The notes below the pieces were generated by a model that saw only the letters and a program-made list of their open reading frames with translations, did no database searches and was not told the DNA's origin. A DNA stretch of 64,000 nt, from positions 50,735,947-50,799,946 of the forward strand of contig CM034233.1 in the NCBI GenBank assembly GCA_019916065.1, written 5' to 3'. The stretch is from Vitellaria paradoxa (taxonomy: Eukaryota > Streptophyta > Magnoliopsida > Ericales > Sapotaceae). The translations under genes and the position numbers were made by a program. How positions within the stretch are numbered: position 1 is the first letter of the stretch; every line of letters starts with the position of its first letter. Positions 1 through 64,000 of the stretch are shown here, piece after piece.

Positions 1-1
1 G

Positions 2-1204
2 AGGATATTGGCTGTTTTACCCACCTCTGTCGCTGAGCAGATTTTTCTGATTCCTACCTGGCAGCAAGGCCCTGATCAGATCAGATGGAGTTTATCTTTA
101 GATGGTGGCTTTTCTCTTCGCTCTGCTTGGGACCACATCAGGGCGTCTATGGCTGTTAGGCCTATCTTTTCATTTATTTGGCAGAGGCACATCCCTCTTC
201 AGGTTTCATTTTTTATTTGGCGGCTCTTACATGGTTTTGTTGCCTTAGATGATTCATTGGCAAGCAAAGGTTTTCAGATGGTCTCTCGTTGTATTTGTGG
301 CTGTGCCAGTGAGACCCAATGCCACCTTTTTCTGCATTGTCCCCTGACTCGACAGGTTTGGCTTCATTTTTTTGGGATGTTTGGGCTTCATTTCTATGAG
401 TTCTCTTCTATCTCTTCTTTGCTCCTTCATTGGCACCGTTGCTCCCCTTCAGCGTGCCATATCAGGATTATGGTTGCCTGCTATGTACTTTGGCACATAT
501 GGAAGGCTCGTAATGCTTGTAGATTTGATGGCACCCCCTTCCATGTATTGCGGGTTATTCATAACATCACAGTAGACTTGCACCTTATTGGCTTGGCAGT
601 CGGCTTCAAAGCATCACAGCTTCGTGGAGATTTATCTGTGAGGTTAGTGAGGGCCTTGAGATGTTTGCCTTGCAGACCCAGGACAGTGAGACTGATATCA
701 TGGCTTAGACCCCCTGCGGTCTCCTTGAAACTTAATGTTGATGGGTGCTCTCGCGGTAATCCTGGTCCTTCAGCTGCTGGAGGTATTCTCAGGGATCACT
801 TGGGCAGGTTTGTGGGTGCATTTGGGCGCTTTCTTGATCACAAACCCATCATCTATGCTGAGTTAGTCGCTATTTTGACAGGGTTAGAGCTGGCCATTTC
901 TTGTGGATTTTCTTCTCTGATTGTAGAGTCTGATTCTACTACTGCTATTTCCTGGGTCACCTCCTCTAGTTCAGGCTGTTGGGAGTACACTTATCTTATT
1001 GCTCGAATTCAGCAGCTTTACTGTTCTGCCCCGATTCAGCTTCATCATGTCTACAGGGAAGCCAACCAGGCAGCGGATTTCATGGCTAATTGGGCTTGTT
1101 CTTTTCAGCAAGACCAGAGTTTTTCCACACAGCGGGGTCTTCCCAGAGACATTCATGGCATCCTTTCTCTTGATGCGGATGAGATTCCTCATATTAGGCT
1201 TTAG
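2..1204 (+). CDS. LINE-1 ORF2 protein, C-terminal part (zf-RVT and RNase H), 5'-partial
   Basis: About 400 codons stay open from the window edge to the TAG at 1202-1204. The N-terminal part is the zf-RVT region found downstream of plant LINE reverse transcriptases, with the CICGC...HLFLHC cysteine/histidine pattern near residue 95. The C-terminal part is an RNase H of the type acquired by plant L1 elements: NVDG with SRGNPGPS (first catalytic Asp), YAELVAI (Glu), VESDS (Asp) and HVYREANQAADFMAN (His and last Asp). Endonuclease and RT, if present, lie outside the window. The visible part has no disabling change, so the parent copy could be intact. The protein would act in the LINE ribonucleoprotein during target-primed reverse transcription. 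Confidence 0.9.
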   Translation, partial: RILAVLPTSVAEQIFLIPTWQQGPDQIRWSLSLDGGFSLRSAWDHIRASMAVRPIFSFIWQRHIPLQVSFFIWRLLHGFVALDDSLASKGFQMVSRCICGCASETQCHLFLHCPLTRQVWLHFFGMFGLHFYEFSSISSLLLHWHRCSPSACHIRIMVACYVLWHIWKARNACRFDGTPFHVLRVIHNITVDLHLIGLAVGFKASQLRGDLSVRLVRALRCLPCRPRTVRLISWLRPPAVSLKLNVDGCSRGNPGPSAAGGILRDHLGRFVGAFGRFLDHKPIIYAELVAILTGLELAISCGFSSLIVESDSTTAISWVTSSSSGCWEYTYLIARIQQLYCSAPIQLHHVYREANQAADFMANWACSFQQDQSFSTQRGLPRDIHGILSLDADEIPHIRL

Positions 1205-1486
1205 TTTTTTCATTTATCTTTTACTTTGGAGGTCAGGTTTATGTCCCCCTCCTTATTTTTGTTCTGTGGTGAGTCACCCCATTCTATCTCTTATTTTTCT
1301 TAGCTATTTTCATTACCTTTGTAATGCGGTGAGTCACCGCTCTATTATTTTATTTCTTTATTATTTTCCATTACTTCTCTTGGAGGTAAGGTTTAGGTCC
1401 CCCTCCATCATGTACTTCTTTTTTCAATTATCAATAAACTGGTAGGGGTCCCTGCCAAACCCCCCTCCCGCTAAGGAGGCTTTTTT
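1205..1486 (+). other. LINE-1 3'UTR with hairpin modules
   Basis: It carries the same ordered modules as LINE-5: GGAGGT...CCCCCTCC, two GGTGAGTCACC hairpins, a second GGAGGT...CCCCCTCC containing GGTTTAGG, GGTAGGGGTCCCTGCC, and CCTCCCGCTAAGGAGG at 1464-1479 just before poly(A). The first GGTGAGTCACC hairpin has a one-sided change here (CACCCCA instead of CACCACA) that breaks one pair. Confidence 0.8.
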
Positions 1487-1504
1487 AAAAAAAAAAAAAA
1501 AAAA

Positions 1505-1746
1505 CCCTGAACCCTGAACCCTCAACCCTGAACCCTGAACCCTAAACCCTGAACCCTCAACCCTGAACCCTGAACCATAAACCCTAAACCCTAAACCCTA
1601 AAACCTGAACCCTGAACCCTGAACCCTGAATCCTGAACCCTGAACCCTGAACCCTAAACCCTAAAACCCTAAAACCCTGAACCCTGAACCCTGAACCCTG
1701 AACCCTGAACCCTGAACCCTAAACCCTGAACCCTAAACCTTAAACT
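1505..1746 (+). repeat. Telomere-type repeat tract T1
   Basis: About 240 bp of heptamers, mostly CCCTGAA with CCCTAAA and a few variants (CCCTCAA, CCCTAAAA). It starts directly after the LINE-1 poly(A) and ends at the 5' junction of LINE-2. The orientation is C-rich on the + strand, like every other tract in the window. Confidence 0.95.
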
Positions 1747-1763
1747 TTCCATACATTTTATTT
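1747..1763 (+). other. Short filler at the 5' junction of LINE-2
   Basis: About 17 A/T-rich bases lie between the last telomere-like unit and the first base that aligns to the other LINE copies (GTGGAGCCC at 1764). They match neither the telomere repeat nor the LINE. Such non-templated or captured bases are common at 5' ends of truncated LINE insertions. Confidence 0.6.
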
Positions 1764-2936
1764 GTGGAGCCCTCAATTCAGATGCAATGAAGAGTCACCA
1801 GTTGTCCCTGTTTGGATCACTCTGCCTTATCTTCCCATACACTTAGTCCAGTGTAAGTCTGCATTATTTTCTATTGCCTCTGCTGTTGGTAAACCACTGA
1901 GAGTTGGTCATGCCACTGCCACTCTTAATAGACCAACTGTTGCACGGGTGTTGGTTGAATGTGATGTTTCCCAACCTTCCTTTACCAAAAAGGTTTGGGT
2001 TGGTGATGAGGAGTCGGGTTTTGTTCAGGATATTATTATTGAGAAGCTCCCAGATTACTGCATGTCATGTAAGCATTTGGGTCACAAGCAGGAGAAATGT
2101 TTTATTGCAAATCCCACATTTCGGCCTCCTGACAGGGTGGGAAATGAGAAAGGAAAAGGGAAAACTTCTTCAGGGGAAGTGTCTACTGCCCAAGAAAGAC
2201 TTGTTTATGTGCCAAAACCTACACAGAGACCTATTGTGTCTGAGATTTCAGCCCCTATCTCCCATCCAGCACCTGAGATTCCCTCCTCCAGTTTTGTTCA
2301 TGCTACTGCTGGACCTTCATCTCTACATCAGGATTATGTTATATCTTCCCCCCTATTATTTCTATGCCTCCTGATCAGGTATGCCCCTCCTCAGATGCTT
2401 TTATACTTGTTACTTCAGTGCAGGAACAAGCTCCTACTATACCATCTACTACAGCTTCAGTGATTGCTCCTATTACTACTCCTTCTTTGGGATTGGATAG
2501 CACAGCTATTACCATAGCTCCAGGTTCTTGTTCTGAGACTGCATCTCATATTCTCTCTTTATCTCCTGGACGAGCTCCTGGTGTTACCACTAATTTCCAG
2601 TCAGAAGATATTCCCAGTAATCAGACATTTCATTCAGGCCGTGTTGGCTCGCCTCATTCTGCTGATGACATTTCCTCTGATGATGATAATAGACTTGGGA
2701 TTGATGATAGCTTTGATTCTGATCCTAGATCCTCTGCTGATGTTCCCTAGAGTGAGGATCCCACCTCCAAAACTGTTGCTATCTCTTATTCTCCCAGCAC
2801 TAGCCTCATTGATGATGATGGATTCCAGCGAGTCCTTAGAAGTCGTCGTGGTGGAAAGAAGGGTATTACTACAAGCACAGGTACTAGCAAACCCCCTCAA
2901 ACTATTGCCCGTAAGGGTAGGAGCAATTTAAAATGA
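1764..2936 (+). pseudogene. LINE-2 ORF1 remnant (end of DUF4283-like domain, CCHC knuckle, acidic tail)
   Basis: This is the C-terminal part of the ORF1 nucleic-acid-binding protein. The zinc knuckle CMSCKHLGHKQEKC (CX2CX4HX4C) is present near 2060-2101. Compared with LINE-5 there is a one-base loss in the C-run near 2350, which shifts the frame, and a CAG to TAG change at 2748-2750. The terminal TGA (2934-2936) overlaps the ORF2 ATG (2933-2935) as ATGA. The N-terminal two thirds are missing through 5' truncation. Confidence 0.9.
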
Positions 2937-5900
2937 TTAAGTCCTTAATTTGGAATATAAGGGGGATTGGCCAGAATCCTTCTATCAGGGACTCAAAAGT
3001 ATTATTAAGTTACACCATCTTCAGCTGCTTTGTATTCTGGAGCCTTTTCTCTCAGCTGAGAAGATTGATTCTACAAGAGTCAAATTAGGCATGGAATCTG
3101 CTTTTGCTTCAGCTACTGGGAAAATTTGGGTTTTCTGGTCTCAACCATTCAGTGTTCAAATTCTACATGATATGGGCCAGGTGATTCATTGTAAGGTCAG
3201 CCACTACTCCCTTCCAGAGCCGGTATTTTTATCCTTTGTTTATGCTAAGTGTTCAGCACCATTACGCTTGGACCTTTGGGATGCTCTGATTACATTTTCT
3301 AGGGAAATTGACGGTGCTTGGATGGTTGGGGGAGACTTTAATGTTGTACAGCAGCATTCTGAAGTGGTTGGGGGTCATCCTCAACTTCAATCAGCCATTG
3401 ATGACTTTAATGTGACTCTTATGGACTGTGGACTTGAAGATGCTGGTTTTGAGGGGACTCCTTATACTTGGGCAAATGGTTTCACTAGGCGTAGATTGGA
3501 CAGGGTAGTGGTTAATAATCAGTGGGGGCGACACTTTCCTGTGTTCAAAGTTTCACACCTCAACCGCACTGGATCTGATCATTCTCCTCTTCTATTATCC
3601 TATGATTTAGGGCAGGCCCGGGGCCCGAGTAGATTCAAATTTTTACATACCTGGTTGAAACATCCTGACTTGATGGAAATCATCAAACATAACTGGTCAC
3701 TGCCCGTTTTCTCAAATGGTATGAGTGCTTTCCAGCAGAAACTTATAAGGCTCAAACATTGTCTTAAGCAGTGGAACAAAGAGGTATTTGGAAATGTCTT
3801 TAATAAAGTTCATGAGGCTGAACAAGAAGTACTTTATAGGGAGGGCTTATTTGATGCATCAGGCTCTGATCAGGATCGATCAGCTTTGCAATTGGCCAAA
3901 GCCAGGTTACTCCAAGCTTTATCCAGAGAGGAGTCATTTTTGAGACAGCAATCCCGTGTTAGATGGCTAAAGGAGGGGGACGCCAATTCCCGTTTTTTTC
4001 ATGCCATGATTCGAAGGAAGCACCATATTCTTGGAGTCCATCGTATTCAGGGGAATGACGGTATGTGGATTACAGATACAGAGGCAATTGAGGCCTCAGC
4101 AGTGTCCTATTTTCAGACTCTCCTATCTGGTGATGAGTCTACCTTCTCTGAGAGAGACTTTGACTTTATCCCTACTTTGGTAACTGAAGAGGATAATAAC
4201 TCTCTATGTGGGCTCCCTTCGATCGAGGAAGTCCGTGAGGCTGTTTTCTCTATAGATTCTGATAGTTCTCCAGGCCCAGATGGGTTTTGTAGTAAATTTT
4301 ACCAGGCTTGCTGGGAGGTGATTGGTATGGACCTTCACACTGCTGTTGTTGATTATTTCATAGGATCTCCTATGCCCAGAGGTTTTTTAAGCACTCTTCT
4401 TGTACTGCTGCCTAAAAAACCTTCTCCTACCACATGGGCTGATTTTAGGCCAATCAGTCTTTGTAATGTGAGTAATAAAGTCATTACTAAAATTCTGGTT
4501 TCCAGGCTTTCCTGCATTCTACCTCAGCTTATCTCTCCCTCCCAGAGTGGTTTTGTTCCTGGAAGATTGATCCACGACAACATACTGCTTGCCCAGGAGT
4601 TAGTTCATGATTTGAATAGAAGGACTCGAGGGGGTAATGTGGTGATAAAGCTGGATATGGCTAAAGCATATGATAGGATGTCCAGGCCTTTTATTCTTCA
4701 GATGCTTCGGGCCTTTGGTTTTTCTGAGCAGTGGATTTCATTGATTCACAGAGCCATTACAAACCCTTGGTTTTCTGTGATGGTTAATGGGGTTGCTAAG
4801 GGATTCTTCCAGTCACAGAGGGGATTACGACAGGGTGATCCTATTTCTCCTAGCCTCTTTATTATTGCAGCAGAATTTCTTTCCAGGAGTTTGGATAGAT
4901 TAGTAGCTCGGTATCCCTCAGTTGCCTATGCTACAGGAGTTCCCATCACCATCTCTCATTTGAGTTTTACTGATGATATCATCATTTTTGCTAATGGGAG
5001 CAGAGATAGTCTTCGTCATTTCATGGATGTCCTACACAGATATGAGGCTATCTCAGGCCAACTCGTCAGTCAGGCTAAGAGTAGATATTATACTGGCAGA
5101 TCGTCTACTGGTTCAAGAAGGAGTATTATTCATAATGTGACTGGCTTTCAGAGAGGTAATCTTCCTTTCACCTATCTTGGATGTCCCATTTATTTGGGTA
5201 ATCTTAAGATTGCCTTCTTTGAAGATTTAGTGAGGAAGGTTAGAGATAAGATCTCAGGCTGGGCTAATCGACTCCTCTCATTCGGGGGTAAGATTATTCT
5301 GATTCGACATGTCCTTTCCTCCATGCCTATCTATTTATTCCATGTCTTGAGGCCTCCATCAGATGTCTTTCACCAGTTGGAGCGATTATTTACCAAATTC
5401 CTTTGGGGTGATACTACTACTTCAAGGAAAATTCACTGGTGCAAGTGGGCCTCTGTTTGCTTCCCTGTGGAAGAAGGGGGTATAGGGGTTCGTTCTCTGG
5501 CTGATGTGGTTATGGCTTGTGAGATCAAACTGTGGTGGCATTTTAGAGCTCAGCAGTCTTTATGGGCCTCCTTTATGAAGGCTAAATATTGTTATGCTGA
5601 TCACCCATCTCTGGTTCATTTTACTTATCCTGCTTCCCCTCTATGGAGGCGCCTTTGCATTGTCAGGCTGACAGCTGAGCCCCTTATTAGATGGTTAGTT
5701 CGTTCAGGGAATTCCAGCTTTTGGTATGATTGCTGGGTGGGTTCTTGCCCACTAATTTCATTCAATCCTCTAGCAGCTTCTTCAGCTTCTGTATCTTCTT
5801 ACTGGACTGATACAGGGTGGGATAGGGAGAGGATTTTGGTTAAGTTACCCACTTCTATTGCTGAGCAGATATTCATGATTCCAACCACACAGCAAGGCCC

Positions 5901-7032
5901 AGATTTGATCAGATGGCGTCTATCATTAGATGGAGACTTCTCCCTTCCTTCTACTTAGGAGCACATTCGGACTTCTATGGAACCCAGGCCTGTTTATTCT
6001 TTCATTTGGCAGAGGCACATTCCTATTCAGGTTTCCTTCTTTATTTGGCGGCTCCTTCATGGCTTTCTTGCTTTAGATGACTCCCTGGCAAGCAAAGGCT
6101 TTCACATGGTTTCAAGATGCATATGTGGATGTGACTGTGAGACCCTGAGCCACCTCTTTCTTCATTGCTCACTGACTCGGCAAGTTTGGTAGTATTTTTT
6201 TGGGATGTTTGGGCTACACTTTTATGAGTTTACATCCGTTTCTACTATGCTACTTCATTGGCGTCGGTGTTCCCCTTCAGTGAGCCACATTAGGATTGTG
6301 GTTGTTTGCTACATACTGTGGCACATATGGAAGACTCGTAATGCTTGTAGATTTGACGGTATTTCCTTCCAAGTTCAGCGAGTTATTCATAGTATTACAG
6401 CAGATTTGCACCTTCTTGGTTTGGCATTGGGCTTTAAAGCATCACAACTTCGTGGAGATTCTTCTGTGGGGTTTGTGAGCTCTTTGAGAACACTGCCTTG
6501 CAAAACCAGGACAGTGAGATTGATATCATGGCGGCGGCCTCTTGTGGGTTCTTTGAAGCTCAATGTAGATGGCTGCTCCCGTGGTAATCCGGGTCCCTCA
6601 GCTGCAGGCGGTATTCTTCGTGATCACTTGGGCAGAGTTGTGGGGGCATTTGGTCGATTTTTGGACCATCAGCCCATCATTTATGCTGAGCTAGTGGCCC
6701 TTCAGGTTGGGTTGGAGATGGCCACTTCACTTGGGTTCTCTTCTTTGATTGTTGAATCAGATTCCTCCACTGCTATTTCTTGGGTTACTTCCTGTAATTC
6801 AGGCTGTTGGGAATATGCTTATCTCTTGGCTCGGATTCGAATACTCTGTAAATCTGCACCAATTCAAATCTGTCATGTTTATAGGGAGGCCAATCAGGCA
6901 GCAGACTTCATGGCTAATTGGGCATGCACTCATCAGCAAGATCAGAATTTCTTTGCACAGCGAGATCTTCCTCGAGGCATTTATGGTATACTTTCTCTTG
7001 ATGCAGATGAGACTCCTCACCTTAGGACCTAG
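2933..7032 (+). pseudogene. LINE-2 ORF2 pseudogene (endonuclease-RT-zf-RVT-RNase H)
   Basis: The full ORF2 domain order is present, with endonuclease motifs GGDFNVV and SDHSP, reverse transcriptase, zf-RVT and RNase H. The frame is broken by a one-base loss near 2990, 20 codons after the start. It is also broken by stops at 5956-5958 (TGG to TAG) and 6190-6192 (CAG to TAG). The RT catalytic box reads SFTDD near 4971-4985 instead of the SFADD of the other copies; both Asp remain but the Ala is Thr. The rest stays open for about 990 codons, which indicates recent decay. Confidence 0.93.
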
Positions 7033-7322
7033 AGTTTTCAGTTTTTATCTTATACTTTGGAGGTCAGGTCCATGTCCCCCTCCTTATTTTTGTACTGTGG
7101 TGAGTCACCACATCCTATCTCTTATTTATCTTAGCTATTATCATTACATTTGTAATGCGGTGAGTCACCGCTCTATTATTTTATTTCTTTATTATTTTCC
7201 ATCACTTCTCTTGGAGGTAAGGTTTAGGTCCCCCTCCATCATGTATTTCTTTTTTCAATTATTAATAAACTGGTAGGGGTCCCTGCCAAACCCCCCTCCC
7301 GCTAAGGAGGTTTTTTTTTTTT
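7033..7322 (+). other. LINE-2 3'UTR with hairpin modules
   Basis: Same module order as LINE-5. TGTGGTGAGTCACCACA forms an uninterrupted 7-bp stem with an AGT loop, and a second GCGGTGAGTCACCGC follows. CCTCCCGCTAAGGAGG and a T-run precede the poly(A). Confidence 0.8.
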
Positions 7323-7335
7323 AAAAAAAAAAAAA

Positions 7336-7540
7336 CCCTAAACCCTAAACCCTAAACCCTGAACCCTGAACCCTGAACCCTAAACCCTGAACCCTGAACC
7401 CTGAACCCTAAACCCTGAACCCTGAACCCTGAACCCTAAACCCTAAACCCTGAACCCTAAACCCTAAACCCTAAACCCTGAACCCTGAACCCTGAACCCT
7501 AAACCCTAAACCCTAAACCCTGAACCCTGAACCCTGAACC
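7336..7540 (+). repeat. Telomere-type repeat tract T2
   Basis: About 205 bp of CCCTAAA and CCCTGAA heptamers in irregular short runs of one to four of each kind. It joins the LINE-2 poly(A) to the 5' end of LINE-3. Confidence 0.95.
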
Positions 7541-7683
7541 CCCTACCTCCGGCAACCTAATTTTCCGGCGCCGTCCGGCCACTTTCTGGCGGATCTGCCG
7601 GTGATTTCTTCTTCCCAACATTGGTAGATTCTTTGCCCACCCTTTGGCCGCCGTTTTGGCCACTCCAAGGTCTGCCATACCCC

Positions 7684-10288
7684 ATGGCAGATTTAGAGGG
7701 TGAAGAAGGTTCGGCCTCTGAAGATTCTGGCGGTATTCTGGCCGGTATAGGCCCTACAACTTCCGGCCATGAAGGTTTCCGTCCATCCGGTGCAAATCCG
7801 GCCTCATCCACACAAGGTGCAGTGATTTCCCCTCAAACCAGCCCGCCTCTCACTCAAAACCAGTTAGCTATGGTGTTGGTTGGTATCCAAGAGCAATTGA
7901 CAAGCATTGCCGCCGGTTTCAAAGGGATTGGTGGCCGAAATGTGCAAATTTGTGATCCAATTCATGATTTTCGTGTTTCCCCTACTTCAATTGCTCCTAA
8001 TCTGGAAAAAACCAGTGTGTCTACAGCTTCCATGGCAGCCATGGCTGCCCCACCCTCATCCTCCTCTCAAAATCCTCAAAAAACCCAACCATACCCCTCG
8101 CCGGCCGATTTTTCACCCTCACCGGCCACCGGCGACCAAAACCCGGCCATCACCGGCCCTCCGGCGACCTTCCCCACCGGCGCCGCCACCATGGCAGCCG
8201 GCCCCTCACAAACCCTAGCCGCCACCCTTCCTTCCTCTAACCCTAAAATTAACCATGATACACTTTACCCCATAATTTCCCAATCTACCCTTAGCCTTTC
8301 AATCCCTAATCCCTCACCAATTTCAAACCCAAATTCCCAAATCCCCAATTCCTACACTCCCCAATTGGAAACCCTAATTCCCTCAATTGGCCAATTTCAC
8401 CAATCCAAAACCCCAAAACCCATCAATTAGCCAATTTACCCAAATTGAATCCCCAATTCCAATTTCTAACCCTAATTTGCCAAATCCCCAAATTAAAAAC
8501 CCTAGTGAGCCAAATCCCCAAATTGAAAACCTTAACTCCAAAATTGAAAAACCTAATTCTAATCTTGAAGACCCTAACCTTTCCCAATTCCCCGCCCTTT
8601 CAAAAAACCCTCCCAAAACCAAAAATTACACTTCCCTCCCCCAAAATGGTAATTTTTCCCATAAATTAACCATTCCACCAAAAAATGAAATCTTTGCAAA
8701 AAACCCCAATTTACCCCCGAACCAAGCATCTCCATCACCTCCTGAAAAGGAAATCTCTAGGCCGGAGAAATCTTTTATTGATGCCCTTGGAATTGGGAAA
8801 AATCAGTCCCCTGAAATTCCCATTAAACCCCTCACTAATTATCATGGAATGCCTGCTATTTTATTTTCTAAGGAGGAGATTGCTATCATGGCTGAACCTT
8901 TTAAGCTCTCCTTAGTTGGAAAGTTTTCATTTGGGAGGCCAACAATGGAGCTTATCAGAAAATTCTTTTCCTCTTTGGGATTGAAAGGTGATTGGCAAAT
9001 TTCTCTGCTTGACAATCGACATATTTTGATTAAGTTGAGACTTGAAGAGGATTACACCAGGTTATGGACTAGACAGTCTTGGTTTGTTCAGGGACACACT
9101 ATGCGTGTTTTCAAGTGGAGCCCTCAATTCAGATGCAATGAAGAGTCACCAGTTGTCCCTGTCTGGATCACTCTGCCTTATCTTCCCATACACTTAGTCC
9201 AGTGTAAGTCTGCATTATTTTCTATTGCCTCTGCTGTTGGTAAACCACTGAGAGTTGATCATGCCACTGCCACTCTTAATAGACCAACTGTTGCACGGGT
9301 GTTGGTAGAATGTGATGTTTCATAACCTTCCTTTACCAAAAAGGTTTGGGTTGGTGATGAGGAGTCGGGTTTTGTTCAGGATATTATTATTGAGAAGCTC
9401 CCAGATTACTGCATGTCATGTAAGCATTTGGGTCACAAGCAGGAGAAATGTTTTATTGCAAATCCCACACTTCGGCCTCCTGATAGGGTGGGAAATGAGA
9501 AAGGAAAAGGGAAAACTTCTTCAGGGGAAGTGTCTACTGCCCAAGAAAGACTTGTTTATGTGCCAAAACCTACACAGAGACCTATTGTGTCTGAGATTTA
9601 AGCCCCTATCTCCCATCCAGCACCTGAGATTCCCTCCTCCAGTTTTGTTCATGCTACTGCTGGACCTTCATCTCTACATCAGGATTATGCTATATCTTCC
9701 CCCCCTATTATTTCTATGCCTCCTGATCAGGTATGCCCCTCCTCAGATGCTTTTATACTTGTTACTTCAGTGCAGGAACAAGCTCCTACTATACCATCTA
9801 CTACAGCTTCAGTGATTGCTCCTATTACTACTCCTTCTTTGGGATTGGATAGCACAGCTGTTACCATAGCTCCAGGTTCTTGTTCTGAGACTGCATCTCA
9901 TATTCTCTCTTTATCTCCTGGACGAGCTCCTGGTGTTACCACTAATTTCCAGTCAGAAGATATTCCCAGCAATCAGACATTTCATTCAGGCCGTGTTGGC
10001 TCGCCTCATTCTGCTGATGACATTTCCTCTGATGATGATAATAGACTTGGGATTGATGATAGCTTTGATTCTGATCCTGGAGCCTCTGCTGATGTTCCCT
10101 AGAGTGAGGATCCCACCTCCAAAACTGTTGCTATCTCTTCTTCTCCCAGCACTAGCCTCATTGATGATGATGGATTCCAGCGAGTCCTTAGAAGTCGTCG
10201 TGGTGGAAAGAAGGGTATTACTACAAGCACAGGTAATAGCAAACCCCCTCAAACTATTGCCCGTAAGGGTAGGAGCAATTTAAAATGA
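7684..10288 (+). pseudogene. LINE-3 ORF1 pseudogene
   Basis: The likely start is ATG 7684 (MADLEGEEGS), in the same place as the LINE-5 start. The N-terminal half is rich in Pro, Ser, Asn and Gln and contains telo-box-like codon strings. The DUF4283-like domain and the CCHC knuckle (CMSCKHLGHKQEKC, from 9411) follow. Breaks seen: a frameshift between about 8380 and 8430, TAA at 9323-9325, TAA at 9599-9601, and TAG at 10100-10102, the last shared with LINE-2. The last TGA overlaps the ORF2 ATG. Confidence 0.9.
8220..8600 (+). repeat. Telo-box-like cluster within LINE-3 ORF1
   Basis: ACCCTAA or AACCCTAR occurs several times in this ORF1 segment, at the same place as the denser cluster in LINE-5. 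In the ORF1 frame the motif encodes Asn-Pro-Asn. The cluster is less complete than in LINE-5 and LINE-6. Confidence 0.6.
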
Positions 10289-13200
10289 TTAAGTCCCTAA
10301 TTTGGAATATAAGGGGGATTGGCCAGAATCCTTCTATCAGGAGACTCAAAAGTATTATTAAGTTACACCATCTTCAGCTGCTTTGTATTCTGGAGCCTTT
10401 TCTCTCAGCTGAGAAGATTGATTCTACAAGAGTCAAATTAGGCATGGAATCTGCTTTTGCTTCAGCTACTGGGAAAATTTGGGTTTTCTGGTCTCAACCA
10501 TTCAGTGTTCAAATTCTACATGATATGGGCCAGGTGATTCATTGTATGGTCAGCCACTACTCCTTTCCAGAGCCGGTATTTTTATCCTTTGTTTATGCTA
10601 AGTGTTCAGCACCATTACGCTTGGACCTTTGGGATGCTCTGATTACATTTTCTAGGGAAATTGACGGTGCTTGGATGGTTGGGGGAGACTTTAATGTTGT
10701 ACAGCAGCATTCTGAAGTGGTTGGGGGTCATCCTCAACTTCAATCAGCCATTGATGACTTTAATGTGACTCTTATGGACTGTGGACTTGAAGATGCTGGT
10801 TTTGAAGGGACTCCTTATACTTGGGCAAATGGTTTCACTAGGCGTAGATTGGACAGGGTAGTGGTTAATAATCAGTGGGGGAGACACTTTCCTGTGTTCA
10901 AAGTTTCACACCTCAACCGCACTGGATCTGATCATTCTCCTCTTCTATTATCCTGTGATTTAGGGCAGGCCCGGGGCCCGAGTAGATTCAAATTTTTACA
11001 TACCTGGTTGAAACATCCTGACTTGATGGAAATCATCAAACATAACTGGTCACTGCCCGTTTTCTCAAATGGTATGAGTGCTTTCCAGCAGAAACTTATA
11101 AGGCTCAAACATTGTCTTAAGCAGTGGAACAAAGAGGTATTTGGGAATGTCTTTAATAAAGTTCATGAGGCTGAACAAGAAGTACTTTACAGGGAGGGCT
11201 TATTTGATGCATCAAGCTCTGATCAGGATCGATCAGCTTTGCAATTGGCCAAAGCCAGGTTACTCCAAGCTTTATCCAGAGAGGAGTCATTTTTGAGACA
11301 GCAATCCCGTGTTAGATGGCTAAAGGAGGGGGACGCCAATTCCCGTTTTTTTCATGCTATGATTCGAAGGAAGCACCATATTCTTGGAGCCCATCGTATT
11401 CAGGGGAATGACGGTATGTGGATTACAGATACAGAGGCAATTGAGGCATCAGCAGTGTCCTACTTTCAGACTCTCCTATCTGGTGATGAGTCTACCTTCT
11501 CTGAGAGAGACTTTGACTTTATCCCTACTTTGGTAACTGAAGAGGATAATAACTCTCTATGTGGGCTCCCTTCGATCGAGGAAGTCCGTGAGGCTGTTTT
11601 CTCTATAGATTCTGATAGTTCTCCAGGCCCAGATGGTTTTTGTAGTAAATTTTACCAGGCTTGCTGGGAGGTGATTGGTATGGACCTTCATAATGCTGTT
11701 GTTGATTATTTCAGAGGATCTCCTATGCCCAGAGGTTTTTTAAGCACTCTTCTTGTACTACTGCCTAAAAAACCTTCTCCTACAACATGGGCTGATTTTA
11801 GGCCAATCAGTCTTTGTAATGTGAGTAATAAAGTCATTACTAAAATTCTGGTTTCCAGGCTTTCCTGCATTCTACCCCAGCTTATCTCTCCCTCCCAGAG
11901 TGGTTTTGTTCCTGGAAGATTGATCCACGACAACATATTGCTTGCCCAGGAGTTAGTTCATGATTTGAATAGAAGGACTCGAGGGGGTAATGTGGTGATA
12001 AAGCTGGATATGGCTAAAGCTTATGACAGGATGTCCAGGCCTTTTATTCTTCAGATGCTTCGGGCCTTTGGTTTTTCTGAGCAGTGGATTTCATTGATTC
12101 ACAGAGCCATTACGAACCCTTGGTTTTCTGTGATGGTTAATGGGGTTGCTAAGGGATTCTTCCAGTCACAGAGGGGATTACGACAGGGTGATCCTATTTC
12201 TCCTAGCCTCTTTATTATTGCAGCAGAATTTCTTTCCAGGAGTTTGGATAGATTAGTAGCTCGGTATCCCTCAGTTGCCTATGCTACAGGAGTTCCCATC
12301 ACCATCTCTCATTTGAGTTTTGCTGATGATATCATCATTTTTGCTAATGGGAGCAGAGATAGTCTTCGTCATTTCATGGATGTCTTACACAGATATGAGG
12401 CTATTTCAGGCCAACTCGTCAGTCAGGCTAAGAGTAGATATTATACTGGCAGATCGTCTACTGGTTCAAGAAGGAGTATTATTCATAATGTGACTGGCTT
12501 TCAGAGAGGTAATCTTCCTTTCACCTATCTTGGATGTCCCATTTATTTGGGTAATCTTAAGATTGCCTTCTTTGAAGATTTAGTGAGGAAGGTTAGAGAT
12601 AAGATCTCAGGCTTGGCTAATCGACTCCTCTCATTCGGGGGTAAGATTATTCTGATTCGACATGTCCTTTCCTCCATGCCTATCTATTTATTCCATGTCT
12701 TGAGGCCTCCATCAGATGTCTTTCACCAGTTGGAGCGATTATTTACCAAATTCTTTATGGGCCTCCTTTATGAAGGCTAAATATTGTTATGCTGATCACC
12801 CATATCTGGTTAATTTTACTTATCCTGCTTCCCCTCTATGGAGGCGCCTTTGCATTGTCAGGCTGACAGCTGAGCCCCTTATTAGATGGTTAGTTCGTTC
12901 AGGGAATTCCAGCTTTTGGTATGATTGTTGGGTGGGTTCTTGCCCACTAATTTCATTCAATCCTCTAGCAGCTTCTTCAGCTTCTGTATCTTCTTACTGG
13001 ACTGATACAGGGTGGGATAGGGAGAGGATTTTGGCTGAGCTACCCACTTCTATTGCTGAGCAGATATTCATGATTCCAACCACACAGCAAGGCCCAGATT
13101 TGATCAGATGGCGTCTATCATTAGATGGAGAATTCTCCCTTCGTTCTACTTGGGAGCACATTCGGACTTCTATGGAACCCAGGCCTGTTTATTCTTTCAT

Positions 13201-14227
13201 TTGGCAAAGGCACATTCCTATTCAGGTTTCCTTCTTTATTTGGCGGCTCCTTCATGGCTTTCTTGCTTTAGATGACTCCCTGGCAAGCAAAGGCTTTCAC
13301 ATGGTTTCAAGATGCATATGTGGATGTGACTGTGAGACCCTGAGCCACCTCTTTCTTCATTGCTCACTGACTCGGCAAGTTTGGCAGTATTTTTTTGGGA
13401 TGTTTGGGCTACACTTTTATGAGTTTACATCCGTTTCTACTATGCTACTTCATTGGCGTCGGTGTTCCCCTTCAGTGAGCCACATTAGGATTGTGGTTGT
13501 TTGCTACATACTGTGGCACATATGGAAGACTCGTAATGCTTGTAGATTTGACGGTATTTCCTTCCATGTTCAGCGAGTTATTCATAGTATTACAGCAGAT
13601 TTGCACCTTCTTGGTTTGGCATTGGGCTTTAAAGCATCACAACTTCGTGGAGATTCTTCTGTGGGGTTTGTGAGCTCTTTGAGAACACTGCCTTGCAAAA
13701 CCAGGACAGTGAGATTGATATCATGGCGGCGGCCTCTTGTGGGTTCTTTGAAGCTCAATGTAGATGGCTGCTCCCGTGGTAACCCGGGTCCCTCAGCTGC
13801 AGGCGGTATTCTTCGTGATCACTTGGGCAGAGTTGTGGGGGCATTTGGGCGATTTTTGGACCATTAGCCCATCATTCATGCTGAGCTAGTGGCCCTTCAG
13901 GTTGGATTGGAGATGGCCACTTCAGTTGGGTTCTCTTCTTTGATTGTTGAATCAGATTCCTCCACTGCTATTTCTTGGGTTACTTCCTGTAATTCAGGCT
14001 GTTGGGAATATGCTTATCTCTTGGCTCGGATTCGAATACTCTGTAAATCTGCACCGATTCAAATCTGTCATGTTTATAGGGAGGCCAATCAGGCAGCAGA
14101 CTTCATGGCTAATTGGGCATGCACTCATCAGCAAGATCAAAATTTCTTTGCACAGCGAGATCTTCCTCGAGGCATTTATGGTATACTTTCTCTTGATGCA
14201 GATGAGACTCCTCACCTTAGGACCTAG
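10285..14227 (+). pseudogene. LINE-3 ORF2 pseudogene with internal deletion
   Basis: ORF2 opens at ATG 10285 and stays open for 831 codons through the endonuclease and the RT (SFADD box present). At about 12753 a 158-bp stretch is missing compared with LINE-5. The junction shares two bases (TC) between the two sides, and the loss shifts the frame. The zf-RVT and RNase H parts continue in another frame from about 12755, with a CAG to TAG stop at 13865-13867. It could still yield an endonuclease-RT protein without zf-RVT or RNase H, but that is inference. Confidence 0.92.
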
Positions 14228-14512
14228 AGTTTTCAGTTTTTATCTTATACTTTGGAGGTCAGGTCCATGTCCCCCTCCTTATTTTTGTACTGTGGTGAGT
14301 CACCACATCCTATCTCTTATTTATCTTAGCTATTTTCATTACATTTGTAATGCGGTGAGTCACCGCTCTATTATTTTATTTCTTTATTGTTTTCCATCAC
14401 TTCTCTTGGAGGTAAGGTTTAGGTCCCCCTCCATCATGTACTCCTTTTTTCAATTATTAATAAACTGGTAGGGGTCCCTGCCAAACCCCCCTCCCGCTAA
14501 GGAGGTTTTTTC
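14228..14512 (+). other. LINE-3 3'UTR with hairpin modules
   Basis: Contains TGTGGTGAGTCACCACA at 14291-14307 (7-bp stem, AGT loop), a second GCGGTGAGTCACCGC, the two GGAGGT...CCCCCTCC modules and the terminal CCTCCCGCTAAGGAGG. Confidence 0.8.
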
Positions 14513-14529
14513 AAAAAAAAAAAAAAAAA

Positions 14530-14618
14530 CCCTGAACCCTGAACCCTGAACCCTAAACCCTAAACCCTGAACCCTAAACCCTGACCCCTAAACCCTAAAC
14601 CCTGAACCCTAAACCCTA
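14530..14618 (+). repeat. Telomere-type repeat tract T3 (left of Gypsy insertion)
   Basis: About 89 bp of CCCTGAA/CCCTAAA after the LINE-3 poly(A). It is interrupted by the Gypsy element and continues as tract T4 at 28502. Together T3 and T4 make one tract of about 310 bp. Confidence 0.95.
14614..14618. repeat. Target-site duplication CCCTA, left copy
   Basis: CCCTA lies immediately left of the first LTR base (TG at 14619) and recurs immediately right of the other LTR at 28502-28506. Five bp is the usual duplication length for Ty3/Gypsy integrases. Because the target is itself a repeat, an exact match alone is weaker proof than usual, but both boundaries fall precisely at TG...CA. Confidence 0.85.
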
Positions 14619-16330
14619 TGACCGCTCTCTAAATTGGTAGTGGCTCACTCTCAAGTATAAGAGGTCGGTCGTAGTCTTTTCTAGGTGAGTCCTAGGTCAT
14701 CTCCACAGGGAACAAAAGTGTGCCTAAGTGTTGGGAACCTTGTTTCAAAAACACTTGCAAAAATCTCAAAAAGAAAAGGTGAAAATCTTGTTTTGGGTTT
14801 TCGAATAAGTAATTGAAAATTCGATTTGAAAATAATTGGGAAAACGATTTGAAAGTTTAAAAGAAATACACTTAAACTAAGAATGACACCCTAAGGAAGC
14901 AACCAATTCAAACACCTAACAGAGTATGTGAATTACTTAAACACTTGGATTAATGGAGATACTTGGTTTTAACCTAGTCCTATAATGTCCTCGAAGGCTT
15001 GGACTTGAATATGAAATTAACTTAACCTAACCTTTACACATGTAAGATCAGGCCGAAAAATGCAACGTTAAAAAAAAAATCTTATTTCATAAAGAAATTG
15101 TAACTCCGAGGTCTTGAAGTCAAGTTCGAAATCACCGGGACATGGAATTAACCTCCGATTCACTTTCGTGTAAACGGGGGTCAATTGTATCACAGGGTTT
15201 CGTTTTCGAAAGAAATCAACCTAAAATTACAATTCTTATGTTATCATTCAAAAGATAATGAATTCATTTCAATTTGCTCTGTCCAAGTCCAAGACCTTCA
15301 ATTTCATTACGAACCTAGGTTAAAACCAAGAAAAGCCCTAGCCTAGCATAGCGAAAGTATAAGCAGAACAATTTGAAAAGAAAAACATCTTCAATATGCA
15401 ACAAACCACCAGAACGAAATAAATCGAAAAGGTTTAAAACAATTTTGAAAGCAAATCAATACAAACCAAGTCTACGAAACACTACGAAGCAAACATACCA
15501 GACAAAACACTTAAAACATGAGATTTTTATTAAAACGAACTAACAAATTAAAACTTACGCATGAATTGTACTACGAAAACAAGATTGAACTTGAACAATC
15601 CAAAGCGAAAGCAATGAGTCCCAATCCTTGGTGCAATTCGAATGTAATTTTTACATAAAACTCTTAGAAGAGAAAATCTGAACTATTCCTAGGGTTCCGA
15701 ACCTGTCCTTCTCAAAATTCTACCCTTTTATATTATTACAAAAGTCAAGGGTAAAATGGTAAAATTACACTCTAAATTTCCTGCTGGACTTGTGCTAGAA
15801 GGGTACCTATGGGCGCCCATGCTATAGGTGGGGCGCCCATGCTTGAGGTGTTTGATGAAGTCCTCAAAGAACAGGCAAAAATCAGCAGGCATAACCCTCC
15901 TCTGTGGGCGCCCATCTGATAAAGGGTGGGGCGCCCAAGGTCAGACAGGGGCGCCCATAGGTCTAGGTGGGGCGCCCATGTTGGCTGCTCTCCAACTGTT
16001 CGATGAAAGGCCTCTGAGAACCTGCTCCTCTCCCAAAATTAGCTCTCTGTGGGCGCCCATCTGCTATAGGGTGGGGCGCCCATGCTTCGGGTGGGGCGCC
16101 CATGCTTCGGGTGGGGCGCCCATGCTTCTGGTGCAGGTTATCCCACTTTGTTTCCTTGCTCTTTTGACCTTTCTTTTCATCCTCCTTCACCAAGTAAAGC
16201 ACCAAAACCTGCAAAAGTCCAAAAGCACATAAATTAGCTTCTTTCCTTAAAAGATAAGAGATTTATGTAATTAAAACACCTAAAACCATTCACATTATCA
16301 TAGTAAGTGTGCATTTTATGTGCTCAATCA
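14619..16330 (-). repeat. 3' LTR of the Gypsy element (left on + strand)
   Basis: 1712 bp. It differs from the other LTR by one extra 20-bp GGGCGCCC unit near 16090-16110, two extra A in the run near 15070, and by eye about six substitutions. So few differences in some 1.7 kb mean a recent insertion. Confidence 0.95.
15811..16121. repeat. Ten GGGCGCCC palindromes in the 3' LTR
   Basis: The 8-bp palindrome GGGCGCCC occurs ten times in about 310 bp, usually as GGGCGCCCAT and often preceded by GGTG. Three of the last copies form a perfect 20-bp tandem. The cluster lies in U3 in element orientation, where enhancers sit. The binding factor is unknown. Confidence 0.85.
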
Positions 16331-16345
16331 TACCCCCCAACCTAA
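16331..16345 (-). promoter_or_regulatory. Polypurine tract of the Gypsy element
   Basis: On the minus strand the bases next to the 3' LTR read AGGTTGGGGGGTA, a purine-rich tract directly against the LTR start TGATTG. This is the expected primer for plus-strand DNA synthesis. Confidence 0.75.
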
Positions 16346-17307
16346 ATATTGCTAGTCCCTAGCAATGTGTGCAATCAAACCATGAGGTGTAAGAACTAAT
16401 GCAAAGGCACCCACAACATGTAAGCTCTTATTCAAATCGAAATAAGACAAAATAAAAACTAACCAAGGTGATGTCCGTTTTCGTGGGAGACACACGACCA
16501 CACTTAGCGCGTGAGGCAAGCCCTTTAAACCCCTAGGTTCCCCCTAGTGGACGAGTAAGGTCTCGTGAGGGTTTGCAGTGATGCTACCCACAAACATCTA
16601 TGGTATGGTCTCAAGGTGTCAAAGAGTGATTAAGGTCAGTAACAAATCAAGTTCAAGCTTAACAAGTCACAAAACTTAAATATCATGTGTAATTCCCAAG
16701 TGCTAAGCATGAATGCATGCACTATCAAAGTTGGAAAAGCATGTGTGCAAAACAGTGTCATTTATTCAACAAGGTCTCGAGAGCATAATCGGAACTAAGT
16801 TTTGACTTCAAAAGCTCACAAGGTAGATCACTCATAGAAAGAAACTCACTCATTAAGGGTTCACTCATACCTATGAGCACACAATGCAATGCTCTCCTAG
16901 TTGCACACAACCACACGAATAAGTGAGTGAATTGAATTGAAGTCCCAATGCCATGCAATAGATTACACCACACAACCTACACAAGTCCACTACATGCACA
17001 CATAAGTATTGTTCACTTAGAATCTGCTAGGTCTTTGATCTGGTTGTAACTTGGCCATAGGTAGAGGCTAACAATGAAAGATATGGAAATCAAAGCACAT
17101 GTCTTGGGATAAAGATGTTCAAGTACGTACAAGTCCCAAACTACCCATTTCCTTTTTATACCTTAACCAACAACATGAAGCTTATTCACAAACTTACAAA
17201 GTACTTTTGGGACACTCTTAACAACTGCATTACAAAACATAAATCCTACAATTGAATAAACAAAAGGAATGAGAAAATATTTTTTTCTTTTTTTTTTTCT
17301 TCTCTTT

Positions 17308-17341
<34 letters not shown>

Positions 17342-18717
17342 ATCCCTTTGTTTGTTTTTTTTTTTTTTTTTTTGAAATGATGAAGAATGAACTATACAAT
17401 GTATAAATTCTCATCCCAGCACTCACCCTCAGTTGGCTCTCAAAAGCTTACATTCCCAACCCCACATTCCCAACTTAGACTTTGAGGCACTTTCATAGCC
17501 CAAGACATGCGAGGGTCAGGCTTAAAGTGTGTGAATGGGGTGCAGGGGACATTATGTGTGAGGCGAATCAAAAAGAGAATATTTTATATCACACACTTCA
17601 GTTTGAGGCTTCAAGTGGGTTCCTAGGACAATTTGATATCAAGAATGGATAAAAAGGCTCAAATTAACAAAGAGGGCCTAGCATCATGTTCTAAGCTCAC
17701 AAACAACTCATATGTGCCAAGTGAAACTCATGCAATTGTGTGAGATGCAATTAGTGCGTTGAAAACCAAAGTGAAGCATGAAAGAGCTGTGATTATGTGC
17801 AACCCCTCAAGAAAATAATAATAGGCTCAAAAGCTCACCATAGAGGTATAAGTCTCTACTTAGTCCAAAGATGCTCAATTGACCAATGTTACACAAAATT
17901 CACTCTTAAGCACATAAATTCTTCCATAATAGCCAAAAATCCACAAGGTCATGACACACTCAACTTAAATTAAGTTTCCTATCAAAGCTTGAACAAGACT
18001 CACTTATCCCTCTCTCACTCAAATTCACAATCAACCAAACCAAAAAGGGCCAGTATGCAAGTACAAATGTGCTAACTCATGTATGTAAGCTCAAAGATGC
18101 TCAAAATTTTGAAAAATTTGACAATTTTAGCATAAAGGGTCATCATGCGAACTCTACCCCCCAACCTAAACTAAACATTGTCCTCAATGTGAGAACTATG
18201 ATGCATATGTGGGTCCGTAGTGTGCAAAGTAAGCATGAAGATGATGAGCATAAAAAGCAATCAATATGTAACACATAAGCCAAGCATGCACCCAAAACAA
18301 GAATCCCCAGAAGGAATAAAGAACACCCCCCAACCTAGTTTCTACAGCACTTCCAACAACAACCAACAACATATAGCCAAGTGTTATGCTCAAAATGTAG
18401 AAACAGAAGGTAAAAAGGGTGGATATTACCTCAAGAGCTTCCTTATTTGAAGAAAAGAAAAAAAAACTATACAAGAGAAATGGTTAGAAAGGAAATAAAA
18501 GAAAAATAAAGGGAAAATAAGACAAGAGAAAGAGTTAGTACAAAAGAAGAAATAAAAATAATAGAAAAGAAAATAAGAGAAGAAAGTCAAGCTAAAAAAA
18601 ACATAAGAAAATACGAAAAAGAAAACTCAAATCTACTATGTACAAAGGCAACAAAGAAGAAGGGCTATCCAACACCCTCGCTATCCCATGCGTCCACAAA
18701 TCAACGAGCGGAACAAA
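16346..18717. other. Non-coding spacer between third ORF and 3' LTR
   Basis: About 2.4 kb with no convincing reading frame on either strand. It holds a long T-rich tract at 17280-17373 and otherwise A-rich unique sequence. Long untranslated stretches here are usual in Athila-like elements. I see no gene. Confidence 0.6.
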
Positions 18718-20034
18718 CTACGGGTTGTCCGGGCGATCAAAATATGGATCAGGAGGAGGTGGAGCAGTAGGACCCATAGCACGAAGAGCGACAAGAATCG
18801 AATCCAGAGTGACACCCTGAGATTCCAGAAGACAACGCTGGGCAGCTTGCTCCGCGGCAATCCTATCCAAGGATCGACGTTGGGCAGCTTGCTCCGTTTC
18901 CATATGTTGCAACCTATCATTCATACCCCGAAGAAGATCACGCTGTAACACGACGGCACGGGGACGGGGAGGAATATCCGGCACCGGTGGTGTAGAAGAG
19001 GTAGAAGGTCCCGCATCAGAAAAAGACGACTCACGCATACGCAATTGAGCGATGCGCCTGGCACCAGTAGACTCAGAGATCAGGACAGAAGGACGAACAG
19101 TGCGAGCGGTCTCATCAATAGTCACGTCGAATTGTGCCAAAAGTTCCGTGATGAGACCACCAAAAGGCAATACAGACCGGCCAGTAGTAACTCCCGCACG
19201 CTGAATGATAATGTCAAAGAGCACGGAAGCAAGGTCAATAGGAACGTCGGTAGCAATAGCATAAAGCAACAATGCCCGCTCACGACTAATCAAATCATCA
19301 TGGACAAACGGGAAAATCTGGCTACAAGATAGCTCATGAAGAACACGGTAGAAAGAGCTTAAGTTCTTTTTGGAAAACTGAGGAACAGGGCCCCAAGTCC
19401 TAAGAGCACCATCAGACAGAGCTCTAGCCAACATGTCACGGGAAGGGCGAGAATCCTCTGGGAAAGGGTACCCGGGGTCAGCCACCCGTGGAATATCTAA
19501 GAATGAAGCAATGGTGGATGCTTTGAAACGAAGACGCCGCCCCCGAACCCGCACAAGAATCTGTGAAACTCCCGAACCAGAAGGATAAACGTTGACATTA
19601 GAATAGAACTCCCGCACAAGCATTGGATCAGCGGAGGCACGGAAGGTCTTCGCTCTAACCCAACCGCGGCCAACGAGGATAGTACGAAGATCAGGAAAAT
19701 CGGGCAGTCGAATGCCCCGTTCACACAACACGAGCTTGTGGCTCCAATAACTATCAAACCATGCCTGGCGGTTCTGATTTCTAAACCGAGTATGATCAAA
19801 AAGCAATTCTTCCTCATCGTTGTCCATTACATCTTCAGAGCTTGAATTTTCAGGAGTAGTGGAGGAAACATTATCAGATGAATTAGCAACAACCTCCTCG
19901 GAAAGCTCAACCTCTTCACCCTCTGAAGAAGAAGAAGAAGTAGGTGGTGCAGGAGCAGGTCGCCTCTTAAAAGGAACATTATGAGAAGTTCCACCCAAAT
20001 CCCCCTTACGTGCATGTTTCCTTGCCCGTGGCAT
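18718..20034 (-). CDS. Gypsy third ORF (env-position plant transposon protein)
   Basis: A 438-codon frame from ATG 20034 (MPRARKHARKGD). The frame stays open upstream to 20193, but those codons look like leader sequence. The protein has a basic N-terminus and then a Ser/Glu-rich acidic stretch (about residues 25-75). A globular domain of about 250 residues follows, with GRGWVRAKTF and FLDIPRVADPGYPFPEDSR, typical of the so-called putative plant transposon protein found in Athila-like elements. A Gln/Ala-rich coiled-coil-like segment (RLQHMETEQAAQRRSLDRIAA) and a Pro-rich tail complete it. It sits where env-like ORFs occur in Athila, but I see no signal peptide or membrane anchor. Its function is unknown. 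Confidence 0.75.
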   Translation of the reverse strand: MPRARKHARKGDLGGTSHNVPFKRRPAPAPPTSSSSSEGEEVELSEEVVANSSDNVSSTTPENSSSEDVMDNDEEELLFDHTRFRNQNRQAWFDSYWSHKLVLCERGIRLPDFPDLRTILVGRGWVRAKTFRASADPMLVREFYSNVNVYPSGSGVSQILVRVRGRRLRFKASTIASFLDIPRVADPGYPFPEDSRPSRDMLARALSDGALRTWGPVPQFSKKNLSSFYRVLHELSCSQIFPFVHDDLISRERALLLYAIATDVPIDLASVLFDIIIQRAGVTTGRSVLPFGGLITELLAQFDVTIDETARTVRPSVLISESTGARRIAQLRMRESSFSDAGPSTSSTPPVPDIPPRPRAVVLQRDLLRGMNDRLQHMETEQAAQRRSLDRIAAEQAAQRCLLESQGVTLDSILVALRAMGPTAPPPPDPYFDRPDNP

Positions 20035-20961
20035 AGCTTTAAAACAGCCCAAAATACTCAAGCGCCACAACAACTCCAAGTTTCCAAACCAACAAAGAAT
20101 GTTCCTCACAAATGCCCAACAAATTAGACTCACCACTTGAGATTGGCAAAATATCAAACACGTGGTAGGCTCACGTTGGTTCCACTTGCACACACCTCAA
20201 AAATCAAATCTCCAAAGCTAAAAGCAACCTTCTTCCACCCAAAAGCATGTAATTAAGAGCACAACATCAAATAGCAATCTCTACCCGACTTGGGCATTTA
20301 CACAAACACTTGATACGCACCTTGCGAACATATGAGTAAATGAGTTGAAACTAAAGTCAAAACTCATAGCCCATGCACCACACAATGAATCTCCAACTTA
20401 CCTTCAAAAAGGAGAGAAGAAAAAAAAACAAAAAACCATGACTTCCACCATGCAACACATACCAAAAAATAGAAAGAACCAGCTGGTAAAAACAGCTTAG
20501 CACCACCAAAGGGAGCAGAAAAGCAGCTGAGATGGAAGAAGAAACATATAGACCAAAGGTGGGAAGATGAAGCTCACGGGTGAAGGGAAAGAGTAGACGC
20601 ACGGGTGTGTGCTGGAATGGCACGGGTGGGTGCTGGAATTAGAGGGAAAGAACAGTTTGATGAAGGTCACGTGACCTTGTAAAGAGGCACATGCCAGCTT
20701 GGGCGCCCATGTGGGAATGTGGGGCGCCCATCAGGGGACACGGGCGCCCATGCTATAGGTGGGGCGCCCCACTTGAGCTGAAACAGCAGAAATTTTTTTT
20801 TTTTTTTTTTTTTAAATACCAAAGTATAAAGAAGAGCAAGTCAAGACACAAATTGACACTCATTCATACCAGACTTCAAAACAAAAATTCTCTAATCTAA
20901 GACAAAACCAAACAAAACAAAAGGAAATAAACTACTATTTACAAACTAAGACTCTAGACTT
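20035..20961. other. Non-coding spacer between pol and third ORF
   Basis: About 930 bp without a supportable gene. It includes the internal GGGCGCCC cluster (20701-20769) and an A/T-run near 20790-20813, close to the end of pol. Confidence 0.6.
20701..20769. repeat. Four GGGCGCCC palindromes in the internal region
   Basis: Four copies of GGGCGCCC occur within 69 bp, with the same flanks as in the LTRs (GCCCATGCTATAGGTGGGG). They lie outside the LTRs, just downstream of pol in element orientation. This may be a piece of LTR-like sequence copied internally or an independent regulatory block. Confidence 0.8.
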
Positions 20962-23900
20962 TCATTCGAAAGAAGGTGGGTCGGTCAACTCCCACGTCTC
21001 AATCTCAGCCACGAAACTCTCCAGGTATGGCTTGAGACGATGGCCATTCACTTTGAAAATAGTGTTGTTGCGTGGGTTATGCACCTCACACACACCATGC
21101 TCTGAAATAGAAGTGATGACAAAGGGCCCCGACCATCGAGACCTTAACTTCCCCAGAAAAAAATGTAACCTCGAGTTGTACAACAAGACTCTTTGGCCCA
21201 CTTGAAAGGATTTCCTAAGAATGTGTCTATCATGCAAATCCTTCATTTTAGCCTTGGCAATCTTTGCATTCTCGAAAGCATCATTTCGCAATTCATCAAG
21301 TTCATTCAATTGAAGCTTCCTAAAAGTGCCGGCATCATCTAGACTTTCATTGAATTGCCGGATTGCCCAGTAGGCTCGATGTTCCATCTCTACGGGTAGA
21401 TGGCAAGCCTTGCCATGAACAAGACGATAGGGAGACATGCCTAGAATAGTCTTATAAGCCGTACGATATGCCCACAACGCATCAACTAGCCGCAAAGACC
21501 AATCTTTACGTGTGGGATTAACCGTTTTCTCAAGAATACCTTTGATCTCCCTATTTGCCAATTCAACCTGGCCACTATTTTGGGGATGATAAGGAGTCCC
21601 CACCTTATGAGTTACACCATATCTACGCATTAAGATACCCACAGGCCGATTGCAAAAATGCTTACCACCATCACTAATGATGGCCCGGGGCATCCCAAAA
21701 CGTGAAAAGATATACTCTTTCAAGAATTTGACCACCACACGATGGTCATTAGTGCGAGTGGCAATGGCTTCTACCCATTTAGAAACATAATCTACAGCCA
21801 CAAGAATATACTCAAAACCAAACGATATAGGAAACGGGCCCATAAAGTCTATCCCCCAACAATCAAAAATTTCCAAAATAATGACAGGATTTTGGGGCAT
21901 TTCATTTCGTTTGGAAAGGGCCCCTAATCGTTGGCATCGGTCACACCTCAAACAGAAGTTATGCACATCCTTGAACATCGAGGGCCAATAAAATCCGCTT
22001 TGAAAGATCTTAGCGGTAGTTTTCTTGGTAGAGAAATGACCCCCGCAAGCCAAGGCATGGCAAAACTCAATGACACTAGAAATCTCACTATCCGGAATGC
22101 ATCGTCTCACAATTTGGTCAGAGCAATACTTATAAAGGTAAGGCTCATCCCAAAAGAAACTACGCACATTGCGTAGGAACTTAACTCTGTCAACTTTCGC
22201 CCATTGCGAAGGCATCTGGCCAGTCACTAAAAAATTAGCAATGTCTGCATACCAAGGAAGATGATCAGGAGAAGTAGTGCTTATGTGCATGATATGCTCA
22301 TCAGGGAAATGTTCATTAATTGGGTGGTCACTCAATTCAGACAGATGAAGTGGCAAGCGTGACAAGTGGTCTGCCACCACATTCTCTACTCCTTTCTTAT
22401 CTTTAATCTCCAAATCAAACTCTTGAAGGAGTAGCATCCATCTAATCAGACGAGGCTTGGCCTCTTTTTTGGCAAGAAGATATTTCAGAGCTGCGTGGTC
22501 AGTAAACACTGTGACACGAGATCCCACCAAATATGACCTAAACTTGTCGAGGGCAAATACTACTGCTAGAAGCTCCTTTTCTGTAGTGGTATAATTCACT
22601 TGAGCTTCGTTAAGAGTCTTACTAGCATAGTAAATGACAACAGGCTTCCCCTCTCTCCTTTGCCCTAAAACAGCTCCCACTGCGAAATCACTCGCATCAC
22701 ACATAAGCTCGAATGGTAAAGACCAGTCCGGGCTTTGGACAATTGGTGCAGTGGTGAGTAGGTGTTTAAGTCTGTCAAATGCCTCTTGGCATGAGGTTGT
22801 CCACTCAAAAGGAACATCGTTAGCCAACAATGAGCATAAGGACCGGGCAATAGAACTAAAAGACTGGATGAATCGCCGATAAAAGCCGGCATGGCCAAGG
22901 AATGATCTCACGTCTTTAACACATCTAGGGGTAGGCAAATTTTGAATCAACTCTACTTTTGCTTTGTCAACCTCGATCCCCCGACATGATACTATATGCC
23001 CCAAAACTATCCCTTGTTGTACCATGAAATGGCACTTTTCCCAGTTCAGCACCAAATTACTCTCCTCACAACGCACTAACACCTTTTCAAGGTTGGACAA
23101 GCACTCATCAAATGTATCACCATAAACAGAAAAATCATCCATGAACACTTCCAAAAACCGCTCAACCATGTCACTGAAAATGCTCATCACACACCTTTGA
23201 AAAGTCGCAGGTGCGTTACATAACCCAAACGGCATGCGTCTATACGCAAATGTGCCGAATGGACATGTGAAAGTAGTCTTTTCTTGGTCCTCTAGTGCTA
23301 TCTCAACCTGATTATATCCTGAATACCCATCTAAGAAGCAATAGAAGGATTTTCCTGCTACTCTCTCAAGCACCTGGTCTAAAAAGGGAAGTGGAAAATG
23401 ATCTTTCCGAGTCACCGCATTCAAGCGTCTATAATCAATGCACATACGCCACCCAGTCTGGATACGTTGAGGCACTAACTCACCTTTCTCATTCTCAACC
23501 ACAGTGACGCCTGACTTCTTAGGAACAACCTGAGTAGGACTCACCCACTTCGAATCAGAGATGGGGTAAATGATACCCGCATCAAGCAACTTAAGCACCT
23601 CCCCTTTTACAACTTCCTTCATATTAGGATTTAGCCGTCTTTGCATTTGCCTCACCGGCTTAGCATCATCTTCGAGGTATATATGATGAGAACATACTAA
23701 GGGACTGATACCTCGAAGATCCGCCACAGTCCAACCCAATGCTCGACGGTGAGCACTCAACACTGCTAACAATCTCACTTCCTGTTCTTTCTCCAAACTT
23801 GCTGACACTACTACAGGAAATGTCTCACCCTCCCCTAGAAACGCATATTTAAGCTCACTCGGTAATGGTTTCCTAGAGGGGCAAGGGGGACACTCAATTG

Positions 23901-24408
23901 AGGGTTTGGACTTAATCAAGGAAGGCTCCAAAGACTCAAAAATTGGTACCCAACCACTAGCTACCATGACATTCTCAGTCTCTTCTATCAACTCTCCAGC
24001 ATACCTACAATTCTCTCCATCCAACACGACACATCTCTCACTCCTCACTAAAGCACACTCCAAAGGGTCCTCCAAGTAAGACTTCTCAAAGTACTCCTCA
24101 CTCAAGGCATGGATCACATCCACCTCCCTAATATCCTCATATTCTCCCATTTGCTTTCCTACTCGAAAGATATTCATCTCCATGGTCATATTCCCAAACG
24201 AAAGTTTCATTACCCCACTTCTACAATTGATCACCGCATTCGATGTAGCAAGAAAGGGTCTACCGAGTATTACCGGAATGGATTGAGTAGGGTTTGAAAT
24301 GGGTTGAGTGTCCAAAACTATGAAATCAACTGGAAAGTAGAACTTGTCTACTTGAACCAGTACATCCTCCACTACACCCCTAGGCATTTTCACTGAACGG
24401 TCAGCCAA
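20962..24408 (-). CDS. Gypsy pol: end of protease, RT, RNase H, integrase
   Basis: 1148 codons open in the same frame as gag-protease, from which it is separated by one TAA (24409-24411). It has no start codon of its own at that place (first codon TTG). It begins with the second half of the protease (VILGRPFL). RT follows ([18 protein letters not shown] with the catalytic DD), then RNase H ([23 protein letters not shown]). Integrase comes last, with the HHCC zinc motif (HALACGGH...CLRCDRC), the DDE core ([37 protein letters not shown]) and a C-terminal DNA-binding region. All catalytic residues I can check are in place. Expression needs readthrough of the stop, or it is lost in this copy. Confidence 0.93.
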
Positions 24409-26544
24409 TTACAATGTCACTCTGGTGGGTTTCAGCTCACCTAAGCCTAGTTGCTGATAGACAGTGTAAGGCAATAGGTTGACACTAGCACCCAAGTCCA
24501 GTAGAGCTCTTTCTACAATGTGATTTCCTATGATGCAAGAAATGGTTGGGCACCCTGGATCCTTATACTTAGGGGGTGTCTCCCGCTGGATTATGGCACT
24601 GGCTTGTTCTGTCAGGAAAGCCTTTTCCTTGACATTGAGCCTCCTCTTCACAGTGCACATATCCTTGAGAAACTTAGCATAAGAAGGGTTCTGCTTGATA
24701 GCCTCAAGTAACGGGATGTTGATTCTCACTTGTTTGAACATCTCATAAATTTCTGAGTTCAACATCTCATTCTTGCCCTTTGCTAATCTCTGGGGAAAAG
24801 GTGGTCTAGGCATGTGCTCAACAGGCTGGTCTATTGGCCTAACCAATGGCCCCTCACTGGTTTCCCCATCGCTCTCTTTTTCAACCTCTCCATTCTCTTT
24901 CTCTCCACTCCCAATCTTTTCGACATCTCCACTGTCCTTTGAACCCAACTGTTCACTAGGAGTATTGGCTCTAGGGTCAATCGGCTTTTGAATGATTTTA
25001 CCACTCCGCAAAGTGGTAACAGCTTGAACTTGCTCATGTGAGGTAGCACCCGAGGTCGACGACTCAGTCATGTTCGCCTGACCTTTCGGGTTGGGAAAAG
25101 GTTGTGCTGGGAGTTTACCACTCTGAGTGGTACTCATAGCCTGGGTCAACTTAGAGACTTGACCCTTGATGTCATCCAAAGCCCGAGTTACTTGATTGTT
25201 GATGTTCAGTTGTTGTTGCATAAATTGATTAAGAGTATCATCAATTGGTCTCTTATGTGGTGGTTGGTATGCAACAGAACTGGGCTGTTGGAATTGGGAT
25301 GATGGTAAAGGAGGTGGTTGCTGAAATGGTTGTCCCGAATTATCATTCCTCCAGGAGAAACCGGGATGGTTCCTCCACCCTGGGGAATAAGCATTGGGAG
25401 CTTGGTTTCCACTTTGGTAAGGGACATGTCCACTTTGGGTATAAGGAGCATTACTTTGACCCCTATTCGGGAATGGACGATTTGGTGCATTGTTAATGTA
25501 AGCTTGACCATAGGCTATCTCCCTAAGCAAAGGCAATTCGGGGCACAAATTTGCATTATGCCCCATTTGATCACAAGCGGCGCAAACCACTTTCTTCTCA
25601 ACCAACTTTTCCTTGTTCTTCAGTTCAAGGGACTCAAGCTTATGTTGCAAGGCGGATAACCTAGCCCGTAAATCGTCACTCTCACTCAACTCTAATTGGC
25701 GACTAGGTACCGAATACCTATGTTCAGAAGATGAGGGTGGTCCGATTTCCCAATCATTTGAATCTTCGGCTACCATGTCAAAGAAATCCATGGCATCCTC
25801 CGCAGTCTTATCAAAAAGGGTACCATTGCACATGGTTGAGACAAGTTGTTTGAGACTGGGAGTTAAAGACTCATGAAATATACTCACTAACCTCCACGGC
25901 TCAAATCCGTGGTGAGGACAAGCCATCAAGAGGTCCTTAAACCTCTCCCACGCACGACAGAAATTCTCATTAGACTTGCATGAAAAAGTGGTGATCTGTC
26001 GCCTATAGTGTTGAGTCTTTTGAGTTGGAAAATACTTCTTTAGAAACTCGGTTTGCATTTCGCGCCAAGTCCCAATGGAACGAGGGCGAAGGGAGCTAAG
26101 CCACAGTTTGGCTTTGTCCTTAAGGGAAAATGGGAACAGTTGGAGTCGGACAACATCCTCATTAGCATTCGGGTCTACACAAGTGTTAGATACTTCCTCA
26201 AACTCTCTCAAGTGGTTATACGGATTTTCAGAGTCAAGACCATGGAAATTAGGTAGGAGTTGGATGATTCCTGGTCTTAAGGTAAAATTGCCCCTGTTCA
26301 AAGGCAAAATGATGCAGGAAGGTGTGGTTTGCCTAACTGGGTTAAGGTGATCCCTAATCCTCCTAATTTCCGGAGCTCCATCATCCCCATTTACACTTCC
26401 ATCTCCTTCTAAATTTGCCATTAAGTCGGACGATTGGGAGTTTGTGGCTGACACTAAGGTATGGGGATCTAAAGGCTCACGAATGTAAGAAGGGTTACTA
26501 TGATCGAGAATGACTTCGACAACCTTGCCTGTCCTCAAAAACAT
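24409..26544 (-). CDS. Gypsy gag and first half of protease
   Basis: The frame ends at TAA 24409-24411. I take ATG 26544 (MFLRTGKVVEV) as the start; ATG 26421 (MANLEGDGS) is a good alternative, and the frame extends up to 26613 through a Lys-run encoded by an A-tract. The retrotransposon gag core runs over about 160 residues (RPGIIQLLPNFHGL to AMDFFDMVAED). A CCHC knuckle (CAACDQMGHNANLC) follows, then a Gln/Pro-rich linker and the protease start with the active-site LLDLGASVNLLPY. The stop falls inside the protease domain about 20 residues after DLGAS. Related Athila proteins usually have Gln there, so a C to T change making TAA from CAA is the likely cause. Confidence 0.9.
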   Translation of the reverse strand: MFLRTGKVVEVILDHSNPSYIREPLDPHTLVSATNSQSSDLMANLEGDGSVNGDDGAPEIRRIRDHLNPVRQTTPSCIILPLNRGNFTLRPGIIQLLPNFHGLDSENPYNHLREFEEVSNTCVDPNANEDVVRLQLFPFSLKDKAKLWLSSLRPRSIGTWREMQTEFLKKYFPTQKTQHYRRQITTFSCKSNENFCRAWERFKDLLMACPHHGFEPWRLVSIFHESLTPSLKQLVSTMCNGTLFDKTAEDAMDFFDMVAEDSNDWEIGPPSSSEHRYSVPSRQLELSESDDLRARLSALQHKLESLELKNKEKLVEKKVVCAACDQMGHNANLCPELPLLREIAYGQAYINNAPNRPFPNRGQSNAPYTQSGHVPYQSGNQAPNAYSPGWRNHPGFSWRNDNSGQPFQQPPPLPSSQFQQPSSVAYQPPHKRPIDDTLNQFMQQQLNINNQVTRALDDIKGQVSKLTQAMSTTQSGKLPAQPFPNPKGQANMTESSTSGATSHEQVQAVTTLRSGKIIQKPIDPRANTPSEQLGSKDSGDVEKIGSGEKENGEVEKESDGETSEGPLVRPIDQPVEHMPRPPFPQRLAKGKNEMLNSEIYEMFKQVRINIPLLEAIKQNPSYAKFLKDMCTVKRRLNVKEKAFLTEQASAIIQRETPPKYKDPGCPTISCIIGNHIVERALLDLGASVNLLPYTVYQQLGLGELKPTRVTL

Positions 26545-26787
26545 GCAGTGGGTTACTAACCTAAGTCTGTTTGGTTTGTTGTTGTGTTTTTTTTTTTTTT
26601 TTTTTTTTTTCACAAATCTAAAAGAAGGAAAATCCTAAAATTAGAGAAAAGGAATTAAAATAAAAAAATATGAAATATACAAAAGAAAAGAAATAAGGAA
26701 CGATATCACCTGGAAGTCCAAATGTAACCGCACCAGCAAGTACTTTCATCCACAAGCTTTCTGAGTTCAGTACACGCACACCGTTGT
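26545..26787. other. Gypsy leader between primer site and gag
   Basis: About 240 bp with a long T-tract at 26587-26610 (A-tract in element orientation) and no gene. It is the untranslated leader and should contain packaging signals, which cannot be recognised by eye. Confidence 0.55.
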
Positions 26788-26805
26788 TCCCCGGCAACGG
26801 TGCCA
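26788..26805 (-). promoter_or_regulatory. Primer binding site, tRNA-Asp type
   Basis: The + strand reads TCCCCGGCAACGGTGCCA, 6 bp away from the 5' LTR. It equals the 3' end of plant tRNA-Asp (TCCCCGGCAACGGCGCCA) at 17 of 18 positions, so the element strand is complementary to that tRNA. Athila-type elements commonly use this primer. Confidence 0.85.
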
Positions 26806-27914
26806 AAAACTTGACCGCTCTCTAAATTGGTAGTGGCTCACTCTCAAGTATAAGAGGTCGGTCGTAGTCTTTTCTAGGTGAGTCCTAGGTCATCTCCACA
26901 GGGAACAAAAGTGTGCCTAAGTGTTGGGAACCTTGTTTCAAAAACACTTGCAAAAATCTCAAAAAGAAAAGGTGAAAATCTTGTTTTGGGTTTTCGAATA
27001 AGTAATTGAAAATTCGATTTGAAAATAATTGGGAAAACGATTTGAAAGTTTAAAAGAAATACACTTAAACTAAGAATGACACCCTAAGGAAGCAACCAAT
27101 TCAAACACTTAACAGAGTATGTGAATTACTTAAACACTTGGATTAATGGAGATACTTGGTTTTAACCTAGTCCTATAATGTCCTCGAAGGCTTGGACTTG
27201 AATATGAAATTAACTTAACCTAACCTTTACACATGTAAGATCAGGCCGAAAAATGCAACGTTAAAAAAAATCTTATTTCATAAAGAAATTGTAACTCCGA
27301 GGTCTTGAAGTCAAGTTCGAAATCACCGGGACATGGAATTAACCTCCGATTCACTTTCGTGTAAACGGGGGTCAATTGTATCACAGGGTTTCGTTTTCGA
27401 AAGAAATCAACCTAAAATTACAATTCTTATGTTATCATTCAAAAGATAATGAATTCATTTCAATTTGCTCTGTCCAAGTCCAAGACCTTCAATTTCATTA
27501 CGAACCTAGGTTAAAACCAAGAAAAGCCCTAGCCTAGCATAGCGAAAGTATAAGCAGAACAATTCGAAAAGAAAAACATCTTCAATATGCAACAAACCAC
27601 AAGAACGAAATAAATCGAAAAGGTTTAAAACAATTTTGAAAGCAAATCAATACAAACCAAGTCTACGAAACACTACGAAGCAAACATACCAGACAAAACA
27701 CTTAAAACATGAGATTTTTATTAAAACGAACTAACAAATTAAAACTTACGCATGAATTGTACTACGAAAACAAGATTGAACTTGAACAATCCAAAGCGAA
27801 AGCAATGAGTCCCAATCCTTGGTGCAATTCGAATGTAATTTTTACATAAAACTCTTAGAAGAGAAAATCTGAACTATTCCTAGGGTTCCGAACCTGTCCT
27901 TCTCAAAATTCTAC

Positions 27915-27923
27915 CCTTTTATA
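27915..27923 (-). promoter_or_regulatory. Candidate TATA box of the Gypsy 5' LTR
   Basis: On the minus strand the sequence reads TATAAAAGG within AATATAAAAGGG, downstream of the GGGCGCCC cluster in element orientation, where the U3 promoter is expected. The same box is in the 3' LTR at 15724-15732. The transcription start was not determined. Confidence 0.5.
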
Positions 27924-28001
27924 TTATTACAAAAGTCAAGGGTAAAATGGTAAAATTACACTCTAAATTTCCTGCTGGACTTGTGCTAGAAGGGTACCCA
28001 T

Positions 28002-28292
28002 GGGCGCCCATGCTATAGGTGGGGCGCCCATGCTTGAGGTGTTTGATGAAGTCCTCAAAGAACAGGCAAAAATCAGCAGGCATAACCCTCCTCTGTGGGC
28101 GCCCATCTGATAAAGGGTGGGGCGCCCAAGGTCAGACAGGGGCGCCCATAGGTCTAGGTGGGGCGCCCATGTTGGCTGCTCTCCAACTGTTCGATGAAAG
28201 GCCTCTGAGAACCTGCTCCTCTCCCAAAATTAGCTCTCTGTGGGCGCCCATCTGCTATAGGGTGGGGCGCCCATGCTTCTGGTGGGGCGCCC
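28002..28292. repeat. Nine GGGCGCCC palindromes in the 5' LTR
   Basis: Nine copies in about 290 bp, about 210-500 bp inside the LTR in element orientation and upstream of the TATA-like box. One tandem 20-bp unit fewer than in the 3' LTR, so the array changes length quickly. Confidence 0.85.
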
Positions 28293-28501
28293 ATGCTTCT
28301 GGTGCAGGTTATCCCACTTTGTTTCCTTGCTCTTTTGACCTTTCTTTTCATCCTCCTTCACCAAGTGAAGCACCAAAACCTGCAAAAGTCCAAAAGCACA
28401 TAAATTAGCTTCTTTCCTTAAAAGATAAGAGATTTATGTAATTAAAACACCTAAAACCATTCACATTATCATAGTAAGTGTGCATTTTATGTGCTCAATC
28501 A

Positions 28502-28506
28502 CCCTA
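28502..28506. repeat. Target-site duplication CCCTA, right copy
   Basis: Matches 14614-14618 exactly and directly follows the last LTR base. Confidence 0.85.
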
Positions 28507-28728
28507 AACCCTAAACCCTGAACCCTAAACCCTGAACCCTGAACCCTGAACCCTAAACCCTGAACCCTGAACCCTAAACCCTGAACCCTGAACCCTGAAC
28601 CCTAACCCTAAACCCTGAACCCTGAACCCTGAACCCTAAACCCTAAACCCTGAACCCTGAACCCTAAACCCTAAACCCTAAACCCTGAACCCTAAACCCT
28701 GAACCCTGAACCCTAAACCCTAAACCCT
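28502..28728 (+). repeat. Telomere-type repeat tract T4 (right of Gypsy insertion)
   Basis: About 227 bp of mixed CCCTAAA and CCCTGAA heptamers, with one CCCTAA hexamer. It is the continuation of tract T3 and ends at the 5' junction of LINE-4. Confidence 0.95.
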
Positions 28729-29007
28729 CACTCTACGGATTCCTCTGATGATGTTGATGGTTGTGGGATTGATGATAGATATGATTCTGATCCTGGGGCT
28801 TCGGTTGATGTACCCCAGAGTGTGGGTGGTACTTCTACAATTGTTTCTACTTCTCCTAATTCTAGCATTGGTCCCATTGATGCCGATGGATTCCAGAGGG
28901 TCCTTAGAAGTCACCGTGGTGGAAAGAAGGGGAATACTACTACAAGTACTGGCACTAGCAAACCCCCTCAAACTATTGCCCGCAAGGGTAGGAGCAAATC
29001 AAAATGA
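28729..29007 (+). pseudogene. LINE-4 ORF1 C-terminal fragment
   Basis: Only about the last 90 codons of ORF1 remain: the acidic Ser/Asp stretch, the conserved DGFQRVLRSHRGGKKG box and the basic end PPQTIARKGRSKSK. The frame is open over the fragment. Its TGA overlaps ATG 29004 of ORF2 as ATGA. Confidence 0.85.
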
Positions 29008-32000
29008 TTAAGTCCCTAATTTGGAACATTAGAGGGATAGGTCAGAATCCCTCAATTAGGAGACTTAGAAAGCTTATTAAGTTTCATCACCTTCAGCTTC
29101 TTTGTATTCTGGAGCCTTTTCTTCCTCCTGAGAAGATTGATTCAACCAAAGTCAGATTAGGCATGGAATCTGCTTTTGCTTCAGTTTCTGGGAAAATTTG
29201 GGTATTCTGGTCTCAGTCATTTAGTGTTCAAATTCTACATGATATGGGCCAGGTGATTCATTGTAAGGTCAGCCACTGTTCTCTTTCCGAGCCGGTCTTT
29301 ATATCTTTTGTGTATGCTAAGTGTTCAGCATCATTACGCATGGACCTTTGGAATGCTCTGAGTACATTTTCTGGGGAAATTGATGGTGCTTGGATGGTAG
29401 GTGGTGATTTTAATGTTGTCCAGCAGCATTCTGAAGTGGTTGGGGGTCATCCCCAACTCCAATCAGCCATTGATGATTTTAATGTGACTCTCATGGATTG
29501 TGGTCTAGAAGATGCTGGTTTTGAAGGGTCTCCTTATACTTGGGTTAATGGTTTTACCAGGCGTCGATTGGATCGAGTTGTGATCAATAATCAGTGGGCA
29601 AGTCACTTTTCGGTATTCAAAGTTTCACATCTTAATCGCACTGGCTCTGATCATTCTCCACTCCTTGTATCATACGAGTCTGTCCAGACTAGGGGACCAA
29701 GCCGATTCAAATTTCTTCATGCATGGTTGAAACATCCTAACTTGCTGGATATAATCAGAGTGAACTGGTCCTTGCCTGTATATTCTTATGGTATGATTGC
29801 TTTACAGCAGAAGCTGATTAGACTCAAACATCGGCTTAAGCAGTGGAATAAAGAGGTGTTTGGCAATGTATTTGACAAAGTGAAAGAGGCTGAACAAGAG
29901 GTGCTTTGCAGGGAAAGGTTATTTGATGCTTCTGGATCAGATATGGATCGTTCTGCCTTACAGCTAGCGAAAGCCCAGTTACTTCATGCTTTATCCAAAG
30001 AGGAGTCTTTTTTGAGATAACAATCCCGCGTCAGATGGTTGAAGGAGGGGGATGCTAATTCTAGATTTTTCCATGCTATGATCCGGAAAAAACACCATAT
30101 CCTTGGAGTCCATCGTGTTCAGGGGGATGATGGCAGGTGGATTTCTGATACTGATGCTATTAGGGCTTCAGCGGTTTCTTATTTTCAGAATCTTCTTACT
30201 GGTGACGACTCTGTTTTCTCTGTGAGGGACTTTAACTTTATCCCTTCTTTGGTGACTGAGGATGATAATCTGGCTCTTTGTGGTCTTCCTACTATTGAGG
30301 AAGTTCGTGAGGCAGTTTTTTCTATTGATTCTGATAGCTCTCCTGGTCCTGATGGCTTTTGTAGTACATTTTACCAGACCTTTTGGGAAGTTATTGGCAA
30401 GGATCTTCATGCTGCTGTTCTGGATTATTTTGGTGGATCACCTATGCCCAGGGGATTTTCCAGCACCCTTCTTGTTTTGCTGCCTAAAAAACCTTCACCT
30501 GCTACCTGGGCTGACTTTAGGCCAATCAGTTTATGTAATGTGAGCAATAAAGTTATCACCAAAATTCTGGTATCCAGGCTTTCCCGTCTTCTACCGCAGC
30601 TTATCTCTCCTTCTCAAAGTGGTTTTGTTCCAGGCAAATTGATTCATGATAACATTTTACTTGCCCAGGAGTTAGTGCATGATTTGAATAGGAAGACTCG
30701 TGGGGGTAATGTGGTACTTAAGCTGGACATGGCTAAAGCTTATGATCGCATGTCCTGGTCTTTTATTTTTCAGATGCTTCGGGCCTTTGGTTTTTCTGAG
30801 CAATGGATTTCATTGATACATAGAGCCATTACTTCTCCTTGGTTTTCTGTGATGATTAATGGAATTGCTTCGGGATTCTTCCAGTCACAGAGGGGTTTAC
30901 GCCAAGGTGATCCTATTTCCCCCAGCCTGTTTATTATTGCAGCTGAATATCTATCCAGGAGTTTGGATTATCTGGTAGCTCGGTACCCATCTGTTGCTTA
31001 CGCTACAGGAGTCCCCATCACTATCTCTCATTGAGTTTTGCTGATGACATCATCATTTTTGCTAATGGGAGCAGAGATAGTCTTCGGCACATCATGGATG
31101 TCCTTCACAGATACGAGAACATCTCTGGCCAGCTTGTAAGTCAAGCTAAGAGCAGATATTATACAGGCAGATTGGCTACTGGCTCAAGAAGGGACGTTAT
31201 TAATAATGTGACAGGTTTTCAGAGGGGTGACCTTCCATTCACTTATCTGGGATGCCCAATTTACTTGGGTAATCTGAAGATTGCCTTCTTTGAAGATCTA
31301 GTGCGGAAGGTTCGAGATAAAATTTCTGGCTGGGCTAACCGACTTCTTTCATTCGGGGGTAAAATTATTCTGATCAAGCATGTGTTATCTTCTATGCCAC
31401 TTTACTTATTCCATGTGTTGAGGCCTCCATCTGATGTCTTTCACCAGCTGGAGAGATTATTTACCAAATTCCTTTGGGGTGACACGGATACCTCAAGGAA
31501 AATCCATTGGTGTAAATGGGCTTCTGTCTGCTTTCCCGTGGAGGAAGGGGGAATTGGGGTCCGTTCATTTGCTGATGTGGTCACAGCTTGTGAGATCAAA
31601 CTTTGGTGGCACTTTAGAAGCCAACAGTCATTATGGGCCTCCTTTATGAAGGCTAAATATTGCCATGCCACTCAACCCTACATAGTCCCTTTGCTTACCC
31701 TGCCTCGCCTTTGTGGAGGCGCCTTTGCATTATAAGAGCGACAGCTGAGCCACTTATTAGATGGTTTATACGTTCAGGGAATTCAAGTTTCTGGTATGAT
31801 GTTTGGGTAGGTTCTACCCCTTTGATTTCTATTAATCCTCTGGCGGCTTCTTCAGCTCCTGTCTCTTCGTTCTGGACGGATACAGGGTGGGATAGGGAGA
31901 GGATTTTGGCTCTTTTACCCACCTCTGTCGCTGAGCAGATTTTTATGATTCCTACATGGCAGCAAGGCCCTGATCTAATCAGATGGAGTTTATCTTTAGA

Positions 32001-33099
32001 TGGAAACTTTTCTCTTCGCTCTACTTGGGACCACATCAGGGCATCTATGGCTATTAGGCCTGTCTTCTCATTTATTTGGCAGAGGCACATCCCCCTTCAA
32101 GTTTCATTTTTTATTTGGCGGCTCTTACATGGTTTTGTTGCTCTGGATGACTCGTTGGCAAGCAAAGGTTTTCAGATGGTTTCTCGCTGTATTTGTGGCT
32201 GTGCCAGTGAGACCCAATGCACCTTTTCTGCATTGTCCTTCAATACGACAGGTTTGGCTTCATTTTTTTGGAATGTTTGGGCTTCACTTTCTATGAGTTT
32301 TCATCTATTTCTTCTCTGCTCCTTCACTTGGCGCGTTGCTCCCCTTCACTACGTGTCATATTAGAATCATGGTTGTCTGCTATGTACTTGGCACATCTGG
32401 AAGGCACGTAATGTTGTAGATTTGATGGCACCTCTTTCCATGCTATAGGGTTATTCATAACATCACAGCCGATTTGCACCTTATTGGCTAGCTTTTGGAT
32501 TCAAAGCCTCACAACTCCGTGGAGATTTATCTGTTGAGGTTTGTGCAGCGCTTTAGAATTTTTACCTTGCAGACCCAGGACAGTGAGACTGATATCATGG
32601 CTTAGACCCCCTACGGGCTCCTTGAAACTTAATGTGGATGGGTGCTCTCGCGGTAATCCTGGTCCAGCAGCTGTTGGAGGTATTCTAGAGATCACTTGGG
32701 CAGGTTTGTGGGTGCATTTGGGCGCTTTCTTGATCACAAACCTATCATCTATGCTGAGTTAGTTGCTATTCAGGTTGGGTTGGAGCTGGCCATTTCTGTT
32801 GGGTTCCCTTCTCTGATTGTTGGATCTGATTCTGCTACTGCTATTTCATGGATCACCTCGTCTAGTTCATGTTGTTGGGAGTACATTTATCTTATTGCTC
32901 GAATTCGGCAGCTATGCTCTTCTGCACCGATTCAGCTTCATCATGTCTACAGGGAAGCCAACCAGGCAGCGGATTTCATGGCTAATTGGGCTTGTTCTCT
33001 TCAGCAAGACCAGAGCTTTTCTACTCAGCGGGATCTCCCAGAGACATTTATGGCATTCTTTCTCTTGATGCGGATGAGATTCCTCATATTAGGCTTTAG
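29004..33099 (+). pseudogene. LINE-4 ORF2 pseudogene
   Basis: The endonuclease (GGDFNVV, SDHSPLL) is open from ATG 29004 to a TAA at 30018-30020, where the other copies read CAG. The frame then continues through most of the RT until a one-base loss at about 31031, just before the SFADD box. Further small losses follow near 31680-31720 and many between 32215 and 32760, so zf-RVT and the start of RNase H are scrambled over several frames. The last RNase H motif (HVYREANQAADFMANW) is legible near 32940-32990. It is not functional as read. Confidence 0.9.
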
Positions 33100-33380
33100 T
33101 TTTGTCATTTATCTTTTATTTTGGAGGTCAGGTTTATGTCCCCCTCCTTATTTTTGTACTGTGGTGAGTCACCACATTCTATCTCTTATTTATCTTAGCT
33201 ATTTTCATTACATTTGTAATGCGGTGAGTCACCGCTCTATTATTTTATTTCTTTATTGTTTTCCATTACTTCTATTGGAGGTAAGGTTTAGGTCCCCCTC
33301 CATCATGTACTTCTTTTTTCAATTATTAATAAACTGGTAGGGGTCCCTGCCAAACCCCCCTCCCGCTAAGGAGGCTTTCT
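33100..33380 (+). other. LINE-4 3'UTR with hairpin modules
   Basis: Same modules as the other copies: TGTGGTGAGTCACCACA, GCGGTGAGTCACCGC, GGTTTAGG inside the second GGAGGT...CCCCCTCC, GGTAGGGGTCCCTGCC and CCTCCCGCTAAGGAGG. Confidence 0.8.
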
Positions 33381-33395
33381 AAAAAAAAAAAAAAA

Positions 33396-33592
33396 CCCTA
33401 AACCCTGAACCCTAAACCCTGAACCCTGAACCCTAAACCCTAAAACCCTAAACCCTGAACCCTGAACCCTGAACCCTGAACCCTAAACCCTGAACCCTGA
33501 ACCCTGAACCCTAAACCCTAAACCCTGAACCCTGAACCCTGAACCCTAAACCCTAAACCCTGAACCCTGAACCCTAAACCCTAACCCTAAAC
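33396..33592 (+). repeat. Telomere-type repeat tract T5
   Basis: About 197 bp of CCCTAAA and CCCTGAA heptamers between the LINE-4 poly(A) and the LINE-5 5' end, with a few off-length units (CCCTAAAA, CCCTAA). Confidence 0.95.
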
Positions 33593-33753
33593 CCCTCTAA
33601 AAAATTCTCTCAATCTCCATAGCCTCGGCCAACCTTTTTTCCGGCGCCGTCCGGCCGGTTTTCCGGCGAAGCCGCCGGCCAATCTCCTTCTCCCTCTTCG
33701 GCGAACCTTTCTCCGACGATTCTTTGGCGACGAACACTTCCGAGCAGCCTTTC
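33593..33753 (+). other. LINE-5 5'UTR
   Basis: About 160 bp. It begins CTCTAAAAAATTCTCTC and turns into a CCGGC-rich stretch (repeated CCGGCG and CCGGCC). LINE-6 begins with a similar but slightly longer leader and LINE-3 with a slightly shorter one. An internal promoter is expected here from family knowledge but was not identified. Confidence 0.7.
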
Positions 33754-36582
33754 ATGGCTGCCGAACTTGAACATGAGGGACCGCCGCTGCCCTCTTCGAT
33801 TACAATGGTGAATCTTGAAGTTTCCGGTAAGAATCCTCCCTCCTCCGGCACCGATTTGCGACCAGCCATGTTTTCTAACCAAAACCAGCGTGCCTCCACG
33901 TCCAAGGGACTGATTTTCAGCCCTCCTATGGTGCTGGAAAATATCACAGCAGTTCCTCATGGAATTGGTTCTTTTTTCGACGAAAATCCGGCCAAAAACC
34001 CTCATCCTTTGCCCGGCCGTGAAGATCTTTCTTCCCCATTGAATCTGGACCATATTGTAGGTATTTTGGGTGGTTTCCATGCCCAAATCGAAGCCCTAAC
34101 AGCAGCTGTACAGGGCGCTCAAAACCGACATCAAAACCATAGGAACTTCCTCCCTTCAACCGTTAATGTGGGATCTACCGTACCTAGTTTTTCCGGCGAA
34201 GTTCCTAACGTCCAACAACCTCAAAAAGGTCCTCTCACATCACCCATGGCTGCCATGGCCGAGCCCTACCATGTTCTCCCTCAAAAAACCTCAAAAAACC
34301 CTCAATTTCACCCTACCGCCGGCCATTTCATACCGCCGGCCGCCGGCGACCGGATTCCGGCCATCTCCGGCACTCCGGCGACCCTCCCCACCGGCGCCGC
34401 CACCTTGGCAGCCAGCCCCCATCAAACCCTAGCCGCCACCTCCTTTCTCCAAAACCCTAATTCTAACCTAGGTACACTTTATATGTCCAATGCCCAAACT
34501 ACCCTTAATGAGCCAATCCCTAATTCTTCTTCAATTTCAAACCCTAACTCCCAAATTCCCAATTCACATAATCCCCAAATCCCTATTACCATGAATTCCC
34601 AATTGCAAACCCTAAATCCCCAAATTGGCCAATTTTCCCAATCTAAAACCCTAATTTCCCCAACTACCCAATTCCCCCAAATTGAACCCTCAATCCCAAT
34701 CCCTAACCCTAATTTAACAAATCCCCCACTCCATGTGAACCCTAATCATCCAAATCCCCAAATTGAAAACCCTAATGTCGAAAATTCCCAAATTGAAAAC
34801 CCTAATTCCCAAATTGTAAACCCTAACTCCAAAATTAAAAATTCCAACTTCGACCTTGAAAACTCCAACTCTTCCCAATTCCCCGCCCTTTCAAAAAACC
34901 CTCCCAAAACCAAAAATTACACTTCCCTCCCCCAAAATGGTAATTTTTCCCATAACTTAACCATTCCTCCGAAAAATGAAATCTTTGCAAAAAACCCCAA
35001 TTTACCCCCGAACCAAGCCTCTCCTTCACCTCCTGAAAAGGAAATCCCTAGGCCGGAGAAATCTTTTATTGATGCCCTTGGAATTGGGAAAAATCATTCC
35101 CCTGAAATTCCCATTAAACCCCTCACTAATTATCATGGAATGCCTGCTGTTTTATTTTCTAAGGAGGAGATTGCTATCATGGCTGAACCTTTTAAGCTCT
35201 CCTTAGTTGGAAAGTTTTCATTTGGGAGGCCAACAATGGAGCTTATCAGAAAATTCTTTTCCTCTTTGGGATTGAAAGGTGATTGGCAAATTTCTCTGCT
35301 TGACAAGCGGCATATTTTGATTAAGTTGAGACTTGAAGAGGATTACACCAGGCTATGGACTAGACAGTCTTGGTTTGTTCAGGGACACACTATGCGTGTT
35401 TTCAAGTGGAGCCCTCAATTCAGATGCAATGAAGAGTCACCAGTTGTCCCTGTCTGGATCACTCTGCCTTATCTTCCCATACACTTAGTCCAGTGTAAGT
35501 CTGCATTATTTTCTATTGCCTCTGCTGTTGGTAAACCACTGAGAGTTGATCATGCCACTGCCACTCTTAATAGACCAACTGTTGCACGGGTGTTGGTTGA
35601 ATGTGATGTTTCCCAACCTTCTTTTGCCAAAAAGGTTTGGGTTGGTGATGAGGAGTCGGGTTTTGTTCAGGATATTGTTATTGAGAAGCTCCCAGATTAC
35701 TGCATGTCATGTAAGCATTTGGGTCACAAGCAGGAGAAATGTTTTATTGCAAATCCCACACTTCGGCCTCCTGACAGGGTGGGAAATGAGAAAGGAAAAG
35801 GGAAAACTTCTTCAGGGGAAGTGTCTACTGCCCAAGAAAGACTTGTTTATGTGCCAAAACCTACACAGAGACCTATTGTGTCTGAGATTTCAGCCCCTAT
35901 CTCCCATCCAGCACCTGAGATTCCCTCCTCCAGTTTTGTTCATGATACTGCTGGACCTTCATCTCTACATCAGGATTATGCTATATCTTCCCCTCCTATT
36001 ATTACTATGCCTCCTGATCAGGTATGCCCCTCCTCAGATGCTTTTATACTTGTTACTTCAGTGCAGGAACAAGCTCCTACTATACTACCATCTACTCCAG
36101 CTTCAGTGATTGCCCCTATTACTACTCCTTCTTTGGGATTGGATAGCACAGCTGTTACCATAGCTCCAGGTCCTTGTTCTGAGACTGCATCTCATATTCT
36201 CTCTTTATCTCCTGGACGAGCTCCTGGTGTTACCACTAATTTCCAGTCAGAAGATATTCCCAGCAATCAGACATTTCATTCAGGCCGTGTTGGCTCTTCT
36301 CATTCTGCTGATGACATTTCCTCTGATGATGATAATAGATTTGGGATTGATGATAGCTTTGATTCTGATCCTGGAGCCTCTGCTGATGTTCCCCAGAGTG
36401 AGGATCCCACCTCCAAAACTGTTGCTATCTCTTCTTCTTCCAGCACTAGTCTCATTGATGATGATGGATTCCAGCGAGTCCTTAGAAGTCGTCGTGGTGG
36501 AAAGAAGGGTAATACTACAAGCACTGGTACTAGCAAACCCCCTCAAACTATTGCCCGTAAGGGTAGGAGCAATTTAAAATGA
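33754..36582 (+). CDS. LINE-5 ORF1 protein (DUF4283-like domain and CCHC zinc knuckle)
   Basis: 942 codons from ATG 33754 (MAAELEHEG). The frame is open upstream but without another ATG nearby. Residues 1 to about 220 are rich in Ser, Pro and Ala. Residues about 225-400 are an Asn/Pro/Gln/Ile low-complexity stretch of NPNSQI-like units whose DNA is full of AACCCTAA. A DUF4283-like domain (about 470-600) contains MRVFKWSPQFRCNEE and VWITLPYLPIHL. The knuckle CMSCKHLGHKQEKC (Cys 650, 653, His 658, Cys 663) follows. The tail is acidic and Ser-rich and ends in DGFQRVLRSRRGGKKG and a basic end. ORF1 proteins of this type bind the element RNA and form the ribonucleoprotein. The TGA overlaps the ORF2 ATG. 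Confidence 0.92.
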   Translation: MAAELEHEGPPLPSSITMVNLEVSGKNPPSSGTDLRPAMFSNQNQRASTSKGLIFSPPMVLENITAVPHGIGSFFDENPAKNPHPLPGREDLSSPLNLDHIVGILGGFHAQIEALTAAVQGAQNRHQNHRNFLPSTVNVGSTVPSFSGEVPNVQQPQKGPLTSPMAAMAEPYHVLPQKTSKNPQFHPTAGHFIPPAAGDRIPAISGTPATLPTGAATLAASPHQTLAATSFLQNPNSNLGTLYMSNAQTTLNEPIPNSSSISNPNSQIPNSHNPQIPITMNSQLQTLNPQIGQFSQSKTLISPTTQFPQIEPSIPIPNPNLTNPPLHVNPNHPNPQIENPNVENSQIENPNSQIVNPNSKIKNSNFDLENSNSSQFPALSKNPPKTKNYTSLPQNGNFSHNLTIPPKNEIFAKNPNLPPNQASPSPPEKEIPRPEKSFIDALGIGKNHSPEIPIKPLTNYHGMPAVLFSKEEIAIMAEPFKLSLVGKFSFGRPTMELIRKFFSSLGLKGDWQISLLDKRHILIKLRLEEDYTRLWTRQSWFVQGHTMRVFKWSPQFRCNEESPVVPVWITLPYLPIHLVQCKSALFSIASAVGKPLRVDHATATLNRPTVARVLVECDVSQPSFAKKVWVGDEESGFVQDIVIEKLPDYCMSCKHLGHKQEKCFIANPTLRPPDRVGNEKGKGKTSSGEVSTAQERLVYVPKPTQRPIVSEISAPISHPAPEIPSSSFVHDTAGPSSLHQDYAISSPPIITMPPDQVCPSSDAFILVTSVQEQAPTILPSTPASVIAPITTPSLGLDSTAVTIAPGPCSETASHILSLSPGRAPGVTTNFQSEDIPSNQTFHSGRVGSSHSADDISSDDDNRFGIDDSFDSDPGASADVPQSEDPTSKTVAISSSSSTSLIDDDGFQRVLRSRRGGKKGNTTSTGTSKPPQTIARKGRSNLK
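34424..34834 (+). repeat. Telo-box cluster inside LINE-5 ORF1
   Basis: AACCCTAA or ACCCTAA occurs about nine times in some 400 bp, mostly in frame as AAC CCT AAY (Asn-Pro-Asn) and separated by CCCAAATTG-like spacers. The motif AAACCCTAA is the plant telo-box, and the sense RNA carries the C-strand telomere sequence. The same segment in LINE-6 (about 42650-43075) is equally dense. Confidence 0.75.
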
Positions 36583-39500
36583 TTAAGTCCCTAATTTGGA
36601 ATATAAGGGGGATTGGCCAGAATCCTTCTATCAGGAGACTCAAAAATATTATTAAGTTACACCATCTTCAGCTGCTTTGTATTCTGGAGCCTTTTCTCTC
36701 AGCTGAGAAGATTGATTCTACTAGAGTCAGATTAGGCATGGAATCTGCTTTTGCTTCAGCTTCTGGGAAAATTTGGGTTTTCTGGTCTCAACCATTCAGT
36801 GTTCAAATTCTACATGATATGGGCCAGGTGATTCATTGTAAGGTCAGCCACTACTCCCTTCCAGAGCCGGTATTTTTATCCTTTGTTTATGCTAAGTGTT
36901 CAGCACCATTACGCATGGACCTTTGGGATGCTCTGATTACATTTTCTAGGGAAATTGACGGTGCTTGGATGGTTGGGGGAGACTTTAATGTTGTACAGCA
37001 GCATTCTGAAGTGGTTGGGGGTCATCCTCAACTTCAATCAGCCATTGATGACTTTAATGTGACTCTTATGGACTGTGGACTTGAAGATGCTGGTTTTGAG
37101 GGGACTCCTTATACTTGGGCAAATGGTTTCACTAGGCGTAGATTGGACAGGGTAGTGGTTAATAATCAGTGGGGGAGACACTTTCCTGTGTTCAAAGTTT
37201 CACACCTCAACCGCACTGGATCTGATCATTCTCCTCTTCTATTATCCTGTGATTTAGGGCAGGCCCGGGGCCCGAGTAGATTCAAATTTTTACATACCTG
37301 GTTGAAACATCCTGACTTGATGGAAATCATCAAACATAACTGGTCACTGCCCGTTTTATCAAATGGTATGAGTGCTTTCCAGCAGAAACTTATAAGGCTC
37401 AAACATTGTCTTAAGCAGTGGAACAAAGAGGTATTTGGAAATGTCTTTAATAAAGTTCATGAGGCTGAACAAGAAGTACTTTACAGGGAGGGATTATTTG
37501 ATGCATCAGGCTCTGATCAGGATCGATCAGCTTTGCAATTGGCCAAAGCCAGGTTACTCCAAGCTTTATCCAGAGAGGAGTCATTTTTGAGACAGCAATC
37601 CCGTGTTAGATGGCTAAAGGAGGGGGACGCCAATTCCCGTTTTTTTCATGCCATGATTCGAAGGAAGCACCATATTCTTGGAGTCCATCGTATTCAGGGG
37701 AATGACGGTATGTGGATTACAGATACAGAGGCAATTGAGGCCTCAGCAGTGTCCTATTTTCAGACTCTCCTATCTGGTGATGAGTCTACCTTCTCTGAGA
37801 GAGACTTTGACTTTATCCCTACTTTGGTAACTGAAGAGGATAATAACTCTCTATGTGGGCTCCCTTCGATCGAGGAAGTCCGTGAGGCTGTTTTCTCTAT
37901 AGATTCTGATAGTTCTCCAGGCCCAGATGGGTTTTGTAGTAAATTTTACCAGGCTTGCTGGGAGGTGATTGGTATGGACCTTCACACTGCTGTTATTGAT
38001 TATTTCAGAGGATCTCCTATGCCCAGAGGTTTTTTAAGCACTCTTCTTGTACTGCTGCCTAAAAAACCTTCTCCTACCACATGGGCTGATTTTAGGCCAA
38101 TCAGTCTTTGTAATGTGAGTAATAAAGTCATTACTAAAATTCTGGTTTCCAGGCTTTCCTGCATTCTACCTCAGCTTATCTCTCCCTCCCAGAGTGGTTT
38201 TGTTCCTGGAAGATTGATCCACGACAACATACTGCTTGCCCAGGAGTTAGTTCATGATTTGAATAGAAGGACTCGAGGGGGTAATGTGGTGATAAAGCTG
38301 GATATGGCTAAAGCATATGATAGGATGTCCAGGCCTTTTATTCTTCAGATGCTTCGGGCCTTTGGTTTTTCTGAGCAGTGGATTTCATTGATTCACAGAG
38401 CCATTACAAACCCTTGGTTTTCTGTGATGGTTAATGGGGTTGCTAAGGGATTCTTCCAGTCACAGAGGGGATTACGACAGGGTGATCCTATTTCTCCTAG
38501 CCTCTTTATTATTGCAGCAGAATTTCTTTCCAGGAGTTTGGATAGATTAGTAGCTCGGTATCCCTCAGTTGCCTATGCTACAGGAGTTCCCATCACCATC
38601 TCTCATTTGAGTTTTGCTGATGATATCATCATTTTTGCTAATGGGAGCAGAGATAGTCTTCGTCATTTCATGGATGTGCTACACAGATATGAGGCTATTT
38701 CAGGCCAACTCGTCAGTCAGGCTAAGAGTAGATATTATACTGGCAGATCGTCTACTGGTTCAAGAAGGAGTATTATTCATAATGTGACTGGCTTTCAGAG
38801 AGGTAATCTTCCTTTCACCTATCTTGGATGTCCCATTTATTTGGGTAATCTTAAGATTGCCTTCTTTGAAGATTTAGTGAGGAAGGTTAGAGATAAGATC
38901 TCAGGCTGGGCTAATCGACTCCTCTCATTCGGGGGTAAGATTATTCTGATTCGACATGTCCTTTCCTCCATGCCTATCTATTTATTCCATGTCTTGAGGC
39001 CTCCATCAGATGTCTTTCACCAGTTGGAGCGATTATTTACCAAATTCCTTTGGGGTGATACTACTACTTCAAGGAAAATTCACTGGTGCAAGTGGGCCTC
39101 TGTTTGCTTCCCTGTGGAAGAAGGGGGTATAGGGGTTCGTTCTCTGGCTGATGTGGTTATGGCTTGTGAGATCAAACTGTGGTGGCATTTTAGAGCTCAG
39201 CAGTCTTTATGGGCCTCCTTTATGAAGGCTAAATATTGTTATGCTGATCACCCATCTCTGGTTCATTTTACTTATCCTGCTTCCCCTCTATGGAGGCGCC
39301 TTTGCATTGTCAGGCTGACAGCTGAGCCCCTTATTAGATGGTTAGTTCGTTCAGGGAATTCCAGCTTTTGGTATGATTGCTGGGTGGGCTCTTGCCCACT
39401 AATTTCATTCAATCCTCTAGCAGCTTCTTCAGCTTCTGTATCTTCTTACTGGACTGATACAGGGTGGGATAGGGAGAGGATTTTGGCTGAGTTACCCACT

Positions 39501-40679
39501 TCTATTGCTGAGCAGATATTCATGATTCCAACCACACAGCAAGGCCCAGATTTGATCAGATGGCGTCTATCATTAGATGGAGACTTCTCCCTTCGTTCTA
39601 CTTGGGAGCACATTCGGACTTCTATGGAACCCAGGCCTGTTTATTCTTTCATTTGGCAGAGGCACATTCCTATTCAGGTTTCCTTCTTTATTTGGCGGCT
39701 CCTTCATGGCTTTCTTGCTTTAGATGACTCCCTGGCAAGCAAAGGCTTTCACATGGTTTCAAGATGCATATGTGGATGTGACTGTGAGACCCTGAGCCAC
39801 CTCTTTCTTCATTGCTCACTGACTCGGCAAGTTTGGCAGTATTTTTTTGGGATGTTTGGGCTACACTTTTATGAGTTTACATCCGTTTCTACTATGCTAC
39901 TTCATTGGCGTCGGTGTTCCCCTTCAGTGAGCCACATTAGGATTGTGGTTGTTTGCTACATACTGTGGCACATATGGAAGACTCGTAATGCTTGTAGATT
40001 TGACGGTATTTCCTTCCATGTTCTGCGAGTTATTCATAGTATTACAGCAGATTTGCACCTTCTTGGTTTGGCATTGGGCTTTAAAGCTTCACAACTTCGT
40101 GGAGATTCTTCTGTGGGGTTTGTGAGCTCTTTGAGAACACTGCCTTGCAAAACCAGGATAGTGAGATTGATATCATGGCGGCGGCCTCTTGTGGGTTCTT
40201 TGAAGCTCAATGTAGATGGCTGCTCCCGTGGTAACCCGGGCCCCTCAGCTGCAGGCGGTATTCTTCGTGATCACTTGGGCAGAGTTGTGGGGGCATTTGG
40301 TCGATTTTTGGATCATCAGCCCATCATTTATGCTGAGCTAGTGGCTCTTCAGGTTGGGTTGGAGATGGCCACTTCAGTTGGGTTCTCTTCTTTGATTGTT
40401 GAATCAGATTCCTCCACTGCTATTTCTTGGGTTACTTCCTGTAATTCAGGCTGTTGGGAATATGCTTATCTCTTGGCTCGGATTCGAATACTCTGTAAAT
40501 CTGCACCGATTCAAATCTGTCATGTTTATAGGGAGGCCAATCAGGCAGCGGACTTCATGGCTAATTGGGCATGCACTCATCAGCAAGATCAGAGTTTCTT
40601 TGCACAGCGAGATCTTCCTCGAGGCATTTATGGTATACTTTCTCTTGATGCAGATGAGACTCCTCACCTTAGGACTTAG
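36579..40679 (+). CDS. LINE-5 ORF2 protein: endonuclease, reverse transcriptase, zf-RVT, RNase H
   Basis: 1366 codons, uninterrupted. The start ATG lies in ATGA with the ORF1 stop. The endonuclease/exonuclease/phosphatase-type nuclease spans about residues 1-225, with WNIRG (Asn 8), LEPFL (Glu 37), GGDFNVV (Asp 135, Asn 137) and SDHSP (Asp 216, His 217). The reverse transcriptase spans about 440-720, with KLDMAKAYDRM, LRQGDPISPSLF and FADD at 679-682. zf-RVT spans about 1005-1090 (CICGC...HLFLHC). RNase H spans about 1205-1330 with NVDG, YAELVAL, VESDS and HVYREANQAADF. It should nick target DNA, prime on the 3'-OH and copy the LINE RNA; RNase H would remove RNA from the hybrid. It looks functional. 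Confidence 0.95.
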   Translation: MIKSLIWNIRGIGQNPSIRRLKNIIKLHHLQLLCILEPFLSAEKIDSTRVRLGMESAFASASGKIWVFWSQPFSVQILHDMGQVIHCKVSHYSLPEPVFLSFVYAKCSAPLRMDLWDALITFSREIDGAWMVGGDFNVVQQHSEVVGGHPQLQSAIDDFNVTLMDCGLEDAGFEGTPYTWANGFTRRRLDRVVVNNQWGRHFPVFKVSHLNRTGSDHSPLLLSCDLGQARGPSRFKFLHTWLKHPDLMEIIKHNWSLPVLSNGMSAFQQKLIRLKHCLKQWNKEVFGNVFNKVHEAEQEVLYREGLFDASGSDQDRSALQLAKARLLQALSREESFLRQQSRVRWLKEGDANSRFFHAMIRRKHHILGVHRIQGNDGMWITDTEAIEASAVSYFQTLLSGDESTFSERDFDFIPTLVTEEDNNSLCGLPSIEEVREAVFSIDSDSSPGPDGFCSKFYQACWEVIGMDLHTAVIDYFRGSPMPRGFLSTLLVLLPKKPSPTTWADFRPISLCNVSNKVITKILVSRLSCILPQLISPSQSGFVPGRLIHDNILLAQELVHDLNRRTRGGNVVIKLDMAKAYDRMSRPFILQMLRAFGFSEQWISLIHRAITNPWFSVMVNGVAKGFFQSQRGLRQGDPISPSLFIIAAEFLSRSLDRLVARYPSVAYATGVPITISHLSFADDIIIFANGSRDSLRHFMDVLHRYEAISGQLVSQAKSRYYTGRSSTGSRRSIIHNVTGFQRGNLPFTYLGCPIYLGNLKIAFFEDLVRKVRDKISGWANRLLSFGGKIILIRHVLSSMPIYLFHVLRPPSDVFHQLERLFTKFLWGDTTTSRKIHWCKWASVCFPVEEGGIGVRSLADVVMACEIKLWWHFRAQQSLWASFMKAKYCYADHPSLVHFTYPASPLWRRLCIVRLTAEPLIRWLVRSGNSSFWYDCWVGSCPLISFNPLAASSASVSSYWTDTGWDRERILAELPTSIAEQIFMIPTTQQGPDLIRWRLSLDGDFSLRSTWEHIRTSMEPRPVYSFIWQRHIPIQVSFFIWRLLHGFLALDDSLASKGFHMVSRCICGCDCETLSHLFLHCSLTRQVWQYFFGMFGLHFYEFTSVSTMLLHWRRCSPSVSHIRIVVVCYILWHIWKTRNACRFDGISFHVLRVIHSITADLHLLGLALGFKASQLRGDSSVGFVSSLRTLPCKTRIVRLISWRRPLVGSLKLNVDGCSRGNPGPSAAGGILRDHLGRVVGAFGRFLDHQPIIYAELVALQVGLEMATSVGFSSLIVESDSSTAISWVTSCNSGCWEYAYLLARIRILCKSAPIQICHVYREANQAADFMANWACTHQQDQSFFAQRDLPRGIYGILSLDADETPHLRT

Positions 40680-40962
40680 AGTTTTCAGTTCTTATCTTAT
40701 ACTTTGGAGGTCAGGTCCATGTCCCCCTCCTTACTTTTGTACTATGGTGAGTCACCATAATTACTTCATTATTTTATCTAGTCTTTTTCTATATCATTGT
40801 AAAGCGGTGAGTCACCGCTCTATTACGTTCTTTGGTTACAGTTTTCCTTCGCTTCTTTTGGAGGTAAGGTTTAGGTCCCCCTCCATCATGTACTTAATTT
40901 ATATTATTAATAAACTGGTAGGGGTCCCTGCCAAACCCCCCACCCGCTAAGGAGGTTTTTCT
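40680..40962 (+). other. LINE-5 3'UTR: ordered hairpin modules
   Basis: Modules in order: GGAGGT...CCCCCTCC (40706-40730); TATGGTGAGTCACCATA (40743-40759, 7-bp stem, AGT loop); AGCGGTGAGTCACCGCT (40803-40819); a second GGAGGT...CCCCCTCC that includes GGTTTAGG; GGTAGGGGTCCCTGCC; and CCACCCGCTAAGGAGG before poly(A). The first AGT hairpin reads TGTGG/CCACA in most other copies and TATGG/CCATA here, a two-sided change that keeps the pair. The terminal stem has one mismatch (CCACC against GGAGG) in this copy. Confidence 0.8.
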
Positions 40963-40980
40963 AAAAAAAAAAAAAAAAAA

Positions 40981-41110
40981 CCCTAACCCCTAAACCCTGA
41001 ACCCCTGAAACCCTGAACCCTGAACCCTGAACCATGAACCCTGAACCCTGAACCCTGAACCTGAACCCTGAACCCTAAAACCCCATGAACCCTAAACCAG
41101 CAAACCCTGA
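40981..41110 (+). repeat. Telomere-type repeat tract T6
   Basis: About 130 bp of CCCTGAA-rich repeats with more irregular units than the other tracts (CCCTAACC, CCCTGAAA, CATGAA). It joins the LINE-5 poly(A) to the processed retrocopy. Confidence 0.9.
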
Positions 41111-41818
41111 TGTTGCGGGCACTCCGCAGTGGTGAGTGGCGGTTCAGATGCCACCCATCTCGGACAAAGCTGCTTCGACTCGAAGTCTCGAACTTCTCCA
41201 TTAAAGGTTATTAAAGAAGTTGCAACGAGCATGGAGGAACCTGCCAAAAAAAACTTCACGTCCTCAACTGGTTAAGTTAGATAAGGCACTCAAATTGGCT
41301 GAAAAATGGGTTAGTAATATGACACAATCCACTGTAGACGAATTGGCTGAAGTAGAATTAGAGGGTCGACCTCTCAGGCTTGGATTGGGAGCAACAGTCC
41401 CAAGGCAGCCCAAGGTTGGACCTCTAAATGACCCTGTTGAAAGGAAATTGCATGCAAAATTAAATGCTGGAAAAAGAAAAGCGGCCAAAAGCACGGAGGA
41501 AATCATCTCACCTGCAAGAAACGGGTATGATGATAAAGATGATGATGATGATGATGACAGTGAAGATAATTTGGATAGCAGAACAAGCGTATTTGCCAAA
41601 AAGAGAGTAGTCCCTATGACTTCGACTTTACAAGCAAAGAAGAGGCAAAAATAATTTGTTCCTTCTGAGGTGAAAATTTAGAAGTCATCTTTTATGTAGT
41701 TTTCATTTTGTACAAATCATAGAAGGTGGGCTGTAACTTTCAATTCCGTGTTCAAAACTATAACATTATCAAAAGGGAAAAGTAAATTTAAGGGCATGTT
41801 TGATAAAAAAAAAAAAAA
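41111..41818 (+). pseudogene. Processed, polyadenylated retrocopy of a small host mRNA
   Basis: A unique segment of about 710 bp ends in 14 A (41805-41818) followed at once by CCCTGAA, exactly like the LINEs, but has no LINE sequence. It looks like a 5'UTR (about 41111-41230), a coding region from ATG 41231 to the TAA at 41652-41654, and a 3'UTR. The start ATG is out of frame with the main frame because an A-run (41246-41253) has 8 A; 7 A would join them. The predicted protein of about 140 residues is Lys-rich, with the block VDELAEVELEGRPLRLGLGA and an acidic run DDKDDDDDDDSEDN near the end. It resembles a conserved small eukaryotic nuclear-type protein, which I cannot name. No introns are visible. 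It was probably copied in trans by the LINE machinery. Confidence 0.8.
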
Positions 41819-41922
41819 CCCTGAACCCTGAACCCTGAACCCTGAACCCTAACCCTAACCCTAAACCCTAAACCCTAAACCCTAACCCTAAACCCTAAAC
41901 CCTAAACCCTAAACCCTAAACC
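41819..41922 (+). repeat. Telomere-type repeat tract T7
   Basis: About 104 bp. The first four units after the poly(A) are CCCTGAA; the rest are CCCTAA hexamers and CCCTAAA heptamers with no CCCTGAA. This is the purest canonical block in the window and is joined to the 5' end of LINE-6. Confidence 0.92.
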
Positions 41923-42088
41923 AAAACCGAACTTTCTCTCTCTAAAAATTTTCTCTCATCTCTCCCAACCCCGGCCATCACTTTTCCGGCGTCGGCAGGC
42001 CGGTTTTCCGGTGAACCCGCCGGCCGTAACCTACTCTCGAAGTTGGTGAAGGCTTGTACGGCACTTTGGCCATTGCTTGGCCACTCCA

Positions 42089-44826
42089 ATGGCTTCCATA
42101 GCCCCCATAACAGATGGGGAGCAAGAAGATACCATCTGAATTTTCCGGTGAGATTCCGGCCACCCACAGGTTGTCCCAAGTGAAGGTAGAGTTCTGCCCA
42201 GAATTGGTGAAAACCGCCCCTTCTTTGCACGGGATGGAGGGCTCTTCTTCCTCCTTCAATCTCGACCAGATGTTGCAGATTTTGACTGCTTTTCAGACCC
42301 ATTTAACAGCTCTAAAGGCTGCTGGTCACAGCCCTCACGGCCGGATTCCCGAGCTCCCTCCTTTGGCCGATCAATCCTTGCAAGTTCAAGCTGCCGTGGA
42401 CTTAATTTCTGGAGATTCCAGATCTGTTTTGAAGGTGTTTCCAGACCTTAATCCCTCTCCCATGGCTGCCATGCTTGAAAACCCCCCAAAAAATCTCCAA
42501 AAAACCAACCAAATCTCATTCCCCACAACCGGTCGCCGAAAAATCGCCCCTTCCCGGCGCCGGCGACCATTTTCCGACCGTCGCCGGTGCTCCGGCCAGT
42601 ACCCTTGCCGGCGCCGCTACCATGGCAGCCGCCACCCCACTACACCAAAACCCTAATCTTCAAAACTCACAACCTAACCCTAATGCCTTTATTCCCCAAA
42701 TTGCCCTTAATGAAATCCCCAATTTTCAAATTGGCCCAACTATCCCCCAAATCCCTAATTCTTCTTCAATTTCAAACCCTACCTCCCAAATTTCCAATTC
42801 AAATAATCCCCAAATCCCTATTACCTTAAATCCCCAATTGCAAACCCTAATTCCCCAAATTGGCCAAATTTCCCAATCTAAAACCCTAATTTACCCCAAT
42901 TTCCCAATTCCCCCAATTTGAACCCCCAATTCCAATACCTAACCCTAATTCAACTAATTCCCCACTCCATGTGAACCCTAATCATCCAAATCCCCAAATT
43001 GAAAACCCTAATGTCGAAATTTCCCAAATTGAAAACCCTAATTCCCAAATTGCAAACCCTAACTCCAAAATTAAAAATTCCAACTTTGACCTTGAAAACC
43101 CCAACTCTTCCCAATTCCCCGCCCTTTCCAAAAACCCCCCCAAAACCAAAAATTACACTTCCCTCCCCCAAAATGGCAATTTTTCCCATAACTTAACCAT
43201 TCCTCCCAAAACTGAAATCTTTGCCAAAAACCCCAATTTACCCCCGAACCAAGCCTCTCCATCACCTCCTATTGAAAAGGAAATCCCTAGGCCGGAGAAA
43301 TCTTTTATTGATGCCCTTGGAATTAGGAAAAATCATTCCCCCGAAATTCCCATTAAACCCCTTTCTAATTACCATGGAATGCCTGCTGTTCTATTTTCTA
43401 AGGAGGAGATTGCTATCATGGCTGAACCTTTTAAGCTCTCCTTAGTTGGAAAGTTTTCCTTTGGGAGGCCAACAATGGAGCTTATCAGAAAATTCTTTTC
43501 CTCTTTGGGATTGAAAGGTGATTGGCAAATTTCTCTGCTTGACAAACGGCATATTTTGATTAAGCTGAGACTTGAAGAGGATTACACCAGGCTATGGACA
43601 AGACAGTCTTGGTTTGTTCAGGGACACACTATGCGTGTTTTCAAGTGGAGCCCTCAGTTCAGATGCAATGAAGAGTCACCAGTTGTCCCTGTCTGGATCA
43701 CTCTTCCTTATCTTCCCATACACTTAGTCCATTGTAAGTCTGCTTTATTTTCTATTGCCTCTGCTGTTGGTAAGCCACTGAGAGTTGATCATGCCACTGC
43801 CACTCTTAATAGACCAACTGTTGCTCGGGTGTTGGTTGAATGTGATGTTTCCCAACCTTCTTTTGCTAAAAGGTTTGGGTTGGTGATGAGGAGTCAGGTT
43901 TTGTTCAAGACATTATTATTGAGAAACTCCCTGATTATTGCATGTCTTGTAAGCACTTGGGCCACAAGCAAGAGAAATGTTTTATTGCAAACCCTACACT
44001 TCGACCTCCTGCTAGGGTTGGGAATGAAAAGGGAAAAGAGAAAGCTTCTTCAGAGGAGGTGTCTGCTGGACAGGGAAGGCCTGTTTATGTGGCAAAGTCC
44101 CTAAAGGGGCCTACTTTAGCTCCTGCGACCTCTGCCCCTACTTCTCTTTCAATTCCTGAGGTCCCTTCTTCCAGTTCAGTTCCAGTTAATGATGGACCGT
44201 CAGCCTTGCCTCAGGATTTTGCTACTGCGTCTCCTCCTATTATTATGCTGACTCCTGATAAGGTAAGTTCTTCTCCAGATGCTCCTATTATTACTACTTC
44301 ACTGCAGGATCATGTCCACTCTTCTCCAGCTATTGTCCCAACTTCAGTTATTGCTCCTATTATTGTTCCCCATTCGGGATTGGATAGCACTGTTGTCACT
44401 ACAGCTCCAGGTCCCTGCTCTGGTACTGCTTCTTATAATGTATCTTTATCTCCTGGACGAGCTCCTGGTGTTACTATTAATTTTCAGTCAGAGGATATCC
44501 CGAGTAATCAGACTATTCCTTCTGGCCGTGTTGGTTCATCTCACTCTGCTGATGATGCTTCATCTGATGATGACCTGGAAGGTGGGACTGATGATAGATA
44601 TGCTTCTGATCCTGGGGCCCCTGATGTTGTTCCCCAAAGCGAAGATACTGCCTCCAAAATTGATACTATCTCTTCTTCTTCTAATACTGGCTCCATCGAT
44701 GCTGATGGCTTCCAAAGGGTTCTTAGAAGTCATCGTGGTAAAAAGAAAGATAATGTTCCTACAAATACTGCTGCTAGTAAACCCCCTCAAACTATCGCCC
44801 GCAAGGGTAGGAGCAAATCAAAATGA
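42089..44826 (+). pseudogene. LINE-6 ORF1 pseudogene
   Basis: It starts at or near ATG 42089. The frame changes near 42140, near 42475, between about 42900 and 42970 (after a TGA), and near 43870, where an A-run has lost one base. All domains are legible: the Pro/Asn-rich N-terminal part with a telo-box cluster (about 42650-43075), the DUF4283-like domain, the knuckle CMSCKHLGHKQEKC (from 43940) and the acidic tail with DGFQRVLRSHRGKKK. Its TGA overlaps ATG 44823. Confidence 0.88.
42650..43075 (+). repeat. Telo-box cluster inside LINE-6 ORF1
   Basis: AACCCTAA/ACCCTAA recurs about ten times in some 425 bp with the same CCCAAATTG-like spacers as in LINE-5. The cluster is kept although LINE-6 is in the other subfamily and its frame is shifted here. 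Confidence 0.7.
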
Positions 44827-47464
44827 TTAAGTCTCTCATTTGGAATATTAGGGGGATTGGTCAGAATCCTTCTATTAGGAGACTTAAAAAGCTTATTAAG
44901 CTTCATCACCTTCAGCTGCTTTGTACTCTGGAGCCTTTCCTTACGTCTGACAAGATTACTTCCTCCAGAGTTAGATTGGGTATGGATTCTGCTTTTGCCT
45001 CTGCTTCTGGTAAAATATGGATTTTTTGGTCTCAGCCATACAGTGTTCAGATTTTACATGACATGGGTCAGGTGATTCATTGTAAGGTCAGCCATTGTTC
45101 TAGTTCTAAGCCGTTTTATATTTCTTATGTTTATGCTAAGTGTTCAGCATCACTGTGTGTGGAGCTCTGGGATGCCTTGCTTTCTTTTTCTGGGGAAATT
45201 GATGGTCCTTGGATGGTTGGTGGGGATTTTAATGTTGTTCAGCAGCACTCTGAGGTGGTTGGGGGTCATCCCCAACTTCAATCAGCCATTGATGATTTTA
45301 ATGTGGCTCTTATGGATTGTGGGCTGGAAGATGCTGGGTTTGAAGGAACTCCTTATACTTGGGTTAATGGTTTTACCAAGCGTAGATTGGACCGGGTTGT
45401 GGTTAATAACCAATGGGCGCGTCGCTTTTTGGTATTCAAAGTTTCACATCTTAACCGCACTGGCTCTGATCACTCTCCCCTTCTCTTATCATGTGAGTCT
45501 AGACAGACTCGGGGCCCAAGCAGATTCAAATTTCTACATGCATGGTTGAAGCATCCTGAATTGTTGGAAATCATCAAACAGGAATGGTCTTTGCCTATAA
45601 ATTCTTACGGTATGACTGCTTTCCAGCAGAAGCTGATTAGACTCAAACACCGACTCAAGCAATGGAATAAAGAGGTGTTTGGAAATGTTTTTGACAAAGT
45701 GAAGGAGGCTGAACAAGAGGTGTTATTTAGGGAGAGGTTATTTGATGCTTCAGGATCTGATATGGATCGTTCTGCCTTACAGCTAGCTAAAGCCCAGTTA
45801 CTCCAGGCCTTATCCAGAGAGGAATCATTCTTGAGACAGCAATCCCGTGTCAGATGGTTGAAAGAGGGGGATGCTAATTCCAAATTTTTTCATGCTATGA
45901 CTCGGAAGAAACACCATATCCTTGGAGTTCATCGTATTCAGGGGGATGATGGCATGTGGATTTCTGATATTGATGCTATTAGGGACTCAGCGGTATCTTA
46001 TTTTCAGACTCTTCTTACTGGTGATGACTCTGCTTTCTCTACGAGGGACTTTGACTTTATCCCCTCTTTGGTGACTGAGGACGATAATATTGCTCTTTGT
46101 GGTCTTCCTACTATTGAGGAAGTTCGTGCGGCAGTATTTTCTATTGATTCAGATAGCTCTCCTGGTCCTGATGGCTTTTGTAGTAGATTTTACCAGGCCT
46201 GTTGGGAGGTTATTGGCAAGGATCTTCATGCCGCTGTTTTGGATTACTTTAGTGGATCACCTATGCCCAGGGGTTTTTACCCACCTCTGTCGCTGAGTAG
46301 ATTTTTCTGATTCCTACCTGGCAGCAAGGCCCTGATCAGATCAGATGGAGTTTATCTTTAGATGGTGGCTTTTCTCTTCGCTCTGCTTGGGACCACATCA
46401 GGGCGTCTATGGCTGTTAGGCCTGTCTTTTCATTTATTTGGCAGAGGCACATCCCTCTTCAGGTTTCATTTTTTATTTGGCGGCTCTTACATGGTTTTGT
46501 TGCCTTGGATGACTCATTGACAAGAAAAGGTTTTCAGATGGTTTCTCGTTGTATTTGTGGCTGTGCCAGTGAGACCCAGTGCCACCTTTTTCTGCATTGT
46601 CCCCTGACTCGACAGGTTTGGCTTCATTTTTTTGGGATGTTTGGGCTTCATTTCTATGAGTTCTCTTCTATCTCTTCTCTGCTCCTTCATTGGCGCCGTT
46701 GCTCCCCTTCAGCGTGCCATATCAGGATTATGGTTGCCTGCAATGTACTTTGGCACATATGGAAGGCTCGTAATGCCTGTAGATTTGATGGCACCCCCTT
46801 CCATGTATTGCGGGTTATTCATAACATCACAGTAGACTTGCACCTTATTGGCTTGGCAGTCGGCTTCAAAGCATCACAGCTTCGTGGAGATTTATCTGTG
46901 AGGTTAGTGAGGGCCTTGAGATGTTTGCCTTGCAGACCCAGGACAGTGAGAGTGATATCATAGCTTAGACCCCCTGCGGGCTCCTTGAAACTTAATGTTG
47001 ATGGGTGCTCTCACGGTAATCCTGGTCCTTCAGCTACTGGAGGTATTCTCAGAGATCACTTGGGCAGGTTTGTGGGTGCATTTGGGCGCTTCCTTGATCA
47101 CAAACCCATCATCTATGCTGAGTTAGTCGCTATTCAGGTTGGGTTGGAGCTGGCCATTTCTGTTGGGTTCCCTTCTCTGATTGTTGAATCTGATTCTGCT
47201 ACTGCTATTTCATGGATCACCTCGTCTAGTTCATGTTGTTGGGAGTACGCTTATCTTATTGCTCGAATTCGGCAGCTATGCTCTTCTGCACCGATTCAAC
47301 TTCATCATGTCTACAGGGAAGCCAACCAGGTAGCGGATTTCATGGCTAATTGGGCTTGTTCTCTTCAGCAAGACCAGAGCTTTTCTACTCAGCGGGATCT
47401 CCCCAGAGACATTCATGGCATCCTTTCTCTTGATGCGGATGAGATTCCTCATATTAGGCTTTAG
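44823..47464 (+). pseudogene. LINE-6 ORF2 pseudogene with 1.46-kb internal deletion
   Basis: Open from ATG 44823 through the endonuclease and the first part of the RT up to GSPMPRGF. At about 46274-46279 it jumps to the PTSVAEQIF segment near zf-RVT, with a T-run at the junction shared by both sides. The RT core with FADD is gone and the frame shifts, giving a stop at 46308-46310. The zf-RVT and RNase H parts are readable in another frame from about 46409, with one TGG to TAG stop at 46961-46963. A truncated endonuclease-bearing protein of about 490 residues is still possible. Confidence 0.92.
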
Positions 47465-47749
47465 TTTTTTGATTTATCTTTTATTTTGGAGGTCAGGTTT
47501 ATATCCCCCTCCTTATTTTTGTACTGTGGTGAGTCACCACATTTTATCTCTTATTTTTCTTAACTATTTTCATTACCTTTGTAATGCGGTGAGTCACCGC
47601 TCTATTATTTTATTTCTTTATTGTTTTCCATTAATTCTTTTGGAGGTAAGGTTTAGGTCCCCCTCCATCATGTACTTCTTCTTTCTAATTATTAATAAAC
47701 TGGTAGGGGTCCCTACCAAACCCCCCTCCCGCTAAGGAGGCTTTCTTTT
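47465..47749 (+). other. LINE-6 3'UTR with hairpin modules
   Basis: Same modules. GGTAGGGGTCCCTACC (47702-47717) is fully self-complementary in its stem here, where the other copies have CCCTGCC and rely on a G-T pair. CCTCCCGCTAAGGAGG closes the UTR. Confidence 0.8.
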
Positions 47750-47762
47750 AAAAAAAAAAAAA

Positions 47763-50700
47763 CCCTGAACCCGGAACCCCGAACCCTGAACCTGAAATCC
47801 CAAACCACGAACCTCGAGCCCAGAACCCCAAACCTAGAACCCTGAAAGCCCGAACCCCAAACCCCGATCCCGGAACCTTGAATCCCAAACCATGAACTTG
47901 GAACCCGGAACCCTGAACCTGAAACCCCGAACCCCGATCCCCGAGCCCAGAACCCCGAACCCAGAACCCCGAATGCCCGAACCCCAAACCCCGATCCCGA
48001 AGCCTTGAACCCAGAACCCCGAACCCGTAAACCCGAACCCTGAACCCGAAACCCCGAACCCCGAACCCCTAGCCCAGAACCCCGAAAGCCCGAAGCCCAA
48101 ACCACGATCCCAAAACCTTGAATCCCGAACCCCGAACCCGGAACCTGAAACCCCAAACCACGAACCACGAGCCTAGAACCCCGAACCCAGAACCCCGAAA
48201 GCCTGAACCCCAAACCCCGATCCGGGAACCTTGAATCCCAAACTCCAAACCCGGAACCCCAAACCCTGAACCTGAAACCCCGAACCACGAACCCCGAGCC
48301 CAGAACCCTGAACCCAGAACTGCGAAATCCCGAACCCCAAACCCCGATCCCGAAACCTTGAATCCCAAACCTCGAACCCGGAACGCCGAACCCTGAACCC
48401 GAAACCCCAAACCACGAACCCCGAGCCCAGAACCCCGAACCAAGAACTACGAAAACCCGAAACCCAAACCCCGATCCCGGAACCTTGAATCCCATACTCT
48501 GAACCCAGAACCCCGAACCCTGAACCCGAAACCCCGAACCACAAACCCCGAGCCCAGTACCCCGAACCCAGAACCCCGAAAGCCCGAACCGCAAACCTCG
48601 ATCCCGGAACCTGGAATCCCAAACCCAGAACCTCGAACCCCGAACCCTGAACCCGAAACCCCGAACCACGAACCCTGAGCCCAGAACCCCGAACCAAGAA
48701 TCCGGAAAGCCCGAACCCCAAACCCCGATCCCGGAACCTTGAATCCCAAACCCCGAACCCGAAACCCCGAACCCTGAACTCGAAACCCCGAACCACAAAC
48801 CCCGAGCCCAGAACCCCGAAAGCCCGAACCCCAAACCCCGATCCCGGAACCTTGAATTCCAAACCCTGAAACTAGAACCCCGAACCCTGAACCCGAAACC
48901 CCGAACCACGAACCCCGAGCCCAGAATACCGAACGCAGAACCCCAAAATCCCGAACCCCAAACCCTAATCCCAGAACCTTGTATCCCAAGCCCCAAACCC
49001 GGAACCCGGAACCCTGAACCCGAAACCCCGAACCATGAACCCTGAGCCCAGAATCCCGAACCCAGAACCTTGAATCCTAAACCCCGAACCCGGAACCACG
49101 AATCCTGAACCCGAAACCCTTAACCACGAACACTGAGCCCAGAACCCCGAACCCAGAACCCCGCAAGCCCGAACCCCAAACCCCAATCCCGGAACCTTGA
49201 ATCCCAAACCCCGAACCCAGAACCCCGAAGCCTGAACCTAAAACCCGGAACCACGAACCCCGAGCCCAGAACCCCCAACCCAGAACCGCGAAAGCCCGAA
49301 CCCTAAACCCCGATCCCGGAACCTTGAATCCTAAACCCCGAACCCAGAACCCCGAACCCTGGACCCGAAACCCCGAACCACGAACCCCGAGCCCAGAACC
49401 CCGAACCTCGAAAGAACGAACCCCAAACCCCGATCCTGGAACCTTGAATCGTAAACCCCGAACCCGGAGCCCCGAACCCTGAACTCGAAACCCCAAACCA
49501 TGAACCCCAATCCCAGAACCCCGAACCCAGAACTGCGAAAGCTCGATCCCCAAACCCCGATCCTGGAACCTTGAATCCCAAACCCCGAACACGGGATGCG
49601 GACCCCTGAATCCGAAACACCGAACCCCGAACCCGGAGCCCAGAACCCCGAACCCAAAACCGCGAAAACTCGTAACCCAAACCCCGATCCCGGAACCTTG
49701 AATCCCAAACCCCGAACCCGGAAGCCCGAACCCTGAACCCGAAACCCTGAACCACAAACCCCGAGCCCAAAACACCGAACCCAGAACCTCGAAAGCCCAA
49801 ACCCCAAACCCTGATCCCGGAACCTTGAATCCCAAACCCCAAACTCGGAGCCCTGAACCCTGAACCCGAAACCTCGAACCACGAACACCGAGCCCAGAAC
49901 CCCGAGCCCAGAACCTCGAAAGCCCGAACCCCAAACCCCGATCCTGGAACCTTGAATCCCAAAGCCCGAACCTGGAGCCCGGAACCCTGAACCCGAAACC
50001 CCGAACCACGAACCCCGAGCCCAAAACCCCGAACCCTGAAAGCCCGAACCCTAAACCCCGATCCCGAAACCTTGAATCCCAAACCCCGAACCCGGAGCCC
50101 CGAACCCTGAACCCGAAACCCCGAACCACGAACCCGGAGCCCAGAACCCCGATCCCAGAAACTTGAATCCCAAACCCTGAACCCTAAACCCCGAACCACG
50201 AACCCCGAGCCCAGAACCCCGGAAGCCCGAGCCCCAAACCCCTATCCCGGAACCTTGAATCCCAAACCCCGAACCCGGAACCCGGAACCCTAACCCCGAA
50301 ACCCTGAACCACGATCCCCGAGCGCAGAACCCTAAACCCAAATCCCCAAAAGCCCGAACCCCAAACCCCAATCCCGAAACCTTGAATCCCAAACCCCGAA
50401 CCCGGAACCCCGAACCCTGAACCCGAAGCCCCGAACCACCAACCCCGAGCCCAGAACCTTGAACCCAGAACCCCGAAAATCGGAACCCCAAACCCCGAAC
50501 TCGGAACCTTGAATCCCAAACCTGGAACCCCGAACCCTGAACCCGAAACCCCGAACAATGAACCCTGAGCCCAGAACCCCGAACCCAGAATCCCAAAAGC
50601 CTAAACCCCAAACCATGATCCCGGAACCTTGAATCCCAAACCCCGAACCCGGAACCCTGAACCCTAAACCCGAAACCCCAAACCACGAACCCCGAGCCCA

Positions 50701-53060
50701 GAACGCCGAACCCAGAACCCCGAAAGCCCGAACCCCAAACCCCGATCCCGGAACCTTGAATCCCAAACCCCGAACCCGGAACCCCGAACCCTAAACCCGA
50801 AACCCCAAACCACGAACCCTGAGCCCAGAACCCCGAACCCAAAACCCCAAACCCCAATCCCGGACCTCGAATCCCAAACCCCGAACTCGGAACCCCGAAC
50901 CCTGAAGCCGAAAACCCGAACCATGAACCCCGAGGCCAGAACCCCGAACCCAGAACTCCGAAAGCCCGAACCCCAAACCCCGATCCCGGAACCTTGAATC
51001 CCAAACCCCAAACCCGGAACCCCGAACCCTGAACCCGAGACCCCGAACCACAAACGCTGACCCCATAACCCCGAACCCAGAACCCTGAAAGCCTGAACCC
51101 CAAACCCCGATCCCGAAACCTTGAATCCTAAACCCCGAACATGGAACCCCGAACCACAAACTTCGAGCCTAGAACCCCGAACCCAGAACCCTGAAAGCCC
51201 GAATCCCAAACCGCGAACCCGGAACCCCGAACCCTGAACCTGAAACCCCGAAGCACGAACCCCGAGCCCAGAACCCCGAGCCTGATACTTGAATCCCAAA
51301 CACCGAACTCGAAACCTCGAACCCTGAACCCGAAACCCCGAACCACGAACCCTGAGCCTAGAACCTCGAACCCAGAACCCCGAAAGCCCGAACCCCAAAC
51401 CCTGATCCCGGGACCTTGAATCCCAAACCCCGAACCCGGAACCCCGAACCCTGAAGCTGAGACACCGAACCACGAACCCCGAGCCCAGAACCCTGAACCC
51501 CGAAAGCTCGAACCCCAAACCCCGATCCCGGAACCTTGAATCCCGAACCCAGAAACCCGAACCCTAAACCCGAAACCCCGAACCCCGAACCCCGAGCCTA
51601 AAACCCCGAACCCCGAAAGCCCGAACCCAAAACCCTGATCCCGGAACCTTGAATCCCAAACCTCAAATCTGGAGCCCCGAACCCTGAACCCGAAACCCCG
51701 AACCACGAACCCCGAGCACAGAACCCCGACGCCTGAAAGCCCCAACCCCAATCCCCGATCCAAGAACCTTGAATCCCAAACTCCGAACCCGGAACCCCCA
51801 ACCCTGAACCCGAAACCCCGAACCACGAACCCCGAGCCCAAAACCCCGAACCCCGAAAGCCCGAGCCCCAAACCCCTATCCCAGAACCTTGAATCCCAAA
51901 CCCCGAACCTTGAACCCCAAACCTCGAACCACGAACCCCGAGCCCAGAACCCCGAACCCAGAACCCCGAAAGCCCGGACCCCAAACCCCGATCCCAGAAC
52001 CTTGAATCCCAAACCCCGAACCTTGAACCCCGAACCCTGAACCTGAAACCCCAAACCACGAACCCCGAGCCCAGAACCCCGAACCCAAAACCCAGAAAGC
52101 CCGAACCCTAAACCCTGATCCTGGAACCATGAATGCCAAACCCCAAACCCAAAACCCCGAACCTTGAACCCGAAACCCCAAACCACGAACCCCGAGCCCA
52201 GAACCCCGAACCCAGAACCGCGAAAGCCCGATCCCCAAACCCCAATCCCGGAACCTTGAATCCTAAACCCTGAACCCGGAAACCCAAACCCTGAACCCTA
52301 AACCCCGAACCACGAACCCCAAGCCCAAAACCCCGAAAACCCGAACCCCAAACTCCGATCCCGGAACCTTGAATCCCAAACCCCAAACCTGGAACCCTGA
52401 ACCCTGAACCTGAAACCCTGAACCACGAACACCGAGCCCAGAACCCCAAACCCAGAACCCCGAAAGCCCGAACCCCAAACCCCGATCCCGGAACCTTGAA
52501 TCCCAAACCCCGCACCCGAAACCCCGAACCCTGAACCCGAAACCCAAAACCACGAACCCCGAGCCCGGAACCCCGAACCCAGAACCCCGAAAGCCTGAAC
52601 CCCAAACCCCGATCCCGGAACCTTGAATCCAAAAATCGGAACCCCGAACCCTAAACCCGAAACCCTGAACCACGAACCCTGAGCCCAGAACCCCGAGCCC
52701 TAAAAGCCTGAACCCCAAACCCTGATCTCGAAACCTTGAATCCCAAACCCCAAACCCGGAGTCCCAAACCCTGAACCCGAAACCCCGAATCACGAAACCC
52801 GAGCCCAGAACCCCGACCCCCGAAAGCCCTAACCCCAAACCCCGATCCCAGAACCCTGAACCCCCAACCCTGAACCCGGAACCCCTAACCCTGAACCCGA
52901 AACCCTAAACCACGAATCCCGAGCCCAGAACCCCGAACCGAGAACCTCGAATGCCCGAACCCCAAACCCCGATCCCGGAACCTTGAATCCCAAACCCCAA
53001 ACCCGAAACCCCGAACCCTGAACCCGAAACCCCAAACCACGAAACCCGAGCCCCGAACCC
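47763..53060 (-). repeat. Telomere-derived satellite with 127-bp and 113-bp monomers
   Basis: About 5.3 kb of degenerate CCCGAAC/CCCAAAC/CCCTGAA-type heptamers organised in a higher-order repeat. The marker CCTTGAATCC recurs at about 47876, 48003, 48116, 48229, 48356, 48483, 48610, 48737 and 48850. Spacings are 127 or 113 bp, a difference of 14 bp or two heptamers. A rarer ~90-bp spacing also occurs. The minus strand has very long open frames of Gly-Ser-Gly-Phe-Val-Arg units because the heptamers rarely make stops; these are not genes. No gene is seen. Confidence 0.9.
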
Positions 53061-54713
53061 CAGAACCTAGAACACCGAACACTTACGCCTGAACACTAAA
53101 ACCTAAACCCTAAACTTCATACCCGTAATCCCAAACTCTGAACCATGTACCCTAAACCCCGCACCCGGAACCCCGATCACTGAAACCCAAACCTTGAACA
53201 TGGAACCCCAAACATCAAGCACTGAACCCAGAACCCCCAACCCCAAACCCCGAACCCTTAACCCCAAACCCTATACTTCGAACGCCAAACCCTCAACCCC
53301 AAACGCCCAACCCCAAACCCCGAACCCTCAACCACGACCCTCGACCCCCGAACCTAGAACCTGGAATGCCAAACTCGAAAACCTGAACTCCGAACCCTGA
53401 ACCCTCAACCCAGAACCTCGAACCCTTAGCACGGATGCCCGAACTTTGAACCCGGAACCCCAAATCCCAAACCCCGAATGCCAAACCTACAACCCATAAC
53501 CCGGAACCAGCAACCCTGATCCTCGAACCCTTAACCCCGAACCTGGAACCCCAATCCCCGAACCTGCAACCCTGAAATCCCGAACCCTGAATCCCGAGCC
53601 CTGAATCCAGAACCTCGAAGCCCAAACTCAGAACCTCGAACATTTAACCCCAAATCTCAAACCCATAACTCGGAACCCTTAGCACCGAACCCCGAACCCC
53701 AAACTTGGAGCCCCAAATTCCAAACCCTGAACCCTCAACCCCAAACCATGAAACTGGAACACCGTACCCAAAACCTGAAACCACGAACCTTGAACACTAA
53801 ACCCTAAACCCTAAACCCCAAACTTCATACTATAACCCCGAACTCTGAACCCTGTACTAGGAACCCGAAACCCCGAACATCGAAACCCGAACACTGAACC
53901 TGGAACCCCAAAAATTGAGCACCAAACCTAGAACCCCGAACCCCAAATCCCAAACCCTTAACCCCAAACCCTAAACTCTGAACCCCAAACCCTCAACCTT
54001 AAACGCCCAACCCTGAACCCCAAACCTTCAACCCCGAACACCTAACCCTAAACCCCAAACCCTCAACCCTGACCCCCGACCCCAGAACCTCAAACCCCAA
54101 ACCTAACTCTTGGAACGCCGAACTCGAAAACCTGAACCCCAAACCCTGAACCCCGAAGCCTCAACCCAGAACCTCAAACCCTCAACCTGGATCCCCGAAC
54201 TTCGAACCCCGGACCTCGAATGCCAAATCCCAAACCCTGAACGCCAAACCTACATCCCATAACCCGGAACCCGTAACCCTGAACCATGAACCCTCAACTC
54301 CTCAACCCGAACTCGGAACCCCAATCCCCGAAACTGCAACCTTCGAACCCCGAATCCTGAATCCCGAACCCCGAACATAGAACCCCGAACATTTAACCCC
54401 GAATCCAGAACCCATAACCCGGAACCCCGAGCACCAAACCCCGAACCCCAAATCTTGAGCCCCAAACTCCAAACCCCGAACCCTCAACCCCAAACCACGA
54501 AACCCGAACCCCGAACACAGAACCTGAACCCCGAACCATGAATACCAAACCCCGGACCCGGAACCCCTAACCTTGAACCCCGAACGTCAGACCCCGAACC
54601 CTGAACCATAAATCCAGAACCCTAAACATCGAACTAAGAACTCGGAACCCCAAACACAAAACCCAGAACCTGAGACCCCGAACACTCAATCCTGAACCCC
54701 GAACCCCGAATCA

Positions 54714-54822
54714 GGTTTAGGTCTCCCTCTTTTTATGTATCTCTATTACTAAGTATAATATACTAGTAGTGGTCCACGCCTAACCTCCATCATGCTAAGG
54801 AGGTTTCTTTTAAAAAAGAAAA
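54714..54822 (+). repeat. LINE 3' tail in macrosatellite, copy 1
   Basis: About 109 bp starting GGTTTAGGTCTCCCTC, with AGTATAATATACT in the middle and ending GCTAAGGAGG, a T-run and an A-run. It aligns to the last ~110 bp of the LINEs. The hairpin is altered here to CCTCCATCATGCTAAGGAGG. Confidence 0.85.
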
Positions 54823-55529
54823 CCTGAATCCTGAACCATAAACCTTGAACCCAGAACCCTGAACCCCGAACCAGGAACCCGAACCTAGAACCCTAAACCC
54901 TGAACCGTGAACCCAGAACCCCAAACCCTAAACCTGGAATCTCGAACGCTAAACGGGGAACCTGGAACCCCGAACCATAAACCTGGAACCCTGAACCTCA
55001 AACCCTAAACCCTAAACTCCAAACCCAAAACCCTGAACTCAGAACTCGGAACCCCGAACCCCGAACTCAGAACCCAGAAGCTTGAACACAAAACCCGAAA
55101 CTCTGAACCCCGAACTCCGAACTCGAAACCTGGAACCTAGAAATCGGAACCCTGAACGGCGAACTAAAAACCCAGAACCCTAAACCCAGAACTGAAACCT
55201 CGATCCCCGAACCCTGAACCCCAAACCACGAAATGGGAACCTTTAACCCCAAACTCTGAACCCTCAACCCCCAATGGCGAACCTTGAACACCGAGCCCAA
55301 AACCTTGAACCTCGAACCCTAAATCTCAAATCCTTAACCCCAAACCAAGAGCACGAAACCCCGAACCCAAAAACCCGAACCTTGAACCCCAAACCCAGAA
55401 CCCAAAACGCCGAACGCTTGCCCCCCAACCCTGAACCCTAAACCCTAAACCCCAAACCTCTTACCCCGAACGCCGAACCCAAAACCTAGAACACCAAATG
55501 CTTACCCCCAAACCCTAAACCCTAAACCC

Positions 55530-57985
55530 GAAACCACAAACTTCATACCTATAACCTCGAAGTCTGAACCCCGAACCCTAAACCCCACACCTGGAACTCG
55601 AAACCTCGAACCCCGAACACCGAAACCCGAACCCTAAACCTGAAACCACAAACATCGAGCACTGAACCCAGAACCCTAAACCTCAAACCCCAAACCCTTA
55701 ACCCCAAACCCTAAACTCCAAACCCCAAACCCTAAACCACAAACGCTAAACTTTGAACCCCAAACCCTCAACCCCGAACACCCAACCCTGAACCCCATAC
55801 CCTCAACCCCAACCCTCGACCCCAGAACCTTAAACCCTGAACCTAGAACCTAGAACGTTGAACTCGGAAACCCGAACCCCGAACCATGAACCCTCGACCC
55901 AGAACCTCGAACGCTCAACTCGGATCCCTGAACTTCGAACCCCAAACCTAGAACCCCAAATCCCAAACCCTGGATGCCAAACCTACAACCCATAACCCGT
56001 AACCCGCAACCCTGAGCCCCGAACCCTCAATCCCGAAACCCGAACTGGGAACCCCAATTCCCGAACCTGCAACCCGGAAACCCCGAACCTTGAATCTCGA
56101 ACCCCGAACCTAGAACCCTGAAGCCCAAACTCGAAACCCCAAACATTTGACCCCGAATCCCGAACCTATAACCCAGAACCCCAAGCACCGAACCCCGAAC
56201 CCCAAACCTGGAGCCCCAAACTCTAAACCCCGAACCCTCAACCCCAAACCAAGAAACCCGAACCCCGACCCCAGAACCTGAAACCCCTAACCTTGAACCC
56301 CGAACGTCAAATCCCGAACCCTTAACCAAGAATCCAAAACCACGAATATCGAACCAAGAACTCGGAACCCCAAAAACAAAACCCAGAACCAGAAACCTCG
56401 AACACTCAATCCCGAACCCCTAACCCCGAATCTCGAACCCCAAATCAGGTTTAGGTCTCCCTCCTTTTATGTATCTCTATTACTTTGTATAATATATTGG
56501 TAGTGGTCCACACCTAACCTCCCTCCCGCTAAGGAGGTTTCTTTTAAAAAAGAAAACCTGAACCCCGAACCCTAAACCTTGAACTCAGAACACTAAACCC
56601 AGAACCCGGAACCATGAACTCAGAACCCCAAAACTTGAACCCCGAACCTAGAACCCAGAACGCTGAACCCCGAACCAGGAACCCGAACCTAGAACCCTAG
56701 ACCCTGAACCCAGAACACTGAACACTGAACCACGACGCAGAACCCCGAACCCAAACCCAGAACCTCGAACGCTAAATCGAGAACCCGGAACCCCAAACCC
56801 TAAAACTAGAACCCTGAACCCCAAACCCTAAACCCTGAACTCTGAACCCGAAACCCTGAACTCAGAACCCGAAACCCAGAACCCCGAACCCAGAACCTGG
56901 AAGCCTAAACCCAAAACCCGAAACACCGAACCCGAAACCCCGAACTTGGAACCCGGAGCCTAGAATTCGGAACCGTGAACGCCGAACCAAAAAGCCCGAA
57001 CCCTGAACCCAGAACTCAAACCTCAATCGCCGAACCCTGAACCCGAACCCCAAAATGGGACCCTTCAACCTGGAACCCTCAACCCCAAACTCTGAACCCT
57101 TAACCCCAACGCCGAACCTTGAACACCGAGCCCAAAACCTCGAACCTCGAACCCCAAACCCCGAATCTTGAACCCCGAACCAAGAGCACGGAACCCCGAA
57201 CCCAAAAACCCGAAACCTAAACCCCTAACCCATAACCCAGAATCCCGAACCCCAAACCTCTCACCCTGAACCCAGAACACCGAACGCTTACCCCTGAACA
57301 CTAAACCCTAAACCCCAAACTTCATACCCCAAACTGCATACCCTAAACCCCGCACCCAGAACCCCGATCACTGAAACCTGAACCTTGAACCTGGAACCCC
57401 AAACATCAAGCACTGAACCCAGAACCCCCAACCCCAAACCCTGAACCCTTAACCCCAAACCCTATACTTCGAACACCAAACCCTCAACCCCAAACGCCCA
57501 ACCTCGAACCCCAAACCCTCAACCACGACCCCCGACCCCCAAACCTAGAACCTGGAATGCCAAACTCAAAAACCCGAGCTCCGAACCCTGAACCCTCAAC
57601 CCAGAATATCGAACCCTTAGCACGGATGCCCGAACTTTGAACCCCGAACCCCAAATCCCAAACCCCGAATGCCAAACCTACAACCCATCACCCGGAACCA
57701 GCAATCCTGATCCCCGAACCCTCACCAGAACCTGGAACCCCAATCCCTGAACCTGTAACCCTGAAACCCCGAACCCTGAATCCCGAGCCCCGAATCCAGA
57801 ACCCCGATGCCCAAACTCAGAACCCCGAACATTTAACCCCAAATCTCAAACCCATAACTCGGAACCTTTAGCACCGAACCCCGAACCCCAAACCTGGAGC
57901 CCCAAACTCCAAACCCTGAACCCTCAACCCCAAACCATGAAACTGGAACACCGCACCCAGAACCTGAAACCATGAACCTTGAACA
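55530..57985. repeat. Unit of ~6-kb duplication, left copy
   Basis: About 2.45 kb, including LINE tail copy 2, that reads almost the same as 61490-63984 at an offset of about 5.96-6.01 kb. Small offset changes along the way show indels. Confidence 0.75.
56448..56556 (+). repeat. LINE 3' tail in macrosatellite, copy 2
   Basis: Same tail, with CCTCCCGCTAAGGAGG exactly as in the full LINEs, followed by TTTCTTTTAAAAAAGAAAACC. Confidence 0.85.
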
Positions 57986-59149
57986 CAAAACCCGAAACCC
58001 CGATCCCTGGACCCGGAACCCAGAACCCAAAAGCCTGAACCAAAAACCTGAAACCCCGATCCCCGAACTCGGAACCCGGAACCTGGAAATCAGAACCCTG
58101 AACGCCGAACCAAAATCCCTGAACCCTGAACCTGAAACTCGAACCTATATCCCCAAACCCTATACCCCGAACACCGAAATGGGAGCCTTCAACCCCGAAC
58201 ACCCAACCCCGAACCCTCAACCCCGAACTCTGAACCTTCGACCCCCAACGCCGAACCTTGAACACCGAGTCCAAAACCTCGAACCTCGAACCCAAAACTC
58301 AGAATCCTGAACCCCGAACCAAAAGCACAGAACACCAAACCCAAAAACCTAAACCCCAAGCCCCAAACCCATAACCCAGAACCCCGAACCCCGAACACAG
58401 AACCCAGAACACCGAACGCTTACCCTTAAATCATAAACCCTAAACCTTAAACCCCAAACCCTAAACTCTTAACCCCAAACCCTCAACCCCGAACGCCCAA
58501 TCCTGAACCCCAAACCCTCAACCCCGACCCCTAACCCCAGAACCTCAAACACTGAACCTAGAACCTGGAACGCCGAACTCGAAATCCCAAACCCCGAACC
58601 CTTAACCCAGAACCTCGAACCCTCAACCTGGATCCCCGAACTTTGAACCCCGAACCCCGAACGCCAAATCCTAAACCCCGAACGCCTAACCTACAACCCA
58701 TAACCCAGAACTCGCAACCCTGAACCCTCAACCCAGAACCTGGAACCCCAATCCCTGAATCTGCAACACTGAAACCCCGAACCCTGAATCCCGAAACCTG
58801 AACCCAGAACCCCAAAGCCCAAACTTGGAACCCTGAACATTTAACCCCATAACCCGGAACCCCGAGCACTGAACCCCGAACCCCAAACCTGGAGCCCCAA
58901 ACTCCAAACCCCGAACCCTCAACCCCAAACCACGAAACCTGAACCCCGAACCTTGGACAACAAACCACAAACCCCAAACCACGGACCCGGAACCACTAAC
59001 CTTGAACCCAAAACGTCAAACCCCGAACCCTGAACCACGAATCTAGAACCCCGAATATCGAACCAATAACTCAAAACCCCAAACACAAAATCCAGAACCC
59101 GAAACCCTGAACACTCAATCTCGAACCTCGAATCCCAAACCCTGAATCA

Positions 59150-59256
59150 GGTTTAGGTCTCCCTCATTTTATTTATCTCTATTACTTAGTATAATATACT
59201 GGTAGTGGTCCACGCCTAACCTCCCTCCCGCTAAGGAGGTCTCTTTTAGAAAAGAA
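59150..59256 (+). repeat. LINE 3' tail in macrosatellite, copy 3
   Basis: Same tail with CCTCCCGCTAAGGAGG and AGTATAATATACT kept. Confidence 0.85.
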
Positions 59257-60645
59257 AACCTGAATCCTGAACCCTAAGCCTTGAACTCAGAACCCTAAAC
59301 CCAGAACCCCGAAACTTGAAACCCGAACCAAGAACCCCGAACCCTGAACCTGAACCCAGAACTCTAAACCCCGAACCCAGAACCCAGAATCCCGAACCGC
59401 GAACCCAGTACCCTGAGCCCCAAACTTGGAACCTCGAACACTAAACCAGGAACCCGAAACCCTGAACCATAAACCTGAAACCCTGAACCCCAAACACTAA
59501 ACCCTGAACTCTGAACCCGAAATCCTAAACTCAGAACTCGGAACGCTGAACCCCGAACCCAAAACCCAGAAGCCTGAACCCCAAACCCGAAACCCCGAAG
59601 CCCGAACCCCAAACTCAGAACCCGGATCCTAGAAATCGGAACCCTGAACCCAGAACTCGAACCTCGATCCGCGTAACCCCGAGCTCTGAACCTCGAACCC
59701 AGAACACCGAACTCTGAACCCCAAACCTCTCACCCCGAACCCCTAACCCAGAACCCAGAACACCAAACGCTTACCCCTGAAACCTAAACCCTAAACCCCA
59801 AACTTCATACCCGTAACCCCAAACTCTGAACCATGTACCCTAAACCCTGCACCCAGAACCCCGATCACCGTAACTCGAACCGTGAACCTGGAACCCCAAA
59901 CATCAAGCACTGAACCCAGAACCACCAACCCAAAACCCCGAACCCTTAACCTCAAACCCTATACTTCGAACGCCAAACCCTCAACCCCGAACGCCCAACC
60001 CTGAACCCCGAACCCTCAACCTTGACCCCCGACCCCCGAACCTCAAACCCCAAACCTAGAACCTGGAATGCCGAACTCGAAAACCCGAACCCTGAACCCC
60101 GAACCACGAAATGGGAACCTTCAACCCCGAACACCCAACCCTGAACCCTCAACCCCGAACTCTGAACCCTCAACCCCCAATGCAGAACCTTGAACACCGA
60201 GCCCAAAACCTTGAACCTCGAACCCCAAATCTCAAATCCTTAACCCCAAACCAAGAGCACGAAACCTCGAACCCAAAAACCTGAACCTCGAACCCCAAAC
60301 CCAGAACGCCGAACGCTTGGCCCCCAACCCTAAACCCTAAACCCTAAACCCCAAACTTCATACCCTGAACCCCAAACTTCATACCCTGAACCCCAAACCT
60401 GGAGCCCCAAACTCCAAACCCTGAACACTCAACCCCAAACCACGAAACCCAAACCCTGAACCCAGAACCCAGAACCTGAAACCCCGAACCTTGAACACCA
60501 AACCCCAAACTCCGAACCCTGGACCATGAATCCAGATCCCTGAACATCGAACCAAGAACTTGAAACCCCAAACAAAAAACCCAGAACCCAAAACCCCGAA
60601 CACTCAATCACAAACCCCGAACCCCGAATCCCGAACCCCGAATCA

Positions 60646-60754
60646 GGTTTAGGTCTCCCTCCTTTTATGTATCTCTATTACTTAGTATAATATACTGATA
60701 GTGGTCCACGCCTAACCTTCCTCCCGCTGAGGAGGGTTCTTTTAAAAAAGAAAA
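60646..60754 (+). repeat. LINE 3' tail in macrosatellite, copy 4
   Basis: Same tail; the loop of the terminal hairpin differs by one base (CCTCCCGCTGAGGAGG) but the stem is kept. Confidence 0.85.
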
Positions 60755-61489
60755 CCTAAATCCTAAACCATAAGCCTTGAACTCAGAACCCTAAACCCAG
60801 AACCCGGAACCCTGAACCCAGAAGCCCGAGACTTAAACCCCAAACCCAGAACCCAGAACCCTGAACCCCAAACCCAGAACCCTAAACGTCGAATCTGAAA
60901 CCCTGAAACCCGAACCGCGAACCCAGAACCCTAAACCTAGACTCTCGAATGCTAAATTGGGAACTCGGAACCCTGAACGCTAAGCCTGGAACCTTGAACC
61001 TCAAACTCTAAACCCTGAACTCTGAAGCCAAAACCCTGAACTCAGAACACGGAACCCTAAACACCGAACCCAGAAGCCTGAACCCAAAACCTAAAACCCT
61101 AAACCCTGAACTCGGAACCCAGAACCTAGAAATCAGAACCCTGAACGCTGAACCAAAAACCCCAAACCCGGAACCCGAAACTCGAACCTCGATCCTGAAC
61201 CCTGAACCCCGAACCCCGAAATGGGAACCTTCAACCTCGAACACCCAACCCCGAACGCTCAACCCTGAACTCTAAACCCTCAACCCCCAACGTCGAACCT
61301 TGAACACCGAGCCCAAAACCTCGAAACTTGAACCCCAAACACCGAATCCTGAACCCTAAGCCAAGAGCACGGAACCCTGAACCCAAAATCCTGAACCCCA
61401 AACCCCTAACCCCAAACCTCTTACCCCGAACCCCGAACCCAAAACCCAGAACACCAAATGCTTACCCCCAAACCCCAAACCCTAAACCC

Positions 61490-63984
61490 TAAACCCCAAA
61501 CTTCATACCTATAACCTCAAAGTCTGAACCCCGAACCCTAAACCCCACACCTGGAACTCGAAACCTCGAACCCTGAACACCAAAACCCGAACCCTAAACC
61601 TGGAACCACAAACATTGAGCACTGAACCCAGAACCCTAAACCTCAAACCCCAAACCCTTAACCCCAAACCCTAAACTCCAAACCCCAAACCGTAAACCAC
61701 AAACCCTAAACTTCAAACCCCAAACCCTCAACCCCGAACGCCCAACCCTAAACCCCATACCCTTAACCCCGACCCTCGACCCCAGAACCTTAAACCCTGA
61801 ACCTAGAACCTGGAACGTTGAACTCGGAAACCCGAACCCCGAACTATGAACCCTCGACCCAGAACCTCGAACGCTCAACTCGGATTCCTGAACTTCGAAC
61901 CCCAAACCTAGAACCCCAAATCCCAAACCCTGAATGCCAAACCTACAACCCATAACCCGTAACCCGCAACCCTGAGCCCCGAACCCTCAATCCCGAAACT
62001 CGAACCGGGAACCCCAATTCCCGAACCTGCAACCCTGAAACCCCGAACCTTTAATCTCGAACCCCGAACCTAGAACCCTGAAGCCCAAACTCGGAACCCC
62101 CAACATTTAACCCCGAATCCCGAACCTATAACCCAGAACCCCGAACACCGAACCCCGAACCCCAAACCTGGAGCCCCAAACTCTAAACCTCGAACCCTTA
62201 ACCCCAAACCAAGAAACCCGAACCCCGACCCCAGAAATTGAAACCCCGAACCTTGAACAACTAACCCCAAACCCTGAACCCCGAACCTGGAACCCCTAAC
62301 CTTGAACCCCAAACGTTAAATCCAGAACCCTTAACCAAGAATCCAAAACCACGAACATCAAACCAAGAACTCAGAACCCCAAAAATAAAACCCAGAACCA
62401 GAAACCCCAAACACTCAATCCCGAACCCCAAACCCCAAATCTCGAACCCCAAATCAGGTTTAGGTCTCCCTCTTTTTATGTATCTCTATTACTTTGTATA
62501 ATATACTGGTAGTGGTCCACGCCCAACCTCCCTCCCGCTAAGGAGGTTTCTTTTAAAAAAGAAAACCTGAATCCCAAACCCTAAACCTTGAACTCAGAAC
62601 CCTAAACCCAGAACGCGAAACCATGAACTCAGAACCCCGAAACTTGAACCCCGAACCTAGAACCCAGAACGCTGAACCCCGAACCAGGAACCTGAACCTA
62701 TAACCCTAAACCCTGAACCCAGAACACTGAACACCGAACTGCGACGCAGAACCCCGAACCCCAAACCCGGAACCTCGAACGCTAAATCGAGAACCCGGAA
62801 CCCCAAACCCTAAAACTGGAACCCTGAACCCCAAACCGTAAACCATGAACTCTGAACCCGAAACCCTGAACTCAGAACTCGAAACCCAGAACCCCGAACG
62901 CAGAACCTGGAAGCCTAAACCTAAAACTCGAAACTCCGAACCCCAAACCCTGAACTCGGAACCCGGAGCCTAGAATTCAGAACCCTGAACGCCGAACCAA
63001 AAAGCCCGAACCCTGAACCCAGAACTCAAACCTCAATCCCCGAACCCCAAAATGGGACCCTTCAACCCGGAACCCTTAACCCCAAACTCTGAACCCTTAA
63101 CCCCCAACGCCGAACCTTGAACACCGAGCCCAAAACCTCAAACCTCGAACCCCAAACCCCGAATCTTGAACCCCGAACCAAAAGCACGGAACCCTGAACC
63201 CAAAAACCCGAAACCCAAACCCCTAACCCATAACCCAGAATCCCGAACCCCAAACCTCTCACCCCGAACCCAGAACCCCGAACGCTTACCCCCAAACACT
63301 AAACCCTAAACCCCAAACTTCATACCCGTAATCCCAAACTCTGAACCATGTATCCTAAACCCCGCACCCAGAACCCCAATCACTGAAACCCGAACCTTGA
63401 ACCTGGAACCCCAAACATCAAGCACTGAACCCAGAACCCCCAACCCCAAACCCTGAACCCTTAACCCCAAACCCTATACTTCGAATGCCAAACCCTCAAC
63501 CCCGAACCCTCAACCACGGCCCCCGACCCCCGAACCTAGAACCTGGAATGCCAAACTCGAAAACCCGAACTCCAAACCCTAAACCCTCAACCCAGAATCT
63601 CGAACCCTTAGCACGGATGCCTGAACTTTGAACCCCGAACCCCAAATCCTAAACCCCGAATGCCAAACCTACAACCCATAACCCGGAACCAGCAACCCTG
63701 ATCCCCGAACCCTCACCAGAACCTGGAACCCTAATCCCCAAACCTGTAACCCTGAAACCCTGAACCCTGAATCCCGAGCCCCGAATCCAGAACCCCGAAG
63801 CCCAAACTCAGAACCCCGAACATTTAACCCCAAATCTCAAACCCATAACTCGGAACCCTTAGCACCGAACCCCGAACCCCAAACCTGGAGCCCCAAACTC
63901 CAAACCCTGAACTCTCAACCCCAAACCATGAAACTGGAACACTGCACCCAGAACCTGAAACCACGAACCTTGAACAGAAAACCT
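61490..63984. repeat. Unit of ~6-kb duplication, right copy
   Basis: Counterpart of 55530-57985, including LINE tail copy 5. The right window edge follows shortly after, so the array may continue. Confidence 0.75.
62457..62565 (+). repeat. LINE 3' tail in macrosatellite, copy 5
   Basis: Same tail with CCTCCCGCTAAGGAGG kept. It is paired with copy 2 in the ~6-kb duplication. Confidence 0.85.
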
Positions 63985-64000
63985 GAAACCTCGAACCCCG

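Follow-up and report, generated by a model that had tools for sequence, protein, structure and literature searches.

The window analyzed here, the whole stretch of 64,000 nucleotides of Vitellaria paradoxa DNA at C1:50735947-50799946, lies at about 50.7 of 80.7 Mb on a contig of 80.73 Mb; this interior position makes it interstitial and rules out a chromosome end. As the preliminary description had claimed, it carries six LINE copies that belong to two subfamilies and lie on the same strand, the plus strand; they are separated by plus-strand arrays of the telomere-type repeats CCCTAAA/CCCTGAA. The 3' part of LINE-1 (subfamily B; 1-1504, poly(A) 1487-1504) is followed by an array (1505-1745), by LINE-2 (subfamily A, 5' truncated; 1750-7335, poly(A) 7323-7335), by another array (7336-7544) and by LINE-3 (subfamily A, almost full length but with a broken ORF2 frame; 7545-14529, poly(A) 14513-14529). 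A 13.9-kb Ty3-type LTR element on the minus strand (14619-28501) then splits one array into a left half (14530-14618), ending in the target duplication CCCTA, and a right half (28502-28732), whose last 52 bp are also the first bases past the LINE-4 poly(A); its LTRs are 98.4% identical (1711 columns, with 6 mismatches and 22 gap positions). LINE-4 (subfamily B, truncated at its 5' end and with a heavily decayed ORF2; 28733-33395, poly(A) 33381-33395), an array (33396-33594) and LINE-5 (subfamily A, with two open frames; 33595-40980, poly(A) 40963-40980) come next, and after them a partly degenerate array (40981-41110), a plus-strand processed pseudogene of a host DUF3245 mRNA (41111-41818, poly(A) 41805-41818, joined to CCCTGAA), an array (41819-41922) and LINE-6 (subfamily B, reverse transcriptase region missing; 41923-47762, poly(A) 47750-47762), whose 5' end extends about as far as that of LINE-5. 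The remainder (47763-64000, plus strand) is a degenerate telomere-derived array of the AACCCCG type, whose first 5 kb have a 127-bp higher-order unit.

Every poly(A) had been said to meet such repeats and every visible 5' end to adjoin them, and this is borne out: CCCT directly follows the poly(A) run (13-18 nt) in 7/7 inserts, pseudogene included, and 5/5 visible LINE 5' ends adjoin telomere repeats, that of LINE-1 falling beyond the edge of the window, where the genome sequence gives way to N. In whole-element alignments, the members of subfamily A (LINE-2, -3 and -5) differ by 1.4% (LINE-2/LINE-3), 1.9% (LINE-2/LINE-5) and 6.8% (LINE-3/LINE-5, with the differences concentrated at the two element ends), those of subfamily B (LINE-1, -4 and -6) by 4.6-11%, and A from B by 17.5-21%. 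An order of ages read from private substitutions was dropped, as it is confused by recombination between copies, and a strict outward order by age is ruled out by LINE-4, which is more decayed than LINE-5 and yet lies on its outer side.

Two features had been missed in the preliminary description, namely the seventh insert and an old LINE tail amplified in the degenerate array. Five 110-bp LINE 3' tails start there, at 54713 (54713-54829, plus strand), 56447, 59149, 60645 and 62456; all have the same 5' boundary and the same decayed poly(A), which rules out five separate insertions and points to one old insertion amplified with the array. The seventh insert is an intronless copy of a host mRNA (body 41111-41804, before the poly(A)), and its parent gene, at C2:70970643-70974877, is spread over 4.2 kb in four blocks with 96-99% identity. 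Introns are absent, a poly(A) is present and the parent is elsewhere, as in a processed pseudogene; the LINE machinery can probably carry host mRNA to sites of this kind as well.

The predicted proteins were read in LINE-5, both on the plus strand. ORF1 (33601-36579) matches DUF4283 and, weakly and below its cut-off, a CCHC knuckle; ORF2 (36567-40676, 1370 aa) matches the Pfam domains for endonuclease, reverse transcriptase, zf-RVT and RNase H (RVT_3). In the endonuclease, residues G134, D135, N137, D190, S215, D216 and H217 are invariant, and N8 and E37 nearly so. A sequence-only PDB search with the endonuclease gave no meaningful match; its model (pLDDT 93) is closest in fold to L1 endonuclease (TM 0.72-0.75), with a TM of 0.71 against the TRAS1 endonuclease. 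The best solved relatives of the reverse transcriptase are of LINE-1 ORF2p (1.5e-48), the other chains in the comparison reaching 2.7e-19 at best and R2-named ones 2e-15, with no R1-clade reverse transcriptase known to be in the set. Plant L1-clade LINEs have an N-terminal APE-type endonuclease, a reverse transcriptase, a zinc-binding region, a DUF4283 ORF1, a poly(A) and 5' truncation; the same set is seen here in the Pfam domains, the endonuclease residues, the L1-like fold, the poly(A) and the truncations. To judge from its sequence, the family is an L1-type LINE with an open endonuclease-reverse transcriptase-RNase H ORF2. Descent from TRAS or SART, in the R1 clade, does not fit the L1-like reverse transcriptase and endonuclease, nor the RNase H, which those R1 elements are not known to have. 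The closest named relatives of LINE-5 ORF2 are the Citrus sinensis proteins P0002 (62% identity over 96%) and P0003 (66% identity over 68%), and among DNA relatives in viral_contigs and genome_contigs none encoding a relative was found. A conserved 3' hairpin, CCTCCCGCTAAGGAGG, stands just before the poly(A) of LINE-5 (40940-40955, plus strand, with one mismatch) and recurs at 1464, 7295, 14490, 33359 and 47725; its pairs are invariant or broken, so that a covariation test of the LINE 3' tail was uninformative.

It had been proposed that the family targets telomeric DNA, and the genome-wide examination of flanks and strand suggested at that time has now been run in large part. A 16-base LINE tail motif has 124 exact matches in the 667-Mb genome, and flanks were classified for 93 among the 100 matches listed: 80/93 join telomere-type repeats, in one orientation, and 13/93 are isolated interior copies in non-telomeric DNA. 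(One of the off-target tails, L063, lacks a poly(A) and may not be a true tail.) If one old tail type, amplified to 14 copies, is left out, 66/79 are telomeric. When copies were picked by similarity to the LINE-6 3' end alone, 36 of the 39 with a readable 3' end joined telomere-type or degenerate telomere-like repeats, again in one orientation. The tail followed by AACCCTRAA within 34 nt was matched 55 times in the forward direction, for which 73 tails are listed (each counted once), and the reversed control gave 0. All arrays detected in 20 ten-kb loci are C-strand relative to the element, with no G-strand array detected in these loci, and the 5' ends of 20 copies lie in telomere or telomere-like arrays (16) or at about 1.5 units (one), the remainder running into N (two) or being non-telomeric (one). 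The register is equally regular, with poly(A)-CCCT at 36/41 junctions and poly(A)-GAACCC at 0/41. Most copies are thus telomere-flanked in one orientation; they are neither mostly in non-telomeric DNA nor in both orientations. The specificity for telomere repeats is strong but not absolute; the earlier proposal holds for most copies and not for all, and the window from which it was drawn is not at a chromosome end. Among the 100 listed tails, 45 lie in interior clusters; at 10 contig ends the terminal 200 bp have no telomere repeats, so the true ends are not assembled there.

These observations make it likely, in our judgment, that an L1-type LINE family inserts preferentially into telomere-type repeats, whether subtelomeric or interstitial. 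The endonuclease would nick the G-rich strand, presumably at TTT^AGGG, and the freed ...GGGTTT end would pair with the poly(A) and prime reverse transcription on the target. Because that end would prime on the poly(A), the poly(A) would come to join the CCCTAAA strand, with the 5' end facing the array on the other side, in the orientation of TRAS1. The protein machinery may also deliver host mRNA to such sites, and later exchange among subtelomeres may have copied some trains. The specificity would come from the endonuclease rather than from a telomere-bound host factor. Against this, pairing of poly(A) with TTT could by itself give both orientation and register.

Insertion within an array would be expected to leave target-site duplications, which are supported but not proved. 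Rare variant words common to both flanks of a copy exceed those of permuted pairs (p = 0.003, 20 copies), and the exact 52-bp flank repeat of LINE-4 has p = 0.008. The remaining tests were weak or negative. Any shared word at all is present in both flanks of 6/20 copies (p = 0.036), LINE-4 alone has p = 0.04 with one edit allowed, and another test gave p = 0.03, and 0.10 for the genomic copies alone. A gapped score found no signal (231/720 permutations reach the observed sum), a second permutation test gave 54/720, and Fisher p values were 0.15 exact and 0.56 with one edit. Simple insertion into one array would not be expected to give the unequal flanks of LINE-6, L021, L025 and L028, where the array is clean on one side of the copy and degenerate on the other.

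Such flanks bear on a different reading, which we consider unlikely: terminal addition like that of HeT-A, also discussed for the L1-like Zepp. Here the G-rich 3' overhang of a chromosome end would prime reverse transcription of the LINE RNA, telomerase would then add repeats outside, and the interior trains would be relics displaced by rearrangement. The 5' end points outward in 35/41 of the listed tails that lie no more than 1 Mb from a contig end, trains lie near the C1 and C10 ends, where both contigs stop inside this LINE, and LINE-6 has its degenerate array on the poly(A) side and its clean array on the 5' side. However, in L021 and L025 the arrangement is opposite to what terminal addition predicts, the clean array adjoining the poly(A) and the degenerate one the 5' end, and the shared rare flank variants, together with the LINE-4 repeat, indicate one array split. 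The decayed LINE-4 lies outside the intact LINE-5, which is also awkward unless LINE-4 was copied from an already decayed source, and the 45 listed tails in interior clusters count against it as well. Attachment only at termini, of the HeT-A/TART/Zepp type, is excluded by those clusters and by the interior window.

Less probable still is that a generic L1 endonuclease (TTTT/AA-like) is at work, with copies surviving preferentially in gene-free repeats and poly(A)-TTT pairing setting the orientation. TTT^AGGG does resemble the generic L1 site, the 13/93 off-target tails would fit, and the Ty3-type LTR element also lies within an array. Yet in the window the clean repeats hold 67 TTTA sites, against 320 in the inserted bodies (32.5 kb) and 151 in the LTR element (13.9 kb), and 0/7 inserts lie in those bodies or in the LTR element; the degenerate array (16 kb) has 151 TTTA sites and one old insertion. 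The chance of all seven inserts falling in the 1.2 kb of clean repeats is about 7e-7 by length and 0.0013 when weighted by TTTA sites, under a uniform, local model in which only the inserted bodies serve as alternative targets. Being made after the fact on a single window, this estimate carries less weight than the genome-wide tally. Other gene-poor DNA, moreover, should abound in a genome of 667 Mb. Multiplication of a few insertions by subtelomeric block duplication is very improbable as the main process and refuted as sole cause. In its favor, the five window tails are of one origin, 14/80 telomeric tails belong to that old type, the train at C11 5.26-5.28 Mb has the same spacing (5371, 4584 and 7459 bp) as the one at C5 51.81-51.85 Mb, and the flank pairs L091/L100, L092/L104 and L105/L106 match, so that trains elsewhere are partly copied by duplication. 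However, long flanks are common to only two pairs among twenty 10-kb copies, the copies vary in subfamily, in the extent of 5' truncation and in the pattern of the 3' flank, and the pseudogene is an independent event of the same kind. For the window itself, duplication of a single insertion fails to account for the different 5' truncations, the two subfamilies and the pseudogene.

Preferential insertion into telomere-type repeats bears on the growth of interstitial telomere blocks and subtelomeres. The mixture of TTTAGGG with the variant TTCAGGG makes target duplications partly readable, and the Vitellaria LINE offers a plant endonuclease for testing telomere recognition. A broader view, which we put forward as a long shot, is that chromosome ends are partly LINE trains between short telomere arrays, where retrotransposition, together with subtelomeric exchange, would work alongside telomerase in helping to extend or buffer the ends, and where host mRNAs would occasionally be deposited.

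LINEs that target telomere repeats are described from insects, fungi, protists and an alga (PMC10088271). TRAS, of the R1 clade (PMC10088271), found in Bombyx mori and other insects, likewise inserts into telomere repeats; TRAS1 is described as nicking the G-strand at TT^AGG (PMC7265360), the TRAS nick falling between T and A of that strand (PMC7265360, PMC2868851), which would put the poly(A) on the C-rich strand as in the Vitellaria LINE. Unlike TRAS, the Vitellaria LINE has an L1-like reverse transcriptase, an RNase H and a DUF4283 ORF1, and its repeats are TTTAGGG/TTCAGGG. SART, another insect R1-clade element and so of a different clade from the Vitellaria LINE, has the opposite orientation in the repeat; it is described as telomere-repeat-specific, poly(A)-dependent and capable of working in trans on reporter RNA that bears its 3' UTR (PMC7265360). 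The fungal MoTeR and FoTeR, of CRE type, are telomeric LINEs whose 5' end faces the end of the chromosome, and in the account of FoTeR target duplications could not be defined by its authors (PMC12857005); these have a restriction-enzyme-like endonuclease, in contrast to the APE-type enzyme here. According to the relevant passage of a 2025 review of plant TE niches, telomeric retrotransposons like those of Drosophila have so far not been found in plants (PMC12477314). The preliminary description knew of no plant case, which stands for the land-plant literature searched but not for the Viridiplantae, in which the LINE Zepp of Chlorella vulgaris is described as accumulating at telomeres (PMC10088271). 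The host of Zepp is a green alga, whereas Vitellaria is an angiosperm, with probable target duplications, interstitial trains and an mRNA retrocopy. The present family is probably the first telomere-repeat-targeting LINE in a land plant, an L1-type angiosperm case that apparently evolved apart from TRAS and SART.

Along the window, LINE copies alternate with short telomere-type arrays. LINE-1 (its 3' part), LINE-2 and LINE-3 are each followed by an array, the third of which is split by an LTR element; then come LINE-4, an array, LINE-5, an array, a copy of a host mRNA, another array, LINE-6 and finally degenerate repeats. Every LINE copy and the mRNA copy lie on the plus strand, and all seven inserts end in a poly(A) of 13-18 nt with CCCT directly after it. 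Two units, CCCTAAA and CCCTGAA, are intermingled in the clean arrays (65 and 85 perfect copies, respectively), with TTCAGGG outnumbering TTTAGGG on the other strand, a mixture whose source could be the telomerase RNA or array amplification. The LTR element is of Ty3 type and flanked by a CCCTA duplication; it is probably young, since its LTRs differ little (6 positions and 22 gap positions). The degenerate telomere-derived repeats after LINE-6 extend over 16 kb and show, in the initial 5 kb, a higher-order unit of 127 bp. The old LINE tail type of this degenerate array (47763-64000) extends past the window to at least C1:50856880 and is found again on contig C9, at 0.19-0.24 Mb.

The preliminary description had proposed that the family targets telomeric DNA, to be judged from flanks and strand throughout the genome. 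That tabulation, made over 667 Mb in 71 contigs with the 3'-terminal 1.46 kb of LINE-6 as query, bears out the pattern and most of the proposed cause: this is an L1-type LINE that prefers telomere-type repeats strongly but not absolutely. At least 44 places match the query (40 of 443 first-look candidates were scored), of which three are without a 3' end and two are fragmentary. Among the remaining 39 copies the poly(A) joins telomere-type repeats, in a single orientation, in 36 (drawn from LINE-4, LINE-6 and the copies designated L021-L057, L029 being LINE-1), a few of the arrays being degenerate; L046, L049 and L055 have no such junction. Off-target copies at C4:19362732, C4:26281673 and C10:21804436 may be insertions into the coding sequence of LTR retrotransposons, judging by eye from the bases after the poly(A).

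Genome-wide, the tail motif by itself matches exactly at 124 places, vs. none for the reversed control; tallies rest on 100 listed of these 124. Flanks were read directly for 72 of the 100 (59 telomeric, 13 non-telomeric), and a junction-pattern search found 21 of the 28 unread tails to be telomeric, with 7 left without classification, giving 80 telomeric tails among 93 classified. The old amplified type, called from its decayed poly(A), accounts for fourteen of the 80, ten at C1:50.79-50.86 Mb and four at C9:0.19-0.24 Mb; setting these aside leaves 66 of 79. All 13 non-telomeric tails are isolated interior copies, and one, L063, lacks a poly(A) and is doubtful as a LINE tail. Of the 100 listed tails, 41 are no more than 1 Mb from a contig end, and 35 of these point their 5' end outward; interior clusters hold another 45, and the other 14 are interior singles, with C11:1496233 the sole telomeric tail among them. 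Contigs C1 and C10 end within sequence of the family (92-98% identity over the last 200 bp), and the ten contig ends read contain no telomere repeats in their terminal 200 bp.

The insertion register is nearly fixed: poly(A)-CCCT occurs in 36 of 41 telomeric junctions (LINE-1 entering twice, as L029 and W_L1) and poly(A)-GAACCC in none. This fits a mechanism in which the target would be nicked at TTT^AGGG and synthesis then primed from ...GGGTTT, although the exact nick is unreadable because the repeat's own AAA blends into the poly(A). The two flanks of LINE-4 share an exact 52-bp match (p = 0.008 in comparison with random pairs of arrays), whose 49-base core occurs just twice in the window. 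Rare variants common to both flanks of one copy exceed those of permuted pairs (sum p = 0.003), with 6 of 20 copies sharing them (p = 0.036), most clearly L033, L036, L031, L030 and LINE-5; simpler target-duplication tests gave weak or no signal. By eye, we read these flanks as target duplications of about 17-55 bp, real in some copies and obscured in others by array turnover. The arrays differ between the two sides of LINE-6, L021, L025 and L028, a feature that insertion by itself leaves unaccounted for.

The host mRNA copy (41111-41804) matches a gene on contig C2 in four blocks spanning 4.2 kb, at 96-99% identity, and is therefore a processed copy without introns. It has a poly(A), and its orientation and register are those of the LINEs. 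Its product is a DUF3245 protein, frame-shifted near the start as judged from two open frames, with best named relatives in Actinidia, Camellia, Davidia and Rhododendron, which points to a host among the asterids, perhaps in Ericales. The presence of this copy at telomere repeats implies that the protein machinery would suffice to reach them without the LINE RNA sequence.

In LINE-5, ORF1 is an open frame with DUF4283, and ORF2 is open over 1370 aa, with an APE-type endonuclease, reverse transcriptase, zf-RVT and RNase H; its nearest proteins are P0001 (62%) and Citrus sinensis proteins (62-66%). ORF2 is disrupted to varying extent in the other window copies, LINE-4 being the worst and LINE-6 lacking the RT part. 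Endonuclease residues that we take, from L1, to be catalytic are kept across 25 aligned proteins, and the structure model (mean pLDDT 93.3) is closest to human L1 endonuclease, with that of TRAS1 also matched. A 3' hairpin, CCTCCCGCTAAGGAGG, is present with up to 2 mismatches in 10 of 11 window tails, and the 3' UTR word AGGTTTAGGT, which includes G-strand telomere sequence, in all 11 (six LINEs and five old tails), in the LINEs at 1389, 7220, 14415, 33284, 40867 and 47649, about 95 bp upstream of the poly(A). GGTTTAGG was not found elsewhere in the scanned part of the window (clean arrays and 47761-54700 excluded); that the AGGTTTAGGT/GGTTTAGG word contributes to targeting is speculation. From a level of about 1-2%, the divergence between LINE-3 and LINE-5 climbs to 9% at the 3' end (the final 500 bp of their alignment) and to 16-46% at the 5' end (its first 1.5 kb), pointing to recombination or template switching between LINE lineages.

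The 5' ends and INDEPENDENCE were examined in twenty 10-kb copies. Sixteen begin directly at the edge of telomere or telomere-like repeats, one is separated from the preceding tail by roughly 1.5 units, in two the sequence passes into N, and L035 has non-telomeric sequence upstream; no G-strand arrays were detected across the 20 loci. The ORF1 region holds degenerate telomere-unit-like tandem repeats (8361-8578, 34550-34871 and 42974-43077), and by eye the 5' ends of L022, L023 and L038 lie close to such patches, which suggests microhomology at the 5' joint. Long flanks are common to just two pairs among the twenty, and most copies therefore represent separate contexts. Some trains were copied by duplication: those of contigs C5 and C11 have the same spacing, and there are three matching pairs of short flanks. 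At C11:5183672-5277004, minus-strand tails up to 5.234 Mb meet plus-strand tails from 5.256 Mb head-to-head, as expected of an old end-to-end chromosome fusion (or misassembly); the plus-strand train has the spacing of the C5 train at 51.81-51.85 Mb.

The preliminary description knew of no plant case, and we found no telomere-specific LINE of a land plant described in the open-access papers searched. According to PMC12477314, plants seldom have telomere-associated elements (examples are Penelope-like ones in Selaginella and subtelomeric Retand in Silene), and none resembling the telomeric retrotransposons of Drosophila has been found in them. Zepp of the alga Chlorella is the nearest green-lineage case. 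A nick at TTT^AGGG would be on the strand and at the position published for TRAS1 (PMC7265360, PMC2868851). The family described here behaves as TRAS does, though by descent it is not a TRAS element.
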